This document shows, piece by piece, positions 1 through 51,290 of a stretch of 51,290 bases of DNA; positions within the stretch are counted from its first letter, which is position 1, and the number at the start of each line of letters is the position of its first letter. The position numbers and the translations under genes are program-made. Source of the stretch: a virus; IMG/VR virus record IMGVR_UViG_3300046512_000094, positions 1 to 51,290 of that record; one strand, written 5' to 3'. The notes beneath the pieces are model-generated. The model was not told the DNA's origin and ran no database searches. It was given only the letters and a program-made list of their open reading frames with translations.

Positions 1-453
1 CGGCTCATTGAGGTCGATATAAAGGCGTGTCGCGCTGGTGGCGAAGCCAATGATGAAGTCCCAGCCGGAGGTCGGCGGGGTTTGAGTGAGTGCGCCAGTT
101 GGGCTGCACCAGACGACGCCCTCAGTCCACGACCACGATTGATCGTCGATGAAGCCTTGCGTCTGGATGCTGATGTCGGTGCCGGTGGTGGCGGATGTGA
201 TAGCCAGGCCGAGCGCTTGGAATACAGAAAGGGTCTGCGGATCGACCGCGAAGACCTTAGCCTGTGATTCGTAGACGACGCGCAAGGCGCTGATGGTTGC
301 GCCAGCGGTGCGGACGATGGTCTGGATGCCGCCGCCCGTGTCGGTGCCGGGCCTGCCCTGTGCGCCGCGCTGGCCCACCATGATGGTGAATGCGCCGCCA
401 TCCTGACGAACGCTGCAGCACGTCGAGCCCCGAACCACGAAGGCCGAGTTCAT
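1..453 (-). CDS. Tail-associated protein, N-terminal part (cut by window edge)
   Basis: The reading frame is open from an ATG at 453 to the window edge, 151 codons with no stop. Its ATG overlaps the TGA of the upstream gene (ATGA), so the two are translationally coupled. The visible part starts MNSAFVVRGSTCC and has a short Gly-rich stretch (GQRGAQGRPGTDTGGG, collagen-like) followed by beta-rich, Thr/Ser-rich sequence with aromatic residues, the style of tail-fibre or baseplate accessory proteins. It is the most distal gene seen in the late operon. No enzymatic motif is visible. Role is inferred from position and composition. Confidence 0.7.
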   Translation of the reverse strand, partial: MNSAFVVRGSTCCSVRQDGGAFTIMVGQRGAQGRPGTDTGGGIQTIVRTAGATISALRVVYESQAKVFAVDPQTLSVFQALGLAITSATTGTDISIQTQGFIDDQSWSWTEGVVWCSPTGALTQTPPTSGWDFIIGFATSATRLYIDLNEP

Positions 454-1055
454 TTGGTCACCTCGGCGCCGACACTGACCTTGCTGATGGCTGTAATCGG
501 ATAGACGTTGCCCCCAGGGGTGATCAGTTCGAGGTCGTAGACGCCGCGCGTCCAGTCAATGGCTGCGGTTACGATCGGGCTCAGACGGACGACCAGCGCA
601 GCCAGGGCCTCGTCGATATCGATCTCGCCATCCGGATCAGTCGAGGAATCCGAACTCAGGGTCAGTAGGATCTTGCCGTCTACCTTGTCGCGGATCTGCA
701 TCCGAGCAGAGCAGCCCGTCAGGTCGAAAGGGCGATTGAAGATGACCAGGCCGCCAGCGGTGTAAGTGCGCCAGGAGTCGGCCCGGACGGCGTTCAACTC
801 GATGACGCTGGGACTGAAGGTGGACGCGAAGTAGAAGCTGTCGTCTTCGCTGTTCAACTCTTCAGGCTGACGAACGCCCTCGATGCGGACCGGCCAGCCA
901 TCAGGGATTTCATGATTGGCGACAGTCAGGCGTACAGGCGCTGTGTTCGGCATGCCAGTAATAGGCAGATAGACCAGCTCCTTGTCCGCATAGCGGTACA
1001 TGAACTCGAATGTCTTGCCTCTGACGATGTTGATGTCGACGACGGGGGCGCCCAT
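450..1055 (-). CDS. Conserved phage tail-module protein, 201 aa
   Basis: Starts MGAPVVDINIVRGKTFEF with a clear ribosome site (AGGAGA, 5 bases before the ATG). It is an all-beta-looking protein with no signal peptide or membrane segment; residues 100-201 alternate hydrophobic strands with acidic turns (DPDGEIDIDEALAALV). The family is common in phage tail modules but I cannot name a function. It is the first gene after late promoter copy A, whose predicted start site is about 18 bases upstream, and it overlaps the next gene by 4 bases. It probably belongs to a tail-tip or fibre-attachment unit. Confidence 0.75.
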   Translation of the reverse strand: MGAPVVDINIVRGKTFEFMYRYADKELVYLPITGMPNTAPVRLTVANHEIPDGWPVRIEGVRQPEELNSEDDSFYFASTFSPSVIELNAVRADSWRTYTAGGLVIFNRPFDLTGCSARMQIRDKVDGKILLTLSSDSSTDPDGEIDIDEALAALVVRLSPIVTAAIDWTRGVYDLELITPGGNVYPITAISKVSVGAEVTK

Positions 1056-1079
1056 GGAAATCTCCTGCGATTTCCGTGG

Positions 1080-1107
1080 ACGTTATGTGGCTGGACTCTT
1101 TACGCAA
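1080..1107 (-). promoter_or_regulatory. Late promoter, copy A
   Basis: On the minus strand: -35 TTGCGT (1102-1107), 16-bp spacer ending TCCAGCCACA, -10 TAACGT (1080-1085). It drives the 450-1055 gene. It is one of six matching elements in the window, all on the minus strand and all in front of late genes. Confidence 0.75.
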
Positions 1108-1133
1108 CAGCGACTCACAAGGAATCGCGGGCA

Positions 1134-1159
1134 ACAAAAAGCCCGCACTTGGCGGGCTT
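1134..1159 (-). terminator. Terminator behind the toxin-antitoxin unit
   Basis: An 8-bp perfect stem, AAGCCCGC (1139-1146) with GCGGGCTT (1152-1159), is followed on the minus strand by a T run (A run at 1136-1140). It ends the toxin transcript 10 bases after the toxin stop and insulates it from late promoter A. Confidence 0.8.
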
Positions 1160-1168
1160 GCAATAAAG

Positions 1169-1681
1169 CTACGATTCCTCTTCGGTTCCCGTAGGCTCTA
1201 CCTGAACATCGTATGGGGAGCATTGTGCCAGCAAGGCCGAAAAATCACCTGGAACCTTTCCGGCATTCAGCATCGAGGCGAAGACGGCATATACATCATG
1301 CTTGTCACCATCTTTGCGTATCGAATCTAGATCATTCAGCCATACGTAAATGATGGTTTTAGGAGCATCGGTGCGGAACTGGAAAAACAGTCTGTAGCGA
1401 GGTGCCATTCCTTGCTTCTTGACCCTAAACCAATGCTTGTTGGATTTTCCTAGCTTATTCCCCTGTCGATAATTCGGATGCGCAGGGTCATTGGGCACAT
1501 TCACCCGCACATTCTCATCGATTGCTTCAAGAAGCTTGAAAGATGGGTGGCGATGAAACCCATCTGGATTGCTTTGAGCGGCGCGCTCAACCTCTTGGGT
1601 TAATTGCTCTAGGCGCTCAAGAAAAAAAGGGTGAGCATAAAGAGCCCACCCGTTTACGATATGCAATGAGCTTTCAGGCAT
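1169..1681 (-). CDS. yhaV: YhaV-family type II toxin (RelE-fold mRNA interferase)
   Basis: 170 aa. Recognised by the YhaV signature order: VNGWALYAHPFF near residues 9-20, the NKHWFRVKKQ and RYRLFFQFR strands around residues 80-105, and IIYVWLNDLDSIRKDGDKHDVYAVFASML at about 109-138 (quoted as family landmarks). Length is close to E. coli YhaV (154 aa). YhaV is a ribosome-dependent RNase neutralised by PrlF. The gene lies 6 bases after its antitoxin and is closed by its own terminator, so it is an independent unit inside the late operon. Plausible roles are lysogen maintenance or anti-phage defence. Confidence 0.88.
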   Translation of the reverse strand: MPESSLHIVNGWALYAHPFFLERLEQLTQEVERAAQSNPDGFHRHPSFKLLEAIDENVRVNVPNDPAHPNYRQGNKLGKSNKHWFRVKKQGMAPRYRLFFQFRTDAPKTIIYVWLNDLDSIRKDGDKHDVYAVFASMLNAGKVPGDFSALLAQCSPYDVQVEPTGTEEES

Positions 1682-1687
1682 AAATTG

Positions 1688-1888
1688 TTAGCCTTCTTGT
1701 AGCTCGCTTCGACGATTTTGGTCAGCTTTTGCGCGAAGAGCCTGGATGCGATTCAGCAGCCCGCTCGGGATGGGCTTTACGCTGTCGGGATTGCTCGCAA
1801 TATCATCATGAAGCAAATCAAGAAATCCGGCATCAGCTTCGCGTTCTGCTTTCTTTTTCGCGAAAGAAGCAACATTACTATGAGACAC
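1688..1888 (-). CDS. Shortened PrlF-like antitoxin (no AbrB domain)
   Basis: 66 aa with a GTG start chosen because AGGGAGAG lies 5 bases upstream. Residues 22-54 (FLDLLHDDIASNPDSVKPIP and the following NRIQALRA) match the C-terminal, toxin-facing part of PrlF. The N-terminal AbrB/SpoVT swapped-hairpin DNA-binding domain of classical PrlF (about 110 aa) is missing; instead there is a short basic stretch (AKKKAEREA). It lies directly upstream of the YhaV-type toxin. How it represses its promoter without the usual DNA-binding domain is unclear. Assignment rests on this similarity plus gene pairing. Confidence 0.75.
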   Translation of the reverse strand: MSHSNVASFAKKKAEREADAGFLDLLHDDIASNPDSVKPIPSGLLNRIQALRAKADQNRRSELQEG

Positions 1889-1999
1889 GGCGTCTCTCCC
1901 TATGGGGGTGTAAGCAATCTCTTTTCGAGATGATGGCCTCGTTAGCAGGCCCGCACGATCAATGCACGGCTTGTCTTGGGTGACACTGACGGCACCTGA

Positions 2000-2028
2000 A
2001 TTATGGGTACTAGTGCCACTTCATTCAA
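2000..2028 (-). promoter_or_regulatory. Predicted promoter and operator of the toxin-antitoxin unit
   Basis: Minus strand: TTGAAT (2023-2028), 17-bp spacer, CATAAT (2000-2005). The spacer holds a near-perfect palindrome GGTACTAGTGCC (2006-2017) suited to an autorepressor. The 1889-2290 stretch (about 400 bases) has no convincing gene; it holds this promoter, one inverted-repeat copy (2107-2142) and a terminator-like hairpin. Confidence 0.5.
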
Positions 2029-2106
2029 GAGACAGCTTGGTTCAGAATGCCACACCTGCCGGGCTTCAGACCGTACGGCTCAATGAAACCAACGGCTTAG
2101 CCGTCC

Positions 2107-2142
2107 CGCGCCACGAAAAATATATTTTCGAAATGTGGCGCG
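2107..2142. repeat. Dispersed CGCGCCAC inverted repeat, copy 1
   Basis: Arms CGCGCCAC (2107-2114) and GTGGCGCG (2135-2142), 20 bases between them, AT-rich centre. Same architecture as copies at 26537, 35397 and 46403. Here it is intergenic, upstream of the toxin-antitoxin promoter. Confidence 0.85.
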
Positions 2143-2244
2143 AACGAACCGCTGGACGATTCATCGTAGGAATCGGCGTAATTTTCATGGTTTTTTGCAC
2201 GATTTAGCGCTGTATTGACCGTTTTGCAATTAATCTCAAAATCG

Positions 2245-2291
2245 AATTCGGCACCGGATTTACAAAATCCGATCGTTTCGGCGCCGGAATT
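2245..2291 (-). terminator. Terminator-like nested hairpin after the DUF4124-like gene
   Basis: Inner stem CGGATTT/AAATCCG (2255-2261 with 2265-2271), outer near-match AATTCGGC (2245-2252) with GCCGGAATT (2283-2291). On the minus strand it starts at the gene's TAA and is followed by GATTTTGAGATT, a weak T-rich tail. Confidence 0.45.
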
Positions 2292-2686
2292 TAATACGCG
2301 TAACCGTTGCGACGGGCGTCCGCCTCAGCTTTGCGACGCTCGAAAGCTTCTTTGCGCTCCCTCTTAATCTCGCGCTTACCAACGGCAGTCGTGGTATCTG
2401 GAATCACCACGACTCCGCTGGTCCGTTGACCGCCCGACTCCATCCTGTTCTGGTGCGTCATCTGAGCTGCGCGCAATTGGCTTCGGACGATCTCTGCGCT
2501 GACGGCTTCAGGATTATCGAGGTGCGTATCGGCGGTCGGAGAGTAAAGTGTCGACTCTCCCTCCCATGCCGGGCATGGCGTGAAGGCAAAGCTGGTCTTA
2601 CCTTCCCTGTCGACGCATTTGTAGGAGTCGGCCACTGCGGCCTGGCTGGCGAGTATTGAGACTAAAACGATTATCTTCCTGACCAT
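2291..2686 (-). CDS. Secreted DUF4124-like protein, 131 aa
   Basis: A Sec signal peptide is visible (residues 1-19, MVRKIIVLVSILASQAAVAD) followed by YKCVDREGKTSFAFTPCP, the DUF4124 pattern with its two cysteines. The C-terminal third is charged and helical (KREIKRERKEAFERRKAEAD). It is likely periplasmic. It is the second of two adjacent small exported proteins at the end of the ejection-protein block, which suggests envelope-directed accessory roles expressed late. No catalytic motif is seen. Confidence 0.75.
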   Translation of the reverse strand: MVRKIIVLVSILASQAAVADSYKCVDREGKTSFAFTPCPAWEGESTLYSPTADTHLDNPEAVSAEIVRSQLRAAQMTHQNRMESGGQRTSGVVVIPDTTTAVGKREIKRERKEAFERRKAEADARRNGYAY

Positions 2687-2728
2687 GGGTTTCTTCCTTG
2701 TGTTCGCCGCTTACTCTACCGAGCGGAT

Positions 2729-3151
2729 TCAGAAATGCACGCAATGCCCGAAATAGACGACATCATCATCCGCGAACACAAATGGTTTCGCAGACTCATC
2801 TACATATTCAGCAATATTCAAGGCCTGCAATACCGTACCGGGCCCACCGCTCTGCTGGGACGTTACCGCAGTTACCACCTTAAGCGCGTTTTCAGAGGAG
2901 CCGTAGTCGATGACTATTGGCTTTGTGATGTAGGCGTTCTTTAGGGCTCCGGACATCACTCCATCAGCTCTGTTGACGGTGAAAACCTTGCCGATATAGC
3001 TATCCTGAAAAGTTTTCGCGACAGCGTCGTTGTCATGCATCGAGGATGTGACGCGCTTGATCGTGCACTGGTAATCAGGCATGCCTGTCATGGCGGCGGG
3101 CGCGGCCTGGCTGACAAGCAGCCCAGCAGCGAGGGCAATCATCCTGATCAT
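2729..3151 (-). CDS. Small exported protein of unknown function, 140 aa
   Basis: N-terminal signal peptide (MIRMIALAAGLLVSQAAPAA, cleavage near residue 20), then a beta-rich domain with cysteines near the start (YQCTIKR) and the end (FGHCVHF) that could form a disulfide. I do not recognise the family. It lies between a small membrane protein gene and the DUF4124-like gene on the same strand, so it probably shares their transcript. Confidence 0.65.
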   Translation of the reverse strand: MIRMIALAAGLLVSQAAPAAMTGMPDYQCTIKRVTSSMHDNDAVAKTFQDSYIGKVFTVNRADGVMSGALKNAYITKPIVIDYGSSENALKVVTAVTSQQSGGPGTVLQALNIAEYVDESAKPFVFADDDVVYFGHCVHF

Positions 3152-3173
3152 TGAGTTGTCCTTGAGGTGTTAG

Positions 3174-3395
3174 CTATCTATTCGAGCGAAATCCTTCGAT
3201 CACCCAGTTGATACCGGCGATCAGGGCATAGAGGGCGGCAACTGGTAATGCGCCAGCGAGCAAGAACAGCATGAATGCATTATGGTGATCGAAAACCACG
3301 GCAATCGTGCCAGCAAGCCAAATTATCGAAACCACCAGCCACAGGCGGCGCAATCCGATTTGGCGTGACGACTGAGGGTTGATGTCGCGCATGGC
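3174..3395 (-). CDS. Small two-helix membrane protein, 73 aa
   Basis: Two hydrophobic segments (LWLVVSIIWLAGTIAVVF and FMLFLLAGALPVAALYALIA) with a basic N-terminus. The ATG at 3395 is preferred because TCAGGA lies just upstream; an ATG ATG pair at 3425 is an alternative but lacks a ribosome site. The gene lies directly behind the larger ejection protein. Function unknown; it could be an inner-membrane accessory factor or a holin-like protein. Confidence 0.6.
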   Translation of the reverse strand, partial: AMRDINPQSSRQIGLRRLWLVVSIIWLAGTIAVVFDHHNAFMLFLLAGALPVAALYALIAGINWVIEGFRSNR

Positions 3396-3430
3396 GTCCT
3401 GATCCGGGGAGCAAGACGCCATCATAGTGG

Positions 3431-5839
3431 TTATGGCGTGACAGTGGTAGGCGGCAGCTCGACAGGCTTCGGCTTTGCTGGCTGAGGCGTCTGATCTGTC
3501 GTGAGATAGGTGATTGGGCCGACCGTGCGGATTTGGTTCTGCGCATCTTCGCCTAGGGCGGCAAACCACTTCCGGTAGGCCAGGGTGCGCATGAGTTGTG
3601 CCTCCCGCGCTTTCATCCGGCCGATCTGGGCACCATCGGTGCTGGTTGCTGTGTAGATGGCGTCACGGAATTTTGGGCTGGCGATCAGTTTCTCTGCCGC
3701 TTCTTTTATAGGCGTCTTCTCTTTCGAAAACGCAGTAGACAGCACGCCGATGGTCCCGGCGCCAGGAAAGCCCAGCGTACTGGTTACGCCTTCCGCCGCC
3801 CCGGCCTTCTTGCTGACATCCCAAACCCTCGACAGCAGCCCGCCCTCGTCGGCGTATTGCTCGAGCAGATTTATCGAGTTGAGGCGCCCTGTGGTGATTC
3901 GCTCTTTCGATGCCTCGCGCATGCCTCGCGCTACCGTCGCAATGTCGTCCAGCGTCTTTGCCGCGTCGGCGGGCAGGTATTGGGTCAGTCGATTCTTCGC
4001 TGCGCCGTTTCGACTGAGGCTGTCGTACCAGTCCACAAAGCCTGGTGCGCTGAGTTGCTGCTGCGCCCCGCTCCGCTTCGTAAAAGCATTGTTCAGGGCG
4101 GTCAGTACGGCTTCCTGGCGCAAATTGGCCGGTATCAGCGTGACCAGCTTGTCGAAATCCTTGAAGTTTCCGCTGCCCAGTTTCTCCACGGCCGAACCGA
4201 AGGTCGAACTGATAGACCCAGACATGTCCTTGCCGATGGCCTGGATCAATCCATCCTCCAGCCCCTTGCGCTGGGCGACGACCGATTTTGCCGCGGTAAA
4301 GATGTTCCCGACACCGGCGGCGTCCGCGACCGCCTGCTGGTCCTTGCTGAGATTGGCGTATAGAGCATCCAGGGTGCGGGAACTGGAGTTGGCGAACGGC
4401 CCGCGCCCCTTGTACCCATCGCCGACGGACTTACGAACCGAATCAAGCGCCGCGTAGGTCGGGTGTGTGGTGATTGTCTGGACTGTGCCGGGGATCAGCG
4501 GGTTTGGAACTGTCTCGACCTTTGGTGAGAGGATATTGAGGGCCTTTCGCTCGTCAGCCGACAGCAGCGGAGCGCCCCCGAAGTCTGCCGAGCGCCCCCG
4601 GATGTAGCTGATCGTCGAATCAGCCGGCGCCTGGGTCTGGGCCGGGATTGCCTTCGACACATTCGAATAGAGGTCTTCAGCCTGCTTGTTCAGCCCCTGG
4701 ATAGTGCTTTGGCTTTGAGTTCGGAATTTGTCGGAGAATGCGCTTTTGTCCAGAGACCCGCCGTATTGCACGATGAGATCATCGGCTTTCTGCGCCAGAG
4801 CTGCATACGACTCCTTCTGCTGGGCGTTCAGTACGCTACCAGGCACCGAAGCCAATGCCTGCTCAATCTCCCGATAGGACTGGCTGCGTGAATACTGTGA
4901 TGGGATCAGCTTCTCTTTCAGCCCTAGCCGGTCAGCAGCACCAAGGATTTCTTGGTTGGGCGCCACCTCTTCTGCCAGGTCGGCGACTTTCTGTGCCTGT
5001 GTGCGCGGAGTGGCCTGAGCAGCATCGGCTGCCGCCCTGACCGCGCCAGCCTGCTCCGACGCCACGTCAGCCGTTCCGCCCGCAGCGTTCGCAGCGGCTT
5101 GATCATTACGGGCGGTCTGGATGGCTGCCTGCTGAGTCGTTAGCTCGGCCTCGGTCTTGTTCGCCGCGTTGCGGGTGAGCGCCCCGGCGCCGCCGATAAC
5201 TGCCGGGAGCGCAGCGCCCAGGACGCCACCAATTGCCGCTCCCTTTGCGGCCTCAGGCAGACGCTCAAGCGGGTCGCCCTCGGCCGAGCCCAGCCCGTAG
5301 GCTGCACCGTATCCGGCGCCATACAACGCACCCCGACCCACATTGGCGGCAAGACTAGCTCCCGCCGTGGTGCCGCCGGTCAGAACGGCGGGTGCAATAC
5401 CGCCGACTATCCCGCCGGCAATGGTTGCTACCGGGTGCTGGTCCTGTGCGGCCTTGAGAAGGCCGCGCTGCTCATCGACGTTCTTGTCGAAACGGTCGCC
5501 GAACGATTCGCTGCTGTCGCCGGTACCGAAGACTGGCTGCAAGGCTGCTTTAGCGCCACCGACAAGTTCATCAGAAAAGCCGAATGTAAGGCCGTCACCA
5601 GCTCCACGCAGGAATGCTTCGCCTGTGCCGACGTCTGGCGGCTTAACGTAATTGTAGGCTTGCGGGCTGGCCGGGCTGTTTGCCGGAGCAGTGACGGCGC
5701 CAGGTGGCGCTGGCGCTACAACCGGGTCAGCGTCCCATGCATTAGCGGCCACAGTGGCCACAGGCTGCGACGCCGCAGATGGGGGCGCCACCGCAGTTGC
5801 AGCGGGCTGAACAACCGGATCCTCATCCCACGCGGCCAT
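3431..5839 (-). CDS. Large internal virion / DNA-ejection protein, 802 aa
   Basis: The N-terminus carries two copies of a WD(E/A)DPVV motif (residues 4-10 and about 35-41) in an Ala/Pro-rich linker, then a Gly/Ala-rich hydrophobic domain (about residues 135-225: TIAGGIVGGIAPAVLTGG, YGAGYGAAYGLG) of the type that can enter membranes, then a long Ala/Gln-rich helical body. Podoviruses eject such proteins ahead of DNA to form a channel. It overlaps the stop of the 652-aa ejection gene by one base (TAATG). No lytic transglycosylase motif was recognised. Confidence 0.75.
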   Translation of the reverse strand: MAAWDEDPVVQPAATAVAPPSAASQPVATVAANAWDADPVVAPAPPGAVTAPANSPASPQAYNYVKPPDVGTGEAFLRGAGDGLTFGFSDELVGGAKAALQPVFGTGDSSESFGDRFDKNVDEQRGLLKAAQDQHPVATIAGGIVGGIAPAVLTGGTTAGASLAANVGRGALYGAGYGAAYGLGSAEGDPLERLPEAAKGAAIGGVLGAALPAVIGGAGALTRNAANKTEAELTTQQAAIQTARNDQAAANAAGGTADVASEQAGAVRAAADAAQATPRTQAQKVADLAEEVAPNQEILGAADRLGLKEKLIPSQYSRSQSYREIEQALASVPGSVLNAQQKESYAALAQKADDLIVQYGGSLDKSAFSDKFRTQSQSTIQGLNKQAEDLYSNVSKAIPAQTQAPADSTISYIRGRSADFGGAPLLSADERKALNILSPKVETVPNPLIPGTVQTITTHPTYAALDSVRKSVGDGYKGRGPFANSSSRTLDALYANLSKDQQAVADAAGVGNIFTAAKSVVAQRKGLEDGLIQAIGKDMSGSISSTFGSAVEKLGSGNFKDFDKLVTLIPANLRQEAVLTALNNAFTKRSGAQQQLSAPGFVDWYDSLSRNGAAKNRLTQYLPADAAKTLDDIATVARGMREASKERITTGRLNSINLLEQYADEGGLLSRVWDVSKKAGAAEGVTSTLGFPGAGTIGVLSTAFSKEKTPIKEAAEKLIASPKFRDAIYTATSTDGAQIGRMKAREAQLMRTLAYRKWFAALGEDAQNQIRTVGPITYLTTDQTPQPAKPKPVELPPTTVTP

Positions 5840-7797
5840 TAGCGTTTACTCCTGTGGACGCCGTTCGGATCGATGTACTCGGCGCCAGAAGGCAGAGCGG
5901 CGTAACCAGCCGCATCTGCGATCTGAACTGGCCCGCTACGAACAGCCTGAGCCTGGGGCTGGGATTGCTGAGAGGCCTGTGGCTTGCCTGCGTTCGTATT
6001 GGCTTTTTCGTACTCAGAAAGCTTGGTTGAGAGCTTTTCGGATATCTTGCCAAGCCTTTCCTTTGTGCCCTCTTCAGAGCCCCGTATCCCGCCATCGCCA
6101 ATGTTTAATCCAGAGCCAACCTGAGACAAGAAGGTAATGTCCTTGTCGGTCAGGACGCCGCTCATAAGCTTCAAATTATCCACTGTGAGCAGGGTTTGAA
6201 GCCGCTGAGCTTTGTTTATGAGGTCCTGGGAGCCGCCAACAAACGTCGGAGTGCGCGAATCCAGCGTCCCGGTGATGCTGTTTAGGTAGTCGCTTTTGGC
6301 GATGTCTGAGACTAGCGAGCTGGCCTCTCTGGTGAGATCGTAGGCCCCAGCCTTTTGTGATGCGGTGGTTTGCGCCGCAGTCGCCGCATCCGTTTTCTTC
6401 TTATCGATTTCAAGCTGATTCAGTTGTCGCTGCTGCCCTGCAGCACCCAAGCCGTTTGCCTCGTTGTTGTTCTTGAGCGCTTCCGACTTGTTTTTGTCGA
6501 CCTGCGATTGCGTCAGTGCGGGGGCGGTATTTGCCGCAGCACTGGCCTGAGCGGCCTCGGCATTGGTCTTGCCAATCTGAGCCAGCTGGACCTGGCGCGC
6601 CAGCGCCTTGGTTCCGTCTGGGTCGTTGGCTGCCGCAAACGCCGCTTTTACCTGTGGAGTGGCATCTGGCGCCGAGGCCGCAACACGCAGGTCTTCGAGA
6701 TTCTGCGCCTGACGCGCCTGAAGCGCTGTAGCACGCTGGGCCTGGCCGGTAGTGATGCCGTTTTGGGCATTCAGGATCGACTGCTGGTCATTCTGCCTGG
6801 CTTGCTGGTCGAGACCGGCCTGAGCCAGATCGCTTCGGGTAATTGGCTGGCTGCTGTCGCGCACAGTTGTGAAGCTGTTGTCGATGCTCGCCTGCTGCCG
6901 CGCCGTCGATAGGGCGTCCTGCTCCCTATATGCTTGTCGGAGATCAGCGGCACGCTGGAAGCGATCGCCTGCCAGCTTGGCGTCTCCGGCGTTAGCCTGG
7001 CTAAATGTGCCGATGCCGTCACCAAGGTTTTGAGCTGATCCCAGCGCTGCAAATGATGGGCCTGAGCCCGCTGCATTTTCCAGGCTTGCTTGATCTCCTG
7101 CAGAAAGGGCGACAGGCGAGCTAACCGGCGCCATTCCATACGCGCTACGCAGGTCGGTTTTGTCATTCGAGAACGACGCCGTGCCATCCGGATTGAGCTT
7201 GCCTACGATGCTTGCCCGGCCATTCGACGTATCGGCAGTGCCGACCACGGGACGATATGCATCACCAAGCGATGTAGCCGGAGGCTGACCATTCGCCTGC
7301 GCCGTCAAATCTGCGCTTTGCAGATCGGGCGCATCCGCAACCGGAGTCGCAACTGCTGCGGGGGCTACGGTTACAGGCGCTGGCTGTTGCTGGCTCGCAA
7401 GCTGAGGATTCTGCAAGAGGTTGCGCCCGATATTGGCGCCAGCCTCTGCAAAGCTGGTAGGAGCTTGGGCGGGCAGTCCAGTGTTTTGCGTATACGCTTG
7501 CGACAGCTCTGGCGGTGATGCCGACGGGGCTGCAGCAGCAATGCCGACCGGCAACGCCGATGACAGGCTAGGAGGGCTTGCTGGCGTAGGAGTAGTCACC
7601 TGGGCTGGATTCGAAGCTGGCGACGTCTGGGGGGCGACCTGGCTAAGACTGGTGAGCTGCTGAGTCGCCCGTGCCACCGGCCCAGAGGCTGGATTGAATC
7701 CATCCGCCAAACTTGGCTTGATCCCCGCCCTGGCCGCGCGCTCGGCCGCCGTCAGGTAACTGTTTCCGATCTCCCCAATCAAATCACCGACAGCCAT
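5839..7797 (-). CDS. Internal virion / DNA-ejection protein, 652 aa
   Basis: Mostly Ala/Gln/Ser-rich low-complexity helix (residues about 50-450), with a C-terminal tail ending GYAALPSGAEYIDPNGVHR, a short motif often found at the end of phage ejection or internal proteins. First gene after late promoter copy B (start site about 25 bases upstream of the ATG) and translationally coupled to the 802-aa protein. The pair probably forms the trans-envelope channel for DNA delivery. Assigned by composition, tail motif and position. Confidence 0.7.
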   Translation of the reverse strand: MAVGDLIGEIGNSYLTAAERAARAGIKPSLADGFNPASGPVARATQQLTSLSQVAPQTSPASNPAQVTTPTPASPPSLSSALPVGIAAAAPSASPPELSQAYTQNTGLPAQAPTSFAEAGANIGRNLLQNPQLASQQQPAPVTVAPAAVATPVADAPDLQSADLTAQANGQPPATSLGDAYRPVVGTADTSNGRASIVGKLNPDGTASFSNDKTDLRSAYGMAPVSSPVALSAGDQASLENAAGSGPSFAALGSAQNLGDGIGTFSQANAGDAKLAGDRFQRAADLRQAYREQDALSTARQQASIDNSFTTVRDSSQPITRSDLAQAGLDQQARQNDQQSILNAQNGITTGQAQRATALQARQAQNLEDLRVAASAPDATPQVKAAFAAANDPDGTKALARQVQLAQIGKTNAEAAQASAAANTAPALTQSQVDKNKSEALKNNNEANGLGAAGQQRQLNQLEIDKKKTDAATAAQTTASQKAGAYDLTREASSLVSDIAKSDYLNSITGTLDSRTPTFVGGSQDLINKAQRLQTLLTVDNLKLMSGVLTDKDITFLSQVGSGLNIGDGGIRGSEEGTKERLGKISEKLSTKLSEYEKANTNAGKPQASQQSQPQAQAVRSGPVQIADAAGYAALPSGAEYIDPNGVHRSKR

Positions 7798-7827
7798 TTT
7801 CGCTACTCCACCACATTAATTATCGTG

Positions 7828-7855
7828 ACGATATGTGGCTGGATTAGGTTTGGAA
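7828..7855 (-). promoter_or_regulatory. Late promoter, copy B
   Basis: Minus strand: -35 position TTCCAA (7850-7855), 16-bp spacer ending TCCAGCCACA, -10 TATCGT (7828-7833). The spacer core is identical to the other copies although the -35 is poor, which suggests that the core rather than the -35 is what is selected. Drives the two ejection-protein genes. Confidence 0.65.
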
Positions 7856-7955
7856 GGACTGTCTACAAAAACAGGGTGGACATAAGACCAGCTTCACCGA
7901 AGCGTGTCGCCGTAGTAGCGTTTGGCCTCCTTACTGAAAGCGACAAGGATGTACG

Positions 7956-8204
7956 ATGGCTACTTTCCGGAACGCGACGAAAAAATACGTCCAAGAAGAC
8001 GTAATCACCGGGGTTGAAGAGTTTATATGGGATTCTGAGTGGGAAATTGGAGAAAGTGTTCCACTTTCTGGGATATACCGGTGCAATGGATGCGGACGGG
8101 AAATAACATCCAACATAGGCGATCCCTTCCCACCACAAAACAAGCATCAACATCCAGAAAATTGTAAAGTCGCATGGAAGCTCATTGTGCGAACAGATAC
8201 CTGA
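7956..8204 (+). CDS. Small zinc-binding protein, plus-strand cassette in the late operon
   Basis: 82 aa, good ribosome site (AAGGATGT) before the ATG. It carries a zinc-type site YRCNGCGREIT (residues 41-51) with a later HQHPENC (about 64-70), arranged like the small 'protein L' family found on Gram-negative chromosomes. It is transcribed against the surrounding late genes and followed by a bidirectional terminator, so it is a self-contained accessory gene. Function unknown; binding of a ligand or nucleic acid through the zinc knuckle is possible. Confidence 0.75.
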   Translation: MATFRNATKKYVQEDVITGVEEFIWDSEWEIGESVPLSGIYRCNGCGREITSNIGDPFPPQNKHQHPENCKVAWKLIVRTDT

Positions 8205-8227
8205 TTTTTTACCAAAACTGCCGCCAA

Positions 8228-8252
8228 CAAAGCCCGCATAAGCGGGCCTTTG
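8228..8252. terminator. Bidirectional terminator
   Basis: CAAAGCCCGC, loop ATAA, GCGGGCCTTTG, followed by TTT on the plus strand. It lies between the convergent ends of the zinc-protein gene (8204, plus) and the propeller-like tail gene (8268, minus), so it can stop both. Confidence 0.75.
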
Positions 8253-8267
8253 TTTATCTGCCACCCC

Positions 8268-9344
8268 TTACGCCACCTCAGTCGCCTTGACGAAGTCCTG
8301 CCAGAACCCAGTCGGCTCAGGTGGCGGGCCGCCGATGCCAAGCCCTCTATAAGCGATTGGTAGGCCATCGGTCTCATATAGCCCTTGGTTTCGCTTGTTG
8401 ATCCGCGTCGTGACGACCCCAGAATTGAAGTCCAATACCGCCAACAACCCACGGTTATGCAACAGCACATGACTGTCATCAACCATGCCCACCAGGGTGT
8501 AGTCGGCGGCGAAGCTGCCTGTGACGTTATCATCCAGCTGTACTTGGAAGTCTCGAATATTGAGCACATTGGATGTTAGGTTTCGCACCGCGAGCGTGGT
8601 GTCGCCATACCGGTATACAAGCTGTTCGCCATCGCCGCTGAACCCAGCATTTTTGGACTTGTCAGTGTTGCTGCCTGAAGAGTCAGATGACATCAACAGA
8701 GTGGCGTCGACGTCGAATGTAGTGATGTTCTGTCTCAGGTTTGCCGGGGATAGAGCCATGAATCGCGCATCCGGGCTTGCTGTCACGCCAGCATAGGGCC
8801 CGTACGACCACGCCGTCTGCCCGAGGTCGATATAGGTAGATTGCGCCCCAGTACTGGCATTCAGCCGAAATATCCCTGTGGGGCTCCCGCTATTTTGATC
8901 GCGGGTTGAGATAACAATTAGATCTGCCACCCCGGTTACGCTGAAATCAGTGATCGGATCGGACGATAGAGAAATATACGACGGCGTAGTGTAGGGAGGT
9001 GGAATGCTAATCAGAACTCCGGGGGTGCCGAAAACGTAAGCGTAAAAATTACCCTCAGGGCCAAATCCGTACTGCCCGGCACTAATAAATCCGGTGATTG
9101 GCGTTGTTCGAATATTCCCGCTTGCCGTGTCGCAAAAATAGATAAAGCTGTCGTTAACTCCCTTGACCGCCAGGGTCGACCCATCTCTCGACAAGGTGCC
9201 ATTGCCAAAGTTGTATGCCTGACTCTGCAGGGCGATCTGCGCGGTCTGCGCCCCACTAACCGAGTCGAACAGGAAAAGCGAGTAGACGTAATCATCATCA
9301 GGGGTCGCCCGAGTGCCAGCGTCAAGATAGCCAATAATCGCCAT
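8268..9344 (-). CDS. Beta-propeller-like tail protein, 358 aa
   Basis: The sequence has several repeats of about 45-50 residues with the pattern 'SxDGxxLAVxG...IYFCDTASGN' and 'SPDARFMALSP...ITTFDVD', typical of WD40/YVTN-like propeller blades. No signal peptide. It lies between a large tail protein and the ejection proteins. Likely a virion surface or tail-hub protein that mediates binding. The number of blades cannot be counted safely by eye. It ends just before a bidirectional terminator. Confidence 0.65.
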   Translation of the reverse strand: MAIIGYLDAGTRATPDDDYVYSLFLFDSVSGAQTAQIALQSQAYNFGNGTLSRDGSTLAVKGVNDSFIYFCDTASGNIRTTPITGFISAGQYGFGPEGNFYAYVFGTPGVLISIPPPYTTPSYISLSSDPITDFSVTGVADLIVISTRDQNSGSPTGIFRLNASTGAQSTYIDLGQTAWSYGPYAGVTASPDARFMALSPANLRQNITTFDVDATLLMSSDSSGSNTDKSKNAGFSGDGEQLVYRYGDTTLAVRNLTSNVLNIRDFQVQLDDNVTGSFAADYTLVGMVDDSHVLLHNRGLLAVLDFNSGVVTTRINKRNQGLYETDGLPIAYRGLGIGGPPPEPTGFWQDFVKATEVA

Positions 9345-9360
9345 GAATAATCCTCTTCAG

Positions 9361-11571
9361 TTAGACCCGAACGATGGGCTCGTCTCGGGCCTGGGCGGCA
9401 TTGCCGCAATGGAATGCGCCGGCGGGCGAGCCGTAATTCAGCATGACGGTCCAGCTCGCGCCAGAGTCGTAGCTGATCCACGTCGTGCCGTTTCTGATGT
9501 CCTGGCCGTTCTGCTCGGGCACCGAAATAGATGGAGCCCCCCAGCCTCTGGTAGCAATTAGAGTTGCTGGATGCCCTTTTCCAGTTGAGGCGTTGTAATT
9601 GTCGCTTTCCGGTCGAACAACTTCGATTCGACCAACCCTTGGGCCCCAATAGACCTGAGTGAGTGTTGCCCCCCCAGTAACGCCCCCTCCAACAACTCCT
9701 GAATCGCTCAGAGTCGAATCAATTACACCGGCCAGCTCTACCCCGCCCTCAAGGTCGAATATTGCGACTGCGAGATTCCCCTTCGGAGTAAAGAAAACGT
9801 CGTCCTCTTCAGGTGTTGTCCACTCTGAAGAGACATAAAACATAAACCGGCCATTGCCGATGTAGGAGACTTGGCCGTCACCGGTAGGCATTGTCCAGTA
9901 CCGACTGGTATCTCGGTCATTAGGGTCTTCTGCGTCAGGATCCAGTATAGGGTGATCCGTGTACTGAGCCGTTACTGCCTCGTCGAGGGCGCTTGATACG
10001 TTCTGAGCAAAGCCAGGCTTGCCCGAGTATGCGACAGACGCGCCTGATCGATTCGCAACGACGATACTTAGCAGGGGCGAACTGTCGGGGATAAAGGTTG
10101 AGAACAGTACCGAAACCATCACTTCTCCATCGGTAGCTGATCCGCAAAAAAATCTCATCTCGTCGTCGCCAGCGTCGAACTTCACGTCATGCCCATATTG
10201 GCTCATGATTTGTTCGCCGTCTTTATCGTAGATGTCCGCTCGTAGCCGGGTCTTTTTGATGGCTTGAGATCGGCTCCCTCCACCGATAAACCAGCAGACA
10301 TCTACGAATAGGTTTGCGCCCTTTGTAGAGGGAGTCGGGCTATCCTCGTCTTCCTTGGTTCGCTGGACATAAGAGATGTCAATCATCACCCCTTCGCCGG
10401 TATCCAGCATCACCGGAGACGACTTGAAATGATGATTTGGCTGGTACCATGTACCTGCCGGCTGAGGATCATCCTCTTTCTCTGAAACTTTCCATGGGTG
10501 CCTATCCTCATCAGGGTCGTCAGCGCCGTCGATTTTGTATTGGGCTGTTATCTTCCCAGTTAACCCGTTGACATCTACTAGGCACGCCCACAGACCTTTT
10601 GAACCAGCGGCGCGCTTGAAATTGCCAGAGCCCCACCCGTATTCATTCGGCGTGTCATCGGTGTAATAAGGTCCACCTAAGTCGTACACCACCTGCCCTG
10701 CCACTATCATCCGGTAGGACTGCTGGCCATCATCATCGACGTATGGCTGAGGTGCTGAGAAGGTCATCCATGGGTAGTTTTCAAGATCCCACGTCGCTTC
10801 ATAGTTTGGCGAAGGCACCCCCATGCGCCGGACGAATGCCTTTGCCCCAACTGCAGCAAGGACCGACTCCCCGATTTCAAGTGACCAATGGATCATCGGT
10901 GAATTTACGTTTCCCTGGCCTGAAAACTGCCCAGGAGTATCGGTAGGCGTCCACAGCACATTGCTTGGGCTTAGCACATGGATGACATAGACGAATGGAT
11001 CGCCCTCTCTCGCATAGGATAGTGCCCAGCTCAGCTGATTGAGGGACAGGTACACGGCCGCAAACCCGTAGGCGCACCCAGCCCCATTAAACGATGTTCC
11101 AACCCCCCAAACGCGCGTAGCCACCTTGTTGCCAGCCCCCTCCGACCCAAGCTTGATGAATGTGTAAGGCCCGGCCAAGGCCGGCGGATCATCTTGGCTC
11201 TCGAGTACATCATCGATAGCGCCTGGCATATAGGTGTCACGCCCCAGGGGGAGCGGCTGCACGTATGCAAATTCCAGATAGACGTTGCTACCGATGATGT
11301 AACGCCCTGGCAGGCAGAGATACCCTGGGCAATCCAGAATTATCGCGTTCAAGTGCACAGAATTTCGCACCAGCGGCGACTGCATGTGCGGCGGCAGCCC
11401 TGGCACATCTGGCTGGGTCTGGTTTTTCTTCGCGATTAGGATGTATCCCGACATGACTTTCTTTGAAGAAAGCGCCGGGCCATTACGCTTCCCTAAAGAC
11501 TCGGCCATATCGACGACGGTCTTTGTCAAAAAAAGACCGGACGACGATATCGAGCGACGGACGACGGCCAT
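9361..11571 (-). CDS. Large tail structural protein with an Asp-box, 736 aa
   Basis: Beta-rich and full of Trp, Gly and Asp. Near the C-terminus (about residues 700-711) SYDSGASWTVML matches the Asp-box (SxDxGxxW) of sialidase-type propellers and phage tail adhesins. No catalytic set for a sialidase or lyase was recognised. It abuts the next gene (11572) with no gap, in a co-directional tail block. Likely a tail hub, needle or receptor-binding component. Confidence 0.65.
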   Translation of the reverse strand: MAVVRRSISSSGLFLTKTVVDMAESLGKRNGPALSSKKVMSGYILIAKKNQTQPDVPGLPPHMQSPLVRNSVHLNAIILDCPGYLCLPGRYIIGSNVYLEFAYVQPLPLGRDTYMPGAIDDVLESQDDPPALAGPYTFIKLGSEGAGNKVATRVWGVGTSFNGAGCAYGFAAVYLSLNQLSWALSYAREGDPFVYVIHVLSPSNVLWTPTDTPGQFSGQGNVNSPMIHWSLEIGESVLAAVGAKAFVRRMGVPSPNYEATWDLENYPWMTFSAPQPYVDDDGQQSYRMIVAGQVVYDLGGPYYTDDTPNEYGWGSGNFKRAAGSKGLWACLVDVNGLTGKITAQYKIDGADDPDEDRHPWKVSEKEDDPQPAGTWYQPNHHFKSSPVMLDTGEGVMIDISYVQRTKEDEDSPTPSTKGANLFVDVCWFIGGGSRSQAIKKTRLRADIYDKDGEQIMSQYGHDVKFDAGDDEMRFFCGSATDGEVMVSVLFSTFIPDSSPLLSIVVANRSGASVAYSGKPGFAQNVSSALDEAVTAQYTDHPILDPDAEDPNDRDTSRYWTMPTGDGQVSYIGNGRFMFYVSSEWTTPEEDDVFFTPKGNLAVAIFDLEGGVELAGVIDSTLSDSGVVGGGVTGGATLTQVYWGPRVGRIEVVRPESDNYNASTGKGHPATLIATRGWGAPSISVPEQNGQDIRNGTTWISYDSGASWTVMLNYGSPAGAFHCGNAAQARDEPIVRV

Positions 11572-12519
11572 TTACTGACCGCTGCCGGTCGTAATGTTGG
11601 CCTGCAGGGTGCCTGCCGCGCTAGCCGCACCGTTGGCGATCGCTGCGAATGCGTTAGCCGCCGTAGCATGCGCATTGCCTGTGGAGTTCGAACCGTTGTT
11701 GGCAACTCGGTTTCGGTCGATGTTCCCGTCGACGCCTGCCTTCGTCTCTGCCGCCCGGAGCTTCAACTGCTCAAGGTTCACTTCAACGCTGTAGTAGCTG
11801 GCCAGGGCGTTATAGAACGACTGGTAGGCTGATGCCTTGATCTGGGCAGTCTGTGAGTCTAGTTGATACAGGGCGGTGTAGGAGCGGAACAGATCTGAAG
11901 CTGCGCCGAGAATACCCAGCTTCAGCTGATTGGCGAGTTGAACAGCCTGCTGTAGCAGTTGCACCCGAATATCCGCGTCCTTTTGGGTCTGGTCGCGGTT
12001 AACGTCAAGCACATTGTCTGTGCCACGTCGCTCAGAGAATGCGATCTGATCAACCATGGCGCCAGGCGGGAGCGAGAACCCCCGAGCAGAAAACGTCGCC
12101 GTTATAGTTGCTGTCTCGGACCGTACCGTCCGCGATGCCCGGTCCCGTGCATGATCCCAGACCAAGTCGAAGATGGTGGATGCCGTACCAAATGGTGTAA
12201 CGCCGCTGATCACGCCGATCAGATAGTCCTCAGGAATCCCCTGGAAGTCACCGCTGATCGACGGGAAGTAAGTCTTCATCCACTCAGCAACATTGCCGTC
12301 AATGGCCTGGACGTTAGTCGCGGCGTTGTCCGTGCCGCCGAACAAGTCGCTGAACTTGGGTGGCGCTTCCAGGGCGATGTTGCCAACCGTGTACGAAAAC
12401 GGCGTTTCCTTCAGTGTCGGCTTCGACGTGATCTGAATCCGGCCGGCGCTTCCCGATGCATAGCTCAGGGACTGCTGAGCCAGCGAAAATAGCTGACTGG
12501 TTGTGCTGTCGATGCTCAT
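11572..12519 (-). CDS. Tail structural protein, 315 aa
   Basis: Starts MSIDSTTSQLFSLAQQ; the start at 12519 overlaps the TGA of the upstream gene (ATGA). The first half is mixed, the middle helical (IRVQLLQQAVQLANQLKLG), and the last 60 residues an Ala/Asn/Gly-rich tail (AFAAIANGAASAAGTLQANI). This architecture is frequent in podovirus tail or internal proteins. Exact role not recognised. Confidence 0.65.
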   Translation of the reverse strand: MSIDSTTSQLFSLAQQSLSYASGSAGRIQITSKPTLKETPFSYTVGNIALEAPPKFSDLFGGTDNAATNVQAIDGNVAEWMKTYFPSISGDFQGIPEDYLIGVISGVTPFGTASTIFDLVWDHARDRASRTVRSETATITATFSARGFSLPPGAMVDQIAFSERRGTDNVLDVNRDQTQKDADIRVQLLQQAVQLANQLKLGILGAASDLFRSYTALYQLDSQTAQIKASAYQSFYNALASYYSVEVNLEQLKLRAAETKAGVDGNIDRNRVANNGSNSTGNAHATAANAFAAIANGAASAAGTLQANITTGSGQ

Positions 12520-14294
12520 CGCTTGGTTCTCCTGGCGCCGGTCGCGGCCACCCATTCAATATTGTCGATCTCGGCGTAGCTGGCCTCTTCAACCTCAAGG
12601 CGTAGATGCCAGTAGCGCGAAGACACGCCCTTTGCGGTGTTGATCCGGGATTCAGAGCTATCGCGTTGGATCAGCTTGTAGGTGATTTCGCGACCATAGT
12701 CGTCCTTCAGTCGAGCCAGGGCCTGGCCGTCAGTGGCGATGCCGAAGAAGATATTTTCCAGTCGCTTGGTTCGGGCCGTGCCCTGATCCTCGGCGGCGAA
12801 GTCGATCAGGAAGGACAGTAGCTTGCCGTCATCCGTATCGCCGCCGATCTTGTAGAGACCGTCCTGGCGAACCCCGTAGAGCACTTGCCCCACTCGGCAA
12901 AAGCTGGTGAAGCCGAATCCCACATACCGAGTGACGGCACCGGTAGCGATGTTGGTGGCGTACTGGATTGCCTCGTTAGCCGCGGCGTACTGGATTCCGC
13001 CGTCGCTGCCGGTATAGGAGCTGTTGGTGATGCGATTGCGCAGCGAGTAATCGCTCAGCGTCAGGCCGCCCTGGATTAGTGCTGTGATGAGCAGACTCGC
13101 GTCGGTCCGGTCCGAGATGACCAGCATTTCAGCAATGCGGGCATCAATCGCGATGAAGAAGTCGATGACGCTTCCGAGCCGCAGCTTCTCGTTGATCGTG
13201 GCGAACAGGACGGGCTGAAAGTACGGCTCAGACTGTGCGATGATTCCCTCGACCAAGGAAACGTCGAAGAAGTTATCGGTGTCGTAGGCGCTGATCGCCG
13301 GGACATCCATCACGAACCGGATGCCCGATTGGAACTCTTCAGACATCCTGGCGGTTGGCGTAACGTCGAAATTCAGCACGCCAGGATCAATCGACAAGCC
13401 GATATCGATCGCGCTCATGACCAGATCGAACTCTGTGGCGATGCCATCCAGGCCGATGTCGGGCACCACGATGGGTTTGGCATTTTTACCGGAGGCTGTC
13501 CCGCCGAGCAGATTCACCTCGAACGAGGATCCAGAATTAGCTGCGGTTGGCGTGCCAAGGCTCAGCGGCGCAAACGACGATCCAGAATTCGAAGTGCCCA
13601 GTGTGGGCGAATCCACGTAGTCGCCGGCCGTGTACATGGCTGCCGTAAGCTTCTTCGACCCACTGGAGCGCTGGCCGCTGGTGTAAGAGTTGATCCCAGC
13701 TCGGTAGGTGACGACCCCTGCTATGCGCTGAATGACTAGCGCTGAGGCATCATCAGCACTGATCGAGAGCGTTGCAAGCTCGATGCCGGACTCATAGACC
13801 TTAATGCCACCTCCAGCGCTATACAGACCATGCTGAATGGCTGCGAAGTCGCCGATCGATACAGAGTCAGGCGCCAGCCCGCAAATCACTGCGCCGCTAG
13901 CGGCATATGGAAGTTGAAATGAAACGCTGAAGTCGTTATCGACAGAGTCAACGCTGCGCGCACCAGAATTCCAGCCAGTGAAGCCCTCGGTGATGACCGA
14001 TGCCTCGCGACCCGCAACCCCTTTGACTGCGGGATAGCACACCGTCACTTTCGAATTAGGGACCAGAAACGGGTAATAAATATTGTCGATTACGGTCTGC
14101 CCGTTTTCCTCATGCGTATCCATGCGCACTGGATATCCGGGCGCCACTTCATAGCCGAGGTTGATCACGTCAGTAACGAGGAAGTACTTCACGGCATTGC
14201 CGGTGGTCGTCACGCACCGGGCCGGAGTTGCGACCACCGCCGGGATGGCGGCAATGAACGTGACCTTGCCTTGCTTCGTCAGTCGGTTAGACAT
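12516..14294 (-). CDS. Tail structural protein, 592 aa
   Basis: A long beta-rich protein with a degenerate internal repeat around residues 230-265 (two NSGSSF motifs separated by about 18 residues). No known catalytic motif. It begins shortly after the small fibre-type proteins and overlaps the downstream gene. The order connector, stabiliser, small beta proteins, large tail proteins, ejection proteins fits a podovirus tail. Possibly a tail hub or tubular component. Confidence 0.65.
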   Translation of the reverse strand: MSNRLTKQGKVTFIAAIPAVVATPARCVTTTGNAVKYFLVTDVINLGYEVAPGYPVRMDTHEENGQTVIDNIYYPFLVPNSKVTVCYPAVKGVAGREASVITEGFTGWNSGARSVDSVDNDFSVSFQLPYAASGAVICGLAPDSVSIGDFAAIQHGLYSAGGGIKVYESGIELATLSISADDASALVIQRIAGVVTYRAGINSYTSGQRSSGSKKLTAAMYTAGDYVDSPTLGTSNSGSSFAPLSLGTPTAANSGSSFEVNLLGGTASGKNAKPIVVPDIGLDGIATEFDLVMSAIDIGLSIDPGVLNFDVTPTARMSEEFQSGIRFVMDVPAISAYDTDNFFDVSLVEGIIAQSEPYFQPVLFATINEKLRLGSVIDFFIAIDARIAEMLVISDRTDASLLITALIQGGLTLSDYSLRNRITNSSYTGSDGGIQYAAANEAIQYATNIATGAVTRYVGFGFTSFCRVGQVLYGVRQDGLYKIGGDTDDGKLLSFLIDFAAEDQGTARTKRLENIFFGIATDGQALARLKDDYGREITYKLIQRDSSESRINTAKGVSSRYWHLRLEVEEASYAEIDNIEWVAATGARRTKR

Positions 14295-14308
14295 GGCGGT
14301 CTTCCCGA

Positions 14309-14752
14309 TTAGCCGGCGGCGATAGAGGCCACGAAGTAGTTGAGTTTGCGTTGGTCGCCGGCCGTCCAGGTCGTGCTGCTGACAACCAGATCGGCGTCGA
14401 CCAAGCCGATGCCGCCCTGCAGGCGCGCAAGGGTCGTGCTGTCCGTGTTTGCGTCAGAAGGAAGCTGCATGCGGAAGAACGTCGGCGTGCCAGAGGCGAC
14501 GATGGTGCCTTGCCAGACTTCAGCGGCATTCTTCTGGAGCGTACCGCCTGATGGCGTAGCTTCAAACGATACGCCGCCGCCAGTGCCATCCAGCGAATAG
14601 GTCAGCAGTAGCAAGGCATCGCCCGGCAATGCCGCGTCGGCTGTCGCTGGCTCCGTGGCAGCCGAATAAATGTTGATTACCGTGCCCGTCAAGGCTGCCT
14701 TGAACGACCCAGTTGCCAACATGGAGTTACGAAGACCAGTGCTGCGCTTCAT
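14309..14752 (-). CDS. Small tail protein, 147 aa
   Basis: The start at 14752 (MKRSTGLRNSMLATGSF) is chosen because its ATG overlaps the TGA of the upstream gene. Beta-rich with 'VINIYSAATEPATADAALPG', similar in layout to the adjacent 119-aa protein, so the two may be diverged paralogues. Both resemble small phage proteins that start with an alpha-helix followed by 'xIYxGxxPA' strands. Likely a virion component. Confidence 0.6.
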   Translation of the reverse strand: MKRSTGLRNSMLATGSFKAALTGTVINIYSAATEPATADAALPGDALLLLTYSLDGTGGGVSFEATPSGGTLQKNAAEVWQGTIVASGTPTFFRMQLPSDANTDSTTLARLQGGIGLVDADLVVSSTTWTAGDQRKLNYFVASIAAG

Positions 14753-15108
14753 GACGCGCCCCCCAAGGTGATATCGCCCGCAGCGATGGTGAAGGTGCCG
14801 GAAGTAACGGTGACCGGCGCGGTAAGGGCCTGGCGCTCGAATGCATTGCCGCCAGTCGAGGCCGACCACATGGTGATATGGGTCAGCGTGGTCGAAGCGG
14901 TGACACTGAAGCTCAGGCCCGCCGCCAATATCGCGGTTCCGGTCGTGGTGTTCAGGGTGAAGGTTGCCGCCTGCCGGTTGTAGCCGCCGCCGGATACTTC
15001 ACTGGCCGCGCCGGTATCGCCCGGGTTGGCTGAGTGCAGGCCGATATAGACCGTTCCGCCAACCAGCGTCGGCAGAATCGAATTTCGTGCAGAGAGGGTC
15101 AGGCTCAT
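14749..15108 (-). CDS. Small tail-fibre-type protein (Gp80-like), 119 aa
   Basis: Begins MSLTLSARNSILPTLVGG, then YIGLHSANPGDTGAASEVSG and GGYNRQAATF, the pattern of the Gp80-like family of small beta-sandwich phage tail or fibre proteins. No membrane segments. It sits between two other small beta-rich virion proteins, coupled to the next gene by an ATGA overlap. Family call by motif recognition. Confidence 0.65.
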   Translation of the reverse strand: MSLTLSARNSILPTLVGGTVYIGLHSANPGDTGAASEVSGGGYNRQAATFTLNTTTGTAILAAGLSFSVTASTTLTHITMWSASTGGNAFERQALTAPVTVTSGTFTIAAGDITLGGAS

Positions 15109-15111
15109 GGC

Positions 15112-15627
15112 TTAGCTCGCCGACAGAAGAGAGATAGCAACGCCCAGGCGGAAAGTAGATCCGGCCGGGATGTCGTAGGGCGAGGCGAAACGCGAGATCG
15201 ACAGCAGAATGCCTGCGTTCGCGCCCTTGCCGGAGTTCGATACCAGAAACCCGCTGTACAGCCGGGTCGCTGCTGGGAATGTGAACTCGGCCTTGGCATC
15301 AAGGTTGCCCACCATGGACACGCCATCGTAAGTGTTGGACCACGTGGGCCGAGTCGCCTGGGAGTAGCCGACGCTCTCGCCCACGGCTACCGGCAAGTCT
15401 GCAGAGGTGGTCGCTGAGGTAGGCACATAGTTGGCAGCACCAACGCCTACGTACCAGCTTGAGTTGATCGTGCCGGTGCCGCGCAACAGGCCGACAATGT
15501 GATCAATACCGCTCTGCGGGATGATATTGTGGTCGGTGCGCGAATAGATCACCTCGCCAGACGGCGACACGACCTCACCGGTAAAGACAAAGCCGAACTT
15601 TGCCAGGCCTTCCGTCATGCAGGTCAT
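15112..15627 (-). CDS. Small tail protein, 171 aa
   Basis: The start at 15627 overlaps the stop of the stabiliser-type gene (ATGA); MTEG at 15618 is an alternative. The fold looks like a beta-sandwich: GEVVSPSGEVIYSRTDHNII, WYVGVGAANYVPTSATT, and a C-terminal FRLGVAISLLSAS strand. It belongs to a widespread group of small phage proteins containing 'NxIPxxGxxHxxxLL.G'. Probably a structural tail component. Confidence 0.6.
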   Translation of the reverse strand: MTCMTEGLAKFGFVFTGEVVSPSGEVIYSRTDHNIIPQSGIDHIVGLLRGTGTINSSWYVGVGAANYVPTSATTSADLPVAVGESVGYSQATRPTWSNTYDGVSMVGNLDAKAEFTFPAATRLYSGFLVSNSGKGANAGILLSISRFASPYDIPAGSTFRLGVAISLLSAS

Positions 15628-16820
15628 GGGGTGACGATCTCCGCTTCGTAGTAATCGGTGGCGGCAAGCGGGTTTGGTCCGCGCTGACCGGCCATAGTGG
15701 TGACAACCATCTGGTTGCCGTTGTGATCGATGACGCCGGAGGCGCCTGTGGTGCTCATGTCGGGAATGAAATTGCCCTGACTAAGCAAGGTGACACTTCC
15801 GTCCACGGCGCCGACCGCGAGGCCGTACTGAGTCATCCAGGAGGCGCGACCGTCGGGCAGGATGGTTCCAGTGCCCGGGATGGCGCCGTATTCAAGCTTT
15901 GTTGTCTGCACGACTGCATCGCCAGATTCAGGCGATTGCAGGAAATAGGTCTTGTCAGCGCACACAAACACGCCGCCATTCACCTGAATGACCAGGCTGA
16001 TGGCTGACGGGTATTGGAAGAAGGAGCTGGCCATGTTGAGCAGGTGCGGGCTCATTGGCGAGGTATACCAGAGCGTCTTGCCGTCGGCGATGAGCAGGAT
16101 GCCACCCAGCGCCGCGATGTAGTCGCCACCCACCGGCTCGCGCAGGTTCAGCGTGTCCAGGCGTGCTGTGTCATCACGAATGGTACTGACCGTGTAGCCG
16201 CCGGAGCCTTGATATTGCAGATAGAGGCTTTCGCCGCTGGAGGTGCTGACGTACAGCCGCGCCGTGTAACCCGCCGGGGGTGACAGCGAGAACTGCAAAG
16301 ACGACTTGGCCGGAACCGTCACCTGAATAGGGTTTACGGTGCCGCCCTCTTCGCCCTTGGCATTCACCAGCGTCATTGCAGCTTGATACAGGCCTGCCGG
16401 GATGCCGCCGCCACCTACGCCAGGGTATGGCTGATTAACGACGGTGGGCACGCCCCAAGGACGCAGTGTCGATCCATCAAATCGCAATACGTCGTTCGCG
16501 GTGCAGAAGAACAACTCTTGATTCATCACAGCGCCAGCCAGTCGGCCTCCGCCCGCGATAGAGCCCAGGACTGTTTGGGTGTTGGTCGCGGTGTCGAAGC
16601 AGATCAGCGAGCCACCGTCTGCGAACAGGATTTTCGAACCGACTGACAATGCGCCGCGGCCATTCGTGGCCGGACACACCTTGTCGAACCCAGAGCGCAG
16701 ACCGAGGGTGCCGCCGAACAGAGGATCGAGGTTCACCATGTCACGGACGTAGCCGTCGGGAATATCCCGGTAGTTCGCCCGGTTGTTGATCCCGCCCGCC
16801 CAGGCGGTGGTGCCAGCCAT
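15624..16820 (-). CDS. Packaged-DNA stabilisation / tail-hub protein, 398 aa
   Basis: The start at 16820 (MAGTTAWAGGINNRANYRDI) overlaps the TAA of the adaptor gene by one base. The N-terminal GGINNRANYRDIPDGYVRDM and LRSGFDKV pattern and the beta-rich repeats resemble the head-completion/DNA-stabilisation proteins of P22-type phages (gp10, about 470 aa). The position directly after the connector supports this. The protein would plug the portal vertex after packaging. Similarity judged by eye; a tail-hub role is the alternative. Confidence 0.6.
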   Translation of the reverse strand: MAGTTAWAGGINNRANYRDIPDGYVRDMVNLDPLFGGTLGLRSGFDKVCPATNGRGALSVGSKILFADGGSLICFDTATNTQTVLGSIAGGGRLAGAVMNQELFFCTANDVLRFDGSTLRPWGVPTVVNQPYPGVGGGGIPAGLYQAAMTLVNAKGEEGGTVNPIQVTVPAKSSLQFSLSPPAGYTARLYVSTSSGESLYLQYQGSGGYTVSTIRDDTARLDTLNLREPVGGDYIAALGGILLIADGKTLWYTSPMSPHLLNMASSFFQYPSAISLVIQVNGGVFVCADKTYFLQSPESGDAVVQTTKLEYGAIPGTGTILPDGRASWMTQYGLAVGAVDGSVTLLSQGNFIPDMSTTGASGVIDHNGNQMVVTTMAGQRGPNPLAATDYYEAEIVTP

Positions 16821-17473
16821 TACCAGTGACTCCGGATCGGCCGGGAGCATGCGCCGCGCCGCAGGATCGATGCCTCAAGCGCAGACTGGCATTTGCCAAG
16901 GAATTCGGCATATCGATTGTTCGACTTGGACTTGTCGAACGTCTCTGCATCGCTGACGCTGTAGGCCTTGTAGGCCAGGTACAGCAGCAAGTGGCGGCGC
17001 TCAGACGGAAGCATATCCGGGATGGCGTCGCGCTTGTCGACGTCCTTGACCGGTCGGCGGATGACGCGAAGACGAATCTCACCCGCAGCAGCGGGCTTCG
17101 GATAAAGCCGCAGATTACCCGCGCCGTCGAAATGGAAGTGGGAGCCGCAGCCGTTGAAGGCCAGCCAATATCGGCCTCTGCCGTAATCGTCGCCGCATCG
17201 CATCAGCGAGCACGACGGACTGCCCTCAATCCAAGCGCCGACCACATCGATGATGCAAGGGTCGAGCTGGAAGCAGTCGTCACCGATGCCGTAAGGGATC
17301 AGCGTCACGTCGCCCTGGTCATCGTAGAAGCTCTTGGCATTCTCGGCGAACTCGACAAGCCCCTCATTCACCCAGCGCACCAACTGGCCATCCGACCAGA
17401 AATACGGCTGCACAGTATCCTTTTCGTCATCACGAAAGGCTTTGATGAGGGACTCGACGGTTTCGTAAGCCAT
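16820..17473 (-). CDS. Head-tail connector (adaptor) protein, 217 aa
   Basis: Mostly helical at the N-terminus (VESLIKAFRDDEKDTVQPYF, SDGQLVRWVNEGLVEFAENA) with a beta insertion around 70-135 and a final helix pair (HLLLYLAYKAYSVSDAET), the layout of phage adaptor/connector proteins that stack below the portal. Located between capsid-associated genes and the stabilisation protein, as expected. Confidence 0.65.
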   Translation of the reverse strand: MAYETVESLIKAFRDDEKDTVQPYFWSDGQLVRWVNEGLVEFAENAKSFYDDQGDVTLIPYGIGDDCFQLDPCIIDVVGAWIEGSPSCSLMRCGDDYGRGRYWLAFNGCGSHFHFDGAGNLRLYPKPAAAGEIRLRVIRRPVKDVDKRDAIPDMLPSERRHLLLYLAYKAYSVSDAETFDKSKSNNRYAEFLGKCQSALEASILRRGACSRPIRSHW

Positions 17474-17476
17474 GGG

Positions 17477-17872
17477 TTATGCCAGCGAGTCTTGGAAGTG
17501 ATCCCATGCATCATTGGCTTGAGCACGGGTCACGTTGAACCCGGCCTGAGCCTTCAATGCCTTGAGAGTCGGCTTGCCGGTGCTATCGAGGTCATCTGCT
17601 TCGTCACGGGTAACGATCGCTTCAATGGCCGCAATGATCAGAGCGCCGTTCTCAGAACCGCCTTGATCGTCGCTTTCGTCTTCGTCGTACTCGGCGCCCA
17701 GGTAGATGCAGCCAGCTTTGAGCGCGTGCTTGTGGTACTTGCTCGGAATGACGCTGCCCGGCTTCTGGTCTTCGGGGTCGACGCGGTAAACGCGCACGCT
17801 ATGCCCCGACGGCAGGAATACCGGAAAAGATTCGTCGCCTTTTGGCGGGAGGATACGCAGTGCTTCAGCCAT
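17477..17872 (-). CDS. Capsid-module protein, 131 aa
   Basis: Starts MAEALRILPPKGDESFPVFL with a beta-rich first half, an acidic patch (YDEDESDDQGG, about 62-72) and a helical end (TLKALKAQAGFNVTRAQAND). Lies between the decoration-type gene and the connector gene. Could be a head-completion or minor head protein. Family not recognised. Confidence 0.6.
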   Translation of the reverse strand: MAEALRILPPKGDESFPVFLPSGHSVRVYRVDPEDQKPGSVIPSKYHKHALKAGCIYLGAEYDEDESDDQGGSENGALIIAAIEAIVTRDEADDLDSTGKPTLKALKAQAGFNVTRAQANDAWDHFQDSLA

Positions 17873-17899
17873 GGTTATTGCCCCTTCTCATGATGAATT

Positions 17900-17917
17900 G
17901 CCCCGGCGAACCGGGGC
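17900..17917 (-). terminator. Stable hairpin behind the capsid/decoration genes (attenuator-like)
   Basis: Seven-base-pair GC stem GCCCCGG/CCGGGGC closing a tetraloop (UUCG in the minus-strand RNA). No T run follows, so it is more likely an attenuator or RNA stability element that sets the level of genes downstream of capsid and decoration protein. Confidence 0.45.
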
Positions 17918-17924
17918 GGTGGTG

Positions 17925-18317
17925 TTACTCGGAGATTTCGTCGCCTTTACGCTCGACGATGTACTCGACATACACCCGAGCAGCGCCAGCGGTAGCAGCC
18001 GCGCCGGTTTGGGCGAAAGTCACGGTCACCGGGCCCTGGCCTGGCGTGATATAGCCAGTCGGAACCAGCGCTTTGATGCCGGTGGTTTTCAGGTCGATAC
18101 CAGAGCCGTAACGGGCAGGCGTGACGCTGTCGCCGACACTCAGGGTCGCGGTGGTGGCCGAGTTGTAGGCAGTGGTCACCAGCACAAAGGCGCGGATGAC
18201 CATGGCGCCTTCCGGCAACACCACGACGTTCTGAGTTGCAGCCGTGGCGAAGTCAGTGGAAAGCATCTCGTTGTAGCCAATCAGCGGCCACTGATGGTCG
18301 TAATGGAAGTAGTTCAT
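17925..18317 (-). CDS. Putative capsid decoration / head protein, 130 aa
   Basis: Starts MNYFHYDHQWPLIGYNEML; rest is beta-rich (VIRAFVLVTTAYNSATTATL, GPVTVTFAQTGAAATAGAAR) ending in an acidic tail. Immediately after the major capsid gene (9 bases), where decoration or head-fibre proteins are usually coded. The sharp hairpin behind it could keep capsid and this gene at matching high levels. Function inferred from place and fold. Confidence 0.65.
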   Translation of the reverse strand: MNYFHYDHQWPLIGYNEMLSTDFATAATQNVVVLPEGAMVIRAFVLVTTAYNSATTATLSVGDSVTPARYGSGIDLKTTGIKALVPTGYITPGQGPVTVTFAQTGAAATAGAARVYVEYIVERKGDEISE

Positions 18318-18326
18318 GAGGCCTCC

Positions 18327-19445
18327 TTAAGCGCCCGAGTTCGGCAGGTAGTGGTCGACAGCGATTACGCCGAAGTCTTGAACAGACTTGTCGTAGATGC
18401 TGTAGAACTGCGGTTTTTTGAAGCCGATGAAGCGATCCAGCGAGACGCCCATCTGGGTGTCGTAGTTGAAAAGCTTCTCAACCCAGCCCGCGCCGCCTTG
18501 CTCGATATCAGCGAAGCCGAGAGCCTGCGAACCCAGCAGCAGAGTCCGGGTGCCGTTGATGTTGCCGCCAGCGCCCCACTTGCTGCCCGCAGCGGCGCCC
18601 AAGGTGGTGTACACCTTGTTCGATTCTTGGATGATTGCGCCGTCCACGGTCACGGTCGCGCCGGTGAACCATGGGTTGTTGTCGCCACGCACACCGGCAT
18701 TGGTCAGGCCGTTCTGCCACAGCGGGTCCATTTTCAGGGCCGCCAGGGTGCCGGGCTGAACCAGCAGCACGTAGTACTCTTTGCCGTTGGCGATCACCGG
18801 ACGAATGTGGTGCGACTTCGCGTAGGCGATGAGGTCCACGATCATCTTGTATTTCGGGATGCCAGTAGCCGCGACCGAGGCGGTGCTGCCAGCGATCAAA
18901 TTAGAGCCATCCCAGGTCAGATACCGCTTCGATGAGGGGGCACTCACGTCTTCGGCAAAAGCCAGGCCTGGGAAGGCGGAACCGACACGGGCCGAGCCGT
19001 CGGTGTTGAAGTTGTAGGCAATGCCGGACAGGGTCAGGATTGCCAGCTCATCAACACGTTGAGCCAGCCAGTTGGAAAGACGGCCGCGAGCCATGCGGCG
19101 GAAGTCGATAACAGACTTCTGCTCGGCCAGCTTGCCCTTGCTGCGTACTGCGTTGGAGATCAGGTCAATCTGAATCTCCTGGAAGTACGCTTGCATTTCT
19201 TCTTCGTTGCCTTCGCGCCAGTTATCACCGGTCACGCCGTCGCCGACCAGATCGGCCACCAGGTTCATGATGACCTGCGTGCCTTTCTCGGTTTTGGTCA
19301 GCTCGGTAATGTGCTGGATGATTGCCGATTCGCCATCGCCCAGGAATTTGTTGACGAACATGTCGTCGCGGGCGGCTTCCCAGGTCTTTTTCGACCAGTA
19401 AAATTTTTGCTGCGGCTGCAAGGCCGCGAAATTGGTAGTTGCCAT
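18327..19445 (-). CDS. Major capsid protein, N4 gp56-like (Phage_capsid_3/DUF4043)
   Basis: 372 aa, start at MATTNFAALQPQQKFYWSKK (19445); the longer reading frame to 19604 has no gene-like sequence. Landmarks of this HK97-fold family: the N-terminal 'KxFYWSKKTWEAARDDMFVN', 'ITELTKTEKGTQVIMNLVAD', 'GDNWREGNEEEMQ', 'IDFRRMARGRLSNWLAQRVD' and 'LTLSGIAY'. Forms the icosahedral shell. It is headed by its own strong late promoter (copy C, with perfect TTGACA) and a structured leader of about 200 nt, fitting the need for high output. Confidence 0.9.
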   Translation of the reverse strand: MATTNFAALQPQQKFYWSKKTWEAARDDMFVNKFLGDGESAIIQHITELTKTEKGTQVIMNLVADLVGDGVTGDNWREGNEEEMQAYFQEIQIDLISNAVRSKGKLAEQKSVIDFRRMARGRLSNWLAQRVDELAILTLSGIAYNFNTDGSARVGSAFPGLAFAEDVSAPSSKRYLTWDGSNLIAGSTASVAATGIPKYKMIVDLIAYAKSHHIRPVIANGKEYYVLLVQPGTLAALKMDPLWQNGLTNAGVRGDNNPWFTGATVTVDGAIIQESNKVYTTLGAAAGSKWGAGGNINGTRTLLLGSQALGFADIEQGGAGWVEKLFNYDTQMGVSLDRFIGFKKPQFYSIYDKSVQDFGVIAVDHYLPNSGA

Positions 19446-19654
19446 GAGGGCAGTCCTATAAAGGTGGCTTTGTGGTTCTGGGTATGTCGCCACCCTTGCG
19501 AGGACAGGTTTGGACGCTCCTGATGCGCTTGAATCGGTCAGCTTTACGCCCTGCTGGCGAGAGACACCGAACTCGGTGAGCGAGCTACGTATTGAGCGGG
19601 TCACCCACTTAGGAAGCTGGGTGACGTCCTTGTCTCAATGGCGTTGCAGTTGCG
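19446..19654 (-). other. Structured leader of the capsid mRNA
   Basis: Between late promoter C and the capsid start there is no gene, but three inverted repeats: GTCACCCA/TGGGTGAC (19600-19607 with 19618-19625), CACCG/CGGTG around 19565-19578, and GGTGGC/GCCACC (19463-19468 with 19489-19494) next to the start codon. The last could hide or expose the translation start. Nothing else in the phage has such a long untranslated leader. Confidence 0.45.
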
Positions 19655-19682
19655 AAATTATGTGGCTGGATCAAGCTGTCAA
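19655..19682 (-). promoter_or_regulatory. Late promoter, copy C (capsid)
   Basis: Minus strand: consensus -35 TTGACA (19677-19682), 16-bp spacer ending TCCAGCCACA, -10 TAATTT (19655-19660). It starts right after the scaffold stop codon. Best sigma70 match of the six copies, which supports reading the others as promoters. Confidence 0.8.
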
Positions 19683-20642
19683 CTAAACAATGTCACCTGC
19701 GAGGCTGGCCTCGTCTTCGGCGGACAAGGACTTGAGGTCTTTGCCGGTCATCTTGCTGACGTCCAGAGTCGAGGCCCTGGCACCCACGCCATTTGGCTTG
19801 CTCGGGACCTTGGCGGCCCGGTCGATGCCCTTCTGGATGTCCTGCTTGACGACAGGAGCGGCGGACTCCTTCTCGCCTGGCTTGGCGTAGCGAGGCGCGA
19901 CCCGGGCAACCGCTGCCGCCATAGCCTCAGCAGGAGACTTGCCCTTGCTCATTTGAGACTGATGCCATACCAGCACCTCTTCGATCGCCTCGGGATTGGC
20001 GTCGGCGCTCTCGCCATTCAGGAAGGGAAATTCGGAGTAGGCCTTGCTGACCTCAAGGTCAAACTCCAGCTTTGCGCGCTTGGCGTCATCGGCGGCTTTG
20101 TTGGTGCTGTAGCGGCGATCAGCAGCAGCTTCAGCCTCGATGCGCGCCGCTTCCCGCTCATGCGTGCGGATTTCGGCCCTGATCGCATTTGCCTTGGTTT
20201 TGTCGCCATCCAGCAACGCATCCTGGTAATTCGCTTCTGCAGCGTCGAAGTCGTAAGCGGCGGACTCCTGCCTCTGCTCATTCTTAGGCGCAGATGCTTC
20301 GGCCTTGCCATTCAGGGTTGCGAGCTGCAATTCCAGTTCATGGACCCGCTTCTCGGCGGCCTTGCGAATCGTGTTCACTTCGTTGAAGCGCGCGTGCGGC
20401 ACAGTGGCGGGCTTGTCGTCACCTGCAATGGATGCCAGTGTGTCTGCGTCGTATTCGGGCTTGGCGCTGGCAGAGGAATCTTCAGCGCCTGCGTCTGCAA
20501 GGGATGCTGCCGGAGCCGCATCAGTGTTGGCGTCTTCGCCCGGCGGGGTGTAATCCTCGCCACTCAACGCCGCTTCTTCGGCCAGGCGCGCGTCGATCTG
20601 CTCTTGGGTCTCTTGTGCTGCTGCGTTTGCTGCTGTGCTCAT
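19683..20642 (-). CDS. Capsid scaffolding protein, 319 aa
   Basis: Highly charged, Ala/Glu-rich, helical: a disordered acidic N-terminus (residues 1-80), a coiled-coil centre (EVNTIRKAAEKRVHELELQL; AEIRTHEREAARIEAEAAAD) and a Lys-rich C-terminus. Lies between portal and capsid, the standard place of the scaffold in P22-like and N4-like heads. No protease motif is visible in it. Confidence 0.8.
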   Translation of the reverse strand: MSTAANAAAQETQEQIDARLAEEAALSGEDYTPPGEDANTDAAPAASLADAGAEDSSASAKPEYDADTLASIAGDDKPATVPHARFNEVNTIRKAAEKRVHELELQLATLNGKAEASAPKNEQRQESAAYDFDAAEANYQDALLDGDKTKANAIRAEIRTHEREAARIEAEAAADRRYSTNKAADDAKRAKLEFDLEVSKAYSEFPFLNGESADANPEAIEEVLVWHQSQMSKGKSPAEAMAAAVARVAPRYAKPGEKESAAPVVKQDIQKGIDRAAKVPSKPNGVGARASTLDVSKMTGKDLKSLSAEDEASLAGDIV

Positions 20643-20665
20643 GGTTTGCCCCTGGGTATTCGTGA

Positions 20666-20827
20666 TTACTTGGTGATTTTTGCCAGTTCGGCGGCTTTTT
20701 CCTTAGCGAGAGCCTTCACTGCCGCCAAGCGTTTCTGGTCTTTATTGATTTCTGCGGCCTCGACCAGCGAGCGAAGGTCTTGCTCAACTTTCCACTTCTG
20801 ATCAATTTCGACGTCGGACTTGCTCAT
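20666..20827 (-). CDS. Small coiled-coil protein between portal and scaffold, 53 aa
   Basis: ATG at 20827 overlaps the portal stop (ATGA) and the frame runs to TAA at 20666: MSKSDVEIDQKWKVEQDLRS and onward, Lys/Glu/Ala-rich and helical throughout. The coupling to the portal gene makes it a real gene despite its size. Function unknown; it could assist portal or scaffold assembly. Confidence 0.7.
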   Translation of the reverse strand: MSKSDVEIDQKWKVEQDLRSLVEAAEINKDQKRLAAVKALAKEKAAELAKITK

Positions 20828-23004
20828 GCTGGCGCTCCTTCAATGCGTGGGGTTTCAATGCCTGCGTCAAGGCCGACGGCCGGGCTGGCTGGGGTTAGAG
20901 GATTCGTGTTGTGCGGGATATCAGGCGAGGCCAGGACCGTGCCCACGTATTGCGGGACGATTGGCGCGGCATTGTGATCTTGGAAGCCGGCGGACAGCAG
21001 GAGCGCATCGGCCAGATTCGAGGTGGCCGGCGTCGCGGCAATAACCCCTGCGGTCTGGATTGCGCTGTACATCGCTGTGACGGACTTCGAAACAGTGTCC
21101 GCCCGGGTGTCGTCGGTCTGTGCGTTGAGAAGATCCAGTGATGCCTTGGATTTGGCGGCATCCACCTGTGAACGACCTGCGTCGGCCTGAGCCTTCAGTG
21201 TCTGAGCGGAAATAAGCTCAGCCTTGGCCTGCAGCGTTGGATCGACCGGCGCGGCGTGCTGCTGATCCTGCATCGCCTTGACGATTTCCTGCTTATTCGC
21301 AAGGTTCGAGTATTGGATGATGAACGGCCACGGGATGTTAGCGCCCTTCTCGTTCAGCTCGATGGCTTGCAGGAACTGGCTGTTCTCGAACGTGATCTGT
21401 GCCGGGGCCTCGGTGACGATGACGTCATATTCGCCGATGGTCAGGTCATTCAGGATGCGCTGGTCAGGCTGCGGCCAGTTCAGGGGGATTTCGGTCGTCG
21501 CTTCCTGGCCGGAAGGATCGGACTCGGTGATGCGCATGATGCGCGGCTGATCGTAATAGGCCTGGATCAGCTCAAGGATGCGCGTGGCGACCATCGCCCG
21601 TGTTCTGGCAAGGTTATCCAGGGGGACGGCAAGCTGCTGCTGAGCGGCGAACTGGCGAGTTTGGATGGCAATGCCGGAGACTTCGTTGCTCTGGTTGCCG
21701 GACATGGCCTGGTTTACGCCGGTTGCCGACTCCAGCAGTGCGGAGGCTCTATCAATGATGCGATCGAATCCGGTCGGCACCTGGTTGGGCTGGATCTTCT
21801 GAGGCCTGTCGAGTTGCTCGGTGCCCTTCTTGATAACTATGTGCAGCCCAGTCTCGGCGCCGCGATTAGCCAACTCATCGTCTGCCATGTTCACAAGCGT
21901 GCCTGCAACCGTGACCCAGCCGCTATTGGCAGTAGTGTTGATGATGTGCAGGAACTGGCTCATCGACTTGTTCAGGAGTTGTTGCGGCCCAATCGCGTCA
22001 TCCACCAGGCCACGGGTTTTACCGCGGCGAAACGTGGGGAAGAACGGAACCACGGTGAAATGGTTGAACGGGGACCATTCGTCGTGCAGAACCTTGTCCT
22101 TGGTCGTGATCAGCCAGCGCACGCGGCGAATCTTGCGCTTCTGCTTGATGCCACCCGCCGCTACCATCTCTTCGATGGCCTTCGGGTTGATATCTTCGAC
22201 CAGCCGGATATCACCGGTTGCGGTGATGATTACCTCGGCAAGGTCCATCTGCCAGAACTGACGATCGATGACGCGATAGCGCTTGGTTGACTTGTCATCA
22301 GGATCATCGCCATAAAATTCCGGGTACAGCGAGTCTGATTCGCCAAAGGTAGCGCGCTCGATATCATCAAGAACTGGCAAGAAGGTGTCGCCGGAATCGC
22401 TTTCGTCATCGATCGCCCTGGCGGCCTTACTGCCGTGCATGGCCTCGATTTCGATAGCTGTCAGCATCCGACTGGTAGTGACATCAGCCCAATCGTCCGG
22501 GTCGTAGCTGTTGGCGTCCGGGTCGGGGATCACGTCCATCGGGTCGAGAATGTCAATTTTGACCTCGCCCAGGATCGTATCCTCGTAGCTCATGCGGATA
22601 TCGAAGTAGCCGCGCTGCTGGATCACGCCATCGCTGAACACCTGGGTTTCTTTGAAGTGAAGCTGATTGTTGTCGGCAATCTGCATGGCGAGCTTCGACA
22701 GCGTGGTAGCGGTCTCGGCATCAGCGGCGCCGGAGCGCGGGCGAAACCCGATATCCATGCGGTTACCGATCTGATACCCAACTGCAGCGTTGATCTTGTT
22801 CTTGATCTGGTTGAACTCGAGCGCCGGCCGACCAGCTTCGGTGAGGATGGCAACGTCAGCCGCTTTCCACTGGCAGCCGCCGCCCAGGTAGTAGTCCTCA
22901 CACTCCCGCGCTGTATCGACGTAGTTCCTGTGGCCACGATTCAGCCCGTACTCGTACCGAGCCCAGTTGTCCGTCGCTTTTTGCTTGTCGGAGGCATCAG
23001 CCAT
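20824..23004 (-). CDS. Portal protein, P22-like
   Basis: 726 aa from the ATG at 23004 (a GTG at 23013 is possible). Length matches P22 gp1 (725 aa). Recognisable parts: an N-terminal WARYEYGLNRGHRNY and the conserved RPALEFNQIKNKINAAVGYQ (about 60-80), the stem/crown region, and a C-terminal helical Ala/Gln-rich stretch typical of P22-family barrels. Forms the dodecameric DNA entry channel. It overlaps the terminase gene start by frame and is coupled to the next small gene. Confidence 0.9.
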   Translation of the reverse strand: MADASDKQKATDNWARYEYGLNRGHRNYVDTARECEDYYLGGGCQWKAADVAILTEAGRPALEFNQIKNKINAAVGYQIGNRMDIGFRPRSGAADAETATTLSKLAMQIADNNQLHFKETQVFSDGVIQQRGYFDIRMSYEDTILGEVKIDILDPMDVIPDPDANSYDPDDWADVTTSRMLTAIEIEAMHGSKAARAIDDESDSGDTFLPVLDDIERATFGESDSLYPEFYGDDPDDKSTKRYRVIDRQFWQMDLAEVIITATGDIRLVEDINPKAIEEMVAAGGIKQKRKIRRVRWLITTKDKVLHDEWSPFNHFTVVPFFPTFRRGKTRGLVDDAIGPQQLLNKSMSQFLHIINTTANSGWVTVAGTLVNMADDELANRGAETGLHIVIKKGTEQLDRPQKIQPNQVPTGFDRIIDRASALLESATGVNQAMSGNQSNEVSGIAIQTRQFAAQQQLAVPLDNLARTRAMVATRILELIQAYYDQPRIMRITESDPSGQEATTEIPLNWPQPDQRILNDLTIGEYDVIVTEAPAQITFENSQFLQAIELNEKGANIPWPFIIQYSNLANKQEIVKAMQDQQHAAPVDPTLQAKAELISAQTLKAQADAGRSQVDAAKSKASLDLLNAQTDDTRADTVSKSVTAMYSAIQTAGVIAATPATSNLADALLLSAGFQDHNAAPIVPQYVGTVLASPDIPHNTNPLTPASPAVGLDAGIETPRIEGAPA

Positions 23005-23005
23005 A

Positions 23006-24544
23006 TCAGGCACTCATCGCAGATTTATTACGAGCGTTCCGGCGCAAGAGCTTCGCCTTCCAGTCTTCGGTGAATTGATCGTCCGCAGCCACGGGCTCGG
23101 CGAATGTCAGAGCGAGGGCGTCGCCGTCGTCAGGGGAGCGGCGCAGTTCCTTCTTGATGACTTCTTTCTTGTCGAGCTTCAGCTGTCCATTGCTGCTGTA
23201 CTGGTCGCCGCGAGCTGACGTCAGGTCGCCATGCAGGCGGTCGTCGTCAGGAATGCAGGGCGTAATGTCGTCATGAATCCACTCGGCCATCTCTCCCCAC
23301 ATCTCGGAGCGCTTGTTGAAGTACTTGCGCTGGTCAGTCGCGGATGCGCCAAAGTTGACGGCGGTGACGCGATCGCCAAAGCCAAGCTCGACAAGACGGT
23401 CGTAAACCCCGGCGCCAATGCCGCCAATGTCGATGAACATCATGCGGATGGTCGGATCTTCACGGAGCATGCGAGCCGCCTGCCCTGCTACCGCCATGGT
23501 GTCGGCTGAGTTGTTGCGCTCAAGGCCCCAGGCAACACGACCTTGACGATGAATGAACGACGAAGGGTCGCCACCACGGCCAGGATCGAGGCCGACGACG
23601 TGGGCGCCGATGCGAGGGGCGTTCTTGAGTGGCTTCTTGCGCGCCAGCGACACCTTGACGGTGTTGATCAGCGGCTTGTGACCGATGCGCTGGAATGCAA
23701 GGTCTACCGTGGCCGGATATTCCTGGTTGAACCAGTTGTGATCGCCAGCAAAGTCCGTCTGGATCTTGGCTGCCCGCCAGGCCATTTGCTCCTCATCGAG
23801 GCTGTACGCCTCCATGTATTCGTAATCTTCGTCGGAAAGGTCCAGGCCGTCGGCATTGCGCCGGTATTCCTGATCGGCGAACCAAGGGATGAACACGGCA
23901 ACGTAGTCAGACTTGCCGGCCTCTGCCAGCCCCCAGAAGTCGTGGAACAGGTTGCCCATGCCATTGGCTGTGGATTCAATGATCGATTCGCTATCCTCGA
24001 CCAACGGAACCGTCTGGCCGAGACCGGCCATGATCTTCTGAGCATTGGCCCAAAACGCCATTTCCGAGGCGTGCAGGTACTGGATGGTGTCGGACCGGCC
24101 AGCGCCTGGGCTTCCCGCAGTCGCCACCTTGTAGCCGCTACGCAGCTTTGCGAATGACAGTTCAGTGCCGGAGTTCGCCTTGATCGTCGGGCGAAGAGTG
24201 TCGTCGCTCAGCTCAAAGAAGGTCTTAGCCATGCCGAACAGGTTCTGCGTGGCCGCGTCCAAGTGCGTCAGGATCATGGTTCGTTTGCCGAACCCCATGC
24301 TTGTGCGCTTGTAGAATCGGGCGGCCACGTAGGTGCTGATGCCCTGCTGCCTGCCCTTCAGCACGATGATGCGCACCCAGCCCTTGTCAGCCTTCTGCTT
24401 CTCAATTGCCGCGTGCAGGATTCGCTGGGCGTCGTTCCAAATGAAAGGGACGATCTCGCCTTTCTTCGTGCGGATCTTCAGATTGCGCGCGCAGTAAAGC
24501 TCATCGTCGGTGATGAGCTGGCTGAGCATGGCGTCGGCTGACAT
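23006..24544 (-). CDS. Terminase large subunit
   Basis: 512 aa. ATPase: variant Walker A LKGRQQGIST (62-71), Walker B TIQYLHASEMAFW with the acidic pair at 160-161, coupling motif ESTANG (190-195). Nuclease: GLDPGRGGDPS (D320), MFIDIGGIGAGVYDRL (D372) and a late SPDDGDALALTF acidic motif supply the metal ligands. Packages DNA into the prohead through the portal. Usual length and place, directly before the portal gene. Confidence 0.95.
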   Translation of the reverse strand: MSADAMLSQLITDDELYCARNLKIRTKKGEIVPFIWNDAQRILHAAIEKQKADKGWVRIIVLKGRQQGISTYVAARFYKRTSMGFGKRTMILTHLDAATQNLFGMAKTFFELSDDTLRPTIKANSGTELSFAKLRSGYKVATAGSPGAGRSDTIQYLHASEMAFWANAQKIMAGLGQTVPLVEDSESIIESTANGMGNLFHDFWGLAEAGKSDYVAVFIPWFADQEYRRNADGLDLSDEDYEYMEAYSLDEEQMAWRAAKIQTDFAGDHNWFNQEYPATVDLAFQRIGHKPLINTVKVSLARKKPLKNAPRIGAHVVGLDPGRGGDPSSFIHRQGRVAWGLERNNSADTMAVAGQAARMLREDPTIRMMFIDIGGIGAGVYDRLVELGFGDRVTAVNFGASATDQRKYFNKRSEMWGEMAEWIHDDITPCIPDDDRLHGDLTSARGDQYSSNGQLKLDKKEVIKKELRRSPDDGDALALTFAEPVAADDQFTEDWKAKLLRRNARNKSAMSA

Positions 24545-24547
24545 GGG

Positions 24548-24832
24548 TTAGACCAGCATCCAGTCGTCGGCCAGCATGTCGGTTTGCGAGGCGAGCCATC
24601 CGGGCTGCATCTCGCCGGTAGCCGTCTTCATGTCGATGTGCGGATTGATCGTGAACGAGCCGGTTACGCCAGCCTTGTGATAGGCGCTGCCTTCTCGGAC
24701 TTCGCCAACTACGGAACCAGGATCGAGCACCAGCCACATGCCTTTACCGTTCCATCCAGCACGGGCAACACGCTGGCCTTGTTTCAGCGCTTCGATTGCC
24801 GCCCCGAAAGTCATTTGGTCGATCTGACTCAT
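24548..24832 (-). CDS. DUF2829 / Tad2-like protein (anti-Thoeris candidate)
   Basis: 94 aa with the full family pattern: MTFGAAIEALKQGQRVARAG and W, a central GMWLVLDPG strand, PHIDMKTATGEMQPGWLASQ and ending DMLADDWMLV. Family knowledge: Tad2 of phage SPO1 sequesters the cyclic ADP-ribose-type signal made by Thoeris ThsB and so blocks NAD-depleting ThsA. Many DUF2829 proteins are untested. Here it is the first gene after late promoter D, in front of the terminase, an accessory position, so expression would be late rather than immediate early. Confidence 0.8.
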   Translation of the reverse strand: MSQIDQMTFGAAIEALKQGQRVARAGWNGKGMWLVLDPGSVVGEVREGSAYHKAGVTGSFTINPHIDMKTATGEMQPGWLASQTDMLADDWMLV

Positions 24833-24864
24833 AACCCGCCCCTATCTCATTTATCGATGGGGCG

Positions 24865-24892
24865 ACGTTATGTGGCTGGATCGGGAGTGCAA
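24865..24892 (-). promoter_or_regulatory. Late promoter, copy D
   Basis: Minus strand: TTGCAC (24887-24892), 16-bp spacer ending TCCAGCCACA, TAACGT (24865-24870). Would transcribe the Tad2-like gene, terminase, portal and scaffold. Confidence 0.75.
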
Positions 24893-24900
24893 CAAGATGA

Positions 24901-25392
24901 TCAGAGCTTGGCTTTGATCTCTTCTGCGAAGGTTTTGGCGATATGCTGGGCCAGGTCGCGCTTGTCGATGTTGCGCAGACCTGACTGGCTGATGCTGTAC
25001 GCCAGGTCGTCCCGATCGGACCTGAGATAGACGTGGGTGTTGCCGGTCAGTAGATCCAGCCTCAGCTCAGATCGGTAGACGTCGAGCATGTAGCACGACA
25101 TATCAACGAAATCCGTGAGCTGGGCCTGTGAGTAGAGCTGAGTTACATCCAGCGCTATGGGCATAGGTAGGCCGAACTGGCTCCGGATCTCCCGAACCTG
25201 AATCGTCTCAGGAGGAAGCCCTACAAAGTGCTTGCCCAGCACCCCGGCAACGCCCTCAATCACGCCCCGCTGATCAGCCAGTGTCTTGCTAAGCATCTGC
25301 TGCTGGCCCGCCATGAACTGAACGGTAATGGCAGCGCTATCAATCTGGTGTTGCATCCTGCGCTTCTGGTTCCTGCCGAATCTCTTACTCAT
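24901..25392 (-). CDS. Phage protein of unknown function, 163 aa
   Basis: The start at 25392 (MSKRFGRNQKRRMQHQ) follows an obvious basic head; the longer frame has low-quality sequence upstream. Helical first half, then mixed. The C-terminal part (TGNTHVYLRSDRDDLAYSIS, then KTFAEEIKAKL) is well formed. I do not recognise the family. It is a one-gene unit between late promoters D and F, in an accessory position next to HicAB. Confidence 0.6.
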   Translation of the reverse strand: MSKRFGRNQKRRMQHQIDSAAITVQFMAGQQQMLSKTLADQRGVIEGVAGVLGKHFVGLPPETIQVREIRSQFGLPMPIALDVTQLYSQAQLTDFVDMSCYMLDVYRSELRLDLLTGNTHVYLRSDRDDLAYSISQSGLRNIDKRDLAQHIAKTFAEEIKAKL

Positions 25393-25425
25393 GAATCCGC
25401 CCCCAGTCGTTTGTGTAGAGCTGGG

Positions 25426-25453
25426 AGCTTCTGTGGCTGAACCGCGCGCGCAA
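25426..25453 (-). promoter_or_regulatory. Late promoter-like element, copy F (degenerate)
   Basis: Minus strand: TTGCGC (25448-25453), 16-bp spacer ending TTCAGCCACA, then GAAGCT (25426-25431). The geometry and core are kept but the -10 is poor. Lies just upstream of the 163-aa gene. Confidence 0.5.
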
Positions 25454-25482
25454 GGGATCTGCAGCAATCCTCAGCAAAGATA

Positions 25483-25539
25483 ATCATTTATGATTTATTT
25501 AATCATAAGTGTTGTATTTAATCATTTATGATGTAGAAT
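25483..25539 (+). promoter_or_regulatory. hicAB promoter with two operators
   Basis: Two identical palindromes ATCATTTATGAT (25483-25494 and 25521-25532), 38 bp apart, with a related ATCATAAGTG between them. A sigma70 promoter TTGTAT (25512-25517), 16 bp, TAGAAT (25534-25539) contains the second palindrome in its spacer, the expected layout for repression by HicB. The block is markedly AT-rich compared with the phage genes around it. Confidence 0.75.
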
Positions 25540-25570
25540 GAACCCATCAGCAAAACACAAAGGAGGGCTG

Positions 25571-25753
25571 ATGAAATGTAACGAGTTCAAGCGGTGGCTA
25601 CTGGCTCAAGGAGTAGAGGTTTCAAAGAAGCGCAAAAAGCACTTCAAACTCTACTTCAACGGCAAGCAAACCACCCTTCCTGACCACGGAGCCAAGGAAA
25701 TGGCAGAAGGGACAAGAAGGGCAATCATCAAACAACTGGGCCTCAAGGATTGA
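25571..25753 (+). CDS. hicA: HicA toxin (mRNA interferase)
   Basis: 60 aa from ATG 25571, chosen by the strong AAGGAGGG upstream. Pattern MKCNEFKRWLLAQGVEV, KKRKKHFKLYFNGKQTTLPD and H-G-AKEM, the double-stranded-RNA-binding-like fold of HicA with its catalytic His in the KKHFK segment. HicA cleaves mRNA and is held by HicB. It overlaps the beginning of the hicB frame and shares its promoter. Plus strand, opposed to the late genes. Confidence 0.9.
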   Translation: MKCNEFKRWLLAQGVEVSKKRKKHFKLYFNGKQTTLPDHGAKEMAEGTRRAIIKQLGLKD

Positions 25754-25803
25754 GGCTCCACCCTGATGACAGCTTGAATTCAGCCCTCACTCATCACAGA
25801 GGA

Positions 25804-26529
25804 ATGACAATGTACGAATATCCGATTATTTGTCGAGAAGACGTAGGCAGCTGGTGGTCGTCCTGCCCGGACATTCCAGAGGCTCACAGCGCCGGTGATT
25901 CCCTTGAGGAATTGCTGGCGAACGCCGTGGACGGAATAACGCTCGCCCTGTCGATCTACGTTGATCAGGGTCGAGTGATTCCGCCTGCATCTACGCCAGA
26001 GGAAGGCCAACCAACCGTGCAGCTTCCAGCTCAGACCGTCGCCAAGATCGTGCTGTGGAACGCAATGCGCGAAAAAGGAATGCGCGTAGCAGACCTGGCC
26101 CGCGCCCTGGGGCTGTCGCATCCCGTTACTAACCGTCTGGTCGACTTTGAGCACAATTCAAAGATCGAACAGGTGGAAAACGCACTGAAGGCGCTCGGCA
26201 CCTCGATCAAAAAAGGATCGCGGTCGTCTACTTGGATTGTCCTTCCGTACGGCGGCCCTGAAGCTGGCTTCTATGCTGAGCGCCTAGTCGATACGTTCAA
26301 GGAGTTGAAGGTAACGGAAATGGTGATAGGCGCTGTAGCCGGCCCTCTAAGCCAGATCAAAACCGACTCACTGGATTATCTTTTGCGCACTCGCTACGCC
26401 AAGAGCACCAGCACCATGCAAGCGGTAACAGAGGTCGTTGACGCTCTTGTGGCTACCGGAATGTTTGTGCGCGTGAATGTGCCTGGCACTAACAACAGTC
26501 GCCCATTGAAAGCGATCCGACTTAGCTGA
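25804..26529 (+). CDS. hicB: HicB antitoxin with C-terminal extension
   Basis: 241 aa from the ATG at 25804 (25810 also possible). Residues 1-75 are the degenerate RNase H-like HicB fold (YEYPIICREDVGSWWSSCPD, AHSAGDSLEELLANAVDGI), residues about 85-130 a helix-turn-helix (RVADLARALGLSHPVTNRLV). Typical HicB ends near 130-145 aa; here about 100 more residues follow, with a helix-rich part and a winged-helix-like end (VVDALVATGMFVRVNVPG, RPLKAIRLS). The extra domain is unexplained. Confidence 0.88.
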   Translation: MTMYEYPIICREDVGSWWSSCPDIPEAHSAGDSLEELLANAVDGITLALSIYVDQGRVIPPASTPEEGQPTVQLPAQTVAKIVLWNAMREKGMRVADLARALGLSHPVTNRLVDFEHNSKIEQVENALKALGTSIKKGSRSSTWIVLPYGGPEAGFYAERLVDTFKELKVTEMVIGAVAGPLSQIKTDSLDYLLRTRYAKSTSTMQAVTEVVDALVATGMFVRVNVPGTNNSRPLKAIRLS

Positions 26530-26536
26530 TTTTCGT

Positions 26537-26574
26537 GCGCGCCACGTTTTCGCTTGAGGGCGTTTCGTGGCGCG
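26537..26574. repeat. Dispersed CGCGCCAC inverted repeat, copy 2
   Basis: Arms GCGCGCCACG and CGTGGCGCG with about 20 bases between; left arm continues TTTTCGC. Lies in the 55-base gap between the convergent ends of hicB and the terminase small subunit gene, where it could also act as a terminator stem, although no T run follows. Confidence 0.85.
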
Positions 26575-26584
26575 GATTAATTGC

Positions 26585-27187
26585 TCACTCCCCCTTCATC
26601 AGCCGCGCTAGGCGGTCTTCGTAGGATTCGTCGGCGGTATCCTCGGTCAGCCCGAACGCCTGAGCCTCAAGCGCAAACAGCGTCTTCATCGTTTCCGAAA
26701 GCTCTTTGTTCATCTTGATGCGGCCCTGCAGGTCGATGACTTTGTGGTACGCATCATTGAGCCTGTCCAGGCCATTATCGTCCGGCGACTCCATCAGCTC
26801 GCCAAGCTTCACGAACAGTTCACGGTTGTCGGTGATGAACTCCAGTTCCTGAATCAGCTTGTCAGTGAGCGTCGACGCTTTGGTAACGCGCTCCCGGCGA
26901 CCAAGCTTGATCTCTTTCAGCAGCTCTGCACCGATCTCTACCTGGCGAACTTCGGAGACAATTGCCTCGCTGCGTACCGCTTTGCGTACCTCTTCCTTGC
27001 GTACCAGTTCATCAGCACGCATTTTGATCTTGGTGTTGAGGTCACGGCTCCAGTTGTCACGCTTGGCGCGTTTGCGGATGGCGCCTTCTGATACTGAGTG
27101 AAGCGAGCCCATCTCGCGCAAGGTCATGATGCCCGCGCGGTAGTCGAGCTCTATCCGCTCCCAGTCAGTGGGCTTCTTTTCGGTCAC
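26585..27187 (-). CDS. Terminase small subunit
   Basis: 200 aa. N-terminal helix-turn-helix (DYRAGIMTLREMGSLHSVSE, GAIRKRAKRDNWSRDL at about 15-50) followed by long charged helices for oligomerisation and an acidic end, the normal plan of phage small terminases. It binds the packaging site and loads the large subunit. Unusually, it is separated from the large subunit gene by the hicAB cassette, the 163-aa gene and the Tad2-like gene. Its ATG overlaps the upstream stop. Confidence 0.8.
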   Translation of the reverse strand: MTEKKPTDWERIELDYRAGIMTLREMGSLHSVSEGAIRKRAKRDNWSRDLNTKIKMRADELVRKEEVRKAVRSEAIVSEVRQVEIGAELLKEIKLGRRERVTKASTLTDKLIQELEFITDNRELFVKLGELMESPDDNGLDRLNDAYHKVIDLQGRIKMNKELSETMKTLFALEAQAFGLTEDTADESYEDRLARLMKGE

Positions 27188-27624
27188 TTGGCACCGCCAG
27201 AGTTAACAACGAGCCTTCTCACGACCCCACCTGTTCCCGTGTCTCGCTTCTTGGCAGCATGGACAGCCTCGGCTGCAGTTGCGCCCATATCCATAGCAAC
27301 AAGCGCGTAATCCTGGCCGCTGCCAATCGCGTATGGTCTTTCGAGCCAGATAGGGGTCTTGCAGAGCCCGTCTTTGTCGTTGTAAGCCGCGTAGCATAGC
27401 GACCCACCATCAACCACCAAGGCCGAGGCTTCTACGGTGCCGGTTACTGGCTCGCCGAACCAGGCAGCGATCAGCTTGGGGTAATCGCACATGTACCCAG
27501 ACAGTACGAACTTGACACCTTTCACCTCATGGCACTTTTCATAGTCGTCATAAGTGACGGTGTTGCCGTTGGTGATTTGTGAGTCATAGGCTATCACGCC
27601 GTTCTTATAGGCAATGGTTGTCAT
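27184..27624 (-). CDS. HslV/proteasome-like Ntn hydrolase
   Basis: 146 aa. The N-terminus MTTIAYKNGVIAYDSQITNG follows the HslV/20S-beta pattern: Met then a Thr nucleophile, a strand, a GV(I/V)A turn and the conserved Asp (D14). Later GYAAYND-like and GSGQDYALVAMDMGATAAEA segments match the GSG and 'ALaALdaGasAeeAV' helix of the fold. No ATPase partner gene lies nearby. Coupled to terminase small subunit by an ATGA overlap. It could act in head maturation or be a stand-alone amidase or peptidase. Confidence 0.65.
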   Translation of the reverse strand: MTTIAYKNGVIAYDSQITNGNTVTYDDYEKCHEVKGVKFVLSGYMCDYPKLIAAWFGEPVTGTVEASALVVDGGSLCYAAYNDKDGLCKTPIWLERPYAIGSGQDYALVAMDMGATAAEAVHAAKKRDTGTGGVVRRLVVNSGGAK

Positions 27625-27652
27625 AGCACTGCTCCCGTGCTTGATTGATCGA

Positions 27653-27976
27653 TTACAGCGCTTTCTTGGCCAGGGCGATCAGGTGATCCCATTCGGCCTC
27701 GATGTCGTGGCCCAGGGTGATAAGGAGGGCTTTGAGCTTGCCTGTGTCGACCGTGGCTTGCGGCGCGCCTGTCGGGGTGGTGGACTGCAGTGGCGTGGCC
27801 GGTGTCGAGCTGGCAACGCCGGTCAGCGAGAGGTTGTTATCAGCAGCCGGGGCGGACGCCAATGCCGGTTGTGCCGATACCGAAATGCCAGAGTTTGCCG
27901 GTACTGCTTGCGATTCGTTGTCCATGGGTAAATCCTCTTGATGTGGTTTGGGCCTGAATAGGTTGAGCCAGCTCAT
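27653..27976 (-). CDS. Small Ala/Pro/Thr-rich protein, 107 aa
   Basis: The start at 27976 has both an ATGA overlap with the upstream gene and AAAGGTG before it; MDNESQ at 27925 with AAGAGGA upstream is a second plausible start, so two products are possible. A basic amphipathic head (MSWLNLFRPKP), a Thr/Ala/Pro-rich linker, and a C-terminal helix (LKALLITLGHDIEAEWDHLI). Follows the holin-type genes. No known family; a lysis accessory protein is possible. Confidence 0.55.
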   Translation of the reverse strand: MSWLNLFRPKPHQEDLPMDNESQAVPANSGISVSAQPALASAPAADNNLSLTGVASSTPATPLQSTTPTGAPQATVDTGKLKALLITLGHDIEAEWDHLIALAKKAL

Positions 27977-28320
27977 TCACCTTTCCGGCGCTCAGTCTGG
28001 GCCTCGCCTGGCCCGAAGTTGACGCAGTGCTCACAGTTGAGATGGCGGCAGATCCAGGCCTTGACGGTCAGCCAGTAGGTGACCATGAAGATGTGGCGCA
28101 CCCCGGCAAGGGCCAGGGCGGCATGAAAGGTGACACCCGCGACCGTGGGGGTGATGAAGAACGTTTCGTCGCGCTGGACGATGGCGTAGCCCGCCATGGC
28201 GATGGTGGCGTAGATGCACTTGCCAACGATGCCGTCCCGCACCTTGGGGCTGAGCATCGACCACAAGGCCCAAGCTGAAATGATTGCGATGAAGGTGGTG
28301 CTCAGGAATTGAAGCGTCAT
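27973..28320 (-). CDS. Membrane protein, holin/antiholin candidate, 115 aa
   Basis: The start at 28320 (MTLQFLSTTFIAIISAWALW) overlaps the stop of the upstream holin-type gene by one base (TAATG). Three hydrophobic segments (about 5-20, 30-48, 60-90) and a Cys/His-bearing tail (WICRHLNCEHC, about 90-100), which might bind zinc. Paired with another small membrane protein, a common holin-antiholin arrangement. No endolysin gene is next to it. Confidence 0.6.
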   Translation of the reverse strand: MTLQFLSTTFIAIISAWALWSMLSPKVRDGIVGKCIYATIAMAGYAIVQRDETFFITPTVAGVTFHAALALAGVRHIFMVTYWLTVKAWICRHLNCEHCVNFGPGEAQTERRKGE

Positions 28321-28643
28321 TAGCTGCCTCCTCCGAACTTTGAGCGTATGAGCGCCCAAAGGTCAGCGGCTTTAATCGCGCGGTTAATGGCCGTCATCAA
28401 GGAGCCACCAAAGGTCCCCAGCAGAAAGCCAACCCCGGCGACATTGCTGGGCTCCGTGATACCTAAGTGCGAACTGACCATCCCCGTCAGATAGAGCGCA
28501 CATGCCACACCTGTGATCATGAAGATGATCCAGGCTTTGTAATCGACCAAATCGTCTCGGTGCCACCAACTGGCGACCAGTGAGCCGATCAGGCCTGCGA
28601 CGATTACGTCGATTTTCTCAAAGAGCCGATACACGAACTCCAT
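28320..28643 (-). CDS. Holin-type membrane protein, 107 aa
   Basis: Three hydrophobic segments: VIVAGLIGSLVASWW, WIIFMITGVACALYLTGMV, and VAGVGFLLGTFGGSLMTAI, with a short charged C-terminus. Size and layout fit phage holins of Pseudomonas lysogens. First gene after late promoter E. It would permit endolysin release at the end of infection. Confidence 0.65.
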   Translation of the reverse strand: MEFVYRLFEKIDVIVAGLIGSLVASWWHRDDLVDYKAWIIFMITGVACALYLTGMVSSHLGITEPSNVAGVGFLLGTFGGSLMTAINRAIKAADLWALIRSKFGGGS

Positions 28644-28705
28644 GCTCGGCCCTCGCTGTGTGATTTGTCATCGTCGGCCCTTGGGCTTGATTGCTACTTG
28701 CCATC

Positions 28706-28733
28706 AGGCTATGTGGCTGGATCGACGATGCAA
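28706..28733 (-). promoter_or_regulatory. Late promoter, copy E
   Basis: Minus strand: TTGCAT (28728-28733), 16-bp spacer ending TCCAGCCACA, TAGCCT (28706-28711). Would transcribe the holin-type genes through terminase small subunit. Confidence 0.7.
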
Positions 28734-28792
28734 CACTTGCCCTCCCCGATCAGCCACGTGTACTGACCGCTCAATCCAAAGGGGCATTCCAC

Positions 28793-29059
28793 ATGACACA
28801 ACGACAATTCAGCAGTAACACCCGCGATTCGGCTTACTTCGCAATCACCGAAGTGATGGCGCTGACCGCTGATACCATGGACCAGGGCGAATCCGACGCC
28901 CTGCTGGTGATTACGCTGTCCGGCAACGGCGAGAACGCCATCCTGGGTGGCACTCTGGATTCGGAGAAGATCACCCGGCTCCAGGCCCTGCTCGACGATC
29001 TAAAATTCCGCGCAGCATCCGAAGGCGATGGCGACAAGGTTCTGCACGTCTGGCGCTAA
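28793..29059 (+). CDS. Plus-strand small protein, 88 aa
   Basis: The start at 28793 (MTQRQFSSNTRDSAYFAITE) has AAGGGG upstream. It has an alpha-beta look (ALLVITLSGNGENAILGGTL; SEKITRLQALLDDLKFRAAS). It is transcribed away from late promoter E and overlaps the end of the convergent minus gene by 4 bases. Family not recognised. The reading frame is well formed and the reverse frame carries no alternative gene. Confidence 0.55.
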   Translation: MTQRQFSSNTRDSAYFAITEVMALTADTMDQGESDALLVITLSGNGENAILGGTLDSEKITRLQALLDDLKFRAASEGDGDKVLHVWR

Positions 29060-29418
29060 GCGTGCATCCTCCAGTTCGACATAAACGTCGTCCGGCGCAG
29101 TTCCGGCTTCAGGGCCTCGGTCCAGCCATCTCCCCTGAGTCGACGCATCTTCACTGTGTTCCACTTGATGCCCAGCCTGGCCGCCCACTCAGCGGCCGGA
29201 AGGGTTATCCCGTCTCGGGTGATCGGTGTAGCCCCGGCGCAAGTCGTGTCCCGGTGCGGCATCCGGGGGATGTATGTAGCCAACGCCAGAACAGGCGCAG
29301 TGAAGTCGATGCACAGTTGCTCAGGCTGAGGGCCTGATTCGGCCCGGGCCTTCGGTACAAGTCGAAGGCGCGGACGTACTGACTGAGCTGGCAACTCGAA
29401 TGACATCTGCTCTGGCAT
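29056..29418 (-). CDS. Small helix-turn-helix phage protein, 120 aa
   Basis: Good ribosome site (GGAGGGG). A disordered basic first half (RPRLRLVPKARAESGPQPEQ) and a C-terminal helix-turn-helix: ITRDGITLPAAEWAARLGIK, WNTVKMRRLRGDGW (about 66-100). It is the last gene of the early/middle minus operon, just ahead of the late region, which is where late-gene activators (Q-type, or other) are often coded. It is a candidate activator of the conserved late promoters, by position only. Confidence 0.65.
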   Translation of the reverse strand: MPEQMSFELPAQSVRPRLRLVPKARAESGPQPEQLCIDFTAPVLALATYIPRMPHRDTTCAGATPITRDGITLPAAEWAARLGIKWNTVKMRRLRGDGWTEALKPELRRTTFMSNWRMHA

Positions 29419-29432
29419 GGTCTACCCCTCCG

Positions 29433-30053
29433 TTAAGCGGACTTCTTCAGCTCTCGCGTTTTTGCTCGGTACTCGGCCTTCAGCGCCTTCAATTCCTCAA
29501 TCGTGTAGCGCCGCGGCTCGCAAGGCCCGATCAATTCCTCCAATGCGCGCAACCCGATCCGGCGCTCAAGCTCAGGCTTGAACCCCAAGATGTTGCCGCT
29601 CAAATGGTTATTGCAGATGGAGCAGGCCTTATGGACGTTGGCCGGATTGAAGCGGTGCTCTGGCGACGATCCGACGCTGAGAAAATGCGATGCGTGCCAT
29701 TGCCCCTGCCAGGTCGCCGGCTTATTGCAGCTCACGCAGCCAAGGTCGGCGTCACGTAGCCGGATCCACTGGTTAAAGGCTTGTTGGGCCTCACGCATGT
29801 GATCGGCCCGACTCTTCACCCTCTCCTTCGCCGCCCGATGCTCCTTGCGCCCCACATCAGCCAGAGCCTTGCGCGCCTGTTTCAGGTTCTCCGGTGGCAG
29901 AGCGATGGCGCAGGCAGGGCTGCATACCTTCTGACCGACACGCGAAGGCAGGAAGGCTTCAGCGCAGTGGGCGCACTTCTTCTTGCGGGGTGTGCGTGGG
30001 TTTATGCCGCTGGCCTTGAGGGGGACGGTCCGCTTCAGTTCTGTGCGCCTCAT
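29433..30053 (-). CDS. ninG: NinG/Rap-like recombination protein
   Basis: 206 aa. Zinc knuckle near the N-terminus (KCAHCAEAFLPSRVGQKVCS, PAC), a charged coiled middle, and the HNH-like core 'LGCVSCNKPATWQGQWHASH' plus 'KACSICNNHLSGN' characteristic of NinG. Lambda NinG/Rap binds branched DNA and promotes Red/RecBCD-type recombination. Here it sits at the end of the nin-like block, coupled to the DUF1367 gene by ATGA, and would work with the Bet/exonuclease pair on the opposite strand. Confidence 0.9.
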   Translation of the reverse strand: MRRTELKRTVPLKASGINPRTPRKKKCAHCAEAFLPSRVGQKVCSPACAIALPPENLKQARKALADVGRKEHRAAKERVKSRADHMREAQQAFNQWIRLRDADLGCVSCNKPATWQGQWHASHFLSVGSSPEHRFNPANVHKACSICNNHLSGNILGFKPELERRIGLRALEELIGPCEPRRYTIEELKALKAEYRAKTRELKKSA

Positions 30054-30637
30054 GCGAAGCTCCCCATCTGATCTGCAGCACTCAGCGCGTCCTGCTCGCT
30101 CTCGAAGTGGGCGGACAACACCAGGCGCCAGCAGGCGCTGAACACGTCGCGGTAAAGTGGCTCAAACGCCAGATCGTCCATGGATGACCAACTGATCGAC
30201 TTGGCCTCTTTGCGGATGCCGTCAGGGGTCTGCACCAGATGGAAGTGGCCAGCCTCGATCGTCACCCACTCACGGAAAGCCTCGCGGCTCTTGTCGACTG
30301 CCGGGAAGCGCTCAGCCCGGTCCGACTCCAGCTTGGCGAGATAGGCAGCTACGGCGCCGGTCAGCTGTCCCGGCTTGCCGTTCAGCTCTTCGAAGTACTT
30401 GGCCAGCCCCTGGATTCCGCGCATCTCCTGGCGAGGGATTAGGCCGCCGACCGGCTCCCAGTAATCCCAGGCCAGATCCAGCATGCAGAAGAACTTGCCG
30501 TGGAACTTGGCGTTACGCATCTTGGTGAACTTGCCGTGGATGACCTGGCCCAGCTTCCATTTCTGAGCCAGTTCACGGTCAGCTTCGGTTGCTGGGACAA
30601 GGCCCTGGGCGGTGCGGATGAGTGCTAGGTCAGCCAT
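30050..30637 (-). CDS. DUF1367 protein, 195 aa
   Basis: Start at 30637 (MADLALIRTAQGLVPATEAD) with GGGAGGTGC upstream. Family pattern: KLGQVIHGKFTKMRNAKFHG and FFCMLDLAWDYWEP, then a C-terminal helical part ending near FSACWRLVLSAHF. This family is a regular resident of lambdoid nin regions, next to NinG. Molecular function is not established; nucleic-acid work is presumed. Confidence 0.85.
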   Translation of the reverse strand: MADLALIRTAQGLVPATEADRELAQKWKLGQVIHGKFTKMRNAKFHGKFFCMLDLAWDYWEPVGGLIPRQEMRGIQGLAKYFEELNGKPGQLTGAVAAYLAKLESDRAERFPAVDKSREAFREWVTIEAGHFHLVQTPDGIRKEAKSISWSSMDDLAFEPLYRDVFSACWRLVLSAHFESEQDALSAADQMGSFA

Positions 30638-30791
30638 GACGCACCTCCCGATACTTGGCCCATGCCCCGGCAAGACAGTGACCCGCGAAAAACACGCCGC
30701 AGGCCAGCGCAAACCATGGGCTCGACTCAACGTTGGCCGCGACTAGCCAGAGAGGCGCGCAGATACCGTGATATTGGCAGTCAGTCATCAT
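30630..30791 (-). CDS. Tiny membrane protein, 53 aa
   Basis: ATG ATG start at 30791 with GGAGGG 7 bases upstream. Sequence MMTDCQYHGICAPLWLVAAN followed by a hydrophobic SPWFALACGVFFAGHCLAGA: one membrane helix, cysteine-bearing N-terminus. Overlaps both neighbours by a few bases, typical of this tightly packed block. Function unknown. Confidence 0.55.
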   Translation of the reverse strand: MMTDCQYHGICAPLWLVAANVESSPWFALACGVFFAGHCLAGAWAKYREVRHG

Positions 30792-31380
30792 TGCTCTGCC
30801 CTCCCTGCCCCAGCGCATCCTGAACGATAGATTTGATCGCCTCGCATTCGCCGTAGAAGTCGTTAGGGTTAATTTGCGGAGTACCCCAGTTCACCAGGTC
30901 ACGGACAAGGCACTCCGTATTGCCTTCAACGTGATTGAACACGTCGATCAGCGCTTTCCGCAGCCCTTCGCACTCAGCCTTGAGGTGGGTGTATTCCGCG
31001 ACTTTCTCGGCGTCCTGGCGCAGGAGCTTCGATGTTTCGGCGGTACGAATCAGCGTGCGGACAAGGCTCAGCCATCGCGCCGCCGATTCTTCTCCGCTTT
31101 CCGGGGTAGACACTCCGAGATACCCCAGCACCCTGCATAGCCGCTCTACGTCCTCGTAGTTTGGCTCTACACACCGCAAGCTTTCGCACTCAGCCTTGAG
31201 CGCGTCACGCTCGGCGAGCAGGCCGGTCAGCTCTTCCTCGGCCGCATCGATCACCTTCTGGGCTTCGTGCTGGTCGATCCAGTTGCCGCCTTCCATCTTC
31301 TGGACGCGATTGCCGGACGGGCTGAGCAGAAACATGTAAGCGGGGATGGCGCAGATACGCTTCCAGTATTTGCCAGTCAT
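30781..31380 (-). CDS. Coiled-coil phage protein, 199 aa
   Basis: The start at 31380 (MTGKYWKRICAIPAYMFLLS) overlaps the upstream stop (ATGA). The core is a coiled coil with heptads (EELTGLLAERDALKAECESL; KVAEYTHLKAECEGLRKALI). Similar proteins are frequent beside Ea22-like genes in Pseudomonas phages. Role unknown, probably a non-essential accessory. Confidence 0.6.
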   Translation of the reverse strand: MTGKYWKRICAIPAYMFLLSPSGNRVQKMEGGNWIDQHEAQKVIDAAEEELTGLLAERDALKAECESLRCVEPNYEDVERLCRVLGYLGVSTPESGEESAARWLSLVRTLIRTAETSKLLRQDAEKVAEYTHLKAECEGLRKALIDVFNHVEGNTECLVRDLVNWGTPQINPNDFYGECEAIKSIVQDALGQGGQSNDD

Positions 31381-31946
31381 TGGTCGAACTCCTTGAGCAA
31401 TTGGCGTGCGACCATGACTGCCCACTTATCACCGGATGTCTTGCCGATGTCCTTGAGGAATTCGCGCATCCGCCCGTTCTGGGCCTTGAGGTCGTTGACC
31501 ATTCCAAGCAGCTCATCACCGTCGCTGTTCATGTCGGCGCCGAGCGCTTCACCTATGGCACCCATGCCCATGCAGGCCGCCAGGAGCATCCGCTGGTTGC
31601 GCTCCGCGTCTTTGATCAGCCCCAGCACTGCGGCAGGATTGGCGGCGGCGATGAAGGAGTCATCGTCGTGATGGATTCCGTGGATTTCGCCGGACTTGTC
31701 ATCGGCGTAGCGCAAGTCGCCTGGCTTGTACCACTCATCAATGGGCGATGCTTTTTCAGCCAGCGCCTTCAGCTCTTCATTGGTCATGGCTGAACCTCGC
31801 TCAGCGTCCACGACTGCCGGGGACGTCTTGCTGTCATAGCGCACATTCGTATGCACCAGAGTTGAGGCGCCGCACCCGCCATGAGGTGAGCACATCCCCG
31901 GCGTCTGGCAGCGCATCATCGATTTGCGGCAGATCAGATCACTCAT
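31377..31946 (-). CDS. Ead/Ea22-like protein, 189 aa
   Basis: Start at 31946 (MSDLICRKSMMRCQTPGMCS) gives a Cys-rich head (residues 6-24: C, C, C, C) that may bind metal, joined to an Ea22-type domain beginning MTNEELKALAEKASP (about residue 54) with 'HHDDDSFIAAANPAAVLGLI' and a coiled C-terminus. An internal start at that Met would give the bare Ea22 domain. Lambda ea22 promotes lysogeny over lysis; homologues vary. Confidence 0.7.
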   Translation of the reverse strand: MSDLICRKSMMRCQTPGMCSPHGGCGASTLVHTNVRYDSKTSPAVVDAERGSAMTNEELKALAEKASPIDEWYKPGDLRYADDKSGEIHGIHHDDDSFIAAANPAAVLGLIKDAERNQRMLLAACMGMGAIGEALGADMNSDGDELLGMVNDLKAQNGRMREFLKDIGKTSGDKWAVMVARQLLKEFDQ

Positions 31947-32385
31947 GGATAAGCTCCTTCGGCACAGACACGACAGGGCCAAGTACCCAGTTCACGACGC
32001 AACGCATAGCTGCAACCAACGGCTCGTCAGGATGGTTGTGGGCTTTGCGGCGATGCTCGCCTTTGCGAAAAATGGTTGCGCCCCATGAGCCGCTTTCCTG
32101 CCAGCCCGCGTTCGGGCCGCCATTGACGTGAATAGGGCTTTCCTTGGGAGAGATCAGGACGCCGTACTTCTCGATCAGCGGGCCGCCTTCCTGCCATCGG
32201 GTGGAGGGCATGAAGGGCTCTGACATCTCTTGGCAATGACCCATAAGCTGCTTGCTCACCACCAAATAGAGCTTTCCGTCCTCGAATTCGTGTTTGGTCT
32301 TTTCGCCCTTCACGCACACCATCACAGCCCAATCCAGCGCAGCACCACTCAGCTCGCTTACCTTCACTTCGATGAGCTCACTCAT
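31939..32385 (-). CDS. DUF2591 / NinX-like protein, 148 aa
   Basis: Start at 32385 supported by AGGAGG. Begins MSELIEVKVSELSGAALDWA and carries WQEGGPLIEKYGVLISP and WGATIFRKG, ending 'LVAAMRCVVNWVLGPVVSVP', all landmarks of DUF2591 (NinX-type) proteins. These are phage early genes of unknown mechanism. Overlaps neighbours on both sides in the nin-like block. Confidence 0.8.
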   Translation of the reverse strand: MSELIEVKVSELSGAALDWAVMVCVKGEKTKHEFEDGKLYLVVSKQLMGHCQEMSEPFMPSTRWQEGGPLIEKYGVLISPKESPIHVNGGPNAGWQESGSWGATIFRKGEHRRKAHNHPDEPLVAAMRCVVNWVLGPVVSVPKELIHE

Positions 32386-32581
32386 AACCAACCTCCTGGC
32401 GCGATGGCGCTTTCCACTCCCAAAAGGGGCCTTTGTTCTTCATGACGCCCTTACGCTTGAGACGCTGGAGGGCTTTGCTGACTTCTTCCCTGTCTACTTG
32501 AAGGGCTGATGCGCAGATCCAGGCTGTTGCGCCACCATGACGCTGGTAGTAAGCGAGTACGGACTGGTCGAAGGGGGTCAT
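32378..32581 (-). CDS. Small winged-helix DNA-binding protein, 67 aa
   Basis: MTPFDQSVLAYYQRHGGATA, then CASALQVDREEVSKALQRLK and RKGVMKNKGPFWEW: a three-helix bundle with a two-strand wing. It is a candidate regulator of phage middle genes. Coupled to the small lipoprotein gene upstream by ATGA. Confidence 0.65.
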   Translation of the reverse strand: MTPFDQSVLAYYQRHGGATAWICASALQVDREEVSKALQRLKRKGVMKNKGPFWEWKAPSRQEVGYE

Positions 32582-32754
32582 TGGGCAATCCCCTTGGGCG
32601 GCATGCAGCGGACTTCGGAATAGGCGTTCAGATAACTGCCCATCCCGGCCTTCTGGCAGACGGCGTAATCCTCGACTTGGCTCTTGACGTCACTCCTGAC
32701 CTTGTCGCAGCCAGCGAGCGCCACAAGCGCAATCACAGCGAATATTCGAATCAT
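32578..32754 (-). CDS. Small lipoprotein, 58 aa
   Basis: ATG at 32754, ATGA overlaps at both ends. MIRIFAVIALVALAGCDKVR is a lipobox (LALAGC-type) signal peptide; the mature peptide has two further cysteines (YAVCQKAG; VRCMPPKG). Likely inserted in a membrane by its lipid. In this place it is not an obvious outer spanin (no partner gene overlaps). Possibly an envelope-altering accessory. Confidence 0.65.
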   Translation of the reverse strand: MIRIFAVIALVALAGCDKVRSDVKSQVEDYAVCQKAGMGSYLNAYSEVRCMPPKGIAQ

Positions 32755-33533
32755 TGCGCAGCCCTCCGCTGATATTCGGCCGCAGCGTCGAGCTGGCGGT
32801 TTATGCGTTCGTTCAGATCCCGGCGAGTGGCGCGAATGCGGTGATCCTTGACCAGTTGGCGCTGGGCGGCCTTGACCTTCAGGTCGCGTTTGATCGCATC
32901 CAGCTTTTCCCGGAAGTCAGCAGATGGCGTGGCGGCCTTGCCGGTGATCAGTCCGGCAATGGCAAGGCCCTCCTGAGTGACCGGCACGACGTTGAGGTCG
33001 GCCAGGTACACAGCGCCACGCTCCTGAGGGATGCGTTTCATCTGCACAGCGGCCGTGATGGCCTCGACACGGCGATTGGCGTCGAATCCGATGGAGACGT
33101 GCCAGTTGACCGGGATCGCGTCTTCACGGGCCTTGGAGACCAGCCTTTCGTAGGAGCTGATGAAGGCCATGCGAGCGCCGACCTTGTCGCCTACGTTGAG
33201 GACTGGCCGGGCAGCGCCGAGGGCCACTTGGATTTCATCGGTCATCACCACGGTGTCGAATTCATCGTTCGATGCGAGGGCAATGGCCCATGCCTCGTCC
33301 TTGCCCGGACGGCCGTCGGCGGCGTGAATGCGACCCAGCACAGCAGCCAAGGTCAGCTTGCCGGTCAGCTCCTTGCGGCATGACCACAGCGCATTGGCGA
33401 TCACGTCCATGTCGTAGTCAGCGAGGTCTTCGGCCATCAGCTTGGCGGCAGGACCGCTCAGGGTCTGGCCCAGGGTTTCAGCAGTGGCGCAGATGGCCAT
33501 GCTCAGATCAGCGATTTCGGCGAAGGAAAGCAT
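32751..33533 (-). CDS. Putative helicase-loader-like replication protein, 260 aa
   Basis: ATG at 33533 is fixed by a strong GGAGGTG 7-8 bases upstream. Residues 10-70 (AKLMAEDLADYDMDVIANAL, WSCRKELTGKLTLAAVLGRI) look like the small helical domain of phage helicase loaders/inhibitors (G39P/DnaT-like), and the C-terminal 60 residues are basic and helical (KRDLKVKAAQRQLVKDHRIR). Directly behind the O-like initiator, in the position of lambda P. Function is inferred from place and this resemblance. Confidence 0.55.
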   Translation of the reverse strand: MLSFAEIADLSMAICATAETLGQTLSGPAAKLMAEDLADYDMDVIANALWSCRKELTGKLTLAAVLGRIHAADGRPGKDEAWAIALASNDEFDTVVMTDEIQVALGAARPVLNVGDKVGARMAFISSYERLVSKAREDAIPVNWHVSIGFDANRRVEAITAAVQMKRIPQERGAVYLADLNVVPVTQEGLAIAGLITGKAATPSADFREKLDAIKRDLKVKAAQRQLVKDHRIRATRRDLNERINRQLDAAAEYQRRAAQ

Positions 33534-34650
33534 TGCTCTCACCTCCGGCTGTGATCATGGCGTGGGCGTGCTGGGCGGCGTTGATGTTGGCCTGGGTGTT
33601 CTCCATCTGGCGGGCAGTGACGGCGTTGACCTGTCGGCCGGTGATCCACTGCGTTCGAATCCCTTCCGCCCTGGCGACCAGCAGGCCGAACTCATGCGAG
33701 GACCGGATGAAGAACGAGTCGTTGATGGTCACGTAGAAAGCGGCAACGTTCGGCGCCTCTTCAGCCCCGAGGCGCTGCACAAGCTGGGCCACCTGGCCGT
33801 TGACCTTCGCGTTCCGTACCGGCTCAACGCTGTAGCGGTCGAAGTAGGCGTTGGCATACGCAGCCCAGGTGTTGCTGTTGGCAATCTGCGATGGTGTCTT
33901 TTCCTTCGCCGCCTTGGGCTTGAGCACCTTCACGTTCGACGCGCCCGGAGCGGAAGCGACTGGCAAGGGCTTTTGATCTTGGATCGGAGAAGCGGGAATC
34001 AGAGAATCAGAAGAGAGGGAATCAAGAGAGAGGGAATCAGTAGGGCAAGGGGTTGCATGGTTGTCGCAACGTTGAGCCATTCTTGAGTCAACGTTGGATC
34101 GACGATGATCAGACGTTGAATCGCCCTTGATCGAATTACAGGTCGAGCACAGAGTCTGCAGGTTTTCAGACGAATTATCGCCACCCTTAGCGAGCGGGAC
34201 GATGTGATCAATCGAAAGCCTTTCGGTATCTCCGCAGCGCAAGCACGTATGGTTGTCGCGGGCGAAAGTTGACTCCCTGAGCGACGGAGACACGTCGTAA
34301 GAGTGTCGTGTCATTTGAGCGCGACCCGGCGGCGCAGGGATTACGCTCGCAACTTCCTTATGGTGAGGCATTTGATGCTTCGTGAAGCTGTCGATTTGCA
34401 GATAGCGTTTCCCATCAATCTCGTATCGCTGAATGAACCCGAATTCAGCTAAGTCATTGAGCATGCGATCAACATCTACGCTGTCAGCTGGGAACAACGC
34501 CATGCGCAAACGCTTCGGACGATCTTCAAGGCGTCCCTCCCGGTCTGCCTCGGTCCACATACCAATGAAAAGAAGGCGCGTGGCAAAGTCCAGCTCTGCC
34601 AGATGCTCGTTCGAAAAGAAGCCTGGTTTGATGTTGCGGGAACGTGCCAT
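33508..34650 (-). CDS. O-like replication initiator with an internal HNH domain
   Basis: 380 aa from ATG 34650 (TGATG overlap with the antirepressor gene). Residues 1-100: winged-helix initiator type (MARSRNIKPGFFSNEHLAEL, DFATRLLFIGMWTEADREGR, DSFTKHQMPHHKE). Residues about 115-178: a zinc HNH endonuclease (C136, C139, D148-H149, C168, C171). Then a Ser-rich linker whose DNA contains iteron-like repeats, and a C-terminal domain (NTWAAYANAYFDRYSVEPVR). Initiators of this family usually have only a linker where the HNH sits. Confidence 0.8.
   Translation of the reverse strand: MARSRNIKPGFFSNEHLAELDFATRLLFIGMWTEADREGRLEDRPKRLRMALFPADSVDVDRMLNDLAEFGFIQRYEIDGKRYLQIDSFTKHQMPHHKEVASVIPAPPGRAQMTRHSYDVSPSLRESTFARDNHTCLRCGDTERLSIDHIVPLAKGGDNSSENLQTLCSTCNSIKGDSTSDHRRSNVDSRMAQRCDNHATPCPTDSLSLDSLSSDSLIPASPIQDQKPLPVASAPGASNVKVLKPKAAKEKTPSQIANSNTWAAYANAYFDRYSVEPVRNAKVNGQVAQLVQRLGAEEAPNVAAFYVTINDSFFIRSSHEFGLLVARAEGIRTQWITGRQVNAVTARQMENTQANINAAQHAHAMITAGGESNAFLRRNR
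33994..34039. repeat. Iteron-like direct repeats inside the initiator gene
   Basis: Four copies of GRGAATCA starting at 33994, 34002, 34017 and 34032 (spacing 8, 15, 15). Lambda places its origin iterons inside gene O at the same relative spot, so this is a candidate origin. The repeats encode the Ser/Leu/Asp-rich linker; a simple low-complexity coding stretch is the alternative. Confidence 0.4.
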
Positions 34651-35477
34651 CACGCGACCCCCTTGAGTTCTTTGTCGTGTGTGAAGAGGCCGTCCCACGT
34701 TTTCTTCATGGGCAATTCTTTGTTCAGGTAGAGATCATAGAGACGGATCGCGCCCTTCTTCAGCAGCACCGGCGTGTAGGTGAAGAAGGCGTCTTTACCG
34801 TGGGGGGTGACTTCGTGCGCGTGCTCGGTCATGTACTTGTCGCGGGCATAAGACGCCACACGCCAGCGCACACCAGTCTTGCTCTCGTTGTAGAGCCAGT
34901 TGCGACCCTCAAGAGCCCCTCCGACTTGCATCACGTTCACGCCATTCAGCTTTTTGCAGAACTGCGGCGCGGTCATGCCTTCCTGGAAGAGGTTCTCCAT
35001 CTGATGGATCTTGGTTGCCTGAGCCTGATTCTCAGCGCTGAGCAATTGCTGAACTTTTTCAGCAGCCTGCTTTTTCTCGACTTCATCAGCCCAAGCGCGT
35101 GCTGCAGCTGCTGGATTAGAGAAGTCAGGGAGCGTGACGGCTTGGCGTGACTCAAGCTCTTGCCAGCGGTCCACAAGCGCCGCCGTGAACTCGGGAGAGA
35201 GTTGCGCAACAACTACAAAGCTGTCTCGCTTGCAGACCTGGTACTGCTCGACCGCCTGCCCCAAGTGATTCCGGACTTCCCCCAATGGGGGGAGTTCGAT
35301 AGCTCCGCGCGCTGCGAGACGCTCAATTGATTGCTTCACTTTGTCGTGGCGTGACCCGACCAGATCGGCAATTTCCTGAGAGGACATTGAAACGATCCGC
35401 GCCACGTTTTCAGAGATAACAAAACGTGGCGCGGCGTGAATTGATACGGGATTGACATTGTCTTGTTGAGTGCGCAT
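34650..35477 (-). CDS. Rha/antirepressor-type phage regulator, 275 aa
   Basis: N-terminal Rha-like domain: SSQEIADLVGSRHDKVKQSI and ERLAARGAIELPPLGE, then a coiled-coil linker (about 125-160) and a C-terminal antirepressor domain (MTAPQFCKKLNGVNVMQVGG, GVRWRVASYARDKYMTEHAH, KKGAIRLYDLYL). Lies between the Arc-like genes and the initiator, where lambda has cII. The first 30 residues are encoded by one copy of the dispersed inverted repeat (AAPRFVISENVARI), an apparent insertion ahead of the Rha fold. Confidence 0.75.
   Translation of the reverse strand: MRTQQDNVNPVSIHAAPRFVISENVARIVSMSSQEIADLVGSRHDKVKQSIERLAARGAIELPPLGEVRNHLGQAVEQYQVCKRDSFVVVAQLSPEFTAALVDRWQELESRQAVTLPDFSNPAAAARAWADEVEKKQAAEKVQQLLSAENQAQATKIHQMENLFQEGMTAPQFCKKLNGVNVMQVGGALEGRNWLYNESKTGVRWRVASYARDKYMTEHAHEVTPHGKDAFFTYTPVLLKKGAIRLYDLYLNKELPMKKTWDGLFTHDKELKGVA
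35397..35434. repeat. Dispersed CGCGCCAC inverted repeat, copy 3 (in frame)
   Basis: Perfect 14-bp arms CCGCGCCACGTTTT (35397-35410) and AAAACGTGGCGCGG (35421-35434) around a 10-base loop: the best copy. It lies inside the antirepressor gene and is read through as protein without breaking the frame. Confidence 0.9.
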
Positions 35478-35513
35478 TATTCGCTCCAGACATTAGCTGT
35501 AAGTGCTGCACGA

Positions 35514-35541
35514 AAAACCACCATTGCCCGGTGGTTTTTTT
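35514..35541. terminator. Terminator downstream of the cro-side small genes
   Basis: AAAACCACC (35514-35522), 7-base loop, GGTGGTTTT (35530-35538) with T's to 35541 on the plus strand and A's on the other side, so it can work in both directions. On the minus strand it lies between the Arc-like genes and the antirepressor/replication genes, the place of lambda tR1, and implies antitermination or partial read-through. Confidence 0.7.
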
Positions 35542-35605
35542 GTGCCTGCGTTTTTGGAATCAGTTGTCTCATTCAGCAGTTCCTCAAGAGTCCCTCAGGG
35601 GCTAA

Positions 35606-35788
35606 TCAGCCCTTACGAAAGGCCCTAACGTTGCTTCTTGATGGATCTGGGCGGAGTTGAGAAAGTGCTTTATTGATCAAAAACGCGCCCATCTCTTCGG
35701 GCGTGATCCCCTTCAACTTCGCTACATGCTCAAGCTCGGCCCTGCCCCTCATGTCGAGCTGGATTTCCAGCTCTCTTTTTTCAGGCAC
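35606..35788 (-). CDS. Small Arc-like protein, 60 aa
   Basis: GTG start at 35788 set by GGAGGGACT. Sequence MPEKRELEIQLDMRGRAELE, HVAKLKGITPEEMGAFLINK: one beta strand then two helices, the ribbon-helix-helix layout. Second gene after cro. Probably a DNA-binding regulator or an accessory to it. Confidence 0.55.
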   Translation of the reverse strand: MPEKRELEIQLDMRGRAELEHVAKLKGITPEEMGAFLINKALSQLRPDPSRSNVRAFRKG

Positions 35789-35806
35789 AGTCCCTCCTCG
35801 GCTACT

Positions 35807-35995
35807 TCAAGCCACATCAGTCTTCGCGTTAAGCTCTTCCATCATCTGGTTCAGAGCGCGTTCGAGCAGGTCGCGCGCAAGCACAGCCTTTTGGGTTCTG
35901 TGGAACCTGGCCATGGCGGTGAGCAAATCGTCAGCTACCTCGTCGAGGCGCACCTTCGTTGCCTTGTCGTGCAGGTGATTAGGGTCGACGTACAT
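35807..35995 (-). CDS. Small ribbon-helix-helix-like protein, 62 aa
   Basis: Start at 35995 (MYVDPNHLHDKATKVRLDEV) is preferred to the ATG at 36010 because GAAGGAGC lies 5 bases upstream. TKVRLDEVADDLLTAMARFH and QKAVLARDLLERALNQMMEE give a strand and two helices (Arc/MetJ type). Directly behind cro. Likely a DNA-binding regulator of early genes. Confidence 0.6.
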   Translation of the reverse strand: MYVDPNHLHDKATKVRLDEVADDLLTAMARFHRTQKAVLARDLLERALNQMMEELNAKTDVA

Positions 35996-36022
35996 GTGTT
36001 GCTCCTTCATGGTTGGAATTGG

Positions 36023-36247
36023 TTAAGCGGCAGTTAAAGGCTGTTTTTCTGGAGGGAAAGCGTCGTCCAGTGCGCACTTGGCGCCCAGAGCGTTTAAAGC
36101 CTTGACGATGAGTCGGGCCTCACTAAGCCCTACACAGCGCAGGCCGGACTCGTAGTTCGCCAGGCGGGATTGATTCCAGCCGAGCGCCCGGCGCAGTGCT
36201 GCCTGTGTGACGCCAGCCCTCTCGCGGATCATTCGGACTTGATTCAT
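36023..36247 (-). CDS. Cro-like repressor, 74 aa
   Basis: Start at 36247 set by GGAGGAGC seven bases upstream. Helix-turn-helix of the XRE/Cro type: MNQVRMIRERAGVTQAALRR, ALGWNQSRLANYESGLRCVG. Divergent from cI; its promoter PR holds the OR2-like operator in the spacer. It would shut off cI and tune early transcription. Confidence 0.85.
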   Translation of the reverse strand: MNQVRMIRERAGVTQAALRRALGWNQSRLANYESGLRCVGLSEARLIVKALNALGAKCALDDAFPPEKQPLTAA

Positions 36248-36267
36248 CTGGTGCTCCTCCATAATTA

Positions 36268-36315
36268 AACACAGGATAAACACGCATCGTGTTAAAGGCA
36301 AACACAATAAGTGAA
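36268..36315. promoter_or_regulatory. OR region: PR and repressor operators
   Basis: Minus-strand PR: TTGCCT (36296-36301), 17-bp spacer, TATCCT (36273-36278). A perfect operator AACACG-CAT-CGTGTT (36279-36293) fills the spacer. Flanking weaker sites: AACACAGGATAAACA (36268-36282) and AACACAATAAGTGAA (36301-36315). Near-identical operators occur at 38529-38567 (OL). Confidence 0.75.
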
Positions 36316-36350
36316 AGCCGGGTATTTCAATTCGTGATTGAATCCCGCGC

Positions 36351-37181
36351 ATGAACGAATCTTTAGCGCAGCGCATAAAGCGCCTCAGGAAAAAAGCTGG
36401 CCTATCGCAGGCTCAGCTAGCGGAAGCGTGCGGCTGGAAGTCGCAGTCTCGTGTTGGTAATTACGAAGCAGGCACGAGGGAGCCGAACCTGGCTGACATA
36501 GCCTCGATAGCTAAGGCGCTCAAGATCGACGAATTACAACTGTTGATGAGTCTTCCTTCCGCAGAGTATGGACAGCTCGACTTTCCTTCACTTCACGCCC
36601 CCGCCGAACCAGTCAGCGCCGCTGATGCCGTGAGAGCAATGCTTGCCAAGAGCGGGAAGAATGTGCCGGAAGCCTTGAGGCAAAAGATTATTGCTGTGGC
36701 AGAAAGCGAATCCAGCAATGTCATAACCGGGGACTTCTCCCGACCCGGCCTTGTCGGTGACGAGGTTTGGATCGCTCACTACGACATTCGCGGCGCAATG
36801 GGCGGTGGCCAGTCAGTCCATGACTTCCCGGAAATGCTCAAGGACATCCGAGTCAGCCCGAGCCACCTGCGCGAACTGGGTGTTGAGTTCGACGAGCACT
36901 ACCACCTGAAGCTTGTGACAGGCTGGGGCCAGTCAATGGAGCCGACGATCAAGCATCGCGACCCGCTGATCGTGAATGTCCACGTCCGCGACTTCATCGG
37001 TGACGGCATCTATCTATTCTTCTGGGACGATCACGTTTACATCAAGCGACTGCAGGTTGCTGACGAGGATCATTTCGAGATGATCTCGGACAACATCAGG
37101 CATAAGGATCGGCTGATTCGCCGGGATATGACCTACGTCCAGGCGCGCGTGCTGCTTGTTTGGAATGCGCACCTTTTGTGA
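36351..37181 (+). CDS. CI-type repressor, XRE domain plus S24 peptidase domain
   Basis: 276 aa. Residues 1-65: XRE helix-turn-helix (RIKRLRKKAGLSQAQLAEAC, GWKSQSRVGNYEAGTREPNL). Residues about 130-270: LexA/S24 fold with catalytic Ser195 (GWGQSMEPT) and Lys232 (HVYIKRL). Between the two domains I see no Ala-Gly or Cys-Gly pair, the usual self-cleavage site; the only AG pairs are inside the HTH. The ATG lacks a ribosome site and follows an inverted repeat TTCAAT/ATTGAA, so its translation may be leaderless or controlled. Confidence 0.9.
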   Translation: MNESLAQRIKRLRKKAGLSQAQLAEACGWKSQSRVGNYEAGTREPNLADIASIAKALKIDELQLLMSLPSAEYGQLDFPSLHAPAEPVSAADAVRAMLAKSGKNVPEALRQKIIAVAESESSNVITGDFSRPGLVGDEVWIAHYDIRGAMGGGQSVHDFPEMLKDIRVSPSHLRELGVEFDEHYHLKLVTGWGQSMEPTIKHRDPLIVNVHVRDFIGDGIYLFFWDDHVYIKRLQVADEDHFEMISDNIRHKDRLIRRDMTYVQARVLLVWNAHLL

Positions 37182-37224
37182 AAATTAATGCTGTATTTCT
37201 TATGACGCCGGGGAGGCGCAATGG

Positions 37225-37935
37225 ATGGCGCGAAGTGATTGGGTGGTATTCGTCGACGAGAGCGGCGATCACAGCCTTGAGTCGATCGATGACAATTACC
37301 CTATTTTTGCTCTCACCTTCTGCCTGATCCACAAGGACGAATACATTGATCGGCTGATGCCGAAGGTCAACCGGCTGAAATTCGATCTATTTGGGCACGA
37401 TCACGTTGTCTTTCATGAATCTGAGATCGTTCGTAAGAAGGGACGGTTTTCAAAGATGGGGAAGGACGATCGAGATGCTTTGCTTGAGCGGTTGTCAGAG
37501 ATAATCGACGCAACGGATTTCGATATCTTCGCTGTGATCATCGATAAGAAGCGCCATAAAAGCCGCTATGCAGATCCAGGCCATCCCTACCATCTCGCAA
37601 TGCAGTTTGGTTTGGAGCGGATTTACAAACACCTGATCGGCCTTGGCGCCCACGCCAAAGAAACTCACTTTGTATTCGAGGCCAGGGGCGGCAAGGAAGA
37701 CGCTGATCTTGAGCTGGCTTTCAGAAGGGTTTGTGACGGCGCGAACTGGGGCCAGAAAAAATATCCCTTCGAGATATGCATAACTGACAAGAAGACAAAT
37801 TCTGTCGGCCTTCAGATTGCTGATCTTACGGCACGCCCAATTGGGCTTTCTGTGCTGCGTCCCGATCAGCCCAACAGGGCATACGATATCTTGAAGACGA
37901 AGATCGGGCGTTACGGAAAGAAGGTTTTCCCATAG
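37225..37935 (+). CDS. DUF3800 protein behind cI, 236 aa
   Basis: Family landmarks: the opening VVFVDESGDHSLESIDDNYP with an acidic motif (FVDESGD), IFALTFCLIHKD, FDIFAVIIDKKRHKSRYADP and the late NSVGLQIADLTARPIGLSVL with QxADL. The fold is RNase H-like with conserved Asp residues. The gene follows cI by 43 bases on the same strand, so it is expected to be expressed in the lysogen. Such cI-linked genes are often exclusion or defence functions. Mechanism of DUF3800 is not established. Confidence 0.8.
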   Translation: MARSDWVVFVDESGDHSLESIDDNYPIFALTFCLIHKDEYIDRLMPKVNRLKFDLFGHDHVVFHESEIVRKKGRFSKMGKDDRDALLERLSEIIDATDFDIFAVIIDKKRHKSRYADPGHPYHLAMQFGLERIYKHLIGLGAHAKETHFVFEARGGKEDADLELAFRRVCDGANWGQKKYPFEICITDKKTNSVGLQIADLTARPIGLSVLRPDQPNRAYDILKTKIGRYGKKVFP

Positions 37936-37948
37936 CCCAGAAAGCGAA

Positions 37949-37977
37949 AGGCCCCTGAGTCAAAGTCTCAGGGGCCT
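37949..37977. terminator. Terminator between convergent cI/DUF3800 and DUF1654 units
   Basis: An 11-bp perfect stem AGGCCCCTGAG/CTCAGGGGCCT with a 7-base loop. T runs are weak on both sides, but position between two convergent transcripts supports the call. The rest of 37978-38104 shows no gene. Confidence 0.6.
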
Positions 37978-38104
37978 AGCGCCGGCCGCGTAGTCGCAAC
38001 CCATTTAGTCTGTCAGCTTTCCGGAAGAGACTCTATCGGTACTCCTCCTTGCTTATGAGACGATTAAAGCATCTGCTAAGTCACGCGTACAGGGATTTTT
38101 AATT

Positions 38105-38425
38105 TCAGAAAGGCGCCGCCGCCTCTGCCTCAAATGCATCGTCCACTTCGACCGGACGCTCCGCATCAGGATCAGCCTCCCAGCGCAGCGTCACCGAATC
38201 ATCCTCGTCGTTGAAAGTCATCTCGATGCCGTCTGTTGCAGATAGCACGCCCATCACCTCCTCCCACTCTCTGTCCCCGTCAGTATCCAGTCGATGGATT
38301 GTTGCCCAGCGCCGCTCTTGGGCGATCGGGTGATTGATCATCGACGACACGCGCAGCCCCAGCCGCTCTACCCCGCTCATTTCCTGCCTCGACGCCGGTC
38401 TCGACTGCTTATGCGCCTTCGCCAT
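38105..38425 (-). CDS. DUF1654 protein under LexA control, 106 aa
   Basis: Start at 38425 (MAKAHKQSRPASRQEMSGVE) set by AAGGAGAAT; the upstream part of the frame is not gene-like. Family pattern: RQEMSGVERLGLRVSSMINH, ERRWATIHRLDTDGDREWEE, TDGIEMTFNDEDDSVTLRW, acidic tail. DUF1654 is typical of Pseudomonas and its phages. A LexA box overlaps the upstream region, and the gene stands alone on the minus strand inside the immunity region, the position of SOS-induced antirepressors such as Tum of phage 186. Functional link is a hypothesis. Confidence 0.8.
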   Translation of the reverse strand: MAKAHKQSRPASRQEMSGVERLGLRVSSMINHPIAQERRWATIHRLDTDGDREWEEVMGVLSATDGIEMTFNDEDDSVTLRWEADPDAERPVEVDDAFEAEAAAPF

Positions 38426-38440
38426 TTCAATTCTCCTTAG

Positions 38441-38456
38441 CTGTACATATATCCAG
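38441..38456 (-). promoter_or_regulatory. LexA (SOS) box
   Basis: CTGTACATATATCCAG, flanked by TA on the right, matches CTGT-N8-ACAG-type LexA sites. It ends 16 bases before the DUF1654 start codon. Only convincing LexA box seen in the intergenic regions. Confidence 0.75.
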
Positions 38457-38528
38457 TAATAGCAAAATAATAGCTCGACCACGAAGCGGGCGTAAACAGA
38501 TTTCCGCCGTGTTTGTTTGCGAAAATAA

Positions 38529-38570
38529 ATCACATTATGTGTTGACGAAATAAACACGATGCGTGATAGT
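38529..38570 (+). promoter_or_regulatory. OL region: early left promoter PL with two operators
   Basis: PL: TTGACG (38542-38547), 17-bp spacer, GATAGT (38565-38570). Operator AACACG-ATG-CGTGAT (38553-38567) fills the spacer, and a second, inverted site ATCACATTATGTGTT (38529-38543) overlaps the -35. These match the OR sites, so CI and Cro should control this promoter. Drives the plus-strand early genes after a leader of about 280 bases. Confidence 0.75.
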
Positions 38571-38707
38571 TCACTCCATCGAGCCACTACAGCGACTCGC
38601 CAGGGCCTCAATCGGGTCTGCGCTCTTTCACAACTTAGACCGCCGAGCCTTCAGGCATAGAAGGCCAGCAGACCCAACAGGGCGAGCTGCAAACAGGTGT
38701 GACGGCC

Positions 38708-38770
38708 ATGAAGCTGTCATTCAAGCGACACGCAGGCCCCAAGCGAAGTGGGAAGCGTGATACCGGATGA
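38708..38770 (+). CDS. Possible 20-residue basic leader peptide
   Basis: ATG at 38708 with AGGTG upstream: MKLSFKRHAGPKRSGKRDTG then TGA. Basic, Lys/Arg-rich, lying in the early leader, where lambda-type phages put N or nut sites. Weakly supported; could be chance. Leader 38571-38858 otherwise has no gene. Confidence 0.25.
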   Translation: MKLSFKRHAGPKRSGKRDTG

Positions 38771-38858
38771 GCGACCGGTGCCTGGCTTGAGTAAGACCGA
38801 ACATTTCACTGATGCAGCTTGGCGACAGGCTGCATTGGGAAGTCAGAGGAGGTGCAGC

Positions 38859-39122
38859 ATGAGCGTGAAAGAAGTTGTGGAAAGCCAGATTCGGGCCTCT
38901 CAAATCTGCCGAGAGCGCTACTCGACCATGAGTGAAGTCGACTGGTTGGCAGGCGGAATAATTTTCACGCTGAAGCATTCAATGAGCGTCCTTAGGGATC
39001 AAGAGCGATTCGCCAAGAAAGCTTATGAGTACATTCAAGAGCTCCGTAATTCTGACAAACACCAGGCTGCAGCAAAGGTTTCAGATTGGCTAGACGCCTT
39101 TGGCAGCCAGGTAGCAGCTTAA
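38859..39122 (+). CDS. First early-left protein, 87 aa
   Basis: Start at 38859 set by a perfect GAGGAGGTG. Sequence MSVKEVVESQIRASQICRER, YSTMSEVDWLAGGIIFTLKH, then a helical end. All helical, no known motif. It is the first full gene under PL, where phages code antiterminators or host-takeover proteins. Confidence 0.65.
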   Translation: MSVKEVVESQIRASQICRERYSTMSEVDWLAGGIIFTLKHSMSVLRDQERFAKKAYEYIQELRNSDKHQAAAKVSDWLDAFGSQVAA

Positions 39123-39152
39123 TTCGCCTATGGGCAATCAGGAGTTAGAGAG

Positions 39153-39545
39153 ATGACACCCGAACAGAAAGTGAAATATCTGATCCTTGAGTGGGCCGAG
39201 AAGTGGGATGGCGAAACAGCTGCAACGTTCGCCGCCCGCACCGGGGAGGAGGTAGACGAGGCATATGACGCGCTGGTCGAGGCTGACGCCCACTGGGACG
39301 CCAAGAGCGAAACCCGCGAGGGCGAGATCGAAACCGGATTGCCTGCCGATGGTGGTCGCCACTACGAGGCCAAGGCTGTAGGTGGACGCCTGCCGGATGA
39401 TTCATGGGTTGGCTGGACTTACTACTACGGCGGCGGGAAGCATTCCGATCCCGACTCTGTCGACTGGATTGAGCATGCCTACGACTTGCTCTGCGTCGTA
39501 GAGGAAAGGGTCATGACCGTTAGAACCTTTACGAAAGCAGCGTAA
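39153..39545 (+). CDS. Conserved phage protein, 130 aa
   Basis: N-terminal helices (MTPEQKVKYLILEWAEKWDG, TGEEVDEAYDALVEAD) and a C-terminal alpha-beta part with SWVGWTYYYGGGKHSDPDSV and WIEHAYDLLCVVEERVMTV. This C-terminal part is widely found in phage early regions. Function unknown. Co-directional with PL. Confidence 0.7.
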   Translation: MTPEQKVKYLILEWAEKWDGETAATFAARTGEEVDEAYDALVEADAHWDAKSETREGEIETGLPADGGRHYEAKAVGGRLPDDSWVGWTYYYGGGKHSDPDSVDWIEHAYDLLCVVEERVMTVRTFTKAA

Positions 39546-39569
39546 CCCATTTCAGCAAGGAAGCCCCTC

Positions 39570-39707
39570 ATGTCCCTAAAACAACTCGCAGTACAAGCAG
39601 CCCGTAACCATAACCATCTGGCTATACGGGAGAAAGAATTCAGTCAAATGGCACTCGCTCAGCGTGATGTATGGATGCGTCTGGCGAGATCGGTAGGAGG
39701 TAAGTGA
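39570..39707 (+). CDS. Tiny basic protein, 45 aa
   Basis: ATG at 39570 with AAGGAAG upstream; MSLKQLAVQAARNHNHLAIR, EKEFSQMALAQRDVWMRLAR. Helical, basic. Its TGA overlaps the ATG of the Lar-like gene by one base (TGATG), which argues that it is real. Function unknown. Confidence 0.55.
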   Translation: MSLKQLAVQAARNHNHLAIREKEFSQMALAQRDVWMRLARSVGGK

Positions 39708-39919
39708 TGAGTGATCCAAAACCAAAGCCATGCCCTGTATGCGGCGGCGATGATCTGGAAGTGGACAGTTCCACGAACGCCGCAAGCTGGGTGCAGTGCC
39801 GCGATTGTGACCACAAACTTCAGAACGCCTGCTCCGAGGAGGCGGTAGTTCGCCGCTGGAACAAGCTTGAGAGACCAGCCAAGGCAGCCCCGCATGATCA
39901 AGGAGTAAGTGATGAGTGA
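39707..39919 (+). CDS. Lar-like zinc-ribbon protein, 70 aa
   Basis: Start at 39707 set by AGGAGG. Two zinc pairs: PCPVCGGDDLEV (CxxC, about 9-12) and WVQCRDCDHKLQ, followed by ACSEEAVVRRWNKL, the pattern of restriction alleviation protein Lar. Lar of the Rac prophage lowers EcoK-type I restriction. Sits among early genes, where anti-restriction would be useful. Assigned on motif; small zinc ribbons are easily over-called. Confidence 0.7.
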   Translation: MSDPKPKPCPVCGGDDLEVDSSTNAASWVQCRDCDHKLQNACSEEAVVRRWNKLERPAKAAPHDQGVSDE

Positions 39920-40253
39920 GTCGAAGTTTACGCCGGGGCCTTGGCATGTCGGTGAAGGCCAGCAAGCGCAGATCGTTTACGACAAAGATGGATGGGGAAT
40001 TGCTAACGCCGTGGTTTTTCATCGAGCGCATGAGCAAGGCTCGTCGCTGGCCAACGCCAAGTTGATCGCTACCGCCCCTGATTTGGTTGCGGACCTAATC
40101 ATTGCCGCCGCAACCCTGCGCCGCTACGAGCAGGCTCACCGAGCCAAAGGCACCGAAGAAAGCGCCGCCAAGGCCGAGGTTAACGCTGATCTTGCCGCAC
40201 GCTTCGAAGCGACCATCCAGCGCGCCACAGCCAGCCCTATGGGCAAGGAGTGA
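39912..40253 (+). CDS. Conserved phage protein, 113 aa
   Basis: MSESKFTPGPWHVGEGQQAQ, then ANAKLIATAPDLVADLIIAA and a charged helical end. The 'TPGPWH...NAKLIAxAPDLL' signature is widespread in phages. Often next to Lar-like genes. No known function. Confidence 0.7.
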   Translation: MSESKFTPGPWHVGEGQQAQIVYDKDGWGIANAVVFHRAHEQGSSLANAKLIATAPDLVADLIIAAATLRRYEQAHRAKGTEESAAKAEVNADLAARFEATIQRATASPMGKE

Positions 40254-40464
40254 GACAGTGCCCGCACATGCGGCCCGATCCTCTCTCTGAGAGCGCATCG
40301 GGGTGTGATCTGAGGCTAAGTCTCGGGCGGCGGAAGTGCCAACAGGCAGCCTTTAGGGCTTCCCCTTCCGCTCAATTCCGGCTGAGCCCCGGACAGATCA
40401 TACCGCCGATGCGGAAGCCAACCCCGCAGATGCGGGACACCTGCATAACCAACCGGAGAAACCC

Positions 40465-40605
40465 ATGCTCCAGATCATCCTGATCGGCGCAGCACTGAGC
40501 TTTGAGCGACCCGAATCGCTTACATGCCAGAACAGTGCGAGCGCTGAGCTTGAGCGGGCATCACGCCCCGCCGAAGTCAGGCGAACATCCATCGGGGCGG
40601 TTTAG
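40465..40605 (+). CDS. Small possible protein, 46 aa
   Basis: ATG at 40465 with GGAGAA just upstream; MLQIILIGAALSFERPESLT, then a charged end to TAG. Weakly supported. The 40254-40464 stretch before it has no other gene but holds three short CCGC-N4-GCGG palindromes (40262, 40403, 40424); 40606-40806 after it holds only the terminator. Confidence 0.35.
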   Translation: MLQIILIGAALSFERPESLTCQNSASAELERASRPAEVRRTSIGAV

Positions 40606-40681
40606 CGTTCGGGCGCCGCCGTCCCGCCAAGAAATAAGGGCCCGGTCAGAGCCCGGATAACCCTTTAAACCTGATCTGTGG

Positions 40682-40705
40682 AACCCGGTTAACGCCGGGT
40701 TTTTA
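40682..40705 (+). terminator. Rho-independent terminator inside the early-left operon
   Basis: AACCCGG (40682-40688), loop TTAACG, CCGGGTT (40695-40701) followed by TTTTATT. It stands between early genes and the recombination genes, so expression of bet/exo needs read-through or another promoter, as in lambda. Confidence 0.8.
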
Positions 40706-40806
40706 TTGCCCTGAATTTATTCGCATGGAAATCCACCGGCTCCTTTGCGGGCTACAGCCGGGTTCGGGTTTCCAGCCGAATTGATTCACTGACTGAGGAT
40801 TGAGTG

Positions 40807-41040
40807 ATGAGACCAGTAATGACGATGAAGCCGATTCACGATTCGCTCGGACGGCTGATGAACGGATACGACGATGCGGGCGAAGGCAGGTTTCACGGCT
40901 GGGGCGTTGAGTATGAGGAGTTCGAAACCGGCCCTGGAAACTACAGCGTTGCGATCATCGAAATGCCCGACGGCACCATGCAAACGCTGGCGCCCTGGCT
41001 GATTCGCTTTCTGGATATTGACGCGCCGCCAACCGAATAA
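40807..41040 (+). CDS. Small phage protein, 77 aa
   Basis: Start at 40807 (MRPVMTMKPIHDSLGRLMNG). Mixed alpha-beta with PGNYSVAIIEMPDGTMQTLA and an acidic end. First gene after the early terminator. Family not recognised. Confidence 0.6.
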   Translation: MRPVMTMKPIHDSLGRLMNGYDDAGEGRFHGWGVEYEEFETGPGNYSVAIIEMPDGTMQTLAPWLIRFLDIDAPPTE

Positions 41041-41061
41041 CCCAGCCCAATGGAGGCAACC

Positions 41062-41508
41062 ATGAACGCTGCATTGCAGATTGCACAACAGAACTACGAC
41101 CGTGCGTTGCCTCCGGAGGATGACGGTTTTCTCGAAACTGCAGAGGGCCAGGAGTGGGTTGAGCGATCCACGGCCAAGTTGATGGCCGGGCGCAATGTGA
41201 TTAAGCCCAACCCATGGGGGCACGACGGGGTTCTGATTGACGAGTTCAAGCTTGTCGAAAAGGTCGCCGAGCATTTGGCTGAGTTGCCGAATGATCACTT
41301 CGCAGTCGAGCGGATCCTGATGGAGCTCATGCGCCGCGCTCACAAAGATGACGCGCTGTACCGGCTCGCATCCGAGGCCCTGGGCGTTGAGGAGGGCGAG
41401 TGCCGGGTAGTGCAGGACTTGGCTCTGGAACTCCTATCACCGGTCGCCGAAGAGTATGCCGAAGCGGTACGGGCAGACGACAAGGCCCAGTCGGAGTGTG
41501 GATTTTGA
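41062..41508 (+). CDS. Helical phage protein, 148 aa
   Basis: The ATG at 41062 follows GGAGG. MNAALQIAQQNYDRALPPED and mostly helical thereafter, rich in Glu and Ala. Common in phage early regions beside genes of recombination. Function unknown. Confidence 0.65.
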   Translation: MNAALQIAQQNYDRALPPEDDGFLETAEGQEWVERSTAKLMAGRNVIKPNPWGHDGVLIDEFKLVEKVAEHLAELPNDHFAVERILMELMRRAHKDDALYRLASEALGVEEGECRVVQDLALELLSPVAEEYAEAVRADDKAQSECGF

Positions 41509-41696
41509 GCCCTCACATCATCTTAGACGACGCACTGGAAAGCCTTGAGCACCCAGCCAGCGCCTACGGCGAGACGATTCTGGTGCAGCGAATCATCACC
41601 AAGATGATGACCGACCACCTGATCACCCTCGAAGAGTTTTCCCACTACTGCAAGCGCCTGAATAAAATCACCGCCGGGCGCAGGGAGGCAGCATGA
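41505..41696 (+). CDS. Small protein with TTG start, 63 aa
   Basis: The frame opens at TTG 41505, overlapping the upstream stop (TTGA), and ends with an ATGA overlap with the next gene. Sequence SPHIILDDALESLEHPASAY, ILVQRIITKMMTDHLITLEE and a basic end. The start is inferred from coupling; no ATG is available in a good place. Confidence 0.5.
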   Translation: MSPHIILDDALESLEHPASAYGETILVQRIITKMMTDHLITLEEFSHYCKRLNKITAGRREAA

Positions 41697-41881
41697 GCAC
41701 GCCAATCGTTAAATCCCTGATAGATGAAATGCTCGAAGAGATCGCCGGGGCTAACCCTGCTGACGTGATTCAGCGCGCCGAGCGCATGGGTTATGTTGGC
41801 TGGCCGCTGAAGTCTTACCGCGAGCCGGGCGGGCCATGGGTTCATCGGTATGCGGCGCCGAAGGTTGAGGCTCGGCCATGA
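41693..41881 (+). CDS. Small protein, 62 aa
   Basis: MSTPIVKSLIDEMLEEIAGA, then PADVIQRAERMGYVGWPLKS. Coupled on both sides by ATGA overlaps in a string of small genes upstream of bet. Function unknown. Confidence 0.55.
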   Translation: MSTPIVKSLIDEMLEEIAGANPADVIQRAERMGYVGWPLKSYREPGGPWVHRYAAPKVEARP

Positions 41882-42081
41882 GCGCTTTAACGGCAACGTG
41901 GTCAATCACCCTCGACACCGAATGCCCAGCCTGCAAAGAGGATGTGAATCTTCTGGATGGGCCGGACTTCTGGGACGGTCATCGCTTTGATGTGCCAGAG
42001 CATGGCACCGAGCGAACCAAGGGTGTCAAGGTTGTCTGCCCAGAGTGTGAGCACGCGTTCACCGTCGATCTGGAGTACTGA
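41878..42081 (+). CDS. Small zinc-ribbon protein, 67 aa
   Basis: MSALTATWSITLDTECPACK with a second pair in VVCPECEHAFTVDL: two CxxC pairs about 35 residues apart, fitting a zinc ribbon. Coupled to the previous gene by an ATGA overlap. Possibly a nucleic-acid-binding helper. Confidence 0.6.
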   Translation: MSALTATWSITLDTECPACKEDVNLLDGPDFWDGHRFDVPEHGTERTKGVKVVCPECEHAFTVDLEY

Positions 42082-42461
42082 TCATGAACCGCCAACGCCT
42101 GCGCAGACTCGCTTACTGGCGAGGTTCTGCATACGCCCTCCTCTTCGCAACGATGTGGATGCTCGCAAGCGCATACGCAGAGCGAATCACGAACTAGATT
42201 TTTTGCTACTGCTCTAGATAGCTCCAAAATAGTATTTGACGCGCTTTGGAAGCCGCTAAATGAGGGTGATTGCACTTCATAGATGTAACTGAATCTCGCA
42301 GTCAAGGCTTTGTAGATAACCTGAATGCCCAGCGATGTAGCCAAGTTGATCATTATTTCCTCTAGCGTTTCTCGCTGATCCAGCCCGGTGTTTTTAGTAG
42401 TTGCCCCGTAATAACCATTGCTTGGCGAAGGTGCTGGAAGAATTTTAGCTTTTGCCATCAT
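41979..42461 (-). CDS. Antisense small gene with gene-like N-terminal part
   Basis: Start at 42461 or 42458 with GGAGAGCG upstream. The first 88 residues (MAKAKILPAPSPSNGYYGAT, DQRETLEEIMINLATSLGIQ, YKALTARFSYIYEVQSPSFS) look like a real protein and cover the 42198-42460 segment that has no plus-strand gene and is AT-rich. Downstream of about 42200 the frame runs antisense to plus-strand genes and looks non-coding (Cys/Ser-rich), so the true end could be earlier through a frameshift near the A6 run. Unknown function. Confidence 0.4.
   Translation of the reverse strand: MMAKAKILPAPSPSNGYYGATTKNTGLDQRETLEEIMINLATSLGIQVIYKALTARFSYIYEVQSPSFSGFQSASNTILELSRAVAKNLVRDSLCVCACEHPHRCEEEGVCRTSPVSESAQALAVHDQYSRSTVNACSHSGQTTLTPLVRSVPCSGTSKR
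42084..42197 (+). CDS. Tiny membrane protein, 37 aa
   Basis: MNRQRLRRLAYWRGSAYALL followed by FATMWMLASAYAERITN: basic head and one membrane helix. Lies inside the 3' end of a minus-strand frame, so only one of the two may be real here. Confidence 0.45.
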   Translation: MNRQRLRRLAYWRGSAYALLFATMWMLASAYAERITN

Positions 42462-42550
42462 TCGCTCTCCGATCAATAGTTTCGGAATATCCCATAAACA
42501 ACATTGAACGCACAGCGCCCCGGCAATCGGCATGGCGCGTGGAGATAGTC

Positions 42551-43375
42551 ATGTCCGCAGTTATGAAGCATGCCGAGAATTTTCCGGCCATTTCCGAGGA
42601 TGCGCTCGTCGAGGTGCTCAGCGGCAGCCTGTACCCAGGCGCTGCACACAATTCGGTCGTTATGGTGCTGGCCTACTGCAAGGCGGCGCAGCTCGATCCG
42701 ATGCTAAAGCCGGTGCATATCGTTCCTATCTGGAACTCTAAAGAGAAGCGGATGCAGGACACGGTAATGCCTGGCATTGGGTTGTACCGAATCCAAGCAG
42801 CGCGCACCGGCCAGTACGCCGGGATCGGAGAGCCAGAGTATGGCCCGCCTGTGACAGCAAAGCTCAGCGGGGTTGATGTCACGTATCCCGAATGGTGCCG
42901 GGTTACGGTAAAGCGCCAGATGAGCAACGGCTTGGTCGCCGAGTACACAGCGAATGAGCGCTGGCTTGAGAACTACGCGACGGCGAGCAAGGACACGGCC
43001 GCGCCAAACTCCATGTGGAAACGCCGCGCATACGCGCAGCTTGCGAAGTGCGCCGAGGCCCAGGCGTTACGCAAGGCATTCCCTGAAGTCGGATCAGCGC
43101 CTACGGCTGACGAGATGGAGGGAAAAGTATTCGACGACGGGCCGCGAGAGGTGAATTCGCAACGGCAGCCAGAACCATCTCGTGAGCCTGCCGTGCTGGA
43201 AGACTACCCAGACGAGAAGCTTCAAGAAAACCTTCCCAAGTGGCGCATAGCTGTTGAGGCCGGTCGATCCTCGCCAGCCCACCTTATCGCCACTGTCAGC
43301 AGCAAATACACCCTGAGCGAGCAGCAGATCGAACAGATCACGAATCTCGCGCCAATCGAAGGAATATCCGAATGA
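42551..43375 (+). CDS. bet: Bet/RecT-type single-strand annealing protein
   Basis: 274 aa from ATG 42551 (MSAVMKHAENFPAISEDALV). Core: PGAAHNSVVMVLAYCKAAQL, DPMLKPVHIVPIWNSK, DTVMPGIGLYRIQAARTGQY and MWKRRAYAQLAKCAEAQALR, the lambda Bet signature. It anneals single strands produced by the next gene's exonuclease. Overlaps that gene by 4 bases (ATGA). The C-terminal 60 residues are variable. Confidence 0.92.
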   Translation: MSAVMKHAENFPAISEDALVEVLSGSLYPGAAHNSVVMVLAYCKAAQLDPMLKPVHIVPIWNSKEKRMQDTVMPGIGLYRIQAARTGQYAGIGEPEYGPPVTAKLSGVDVTYPEWCRVTVKRQMSNGLVAEYTANERWLENYATASKDTAAPNSMWKRRAYAQLAKCAEAQALRKAFPEVGSAPTADEMEGKVFDDGPREVNSQRQPEPSREPAVLEDYPDEKLQENLPKWRIAVEAGRSSPAHLIATVSSKYTLSEQQIEQITNLAPIEGISE

Positions 43376-45012
43376 ACATCCATAGCGTAGCTCAGGGCAG
43401 CGCTGAGTGGCACGCCCTGCGCGCCGACTACTTCACCGCCTCCGAAGCGCCAGCCATGATGGGCGCCTCGAAATACCAAACCCGTACCGAGCTTCTGACG
43501 CAGAAGAAGACTGGCTTCACGCCGGAGGTTACCCCTCAGCAACAGCGCATCTTCGATCTCGGTCACGCAACTGAAGCCATGGCCAGGCCGCTCGTAGAAA
43601 CCATGATCGGCGAAGAGCTGTATCCGATTGTGGGCACGAAGGACAACCTGCTCGCCTCAATGGATGGAGCGACCATGCTGGGCGAGACGCTGTTCGAGCA
43701 CAAACTCTGGAACGAAGGCCTGGCCTCCCAGGTGCGCGCCGAGCAACTTGACCCGCATTACTACTGGCAGCTTGAGCAGCAACTGCTGGTCAGTGGTGCA
43801 GAGCGCGTGATCTTCGTTTGCTCGGATGGCACCAACGACAAGTTCGTCTCCATGGAGTACCGGCCAGTGCTGGGGCGCGCAGAACAGTTGGTCGAAGGCT
43901 GGAAACAGTTCGCTGCCGATCTGGCTTACTTTGTGATCGGCGAGGCTCCATCGATTGTGGTCGGCAAAGCCCCGGACGAGCTGCCAGCGCTGCGCATCGA
44001 ACTGACCGGCATGGTTACCGCCAGTAACCTCAAGGCATTCGAGCAATCCGCCCTGGCGGTGATCGATTCGGTGAAAACCACCCTGACAACCGATCAGGAC
44101 TTTGCAGACGCGAAGAAAGCCGTCAAGTGGTGCGGCGACGTCGAAGAGGCGGTCGCGGCAGCCAAGAAGCAGGCACTGTCGCAAACTCAGACAATCGATG
44201 AGCTTTTCTCGTCGCTGGATCGAATCAGCGCTCACGCCCGGGAAACCCGCCTCAAGGTCGACAAGCTGGTCAAGGCTCAAGAGCTGCTGGTGAAAACCAA
44301 CATCAAGCAGGCGGCTGAGCAGGCGCTCGCCGCTCACGTCCTAACGATCAACCAGACGCTGGGCCGCGTGACCATCCCGGCTGTGGCGGCTGACTTCGCT
44401 GGCGCCATGAAGAACAAGCGGACAATTGCCAGCCTGCAGGACGCAGTAGATACCGAGCTTGCCCGGGCGAAGATCGAGGCAAGTCAGGTTGCCGACGCAA
44501 TCCGCGTGAATCTGTCGAGCTTGGCTGAACTGGCCGTCGATCACACCTTCCTGTTCAACGACCTGCAGCAGCTCGTCTTGAAGCAGAACGAGGATCTGGT
44601 TTCCTTAATCAAGGTGCGGATCAACGAACATGAGCAGGCCGAGGCGAAAAAGCTGGAGGCGCAGCGCGAGCAGATCCGCCAGCAGGAGCTGAAGCGCATC
44701 GCCGACGATCAGGCAGCCGCAGCTAAAGCTTCAGAGGTGAAGCCCGAGCAGACAGTGGTCCCTGAGCCGATCAAGAGCGTGGCTCCGGCCACCACTGTAC
44801 GGCAGGTATCCAGCTCGCCGAAGGTGGCGCCACGCTCCGAGCGAAATCAGGCCCGGGTTACCGATATTGAAGCTTTGGTGAAGGCCGTGGCGAATGGTGA
44901 AGCCCCTATTTCAGTGCTCACCGTGAACCGGCAGAACCTCGACGACCTTGTGGAAGTCCAGGGCGACACATTCAGCATGCCGGGGGTAATCCTCGAGAAG
45001 GTGGCAGCATGA
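43372..45012 (+). CDS. YqaJ/lambda-exonuclease with long coiled-coil extension, 546 aa
   Basis: Residues 1-200: YqaJ nuclease (WHALRADYFTASEAPAMMGA, D98 in ASMDG, E109-H-K111 in LFEHK). Residues 200-450 are long amphipathic helices (IDELFSSLDRISAHARETRL; EAKKLEAQREQIRQQELKRI), and 450-546 a linker and a small C-terminal domain. Lambda exonuclease is 226 aa, so this protein carries more than 300 extra residues. It resects double-strand ends for Bet. Confidence 0.88.
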   Translation: MNIHSVAQGSAEWHALRADYFTASEAPAMMGASKYQTRTELLTQKKTGFTPEVTPQQQRIFDLGHATEAMARPLVETMIGEELYPIVGTKDNLLASMDGATMLGETLFEHKLWNEGLASQVRAEQLDPHYYWQLEQQLLVSGAERVIFVCSDGTNDKFVSMEYRPVLGRAEQLVEGWKQFAADLAYFVIGEAPSIVVGKAPDELPALRIELTGMVTASNLKAFEQSALAVIDSVKTTLTTDQDFADAKKAVKWCGDVEEAVAAAKKQALSQTQTIDELFSSLDRISAHARETRLKVDKLVKAQELLVKTNIKQAAEQALAAHVLTINQTLGRVTIPAVAADFAGAMKNKRTIASLQDAVDTELARAKIEASQVADAIRVNLSSLAELAVDHTFLFNDLQQLVLKQNEDLVSLIKVRINEHEQAEAKKLEAQREQIRQQELKRIADDQAAAAKASEVKPEQTVVPEPIKSVAPATTVRQVSSSPKVAPRSERNQARVTDIEALVKAVANGEAPISVLTVNRQNLDDLVEVQGDTFSMPGVILEKVAA

Positions 45013-45242
45013 CAAACAACTTCATCGTCGCCGCCAACGAGCGGCAAGCACAGATCGAGGCGGCTAAGGCTGCCTTTTTCAATTCTGGCGGCCAGGTCAA
45101 GATCGGGCCGAGCATGCCAGAGCGCGCCATCCCGCCCGTCCGCAAGGACTGGGTAGACCCTGAAACGGTCCTCAAGCGAAAGTCCCGGATCATCTCCCCG
45201 GCAGGCCGCAAGCAAATTCGTCAGATGACGGAGGCGCTATGA
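45009..45242 (+). CDS. Small helical protein, 77 aa
   Basis: ATGA overlap at the start and end. MTNNFIVAANERQAQIEAAK, AAFFNSGGQVKIGPSMPERA, ending basic (KRKSRIISPAGRKQIRQM). Linked to the recombination genes. Function unknown. Confidence 0.55.
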   Translation: MTNNFIVAANERQAQIEAAKAAFFNSGGQVKIGPSMPERAIPPVRKDWVDPETVLKRKSRIISPAGRKQIRQMTEAL

Positions 45243-45700
45243 GCAAGGTCCGCAAGGTCTGCAACCGGCGCGCCCAGATCGACCGCGCCCGACGAGCCCT
45301 GGTGCGAACCAACCATGCCGCCGTCGCCAATGTTGAGCCCGGCGACGTGCAGGTAATGGTCAACTGGAAGAGCTGCAAGCAGATCCGCACCCTCCCGGTA
45401 GCCAATGCTCTGTGCGATATAGCCCATACATGGACGGTGTACATCGCGGTCTTTTGCCAGGAGCCCAGCGGCGCCCAGTACAGCAAGGCGACTGAGTTCA
45501 CGACCGCCGGCATGCACCTGGTTGCGAATCTGGAAGCGCTGATGATCGAGAAACACGCCGAGGTCTGCGCATCTGCCAACCAGAAGCATGTGATCGGCTC
45601 GGGCTGGATCGCCGTACCTGACCAGATCAGCCTCACCGAAGCCCAGGCCAATGCCGTGTTCTCGGCCATGGGTGTTTGGGAGCGAGCAAGGGCAGCATGA
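45239..45700 (+). CDS. Conserved phage protein, 153 aa
   Basis: MSKVRKVCNRRAQIDRARRA, then an alpha-beta domain (CDIAHTWTVYIAVFCQEPSG; LEALMIEKHAEVCASANQKH). The basic head suggests nucleic-acid contact. Coupled to the previous gene by ATGA. Family not recognised. Confidence 0.6.
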   Translation: MSKVRKVCNRRAQIDRARRALVRTNHAAVANVEPGDVQVMVNWKSCKQIRTLPVANALCDIAHTWTVYIAVFCQEPSGAQYSKATEFTTAGMHLVANLEALMIEKHAEVCASANQKHVIGSGWIAVPDQISLTEAQANAVFSAMGVWERARAA

Positions 45701-45772
45701 AGCGCATTAACTCAAAGGTCCGAATCCGACGCAGGGCCGAACATATCCACCTAATTCCAAGTGGTATCAAAC

Positions 45773-46183
45773 ATGACCCCAATCTGGCGTTACCTCACTC
45801 AATCGGCCGGGATGACCGCTCAGACCCTGGCGGATGCGACCGGCATGTCAATCCAGGCAGTTCGCGCCGATCTGGTAGCCCTGGAAACTCAGGGCAAAGT
45901 CGCCAGGGAGCGCGGATCAGTTGGCAAGCCTCACCTCTGGTGGCGTGCCGAGAAACGCCCGCTGGATGGCCTGGATGTTCTGCTGGTCATGGCGCTGGCG
46001 GCGACACTGCAACCCTCGGGCGACCGGCTGAAAGAGGTGCTGGCGGACGTGGGTGGCCGGGCTAAGAACCCGGCACACCGCAAGATCGTCGCAATGTGCG
46101 CCATGTCGAATGCGCCACGGCAAATTATCTGGGAAGCGCTGGATAACCTCGATGTCGAGGACGAAGCGCTGAGGGCTGCGTGA
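45773..46183 (+). CDS. Winged-helix protein, 136 aa
   Basis: MTPIWRYLTQSAGMTAQTLA, DATGMSIQAVRADLVALETQ, GKVARERGSVGKPHLWW: a clear winged helix. The C-terminal half (LAATLQPSGDRLKEVLADVG) is helical. Candidate regulator of the recombination or lysogeny genes. The stretch 45701-45772 before it has no supported gene. Confidence 0.65.
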   Translation: MTPIWRYLTQSAGMTAQTLADATGMSIQAVRADLVALETQGKVARERGSVGKPHLWWRAEKRPLDGLDVLLVMALAATLQPSGDRLKEVLADVGGRAKNPAHRKIVAMCAMSNAPRQIIWEALDNLDVEDEALRAA

Positions 46184-46512
46184 TGGCATTAGCTCAGAAA
46201 GACCGCGACAAACGCCGTCACGACAAGGCGGCCAGACTTCAGGAAGAGGATCTACGACTCAAGGTCAGACCAGGCACGAAGCAAGCCCTGGCTGAGCTGA
46301 TGGAGTGGTCCGGGCTTGAGGAGCAAGGCGAGGCGCTGACACTGATGATTCATCATCTGCATGCGCTGGGGCCGGGAGGTGCGTTGCCGATGCTTTCCGC
46401 GCCGCGCCACGTTTACGAGGTTTCGAAAAATGTGGCGCTCGCTTTTGAGCGAAAGAGCCTGCGGATGATTCAGCAGGATCCTGGGGATGAGGTTGTCAGT
46501 CCGGAGCGTTAG
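46183..46512 (+). CDS. Arc-like DNA-binding protein with repeat-encoded tail, 109 aa
   Basis: MALAQKDRDKRRHDKAARLQ, then DLRLKVRPGTKQALAELMEW and GEALTLMIHHLHALG (ribbon-helix-helix layout, residues 24-65). The segment after it, APRHVYEVSKNVALAF, is encoded by a copy of the dispersed inverted repeat. GTGATG start region overlaps the previous stop. Probably a regulator. Confidence 0.65.
   Translation: MALAQKDRDKRRHDKAARLQEEDLRLKVRPGTKQALAELMEWSGLEEQGEALTLMIHHLHALGPGGALPMLSAPRHVYEVSKNVALAFERKSLRMIQQDPGDEVVSPER
46403..46439. repeat. Dispersed CGCGCCAC inverted repeat, copy 4 (in frame)
   Basis: CGCGCCACGTTTACGAGG (from 46403) and, after the centre TTTCGAAAAAT, GTGGCGCT (46432-46439). 21 bases lie between the conserved arms. 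It is translated in the Arc-like gene as APRHV...NVA. Confidence 0.8.
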
Positions 46513-46792
46513 CCAGAAGCACCATCTTGATGGTTTCAGGTTCGCCTTCTGCTGTGCGCCCTGGAGTTTGCTGCTGAACATACCCACGTACTATTTCTGA
46601 TTCTGTAACAAGCTCAAACGAGCCATTAGTGCGAGGCTCGTCGGCGTGAGAGTAGTTCCCTTCCACTAAAGTGAGCGAGTAGGTTGAGGCTCCGATTTTC
46701 TCTACGAATAGCGGGCCACTGTTGGTTTTCGAATCGTAGAAAGCAGTTCTGAGTCCGGATCCAATTGCTAAATATTTTACCTGCTGCTGCAT
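46496..46792 (-). CDS. Minus-strand small gene, 98 aa
   Basis: The ATG at 46792 follows GGAGTG. MQQQVKYLAIGSGLRTAFYD, then a beta-rich protein (GASTYSLTLVEGNYSHADEP, FELVTESEIVRGYVQQQT). It faces the plus-strand operon and overlaps the end of the Arc-like gene by 17 bases. AT-richer than its neighbours. Likely an accessory gene with its own expression. Unrecognised. Confidence 0.55.
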   Translation of the reverse strand: MQQQVKYLAIGSGLRTAFYDSKTNSGPLFVEKIGASTYSLTLVEGNYSHADEPRTNGSFELVTESEIVRGYVQQQTPGRTAEGEPETIKMVLLANAPD

Positions 46793-46898
46793 AAATCACT
46801 CCATTGATCCGGCTCCATGCCGGTCACCCGTAATACCTGAACCCTAATCGAATTGCCACCATCCTCATGGAGGGCGGCGCGCACCCTGGAGAAAGCTG

Positions 46899-47474
46899 AT
46901 GATCCAAGGCCAGATATCCGATGCCCAGGTCGGGCTGCTGTGGCACGCGCTTGGCCTTCGTCCTGAACTGGGCGAGCGTGGACGCCACCCCTATCGAAAC
47001 TTCTACGGCACCTCCGTAGACGCGCCTGAAGCGCCAGACCTCGATGCGATGGTCGGTGCTGGTTTGATGGTGCGCACCAAGGCCCCGGCCTTCTGCCCCG
47101 CAGATGAAGTTGTCTGGCAGTCAACCGAGGATGGGAAGCGAGTGGCCATTGCCAGTCTGCCTCCCCCGCCCAAGCGAACGAACTTCGACGCCTATCTGGA
47201 TACGGACGGCGGCTACGATAGCTTCCCCGAATTTCTTGGCATCAATCAGCCTAGATATCAGGAACGCGGCGGACGCGGAAATCGCGAATACAGAATGGTT
47301 CGCTACAGGCGCCGCAACGTCAGCCGCTTTCATAGCCAAGAATACCTGCAGCTCTGTGAGTCGGTAGAGGTCGCTGGCGATTGGTGCACGGCCAAAAAGG
47401 ATGCCAAGGCCAGTTACAAATCAGCCCTCAACGCAGCTAGGCCCGCCCGCAAGGATCGCGGCGACGGCTTCTAA
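46899..47474 (+). CDS. Conserved phage protein, 191 aa
   Basis: The ATG at 46899 follows GGAGAAAG. MIQGQISDAQVGLLWHALGL, then a basic C-terminus with RRNVSRFHSQEYLQLCESVE. Likely a nucleic-acid-related phage protein of unknown function. Region 46793-46898 before it has no gene. Confidence 0.6.
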   Translation: MIQGQISDAQVGLLWHALGLRPELGERGRHPYRNFYGTSVDAPEAPDLDAMVGAGLMVRTKAPAFCPADEVVWQSTEDGKRVAIASLPPPPKRTNFDAYLDTDGGYDSFPEFLGINQPRYQERGGRGNREYRMVRYRRRNVSRFHSQEYLQLCESVEVAGDWCTAKKDAKASYKSALNAARPARKDRGDGF

Positions 47475-47524
47475 TTCAACCCCCACCTTAACGAATCACG
47501 CCACCACCCAGGCGAGGACGCCTT

Positions 47525-47719
47525 ATGTGCAACGTACTTTACCGCGAGGGCCGCGCCTGGGCGGTCGACTCAATTGAAAACCTCCACAACGTAGTCGGCA
47601 AAGGCGATCAGTTCCGCCAGCTCATCAACTACCTCGAACGCGGGAAAACGAACAAGCCGGCTGACTTCGTTCGCGGCGTTGAGTCCGTGATCGATCAAGT
47701 GAAGAAGGTTGCCGCATGA
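47525..47719 (+). CDS. Small protein, 64 aa
   Basis: MCNVLYREGRAWAVDSIENL, HNVVGKGDQFRQLINYLERG, helical and basic. ATGA overlap with the next small gene supports it. Function unknown. Confidence 0.55.
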   Translation: MCNVLYREGRAWAVDSIENLHNVVGKGDQFRQLINYLERGKTNKPADFVRGVESVIDQVKKVAA

Positions 47720-47880
47720 CAGCGCTACGCCGAACGACCACGCCCAGGGCGATGCAGATGCAGTTCCTCGACCTTGCCTGCATCTGCGATCTATGCCATC
47801 GGCCAAGAGCCCACGGAAACCACGCAGCCTGCTCTAGAAAGCGGCAGGCCATTTATGCGAAGGAGAGAATGAATGACTGA
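47716..47880 (+). CDS. Small zinc-finger-like protein, 54 aa
   Basis: Frame from ATG 47716 to TGA 47880: MTALRRTTTPRAMQMQFLDL, ACICDLCHRPRAHGNHAACS, RKRQAIYAKERMND. A C-x2-C with later H and C residues could hold zinc. Overlaps genes on both sides. Similar small proteins occur in phage early operons. Confidence 0.6.
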   Translation: MTALRRTTTPRAMQMQFLDLACICDLCHRPRAHGNHAACSRKRQAIYAKERMND

Positions 47881-48730
47881 GCACATCTTAAAGATCATGC
47901 GCCGCCCGTTTCTCGATCTTGAATCGGGGGCCAAGACCGGCGAAGTCCGGAACTGCTCGGATCGAGCTTTCGAAGTAGGCGATACCGTTCGCCTGCATCT
48001 CGTCGACGAAACCAGCAACCCAACAGGCAAGGAGCTTGTTCGCACCATTACGCACATTCAGCATGGCTTTGGGCTGCCCGATGATGTCTGCGTGCTGTCT
48101 TATGCCCCGCAACCGCCAGCGCTCGGCGGGGAGCCGGAAGTTATTTACATGCTGCGCAACATGGCGCTGAAAACGCCGTGGCGCGATGCCGATAAAGTGG
48201 CCTTTGATTGCGCAGCCGGATTAGCGGAGTACGAGCGCCGCGAGATGGTAGAGCGCGCCCACGTCGCCCCGCTGCTGGCCGAGATTGAGCGGCTGGAAGC
48301 GCTCAGTGTTGGAAAAATCATGATCGAAGTTGTTCCGGGTCATGATGGTATGGGCGAAGAAGTCTACGCAAAGTCGGTTGCTGATATACAGAAGGTCCTC
48401 AGCAAGTTTGTAGACGATAATGAAGCTTTGGAAACAGAGCGCGACAAGCTCAAGGCTGAACTGACCAAAGCGCTCACGTTAATGTGGGAAATGTATTTGG
48501 GCGATCCTAGCGACGAGACATGCGCTCAAATCGAAGTAATGCTTAACCACGATCTTGCTCCATCCGACGATGCTAAGTCCGCGCCAGCCGCCAAGGATGT
48601 CGAATGTGCCCGGCACGCAATGTCTGTTGAGAACCAGCGCATCGTTCCTGTTCGTGGCTGCGACCAGCCGCAAGCGCATCCAGCTCGTTGTGGCTGCGAA
48701 CAATGGCCAGCCGCCAAGGATGGTGAGTGA
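47873..48730 (+). CDS. DUF3850 (ASCH-like) protein with C-terminal extension, 285 aa
   Basis: Residues 1-80: DUF3850/ASCH fold (HILKIMRRPFLDLESGAKTG, EVRNCSDRAFEVGDTVRLHL, ITHIQHGFGLPDDVCVLS). Residues 80-230: helical, with coiled coil (LETERDKLKAELTKALTLMW). End: Cys/His-bearing segment (about 240-275). ASCH domains bind RNA or modified nucleotides. Probably a fusion of an ASCH unit with an Ea22-like accessory tail. Confidence 0.75.
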   Translation: MTEHILKIMRRPFLDLESGAKTGEVRNCSDRAFEVGDTVRLHLVDETSNPTGKELVRTITHIQHGFGLPDDVCVLSYAPQPPALGGEPEVIYMLRNMALKTPWRDADKVAFDCAAGLAEYERREMVERAHVAPLLAEIERLEALSVGKIMIEVVPGHDGMGEEVYAKSVADIQKVLSKFVDDNEALETERDKLKAELTKALTLMWEMYLGDPSDETCAQIEVMLNHDLAPSDDAKSAPAAKDVECARHAMSVENQRIVPVRGCDQPQAHPARCGCEQWPAAKDGE

Positions 48731-48930
48731 TGAGCATTGTCCGCGAAAACCTCATGAAGGACGCCAGCTACAGGCCGTATTGCGGCAACGGCCACTGCGG
48801 CGGGATGATGCCGCACACCCGCTGGACTGGCGAGCAATTCAGTTGCCCTAGCTGCCACTGGATGTCCAAGTTCCCGCCTGAATTCATCGCCGAGTACAAG
48901 GCTAAATGGCATGCCGAGGTGAAGGAATGA
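48730..48930 (+). CDS. Small zinc-binding protein, 66 aa
   Basis: MSIVRENLMKDASYRPYCGN, then GHCGGMM and FSCPSCHWMSKFPPE: CxxxxC and CxxC pairs, zinc-ribbon type. ATG overlaps the previous stop by one base. Unknown role. Confidence 0.55.
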   Translation: MSIVRENLMKDASYRPYCGNGHCGGMMPHTRWTGEQFSCPSCHWMSKFPPEFIAEYKAKWHAEVKE

Positions 48931-49457
48931 CTGACAAACAAAGCAGCACGGTCGTTGTGTCGCGGGAGCTGGCTGAGCGCATAGTCAAGACCTGTATGTT
49001 CACAATGCTTGAAGCTGACTATCAAGAGCTGCGCAACCTGCTCGCCGCCACGCCAGAGCAGGCCGTCGATGTGGGCGATCCGGTGGCGATAATCAATGAG
49101 GGTGACGAAGGCCTGTTTGCCGAATTCCTCTACGGCGAGGACGGAAGCCCATTGAAGCGAGGCGACAAGCTGTACCTGAATCCAGCGGACAAGGGATATG
49201 TCACAAAGCTGGCCTACGAGGCAATGCAGACAGAAGTAGCACGGCTCAACGCCCAGCCACCGCCCAAAGTTGTCGCCGAACAACTCCAATCCCTGATCAG
49301 TGCCGTTCGCTCAATCAATCACGGACCACGCCACGCGCACCATATGCCCGGCGATGACGAACCCTGCTACCTTCAGCGTAAGGAGTGGGTGGAATGGATT
49401 CTCGGCATGTGTGACGAATCCGAAGCCGCATTGACGCCCATCACCCCGCAAGCCTAA
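48927..49457 (+). CDS. Phage accessory protein, 176 aa
   Basis: Start at 48927 (MTDKQSSTVVVSRELAERIV) overlaps the previous stop (ATGA). Helical N-terminus typical of Ea22-like accessory proteins (LAERIVKTCMFTMLEADYQE), then GDPVAIINEGDEGLFAEFLY. Function unknown. Confidence 0.6.
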   Translation: MTDKQSSTVVVSRELAERIVKTCMFTMLEADYQELRNLLAATPEQAVDVGDPVAIINEGDEGLFAEFLYGEDGSPLKRGDKLYLNPADKGYVTKLAYEAMQTEVARLNAQPPPKVVAEQLQSLISAVRSINHGPRHAHHMPGDDEPCYLQRKEWVEWILGMCDESEAALTPITPQA

Positions 49458-49507
49458 ACCCCTTCCCTTTCACACACCGCATCAGCGGTATGGCGGAGCT
49501 ATTGCCA

Positions 49508-49663
49508 ATGGATAGCCGAGAACGCTTCGAACAGGCCTACGCCGAAGACAACAACTGCACCGCCGAATGGTGCCGGGATCAACGCATGAGCACTGGCAGT
49601 TATCTGGATCGGTATCTTGCCAGGGCCTGGCACTGGTGGTCGCGTGCTAAGGAGGCAGCATGA
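49508..49663 (+). CDS. Small protein, 51 aa
   Basis: ATG at 49508 to TGA at 49663, ATGA overlap with the next gene. MDSRERFEQAYAEDNNCTAE, WCRDQRMSTGSYLDRYLARA. Small alpha-helical phage protein seen next to signal-peptide genes like the one that follows. Confidence 0.55.
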   Translation: MDSRERFEQAYAEDNNCTAEWCRDQRMSTGSYLDRYLARAWHWWSRAKEAA

Positions 49664-49872
49664 ACAAGTTATTTCTGGCAGCCCTACTGCTCTCACCCAT
49701 GGCCCAGGCAGAGAACGTGATCGACGTTCAGCACGACACGGCACGAGGCATCACCTGCTACATCCTGAACGGAGTCGGGATCAGCTGCATACCTGACAGT
49801 CAGCTCCGTGATGGGCCGAAGAAGATGCAGGCGCCGGCTGATCCTGTTGATGGCGAGAGGTATTCGATGTGA
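49660..49872 (+). CDS. Small exported protein, 70 aa
   Basis: Signal peptide (MNKLFLAALLLSPMAQA) and a mature part with two cysteines in GITCYILNGVGISCIP. A periplasmic product is expected. Lies close to xis/int, where lysogenic conversion genes are often found. No known function. Confidence 0.65.
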   Translation: MNKLFLAALLLSPMAQAENVIDVQHDTARGITCYILNGVGISCIPDSQLRDGPKKMQAPADPVDGERYSM

Positions 49873-50109
49873 GCCGATTCATCGCGATCATCCACGGCTG
49901 GCACGTCCACAGCAATGGCTTCAACGTCCACGAACTCGACGCCCTAAGCCTGGCCGAAGCCGAGAAAGAGGCTTGCTGGCTCAAGGGGCGGCGCGAGGGG
50001 GGGGGGTGGGTTCGACCGATGCGCCTATGTGGTCGTTCAGGTTGACGACTGCGAGCACCTTCCCCGGCGCCTCACCTGGCGCGAACGCCTGACCGGCAAG
50101 ATTCAGTAA
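49869..50109 (+). pseudogene. Small gene split by a G10 run (frameshifted or phase-variable)
   Basis: GTG start at 49869 (overlaps the previous TGA; GAGAGG upstream) gives MSRFIAIIHGWHVHSNGFNV and AEKEACWLKGRREGGG, then leaves the natural frame at a run of ten G's (49987-49996). After the run, a different frame continues FDRCAYVVVQVDDCEHLPRR and LTWRERLTGKIQ to TAA at 50109. With nine G's the two halves would join as one 79-residue protein. Either a sequencing slip, an inactive copy, or a contingency locus. Confidence 0.7.
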
Positions 50110-50157
50110 CTCCCCCTCCCCACTTCAAGCCTGCCGCATGGCGGGCGAGGCAAAGCA

Positions 50158-50595
50158 ATGCCCCTACCTTACGAAAACGCCACAAGCGGCGACAAGGCGT
50201 TCGCCGAGATACAGAAAATTCTCGGGCGGTTCGGCTGTGACAACTACGGAATCATGCATAAGGCCAAGGAGCAAATCACTCTCGTTCAATTCGAGCATCG
50301 AGGCCGGACTGTTCAGCTACCCGGCCACTGGGGCGGCTATGCAAGTGCATGGCTGCGGGAGCATCCGCACACCAGCCGTATGCGCTCAACTCTGGCCGAG
50401 CATAAGCAGAAGGCATCAGAGATCGCACAGATCGCTGTTTGCTCACTGTTGCGCGACTGGGTTAAGGCCCAGGTAACCGCCGTCGAATGCTCACTGATGA
50501 CTTTCGAGGAGGTCTTCATGCCTCACATGCTGCTGCCTGATGGTCGCCGCATGGTCGAGGCCGCGCAAAAACTCCTGCCGCCACCATCTGAATAA
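50158..50595 (+). CDS. Phage protein, 145 aa
   Basis: MPLPYENATSGDKAFAEIQK, ILGRFGCDNYGIMHKAKEQI; alpha-beta N-terminal part and helical end (QIAVCSLLRDWVKAQVTAVE). Well-formed frame directly before the excisionase. Family not recognised; occurs commonly near integrases. Confidence 0.6.
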   Translation: MPLPYENATSGDKAFAEIQKILGRFGCDNYGIMHKAKEQITLVQFEHRGRTVQLPGHWGGYASAWLREHPHTSRMRSTLAEHKQKASEIAQIAVCSLLRDWVKAQVTAVECSLMTFEEVFMPHMLLPDGRRMVEAAQKLLPPPSE

Positions 50596-50631
50596 CCCCT
50601 TCGCCGCCCTGCGCGGCACGGAGCAGTAACC

Positions 50632-51024
50632 ATGACGAGCCACGCAGCTCAGATCCTGCCCAGGTTCATCCGGGCCAAGGACGCGCCCGGCTACCTCGGG
50701 ATGTGTCGCGACGAATTCAACAAGACTGTCCGCCCGTTCGTGCATGAGTTTCCGATCGGTGAGCGCGGGGTCGGCTTTGACCGGCAACAGCTTGATGACT
50801 GGGCGACCTCATACATCCAGATGATGGCAATTGAAAAACCAGGCTTATCGGCGCAACAATCGCCACGCAGCGAGCGCCCGAAAGGAGCAACACTATGGCG
50901 CGAAAATCAATCACCGGCCTTTCCCAAAGAAGCGGCCTCTGGCACATCGACAAAAAGATCGACGGAGAAAGAATTTATGAAAGCACTGGCACTGGCGACC
51001 GGGCGGAGGCGGAACGCTACCTGA
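50632..51024 (+). CDS. Excisionase-like (Xis/AlpA-type) protein, 130 aa
   Basis: Residues 10-60 form a winged-helix domain of the Xis/AlpA type: LPRFIRAKDAPGYLGMCRDE, FNKTVRPFVHEFPIG and FDRQQLDDWATSYI. The C-terminal half is basic and disordered. It lies directly upstream of int and its frame overlaps int by 130 bases. It would direct excision at the att sites. Confidence 0.65.
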   Translation: MTSHAAQILPRFIRAKDAPGYLGMCRDEFNKTVRPFVHEFPIGERGVGFDRQQLDDWATSYIQMMAIEKPGLSAQQSPRSERPKGATLWRENQSPAFPKEAASGTSTKRSTEKEFMKALALATGRRRNAT

Positions 51025-51290
51025 TCCACCGACTGGAAAAGCACAGGCAGGAAAAGGTTTACGGGGTTAGGCAGGCTCGCCTATGGGAAGAGGCGGCCGC
51101 CAGATACCTGGTCGAGTTCAAGGACCAGGCATCAATCGGCCTGACCGCTCACCACCTGGAAGGCCTGCACCCATACATCGGCCACGTCCCCATTACCCAT
51201 ATAGATGACGAGGCTCTGGCGAAGTACGTCAGAGACAAAAAGAAGGGAGGCAGAACCAAGGATGGCAAGAACATCCCCGGACAGAGCAAC
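50895..51290 (+). CDS. int: Tyrosine-type integrase, N-terminal part (cut by window edge)
   Basis: ATG at 50895 with AAAGGAG seven bases upstream; 132 codons open to the window edge. MARKSITGLSQRSGLWHIDK, KIDGERIYESTGTGDRAEAE (arm-binding strand-rich domain), then LWEEAAARYLVEFKDQASIG and PITHIDDEALAKYVRDKK (core-binding SAM-like domain). The catalytic Arg-His-Tyr part is beyond the edge. Its start lies inside the xis frame. Confidence 0.85.
   Translation, partial: MARKSITGLSQRSGLWHIDKKIDGERIYESTGTGDRAEAERYLIHRLEKHRQEKVYGVRQARLWEEAAARYLVEFKDQASIGLTAHHLEGLHPYIGHVPITHIDDEALAKYVRDKKKGGRTKDGKNIPGQSN

Follow-up and report, generated by a model that had tools for sequence, protein, structure and literature searches.

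The DNA analyzed here (the window) is a stretch of 51,290 nucleotides, positions 1 to 51,290 of the IMG/VR virus record IMGVR_UViG_3300046512_000094. It carries four copies of a short palindrome among the following features.

2107-2142, no strand: palindrome copy, with a PrlF/YhaV-like pair on one side and ORF 2291-2686 on the other
26537-26574, no strand: site S3, with a HicB-like gene on one side and the terminase small subunit gene on the other
26585-27187, minus strand: terminase small subunit (phrog_1206, E 2.1e-60), adjoining site S3
34650-35477, minus strand: antirepressor (Rha/Ant-like), whose start contains site S2
35397-35434, no strand: site S2, within the 5' part of the antirepressor ORF, coding APRFVISENVAR
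35807-35995, minus strand: small gene upstream of the antirepressor (phrog_4113)
36351-37181, plus strand: CI-like repressor with an S24 peptidase domain, on the strand of the RHH gene
46183-46512, plus strand: RHH protein of 109 amino acids, the proposed site binder (phrog_5439, function not assigned in PHROGs)
46249-46269, plus strand: predicted DNA-reading beta-strand, codons 23-29 (D-L-R-L-K-V-R)
46403-46439, no strand: site S1, within the 3' part of the RHH gene, coding PRHVYEVSKNVAL

The pattern GCGCCACN{18,23}GTGGCGC matched the window exactly four times, and the reversed-pattern control gave no match. The palindrome cores occupy 2108-2141, 26539-26573, 35399-35432, and 46404-46438. All eight half-sites of these copies are GCGCCAC, and the spacer between the 7-mers is 20 (copies 2107 and 35397) or 21 (copies 26537 and 46403). 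Four copies of one arm in the window compare with at most two for any arm in 60 third-order Markov simulations; the pattern match and the simulations thus confirm the four palindromes, their arms, and their 20-21 spacing, as described in the initial annotation. The same annotation had placed two copies outside genes and two in frame within genes, and this placement holds. Copy 26537 lies between the HicB-like gene and the terminase small subunit gene, and copy 2107 lies in no convincing gene, with only a short ORF (1962-2207) spanning it. The other two are translated in frame, copy 46403 close to the RHH gene's end (CCG CGC CAC ... AAT GTG GCG CTC) and copy 35397 close to where the antirepressor ORF starts (GCG CCA CGT ... 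AAC GTG GCG CGG).

The two genes had also been said to share a peptide through the element. The in-frame reading stands, but a protein origin of the likeness does not: the right arm is read in the same frame in both genes (V-A), whereas the frame of the left arm differs between them (P-R-H at 46403, A-P-R at 35397), so the peptide likeness is a by-product of the DNA. A comparison of 72 distinct RHH genes showed that synonymous codons are frozen within the element while other codons vary: CCG, CGC, and CAC were each found in 71 of 72, and GTG (69/69) and GCG (70/70) were invariant where the residue occurs. Frozen codons and differing frames together rule out the protein-driven similarity that would have undercut the original claim, and show that selection on the element is at the DNA level. 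A site was present at the S1 position in 72 of the 73 distinct RHH loci scored, and the remaining locus, L344, also has a 35-bp site at this position. The leader-plus-element start of the S2 kind was found in 31 genes, distinct over the first 120 residues, among the loci examined. Five P. aeruginosa phages kept the antirepressor peptide and lost the palindrome, and none of the five is within the 22 records with an RHH match. The whole sequence of PAShipCat1 had no RHH protein detectable by profile and no site.

The half-site pair, which the initial annotation had proposed to look for in Pseudomonas, is commoner there than its reversed control. In 149 Pseudomonas genomes the GCGCCAC/GTGGCGC class gave 167 forward matches versus 17 with the reversed pattern, and a second arm class, GCGACAC/GTGTCGC, gave 64 versus 25, of which about 11 of the 64 lack AT-rich inner flanks by eye. 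This excess argues against a chance origin. Pattern matches occurred in 68/149 (GCGCCAC) and 45/149 (GCGACAC) of the genomes, part of them by chance. Hybrid-arm sites are rare, with AT-rich inner flanks in 3 of 54 (by eye) among the hybrid matches listed. We also considered a repeat of the host chromosome and rejected it, because the copies are clustered: five of seven Pseudomonas genomes held 3-4 copies within about 13-25 kb. Record G007 had two copies near each other and one apart, G006 had one copy, and G001 had two more isolated matches, of which one is GC-rich.

The sites recur at a few borders: at the 3' end of the RHH gene, at the start of antirepressors, between lysis and terminase, and between head morphogenesis and scaffold (S4). 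When 69 sites in 26 stretches were assigned by marker proteins within 1.2 kb, 17 fell to the RHH gene, 15 to an antirepressor start, 17 to lysis/terminase, and 6 to head-morphogenesis/scaffold, with 14 unassigned. The window copy at 2107 is outside these four common positions, and a site of identical sequence occurs in record G247. Records carry 1-5 exact palindromic sites, and five prophages have site-to-site distances of about 5.6-10.9 kb. The arms are kept across sites, and the loops vary and are position-specific. The palindromes are thus DNA sites that form a family in Pseudomonas lambda-like prophages, not insertions like the Rickettsia palindromic elements. The gene corresponding to phrog_4113 upstream of the antirepressor varies among phages. 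Asymmetric arms had the same orientation in 8 of 9 informative regions; because the regions are relatives of each other and most (17 of 26) gave no information, we draw nothing from this on polarity. A satellite reported, in the accessible text of PMC4936722, to use its helper's capsid carries two sites, which suggests a site common to satellite and helper phage. No description of the element was found in the titles and the beginnings of abstracts among the matches listed, arm-sequence search included, within a collection that covers a minority of subscription papers; nor was it mentioned in the passages searched from papers on phiAH14a/b, PseuP_222, UFJF_PfDIW6, and P. syringae prophages.

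In 28 of 37 cases, homology between phages stops at the element. Stops at ordinary gene junctions are frequent as well (497 of 1075), and those in gene interiors number 57 of 1419. The difference between element and gene junctions had a Fisher p of 6e-4, with pairs counted in both directions and not independent. In 87 pairs only one flank was common, and in 129 both were, pairs with a short second match having been dropped. Some S1 elements are hybrids in which a head from one class is joined to a tail from the other, and such hybrid sites are better evidence on crossovers inside the element than loop identity, since loops are already position-specific. Phages of unlike class have common modules at 78-88% identity over 0.5-5 kb. 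Judged from these sequence comparisons, the sites are mosaic junctions between phages.

The protein encoded at S1 resembles RHH proteins in its predicted structure. In the model of a natural tandem copy, a strand at 22-28 and another at 85-91 each lead into a pair of helices (mean pLDDT 70.8; the tail 137-171 is poor). Its best chain was from the F-plasmid relaxosome (Z 10.7 over 102 residues, rmsd 3.2); the Foldseek E was 0.039. The single-copy model has the same predicted helix pair, and the stretch 23-29 was not called a strand. Its PDB matches are weak, the best by Foldseek being a VapB-type antitoxin complex (E 1.9) and the best re-alignments being TCP-domain chains (Z ≤4.4); the tandem model matches more clearly. 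The models are consistent with a strand-helix-helix unit whose strand would pair with that of a partner, as in RHH (Arc/MetJ-like) proteins. The Pfam search gave no RHH match, only a sub-threshold TssG, and the sequence gave no match in PDB. The columns that best separate the two S1 classes are 19, 27, 28, 29, and 85; three of them lie within or adjoin the strand, residues 27-29 separate the classes, and column 85 is coded by the palindromic element itself. S1 lies inside the RHH gene, and its own class correlation is therefore partly linkage.

Sites elsewhere in the same records mostly follow the strand, in a set of records that are not independent (L643/L644 resemble near copies) and were hand-chosen among 80 loci per query. 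None of the 50 records with a K/R-type strand had a GCGACAC/GTGTCGC site; these include 40 with LRLKVR or LRLRVR (113 matches of the two-class pattern, 0/40) and 10 further records whose 23 sites are all GCGCCAC. Among the 45 H-type records, 39 had only GCGACAC sites, 3 had only GCGCCAC sites, and 3 had no exact site; class and strand thus agree in 39 of the 42 with exact sites. The strands IRLHC[LM] or VRFHTL account for 29 of them, with 68 sites, all GCGACAC; of 16 further H-type records, 10 had only GCGACAC (17 sites). The 10 K/R-type and 16 H-type records are 26 by which the test in trans was widened, and it is from these that the three exceptions came: L700, L703, and L708, with the H-type strand LRLHTM, have only GCGCCAC sites (5) outside a GCGACAC-like S1. 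A search for a second RHH protein in these three found none, with a single match in each. In the hybrid-S1 records L691 and L705 (with further exact sites), and also in G018, the other sites follow the strand. Seven prophage or phage regions have mixed classes (phiAH14a, G134a, G134b, G138, G145c, G105, and G111c), and in G134b and G138 a K/R-type RHH protein is found alongside GCGACAC sites. G114 combines a GCGACAC site with one that is nearly GCGCCAC, and L362 an H-type strand with a GCGCCAC S1. Several site-bearing stretches, many of them partial, had no profile-detected RHH protein, for example in the 60 kb around the put31303 sites, and phages 8P and USP_25 have RHH homologues and no such site in the 6 kb examined.

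A ribbon-mediated contact with DNA would agree with this covariation of ribbon residues with site class, exceptions included. Because the site letters and the DNA-reading strand differ together in most phages, the RHH protein probably lands on the palindromes, and we consider it likely that they serve the phage's own RHH protein (46183-46512) as its cognate binding sites. The initial annotation had listed an operator for a shared regulator as an alternative; the covariation supports it, and a candidate regulator is encoded at the S1 copy.

One rival explanation is that the palindromes are passive linkers, kept as short homology for annealase-driven module exchange without a dedicated binder. 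The ends of homology at the element, the one-flank pairs, and the hybrid S1 elements all agree with this, phiAH14a, PseuP_222, and Aurca01 have genes annotated as ERF- or Rad52-like annealases, and Rad52-like recombinases are reported, in the accessible text of PMC3945230, to have a high tolerance of divergence. Homology alone, however, does not account for the retention of the two arms at four unlike positions whose loops differ, and it leaves unexplained the joint switch of both arms and the tracking of the RHH strand by class in most records. We therefore regard passive linkers as unlikely.

RHH proteins can serve as centromere binders, and phage N15 has dispersed centromere sites. A reading of the sites as a dispersed centromere or as packaging marks, bound by the RHH protein, would fit the 5.6-10.9 kb distances in five prophages, a ParBc-like gene about 0.95 kb after the S2 site in phiAH14a, and the two sites of the capsid-borrowing satellite (PMC4936722, accessible text). 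Many of the phages are integrated prophages, however, and the sites abut gene ends and form no cluster, which makes this reading quite improbable. RNA hairpins acting as attenuators, terminators, or processing sites would account for arms that are complementary and change together (GCGCCAC/GTGGCGC versus GCGACAC/GTGTCGC) and for inner positions 10 and 11 pairing above expectation. Yet the base adjoining each arm pairs below expectation (31% versus 50%, z -4.1), and an anti-correlation is seen at positions 13 and 16 too. The window copies have no T-run behind them, among the loci examined only a single alternative class of paired arms was common, and site class tracks a DNA-binding protein; we give hairpins very little credence. 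Least probable of all is a mobile palindromic element, RPE- or REP-like, inserted repeatedly and also into ORFs: the element is a short palindrome with intergenic and in-frame copies, many across phages, but it keeps to few map positions with position-specific loops and a class coupled to a protein, and although 19 of 57 distinct post-head-gene (S4) sequences are element-free, their flanks are unlike too.

If the palindromes are binding sites of the RHH protein, the antiparallel ribbon of an RHH dimer would read each half-site, GCGCCAC or GCGACAC, and two dimers, 27-28 bp apart, would occupy each site. With less confidence, the RHH protein, on the CI-integrase strand, may be a genome-wide regulator at module borders, where it would most likely block or time the transcription that crosses them, like mycobacteriophage repressors at stoperators. 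Because they are conserved and at module ends, the sites probably double as short homologies for module exchange, which would include antirepressor domains swapped in frame. More speculatively, and we hold this to be doubtful, the RHH protein and the boundary palindromes would form a phage-encoded address system that marks the borders of exchangeable modules in Pseudomonas lambda-like phages and satellites and provides in-frame adaptors for unlike antirepressor domains. If so, position-specific loops and two arm classes would keep exchanges allelic, and the phages would be split into two partly isolated exchange communities. The family phrog_5439, which has no assigned function, gains a testable role together with a matched site for which a pattern search suffices, and its RHH proteins offer a natural switch of specificity, with many natural sites, informative exceptions included. 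The joining of phage modules at fixed borders, an old problem, becomes directly testable.

Rickettsia palindromic elements are dispersed insertions that are read in frame inside genes. The palindromes here are likewise in frame within genes, but they differ in having fixed positions and coupling to a protein, and we found no clean empty sites; with arms kept while the loop varies, the RPE-like insertion first envisaged is unsupported. Lambdoid boundary (linker) sequences, attributed to Clark et al. 2001, are reportedly short, conserved stretches between modules, at which homology between phages ends. Homology between the phages compared here also ends at the element (28/37), but this element is palindromic and has a specificity class coupled to a protein. 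The SAS/ESAS of Cluster K mycobacteriophages include, in the ESAS, inverted repeats with variable spacers at conserved genes, and in one case the whole site is absent (PMC3203893, accessible text). ESAS are linked to 13-bp start-associated repeats, and the accessible text of PMC3203893 names no binder for them, whereas our sites have a spacer of 20-21 bp and a proposed binder. In the Bacillus phage SPbeta, the SPBRE repeat was likewise known by sequence first and its protein, MrpR, later; MrpR folds like a tyrosine recombinase and the SPBREs are found in promoter regions, as far as the accessible text of PMC10516654 describes, in contrast to an RHH protein and module borders here. Cluster A mycobacteriophages (L5, Bxb1, and Trixie) have dispersed stoperators for one protein, and motif and protein differ together (PMC6550527, accessible text). 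Like stoperators, the palindromes are short dispersed sites that match the specificity of a phage protein, here by covariation. Stoperators number 20-30, are asymmetric and 13 bp long, and are bound by an HTH immunity repressor, whereas here there are about 1-5 palindromes with two 7-8-bp arms; the proposed RHH binder is not the CI repressor (36351-37181), and the sites lie at module borders, even inside coding frames.

All four palindromes in the window lie exactly where the initial annotation had placed them, with GCGCCAC in 8/8 half-sites; the spacer length is 20 or 21 bases. Sixty third-order Markov simulations gave no more than two copies of any arm, so a fourfold repeat of one arm at this spacing is not chance. 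A pattern scan of IMG/VR matched at least 120 stretches, of which many but not all clearly belong to this family, and a stricter pattern found 81 loci in the GTDB collection, with Pseudomonas named in every record title. When the half-site pair was searched for in 149 sampled Pseudomonas genomes, GCGCCAC-class matches occurred in 68/149, with 167 forward matches versus 17 for the reversed-pattern control. Five prophages in named Pseudomonas genomes carried three or four copies spaced about 5.6-10.9 kb.

Map positions of 69 sites in 26 stretches, assigned by marker proteins within 1.2 kb
S1, 3' part of one small gene: 17/69 (window copy 46403)
S2, antirepressor gene start or just ahead of the next module: 15/69 (window copy 35397)
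S3, lysis/terminase border: 17/69 (window copy 26537)
S4, between head-morphogenesis gene and scaffold gene: 6/69
Without placement: 14/69
Window copy 2107: outside all four positions; identical sequence in database record G247

The loop sequence was similar within one map position and different between positions. The named P. syringae phage phiPSA1 had exact sites in the S1 gene and the antirepressor gene; next to a lipoprotein gene ahead of terminase it had a near-site. Genes of toxin-antitoxin type (one HicB-like with HTH, and YhaV plus a PrlF-like partner; 25538-26529, 1169-1888) adjoin 2/4 window sites, so such borders may be entry points for accessory genes. An HslV-like peptidase gene (27184-27624) lies beside the terminase small subunit gene, and phiAH14a and Aurca01 are each annotated with a 'proteasome subunit beta'. 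Asymmetric arms, A- or G-flanked, pointed the same way in 8/9 regions with at least two informative sites (26 prophage stretches), a direction constant in the genome frame, not the transcription frame.

The initial annotation had held that its reading would fall if the similarity were protein-driven. That explanation fails, because the element codons are nearly fixed and the reading frame across the left arm differs between S1 and S2. In 72 distinct S1 copies, gathered via the protein with search patterns placed outside the element, CCG, CGC and CAC were each kept in 71/72, and the right-arm codons GTG and GCG in 69/69 and 70/70 of the copies having that residue, whereas synonymous codon choice varies over the rest of the gene. 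In the S4 set, gathered through the upstream head gene, the element lay 0-5 bases from the stop codon in 38/57 distinct downstream sequences, and the other 19/57 had neither the element nor a matching flank.

Homology between the 26 stretches ended at the element in 28/37 cases, at other gene junctions in 497/1075 and inside genes in 57/1419 (Fisher 6e-4 versus junctions and 2e-29 versus gene interiors, both values too small because pairs were counted in both directions and are related). Among 196 distinct elements, 87 pairs had only one flank in common and 129 had both. The leader M...AP(Q/R/H)......VA(R/H) opens 31 genes that are distinct in the first 120 residues, and the domains after it are unlike, by eye KilA-N-, Rha-, Bro- and other types.

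A second class, GCGACAC/GTGTCGC, with both arms altered, was first seen in the S4 set. It occurred in 45/149 Pseudomonas genomes, with 64 forward matches versus 25 in the control, so that part of these matches are chance. If arms mixed freely, hybrids should be common; GCGACAC/GTGGCGC was listed at 54 places, with AT-rich inner flanks in 3 by eye. One chromosomal locus (G144:C1:3780101-3782678) has nine exact hybrid-pattern matches with a 318-base period, a large tandem repeat apparently unrelated to the element. Phages of both classes have common modules (78-88% identity over 0.5-5 kb), and at S2 the left flanks of loci G042 and G059b are nearly identical and the arms different, so the coupling of class and protein strand described below is not simply a matter of two clonal lineages.

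The S1 gene (window 46183-46512, +) encodes phrog_5439, labeled unknown function in PHROGs, a predicted ribbon-helix-helix (RHH) protein. AlphaFold2 predicted for a single copy a helix at 5-22, an extended segment at 23-29 and helices at 30-43 and 48-61 (pLDDT 76.6, pTM 0.39). Natural tandem versions were predicted to have one strand at 22-28, another at 85-91 and two pairs of helices, and the tandem model matched an F-plasmid relaxosome chain (Z 10.7 over 102 residues), which we take to be TraY, a tandem RHH protein. In tandem proteins joined at the element (L214:1235-1747; relatives L031, L038, L055, L067, L200), the second unit has a similar C-terminal segment, PRHEISISPRLAL, perhaps a decayed site. 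The best weak structural matches of the single model were plant TCP domains, whose target is presumably GTGGNCCC; its resemblance to the arm GTGGCGC is probably coincidence. Immediately ahead of the RHH gene is a small HTH/DUF7740 gene (45812-46183), and in several relatives similar small genes occupy this upstream place.

Columns 19, 27, 28, 29 and 85 best separated 72 GCGCCAC-class from 64 GCGACAC-class proteins. The predicted DNA-reading strand switches from K/R-V-R to H-(C/T)-(L/M) with R25 invariant; A85 becomes S because this residue is coded by the element's own right arm. Since S1 lies inside the gene and its own match is partly linkage, we examined whole records, hand-picked for length among 80 loci per query; they are related by descent and the counts ignore phylogeny. 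Forty K/R-type records (LRLKVR or LRLRVR) gave 113 matches to the two-class pattern, only GCGCCAC among the matches listed, and a separate search found GCGACAC/GTGTCGC in 0/40. Ten additional K/R-type records had 23 sites, GCGCCAC throughout. In 29 H-type records (IRLHCL, IRLHCM, VRFHTL), all 68 sites were GCGACAC; by length, 25 of them corresponded to S1 and 43, spread over 27 records, to other positions. Sixteen additional H-type records comprised 10 with GCGACAC only (17 sites), 3 with GCGCCAC only (5 sites) and 3 without an exact site. Thus class followed strand in 39/42 H-type records having exact sites, and exact exceptions were 0/50 among K/R-type records.

Strand LRLHTM is common to the three contrary records (L700, L703, L708), as is a GCGACAC-like S1 with one arm base changed; a search there for a second RHH found none beyond the single match in each. 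Among LRLHTM records (these and L707), other exact sites were GCGCCAC in 3/3 with sites; among LRLHTL records (L699, L715, L716), sites were GCGACAC in 2/2 with sites, and this one strand residue may matter. Five S1 sites (L321, L691, L705, L706, G018) are hybrids, in which the head is H-type and the left arm GCGACAC, but the right arm is GCGCCAC and the tail that of the other class; in the three such records with other exact sites, those were GCGACAC, matching the strand. Besides the three contrary records, exceptions are an H-type protein with a GCGCCAC S1 (L362) and regions of mixed class (phiAH14a, G134a, G134b, G138, G145c, G105, G111c; G114 with a near-site).

The RHH profile search was negative in the site-bearing stretches put31303 (60 kb), bharC1, G039, G064, G092a, G092b, G145c, G105, G111b, G111c, G041 and G114, most of them partial. 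PseuP_222 had no profile match in the 50 kb examined and a 45% tblastn match beyond them. In phages 8P and USP_25, whose RHH proteins are distant relatives, the 6 kb examined contained no site. The P. aeruginosa phages Fyn8, Shamal, VB_EV13, PAShipCat1 and U9 keep the antirepressor start, which reads xPKNANHDFVAR in our translation, with the palindrome broken; the 22 phage records that matched the RHH include 0/5 of them, and PAShipCat1, the one checked whole (two pieces), has neither RHH nor site.

The P4-like satellite phiAH14b (L285) has two sites (in one of them an arm base is altered):
4694-4731
10505-10542
One lies about 60 bases ahead of a small gene preceding phage-like tail genes. No RHH was found in the satellite; its helper phiAH14a has three sites and an RHH (50 of 55 kb examined).

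Because of the covariation, with its known exceptions, the palindromes are most likely bound by the phage's own RHH protein. They would form a regulon of few sites at module borders and at the same time serve as exchange points. We do not claim the palindromes as members of any named site family. As to what binding might do, our guess by analogy is a transcription road-block, for which stoperators are the closest known parallel.

Follow-up and report, generated by a model that had tools for sequence, protein, structure and literature searches.

A LexA-boxed DUF1654 gene in the immunity region of a temperate Pseudomonas phage, a candidate SOS-induced effector of the CI repressor

Results

Organization of the immunity region

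The window, i.e. the whole stretch of DNA analysed here, is a 51,290-base virus record from a temperate Pseudomonas phage, and was compared with a set of about 200 related viruses. Its immunity region comprises, in this order, a cro-like gene, OR, cI, a DUF3800 gene, a hairpin, the DUF1654 gene, a LexA box, OL and a left operon on the plus strand (Table 1). The motif AAACACNNTNNGTG is found at OR and OL with 0–2 mismatches, and every match with 0–1 mismatch is confined to these two regions; because these operator-like sites flank it, the DUF1654 gene lies inside the immunity region. Together, cI and DUF1654 enclose a hot spot for cargo, about 0.04–4.3 kb long and with a content mostly unrelated from phage to phage: it holds the DUF3800 gene in the window and a BrnT/BrnA-like pair in LESphi3. 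Elsewhere in the window, the product of the gene at 34650–35477 matches Phage_pRha (Rha regulatory protein) barely over the cut-off.

Table 1. Features of the immunity region, with their positions in the window
Feature	Position	Strand	Basis
cro-like HTH gene	36023..36247	minus	domain match
OR, CI operator-like sites	36278..36313	none	motif matches
cI, HTH + S24 repressor, 276 aa	36351..37181	plus	domain matches; AlphaFold model
Met150-Gly151 codons, expected cleavage site	36798..36803	plus	alignment with F116 and LESphi3 CI
DUF3800 gene, cargo between cI and DUF1654	37225..37935	plus	PF12686, E 7e-16
Terminator-like hairpin downstream of DUF1654	37949..37977	minus	sequence only
DUF1654 gene, 106 aa	38105..38425	minus	PF07867; ATG + AAGGAG; 72-sequence alignment
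Codons of acidic -AAPF C-terminal tail, SSB C-terminus-like	38108..38137	minus	C-terminal residues; disorder prediction
LexA box CTGGATATATGTACAG, LexA1-type, 31 bp before DUF1654 start	38441..38456	minus	consensus + family matrix
DUF1654 promoter, sigma-70-like TTTACG-18-TATTAT	38467..38496	minus	consensus match only
OL, CI operator-like sites, overlapping a pL-like promoter	38528..38565	none	motif + promoter consensus

When taken from the TTG codon at 38611, the DUF1654 open reading frame is overextended; translation probably starts at the ATG at 38425, just behind an AAGGAG (38438–38433, minus strand), and the stop is at 38105. The protein matches PF07867 over residues 18–84 (E 3.4e-22, 78.4 bits against a curated Pfam cut-off of 27) and is strongly conserved. 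PF07867 was the only Pfam profile that matched, Tum and DinI (PF06183) being among those that did not. The protein falls in PHROG 2707, a group without assigned function, and the literature search found DUF1654 named in one paper, again without assigned function. A fold search against the PDB gave no match with E<0.001, the best being R3H-like domains at a TM score of about 0.4, and the search against viral structures returned weak matches only (best E 0.006), mostly to uncharacterised phage proteins; a DUF1654 profile run against PDB sequences gave no convincing match and the PADLOC search no match. In record BK061478, the DUF1654 gene at 5001–5258 is misannotated as an HslU protease subunit.

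A conserved LexA box precedes DUF1654

The box CTGGATATATGTACAG sits just downstream of the sigma-70-like promoter. No other site in the window differs from the LexA consensus CTGTATATATATACAG at 3 positions or fewer; shuffled windows contain on average 0.03 such sites, and at least one was present in 3/100 shuffles. On a matrix built from DUF1654 boxes, which includes CTGGATATATGTACAG itself, it scores 25.0 bits, compared to 12.5 for the next independent site of the window and 16.6 for the top score over 20 shuffled windows. A LexA box was found before each of the first 85 DUF1654 loci (85/85). Counting as a box CTG-N10-CAG located 24–50 bp ahead of the start, it is present in 195/196 phage or prophage DUF1654 genes (152/153 distinct proteins), with a near-fixed spacing to the start, for a chance expectation of about 2% (0.02 per gene; the background of 556 sites in 3.86 Mb includes the DUF1654 boxes). 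It also precedes all 44 DUF1654 copies in named Pseudomonas genomes. As the same matrix recovers the tandem boxes of the lexA promoter and the recA box in three Pseudomonas genomes, the DUF1654 box is a host LexA box. The box thus adjoins a predicted promoter and is kept in relatives, and control of DUF1654 by LexA is strongly supported by these comparisons. An earlier note on this DNA, made from the sequence alone, had placed a LexA box right before a lone DUF1654 gene between OR and OL, and this description holds for the window and its relatives.

Two further LexA-like sites were discarded. A perfect CTGT-N8-ACAG at 7859–7874 of the window (CTGTCTACAAAAACAG), in the structural-gene region, scores 8 bits on the family matrix, within the range of shuffles, and is probably due to chance. 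In CF60a-like phages, what resembles a LexA box behind cI is probably the 12-bp palindrome CTGTATATACAG of the adjacent toxin-antitoxin pair; this palindrome, found between cI and the BrnT-like toxin gene (L228, 6480–6620; L083, 5900–6120), looks like a toxin-antitoxin operator imitating a LexA box.

The CI repressor and its expected cleavage site

CI matches HTH_3 and Peptidase_S24 in Pfam and retains Ser195 and Lys232, i.e. the domains and the Ser-Lys dyad of the lambda CI type, without the Ala-Gly or Cys-Gly scissile pair. Its residues 150–151 are Met-Gly, and the same alignment column is Ala-Gly in the CI of F116 (AAGDG) and of LESphi3 (AAGGG). The AlphaFold model places this Met-Gly within a low-confidence loop between strands. 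With cleavage dipeptides assigned by alignment, residue 150 is Met in 156 and Leu in 10 of the 166 distinct relatives that lack Ala-Gly, and Gly151, Gly153, Ser195 and Lys232 are invariant in all 166 of these Met/Leu-Gly proteins. As the dyad is kept in every one of them, a dead peptidase is hard to reconcile with these data. The earlier note was therefore right that CI has the catalytic Ser and Lys but no canonical cleavage pair; its further step, that CI is non-cleavable, is doubtful in view of the invariant dyad and of a position 150 restricted to Met and Leu. In phage PotUPM1 (2379–2873), CI is annotated as a 164-aa protein without an S24 domain, and still adjoins a LexA-boxed DUF1654.

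DUF1654 accompanies several types of CI

In the IMG/VR loci, the named phages and the Pseudomonas genomes, DUF1654 lies inside the immunity region and is always oriented toward cI. With such a layout, convergent transcription from the DUF1654 promoter could reduce the expression of cI, and the protein would be incidental; the constant orientation suits this idea, for which the strong conservation of the protein, the variable cargo between the two genes and, in the window, the terminator-like hairpin between them leave very little room, and we regard it as highly improbable.

When loci were fetched by their CI regardless of DUF1654 and had enough flank, 73/74 of those seeded with the Met/Leu-Gly CI alignment had a DUF1654 gene that converges on cI at no more than 6 kb, the lone exception carrying a broken DUF1654 remnant with a stop codon. 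The raw contrast with Ala-Gly CIs (73/74 versus 38/57) is mostly due to redundant copies of one Ala-Gly clade: once duplicates are removed, DUF1654 accompanies 63/64 distinct Met/Leu-Gly and 21/24 distinct Ala-Gly CIs (Fisher p=0.06). Strict compensation, in which DUF1654 would occur only where CI lacks Ala-Gly, is rejected by these 21 cases. F116 and LESphi3 both combine an Ala-Gly CI with a LexA-boxed DUF1654, so replacing a lost cleavage cannot be its sole role; the F116-like phage phiC725A is inducible by mitomycin (PMC5217972).

Conversely, two phages have a Met-Gly CI without DUF1654. In Marin (CI ASMGKG), the 49.9 kb read contains a single good LexA box, CTGTATATGCGTACAG (region 3885–4229), located before a different small ORF without assigned family (3885–4175). 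This single case fits the idea that such CIs need some LexA-linked gene. UFJF_PfDIW6 (CI SMGPG) carries Arc-like genes and a gene with an antirepressor domain, and its scan with the family matrix gave no good LexA box.

DUF1654 is inherited with the CI C-terminal domain

Distances were correlated over 193 DUF1654/CI pairs. DUF1654 distances correlate with those of the CI C-terminal domain at r=0.66 (0.51 without Ala-Gly CIs), compared to r=0.40 (0.34 without Ala-Gly CIs) between the N- and C-terminal domains of CI. In the 437 comparisons with DUF1654 identity of at least 90%, the CI C-terminal domain is never below 50% identity, and the N-terminal domain is in 26.5%. In the 743 comparisons with DUF1654 80–97% identical, the cargo is unrelated in 97% and the outer-side DNA is largely unrelated, more than half of it being aligned in just 2%. 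Where DUF1654 is 80–97% identical and the cargo unrelated, the CI C-terminal domain is nonetheless at least 70% identical in 84%, versus 29% for all pairs. Such co-inheritance across exchanged DNA is what a protein acting on that domain predicts, and these comparisons support a functional link of DUF1654 to CI, although residual linkage, or recombination anchored in the two conserved genes, may be part of the source of the co-inheritance. One clear exception was found: the P. aeruginosa phages P52 and D14S (CI SMGPG) and P54 (CI VAAG) share nearly the same DUF1654, and the CIs of P52 and P54 could be aligned only locally, at 23–27% identity, that of P54 being P22-like by eye.

The co-inheritance is compatible with a positive or a negative effect on CI. 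DUF1654 could be a co-repressor, or a damper in a feedback loop, whose binding to the S24 domain strengthens repression and resets the switch after mild damage, in the manner of DdrR and UmuDAb; DdrR is indeed a small protein that is induced by damage and has an S24-type repressor as partner (PMC7273328). If such a damper were produced only after damage, it would nevertheless oppose induction, and no other LexA-linked inducer was seen in these phages, which makes this role very unlikely.

An acidic tail ends most phage DUF1654 proteins

A Pro-Phe end after an acidic stretch, the arrangement of the SSB C-terminal peptide, was found in 161/191 distinct DUF1654s. This acidic-PF tail, predicted to be disordered, is present in 155/163 proteins paired with a Met/Leu-Gly CI and in 0/22 paired with an Ala-Gly CI, the latter perhaps forming one clade and hence not 22 independent events. 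The same loci contain 9,670 further distinct ORFs of at least 100 aa, of which only 4 have such an end, all four with SSB-like tails; the host SSB ends in DFDSFDDDIPF. The tail is not universal in phages with a Met-Gly CI, since it is absent from the DUF1654s of phi297, PACL, D14H and D14S.

From these counts and the predicted disorder, DUF1654 could be proposed to be mainly a mimic of the SSB C terminus, its tail filling after damage the SSB-binding pockets of RecO, RecQ, ExoI, PriA, chi and others, so that host repair is diverted or replication proteins are recruited to the phage. Yet the residue ahead of PF is usually Ala and not Ile/Leu, and the tail is missing from the DUF1654s of Ala-Gly-CI phages, of phi297 and D14S and from the chromosomal paralogue, which means that the core function must lie elsewhere; we consider this proposal unlikely.

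A LexA-boxed paralogue on Pseudomonas chromosomes

PF07867 was matched in 130/150 Pseudomonas genomes, and the top matches are chromosomal copies, not prophage ones. In the three genomes examined, the chromosomal gene lies near asparaginase-like and ribose-operon-like genes (named by eye). A LexA box was found at all 33 chromosomal loci checked (33/33), with no CI adjoining, and the protein stops directly after the core domain; this gene is apparently an unstudied SOS gene of Pseudomonas. Outside the genus, DUF1654 was found in 2/115 other genomes of the order, the better match being also LexA-boxed. Judged by its boxes, DUF1654 as a whole is a LexA-regulon family.

This makes a DinI-like modulator of RecA the main rival explanation: DUF1654 would be the Pseudomonas counterpart of DinI, a small acidic SOS-induced modulator of RecA filaments or of the SOS response, and the phage copy would prolong or tune RecA activity so that cleavage of CI and LexA favours induction. 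The distribution is that of DinI, a LexA-controlled chromosomal copy together with phage copies, and extends to the distant boxed copy outside the genus, DinI itself being matched in 0/80 Pseudomonas genomes. Such a role suits Ala-Gly and Met-Gly CIs alike and explains why unrelated CIs have DUF1654 in common; in addition, the DinI gene adjoins the antirepressor gene in Gifsy phages and is fused to it in Tum (PMC3121763). What it leaves unexplained is why DUF1654 and the CI C-terminal domain stay together when the DNA around them is exchanged; it also requires a cleavable CI, and DUF1654 has no Pfam DinI match. The order of helices and strands in DinI, which we take to differ from that in DUF1654, counts against this role as well, and we hold it to be rather unlikely.

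Discussion

A proposed role in prophage induction

The reading that we favour, at a probability of about 0.45, is that DUF1654 is an SOS-induced effector that acts on the C-terminal domain of CI and thereby triggers induction. In the lysogen, LexA bound to the box just past the promoter would hold DUF1654 off, as expected from the usual role of such boxes. Upon inactivation of LexA by RecA, the 106-aa protein would be made and would act on the S24 domain of its own CI, which would leave OR and OL and allow lytic transcription. Two routes can be envisaged, a Tum-like block of dimerisation or of DNA binding, and a stimulation of CI self-cleavage at Met/Leu-Gly. Where DUF1654 is paired with a Met/Leu-Gly CI, its acidic -APF tail might be an added docking peptide resembling the SSB C terminus, for a putative partner.

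Several observations argue against such an effector. The same LexA-boxed gene stands beside Ala-Gly CIs, near-identical versions (P52/D14S and P54) stand beside unrelated CIs, and most Pseudomonas genomes have a LexA-controlled paralogue without CI; moreover, the fold searches gave no match to any antirepressor, and Marin and UFJF_PfDIW6 have Met-Gly CIs and no DUF1654. Of the Tum-like antirepressor proposed in the earlier note, the LexA control and a tie to CI are supported, whereas the CI-less paralogue and the occurrence of DUF1654 beside Ala-Gly and unrelated CIs do not fit a simple analogue of Tum.

A more specific version would make DUF1654 a repressor-specific co-protease, whose binding to the S24 domain triggers self-cleavage at Met/Leu-Gly without direct action of RecA, the SSB-like tail docking it at damaged DNA to the repair proteins of the host. 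An invariant Ser-Lys dyad without Ala-Gly would thereby be accounted for, as would the inheritance of DUF1654 and the CI C-terminal domain as a pair; this is a speculative proposal and quite unlikely to be correct.

Most sampled genomes of Pseudomonas and many Pseudomonas prophages contain DUF1654, to which no function is assigned. Were it an SOS trigger, a protein switch, and not RecA acting directly on CI, would set off induction in a whole class of prophages, and the relief of S24 repressors of the Met/Leu-Gly type, as well as cross-talk between the chromosomal copy and resident prophages, would become testable.

Comparison with known systems

LexA-controlled antirepressors are an established mechanism, exemplified by Tum, AntC and Gfo/Gft (PMC3121763), and the conserved box would give DUF1654 the same LexA-controlled expression. 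Like DUF1654, Tum of coliphage 186 and its relatives in Fels-2 and PSP3 is a small phage protein under direct LexA control, and the relief of CI is what we propose for DUF1654. However, DUF1654 is not recognisably related to Tum by sequence. Tum has a half that resembles DinI, DUF1654 has a host chromosomal paralogue, and the CI of the window, in contrast to the Tum system, has an S24 domain in which the Ser-Lys dyad is intact. GfoA and GftA of the Salmonella Gifsy phages and AntC of N15 are likewise LexA-controlled small proteins, and the Gifsy antirepressors were shown experimentally to bind and inactivate the repressor (PMC3121763). These are encoded outside the immunity region and target repressors of about 136 aa without a cleavage domain, whereas DUF1654 lies inside the immunity region and travels with the S24 domain of CI. 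DUF1654 is thus predicted to be Tum/GfoA-like in its control logic; by sequence it falls outside the Tum family, and its candidate repressor partner is of a different kind.

Other likenesses are partial. The DinI family (PF06183) also consists of small LexA-controlled proteins with chromosomal and phage copies, but DUF1654 differs by its lack of a Pfam DinI match, by its tie to the CI C-terminal domain and by its presence in a genus where DinI was absent from 80 genomes. With the SSB C-terminal peptide (DDDIPF), DUF1654 shares the acidic stretch followed by the terminal Pro-Phe, carried on a different core domain and with Ala, not Ile/Leu, before PF. Finally, DdrR of Acinetobacter, which we liken to DUF1654 from its description, is a genus-restricted small damage-induced protein with an S24-type repressor partner (PMC7273328); unlike DUF1654, it is a co-repressor, and is controlled by UmuDAb and not by LexA.
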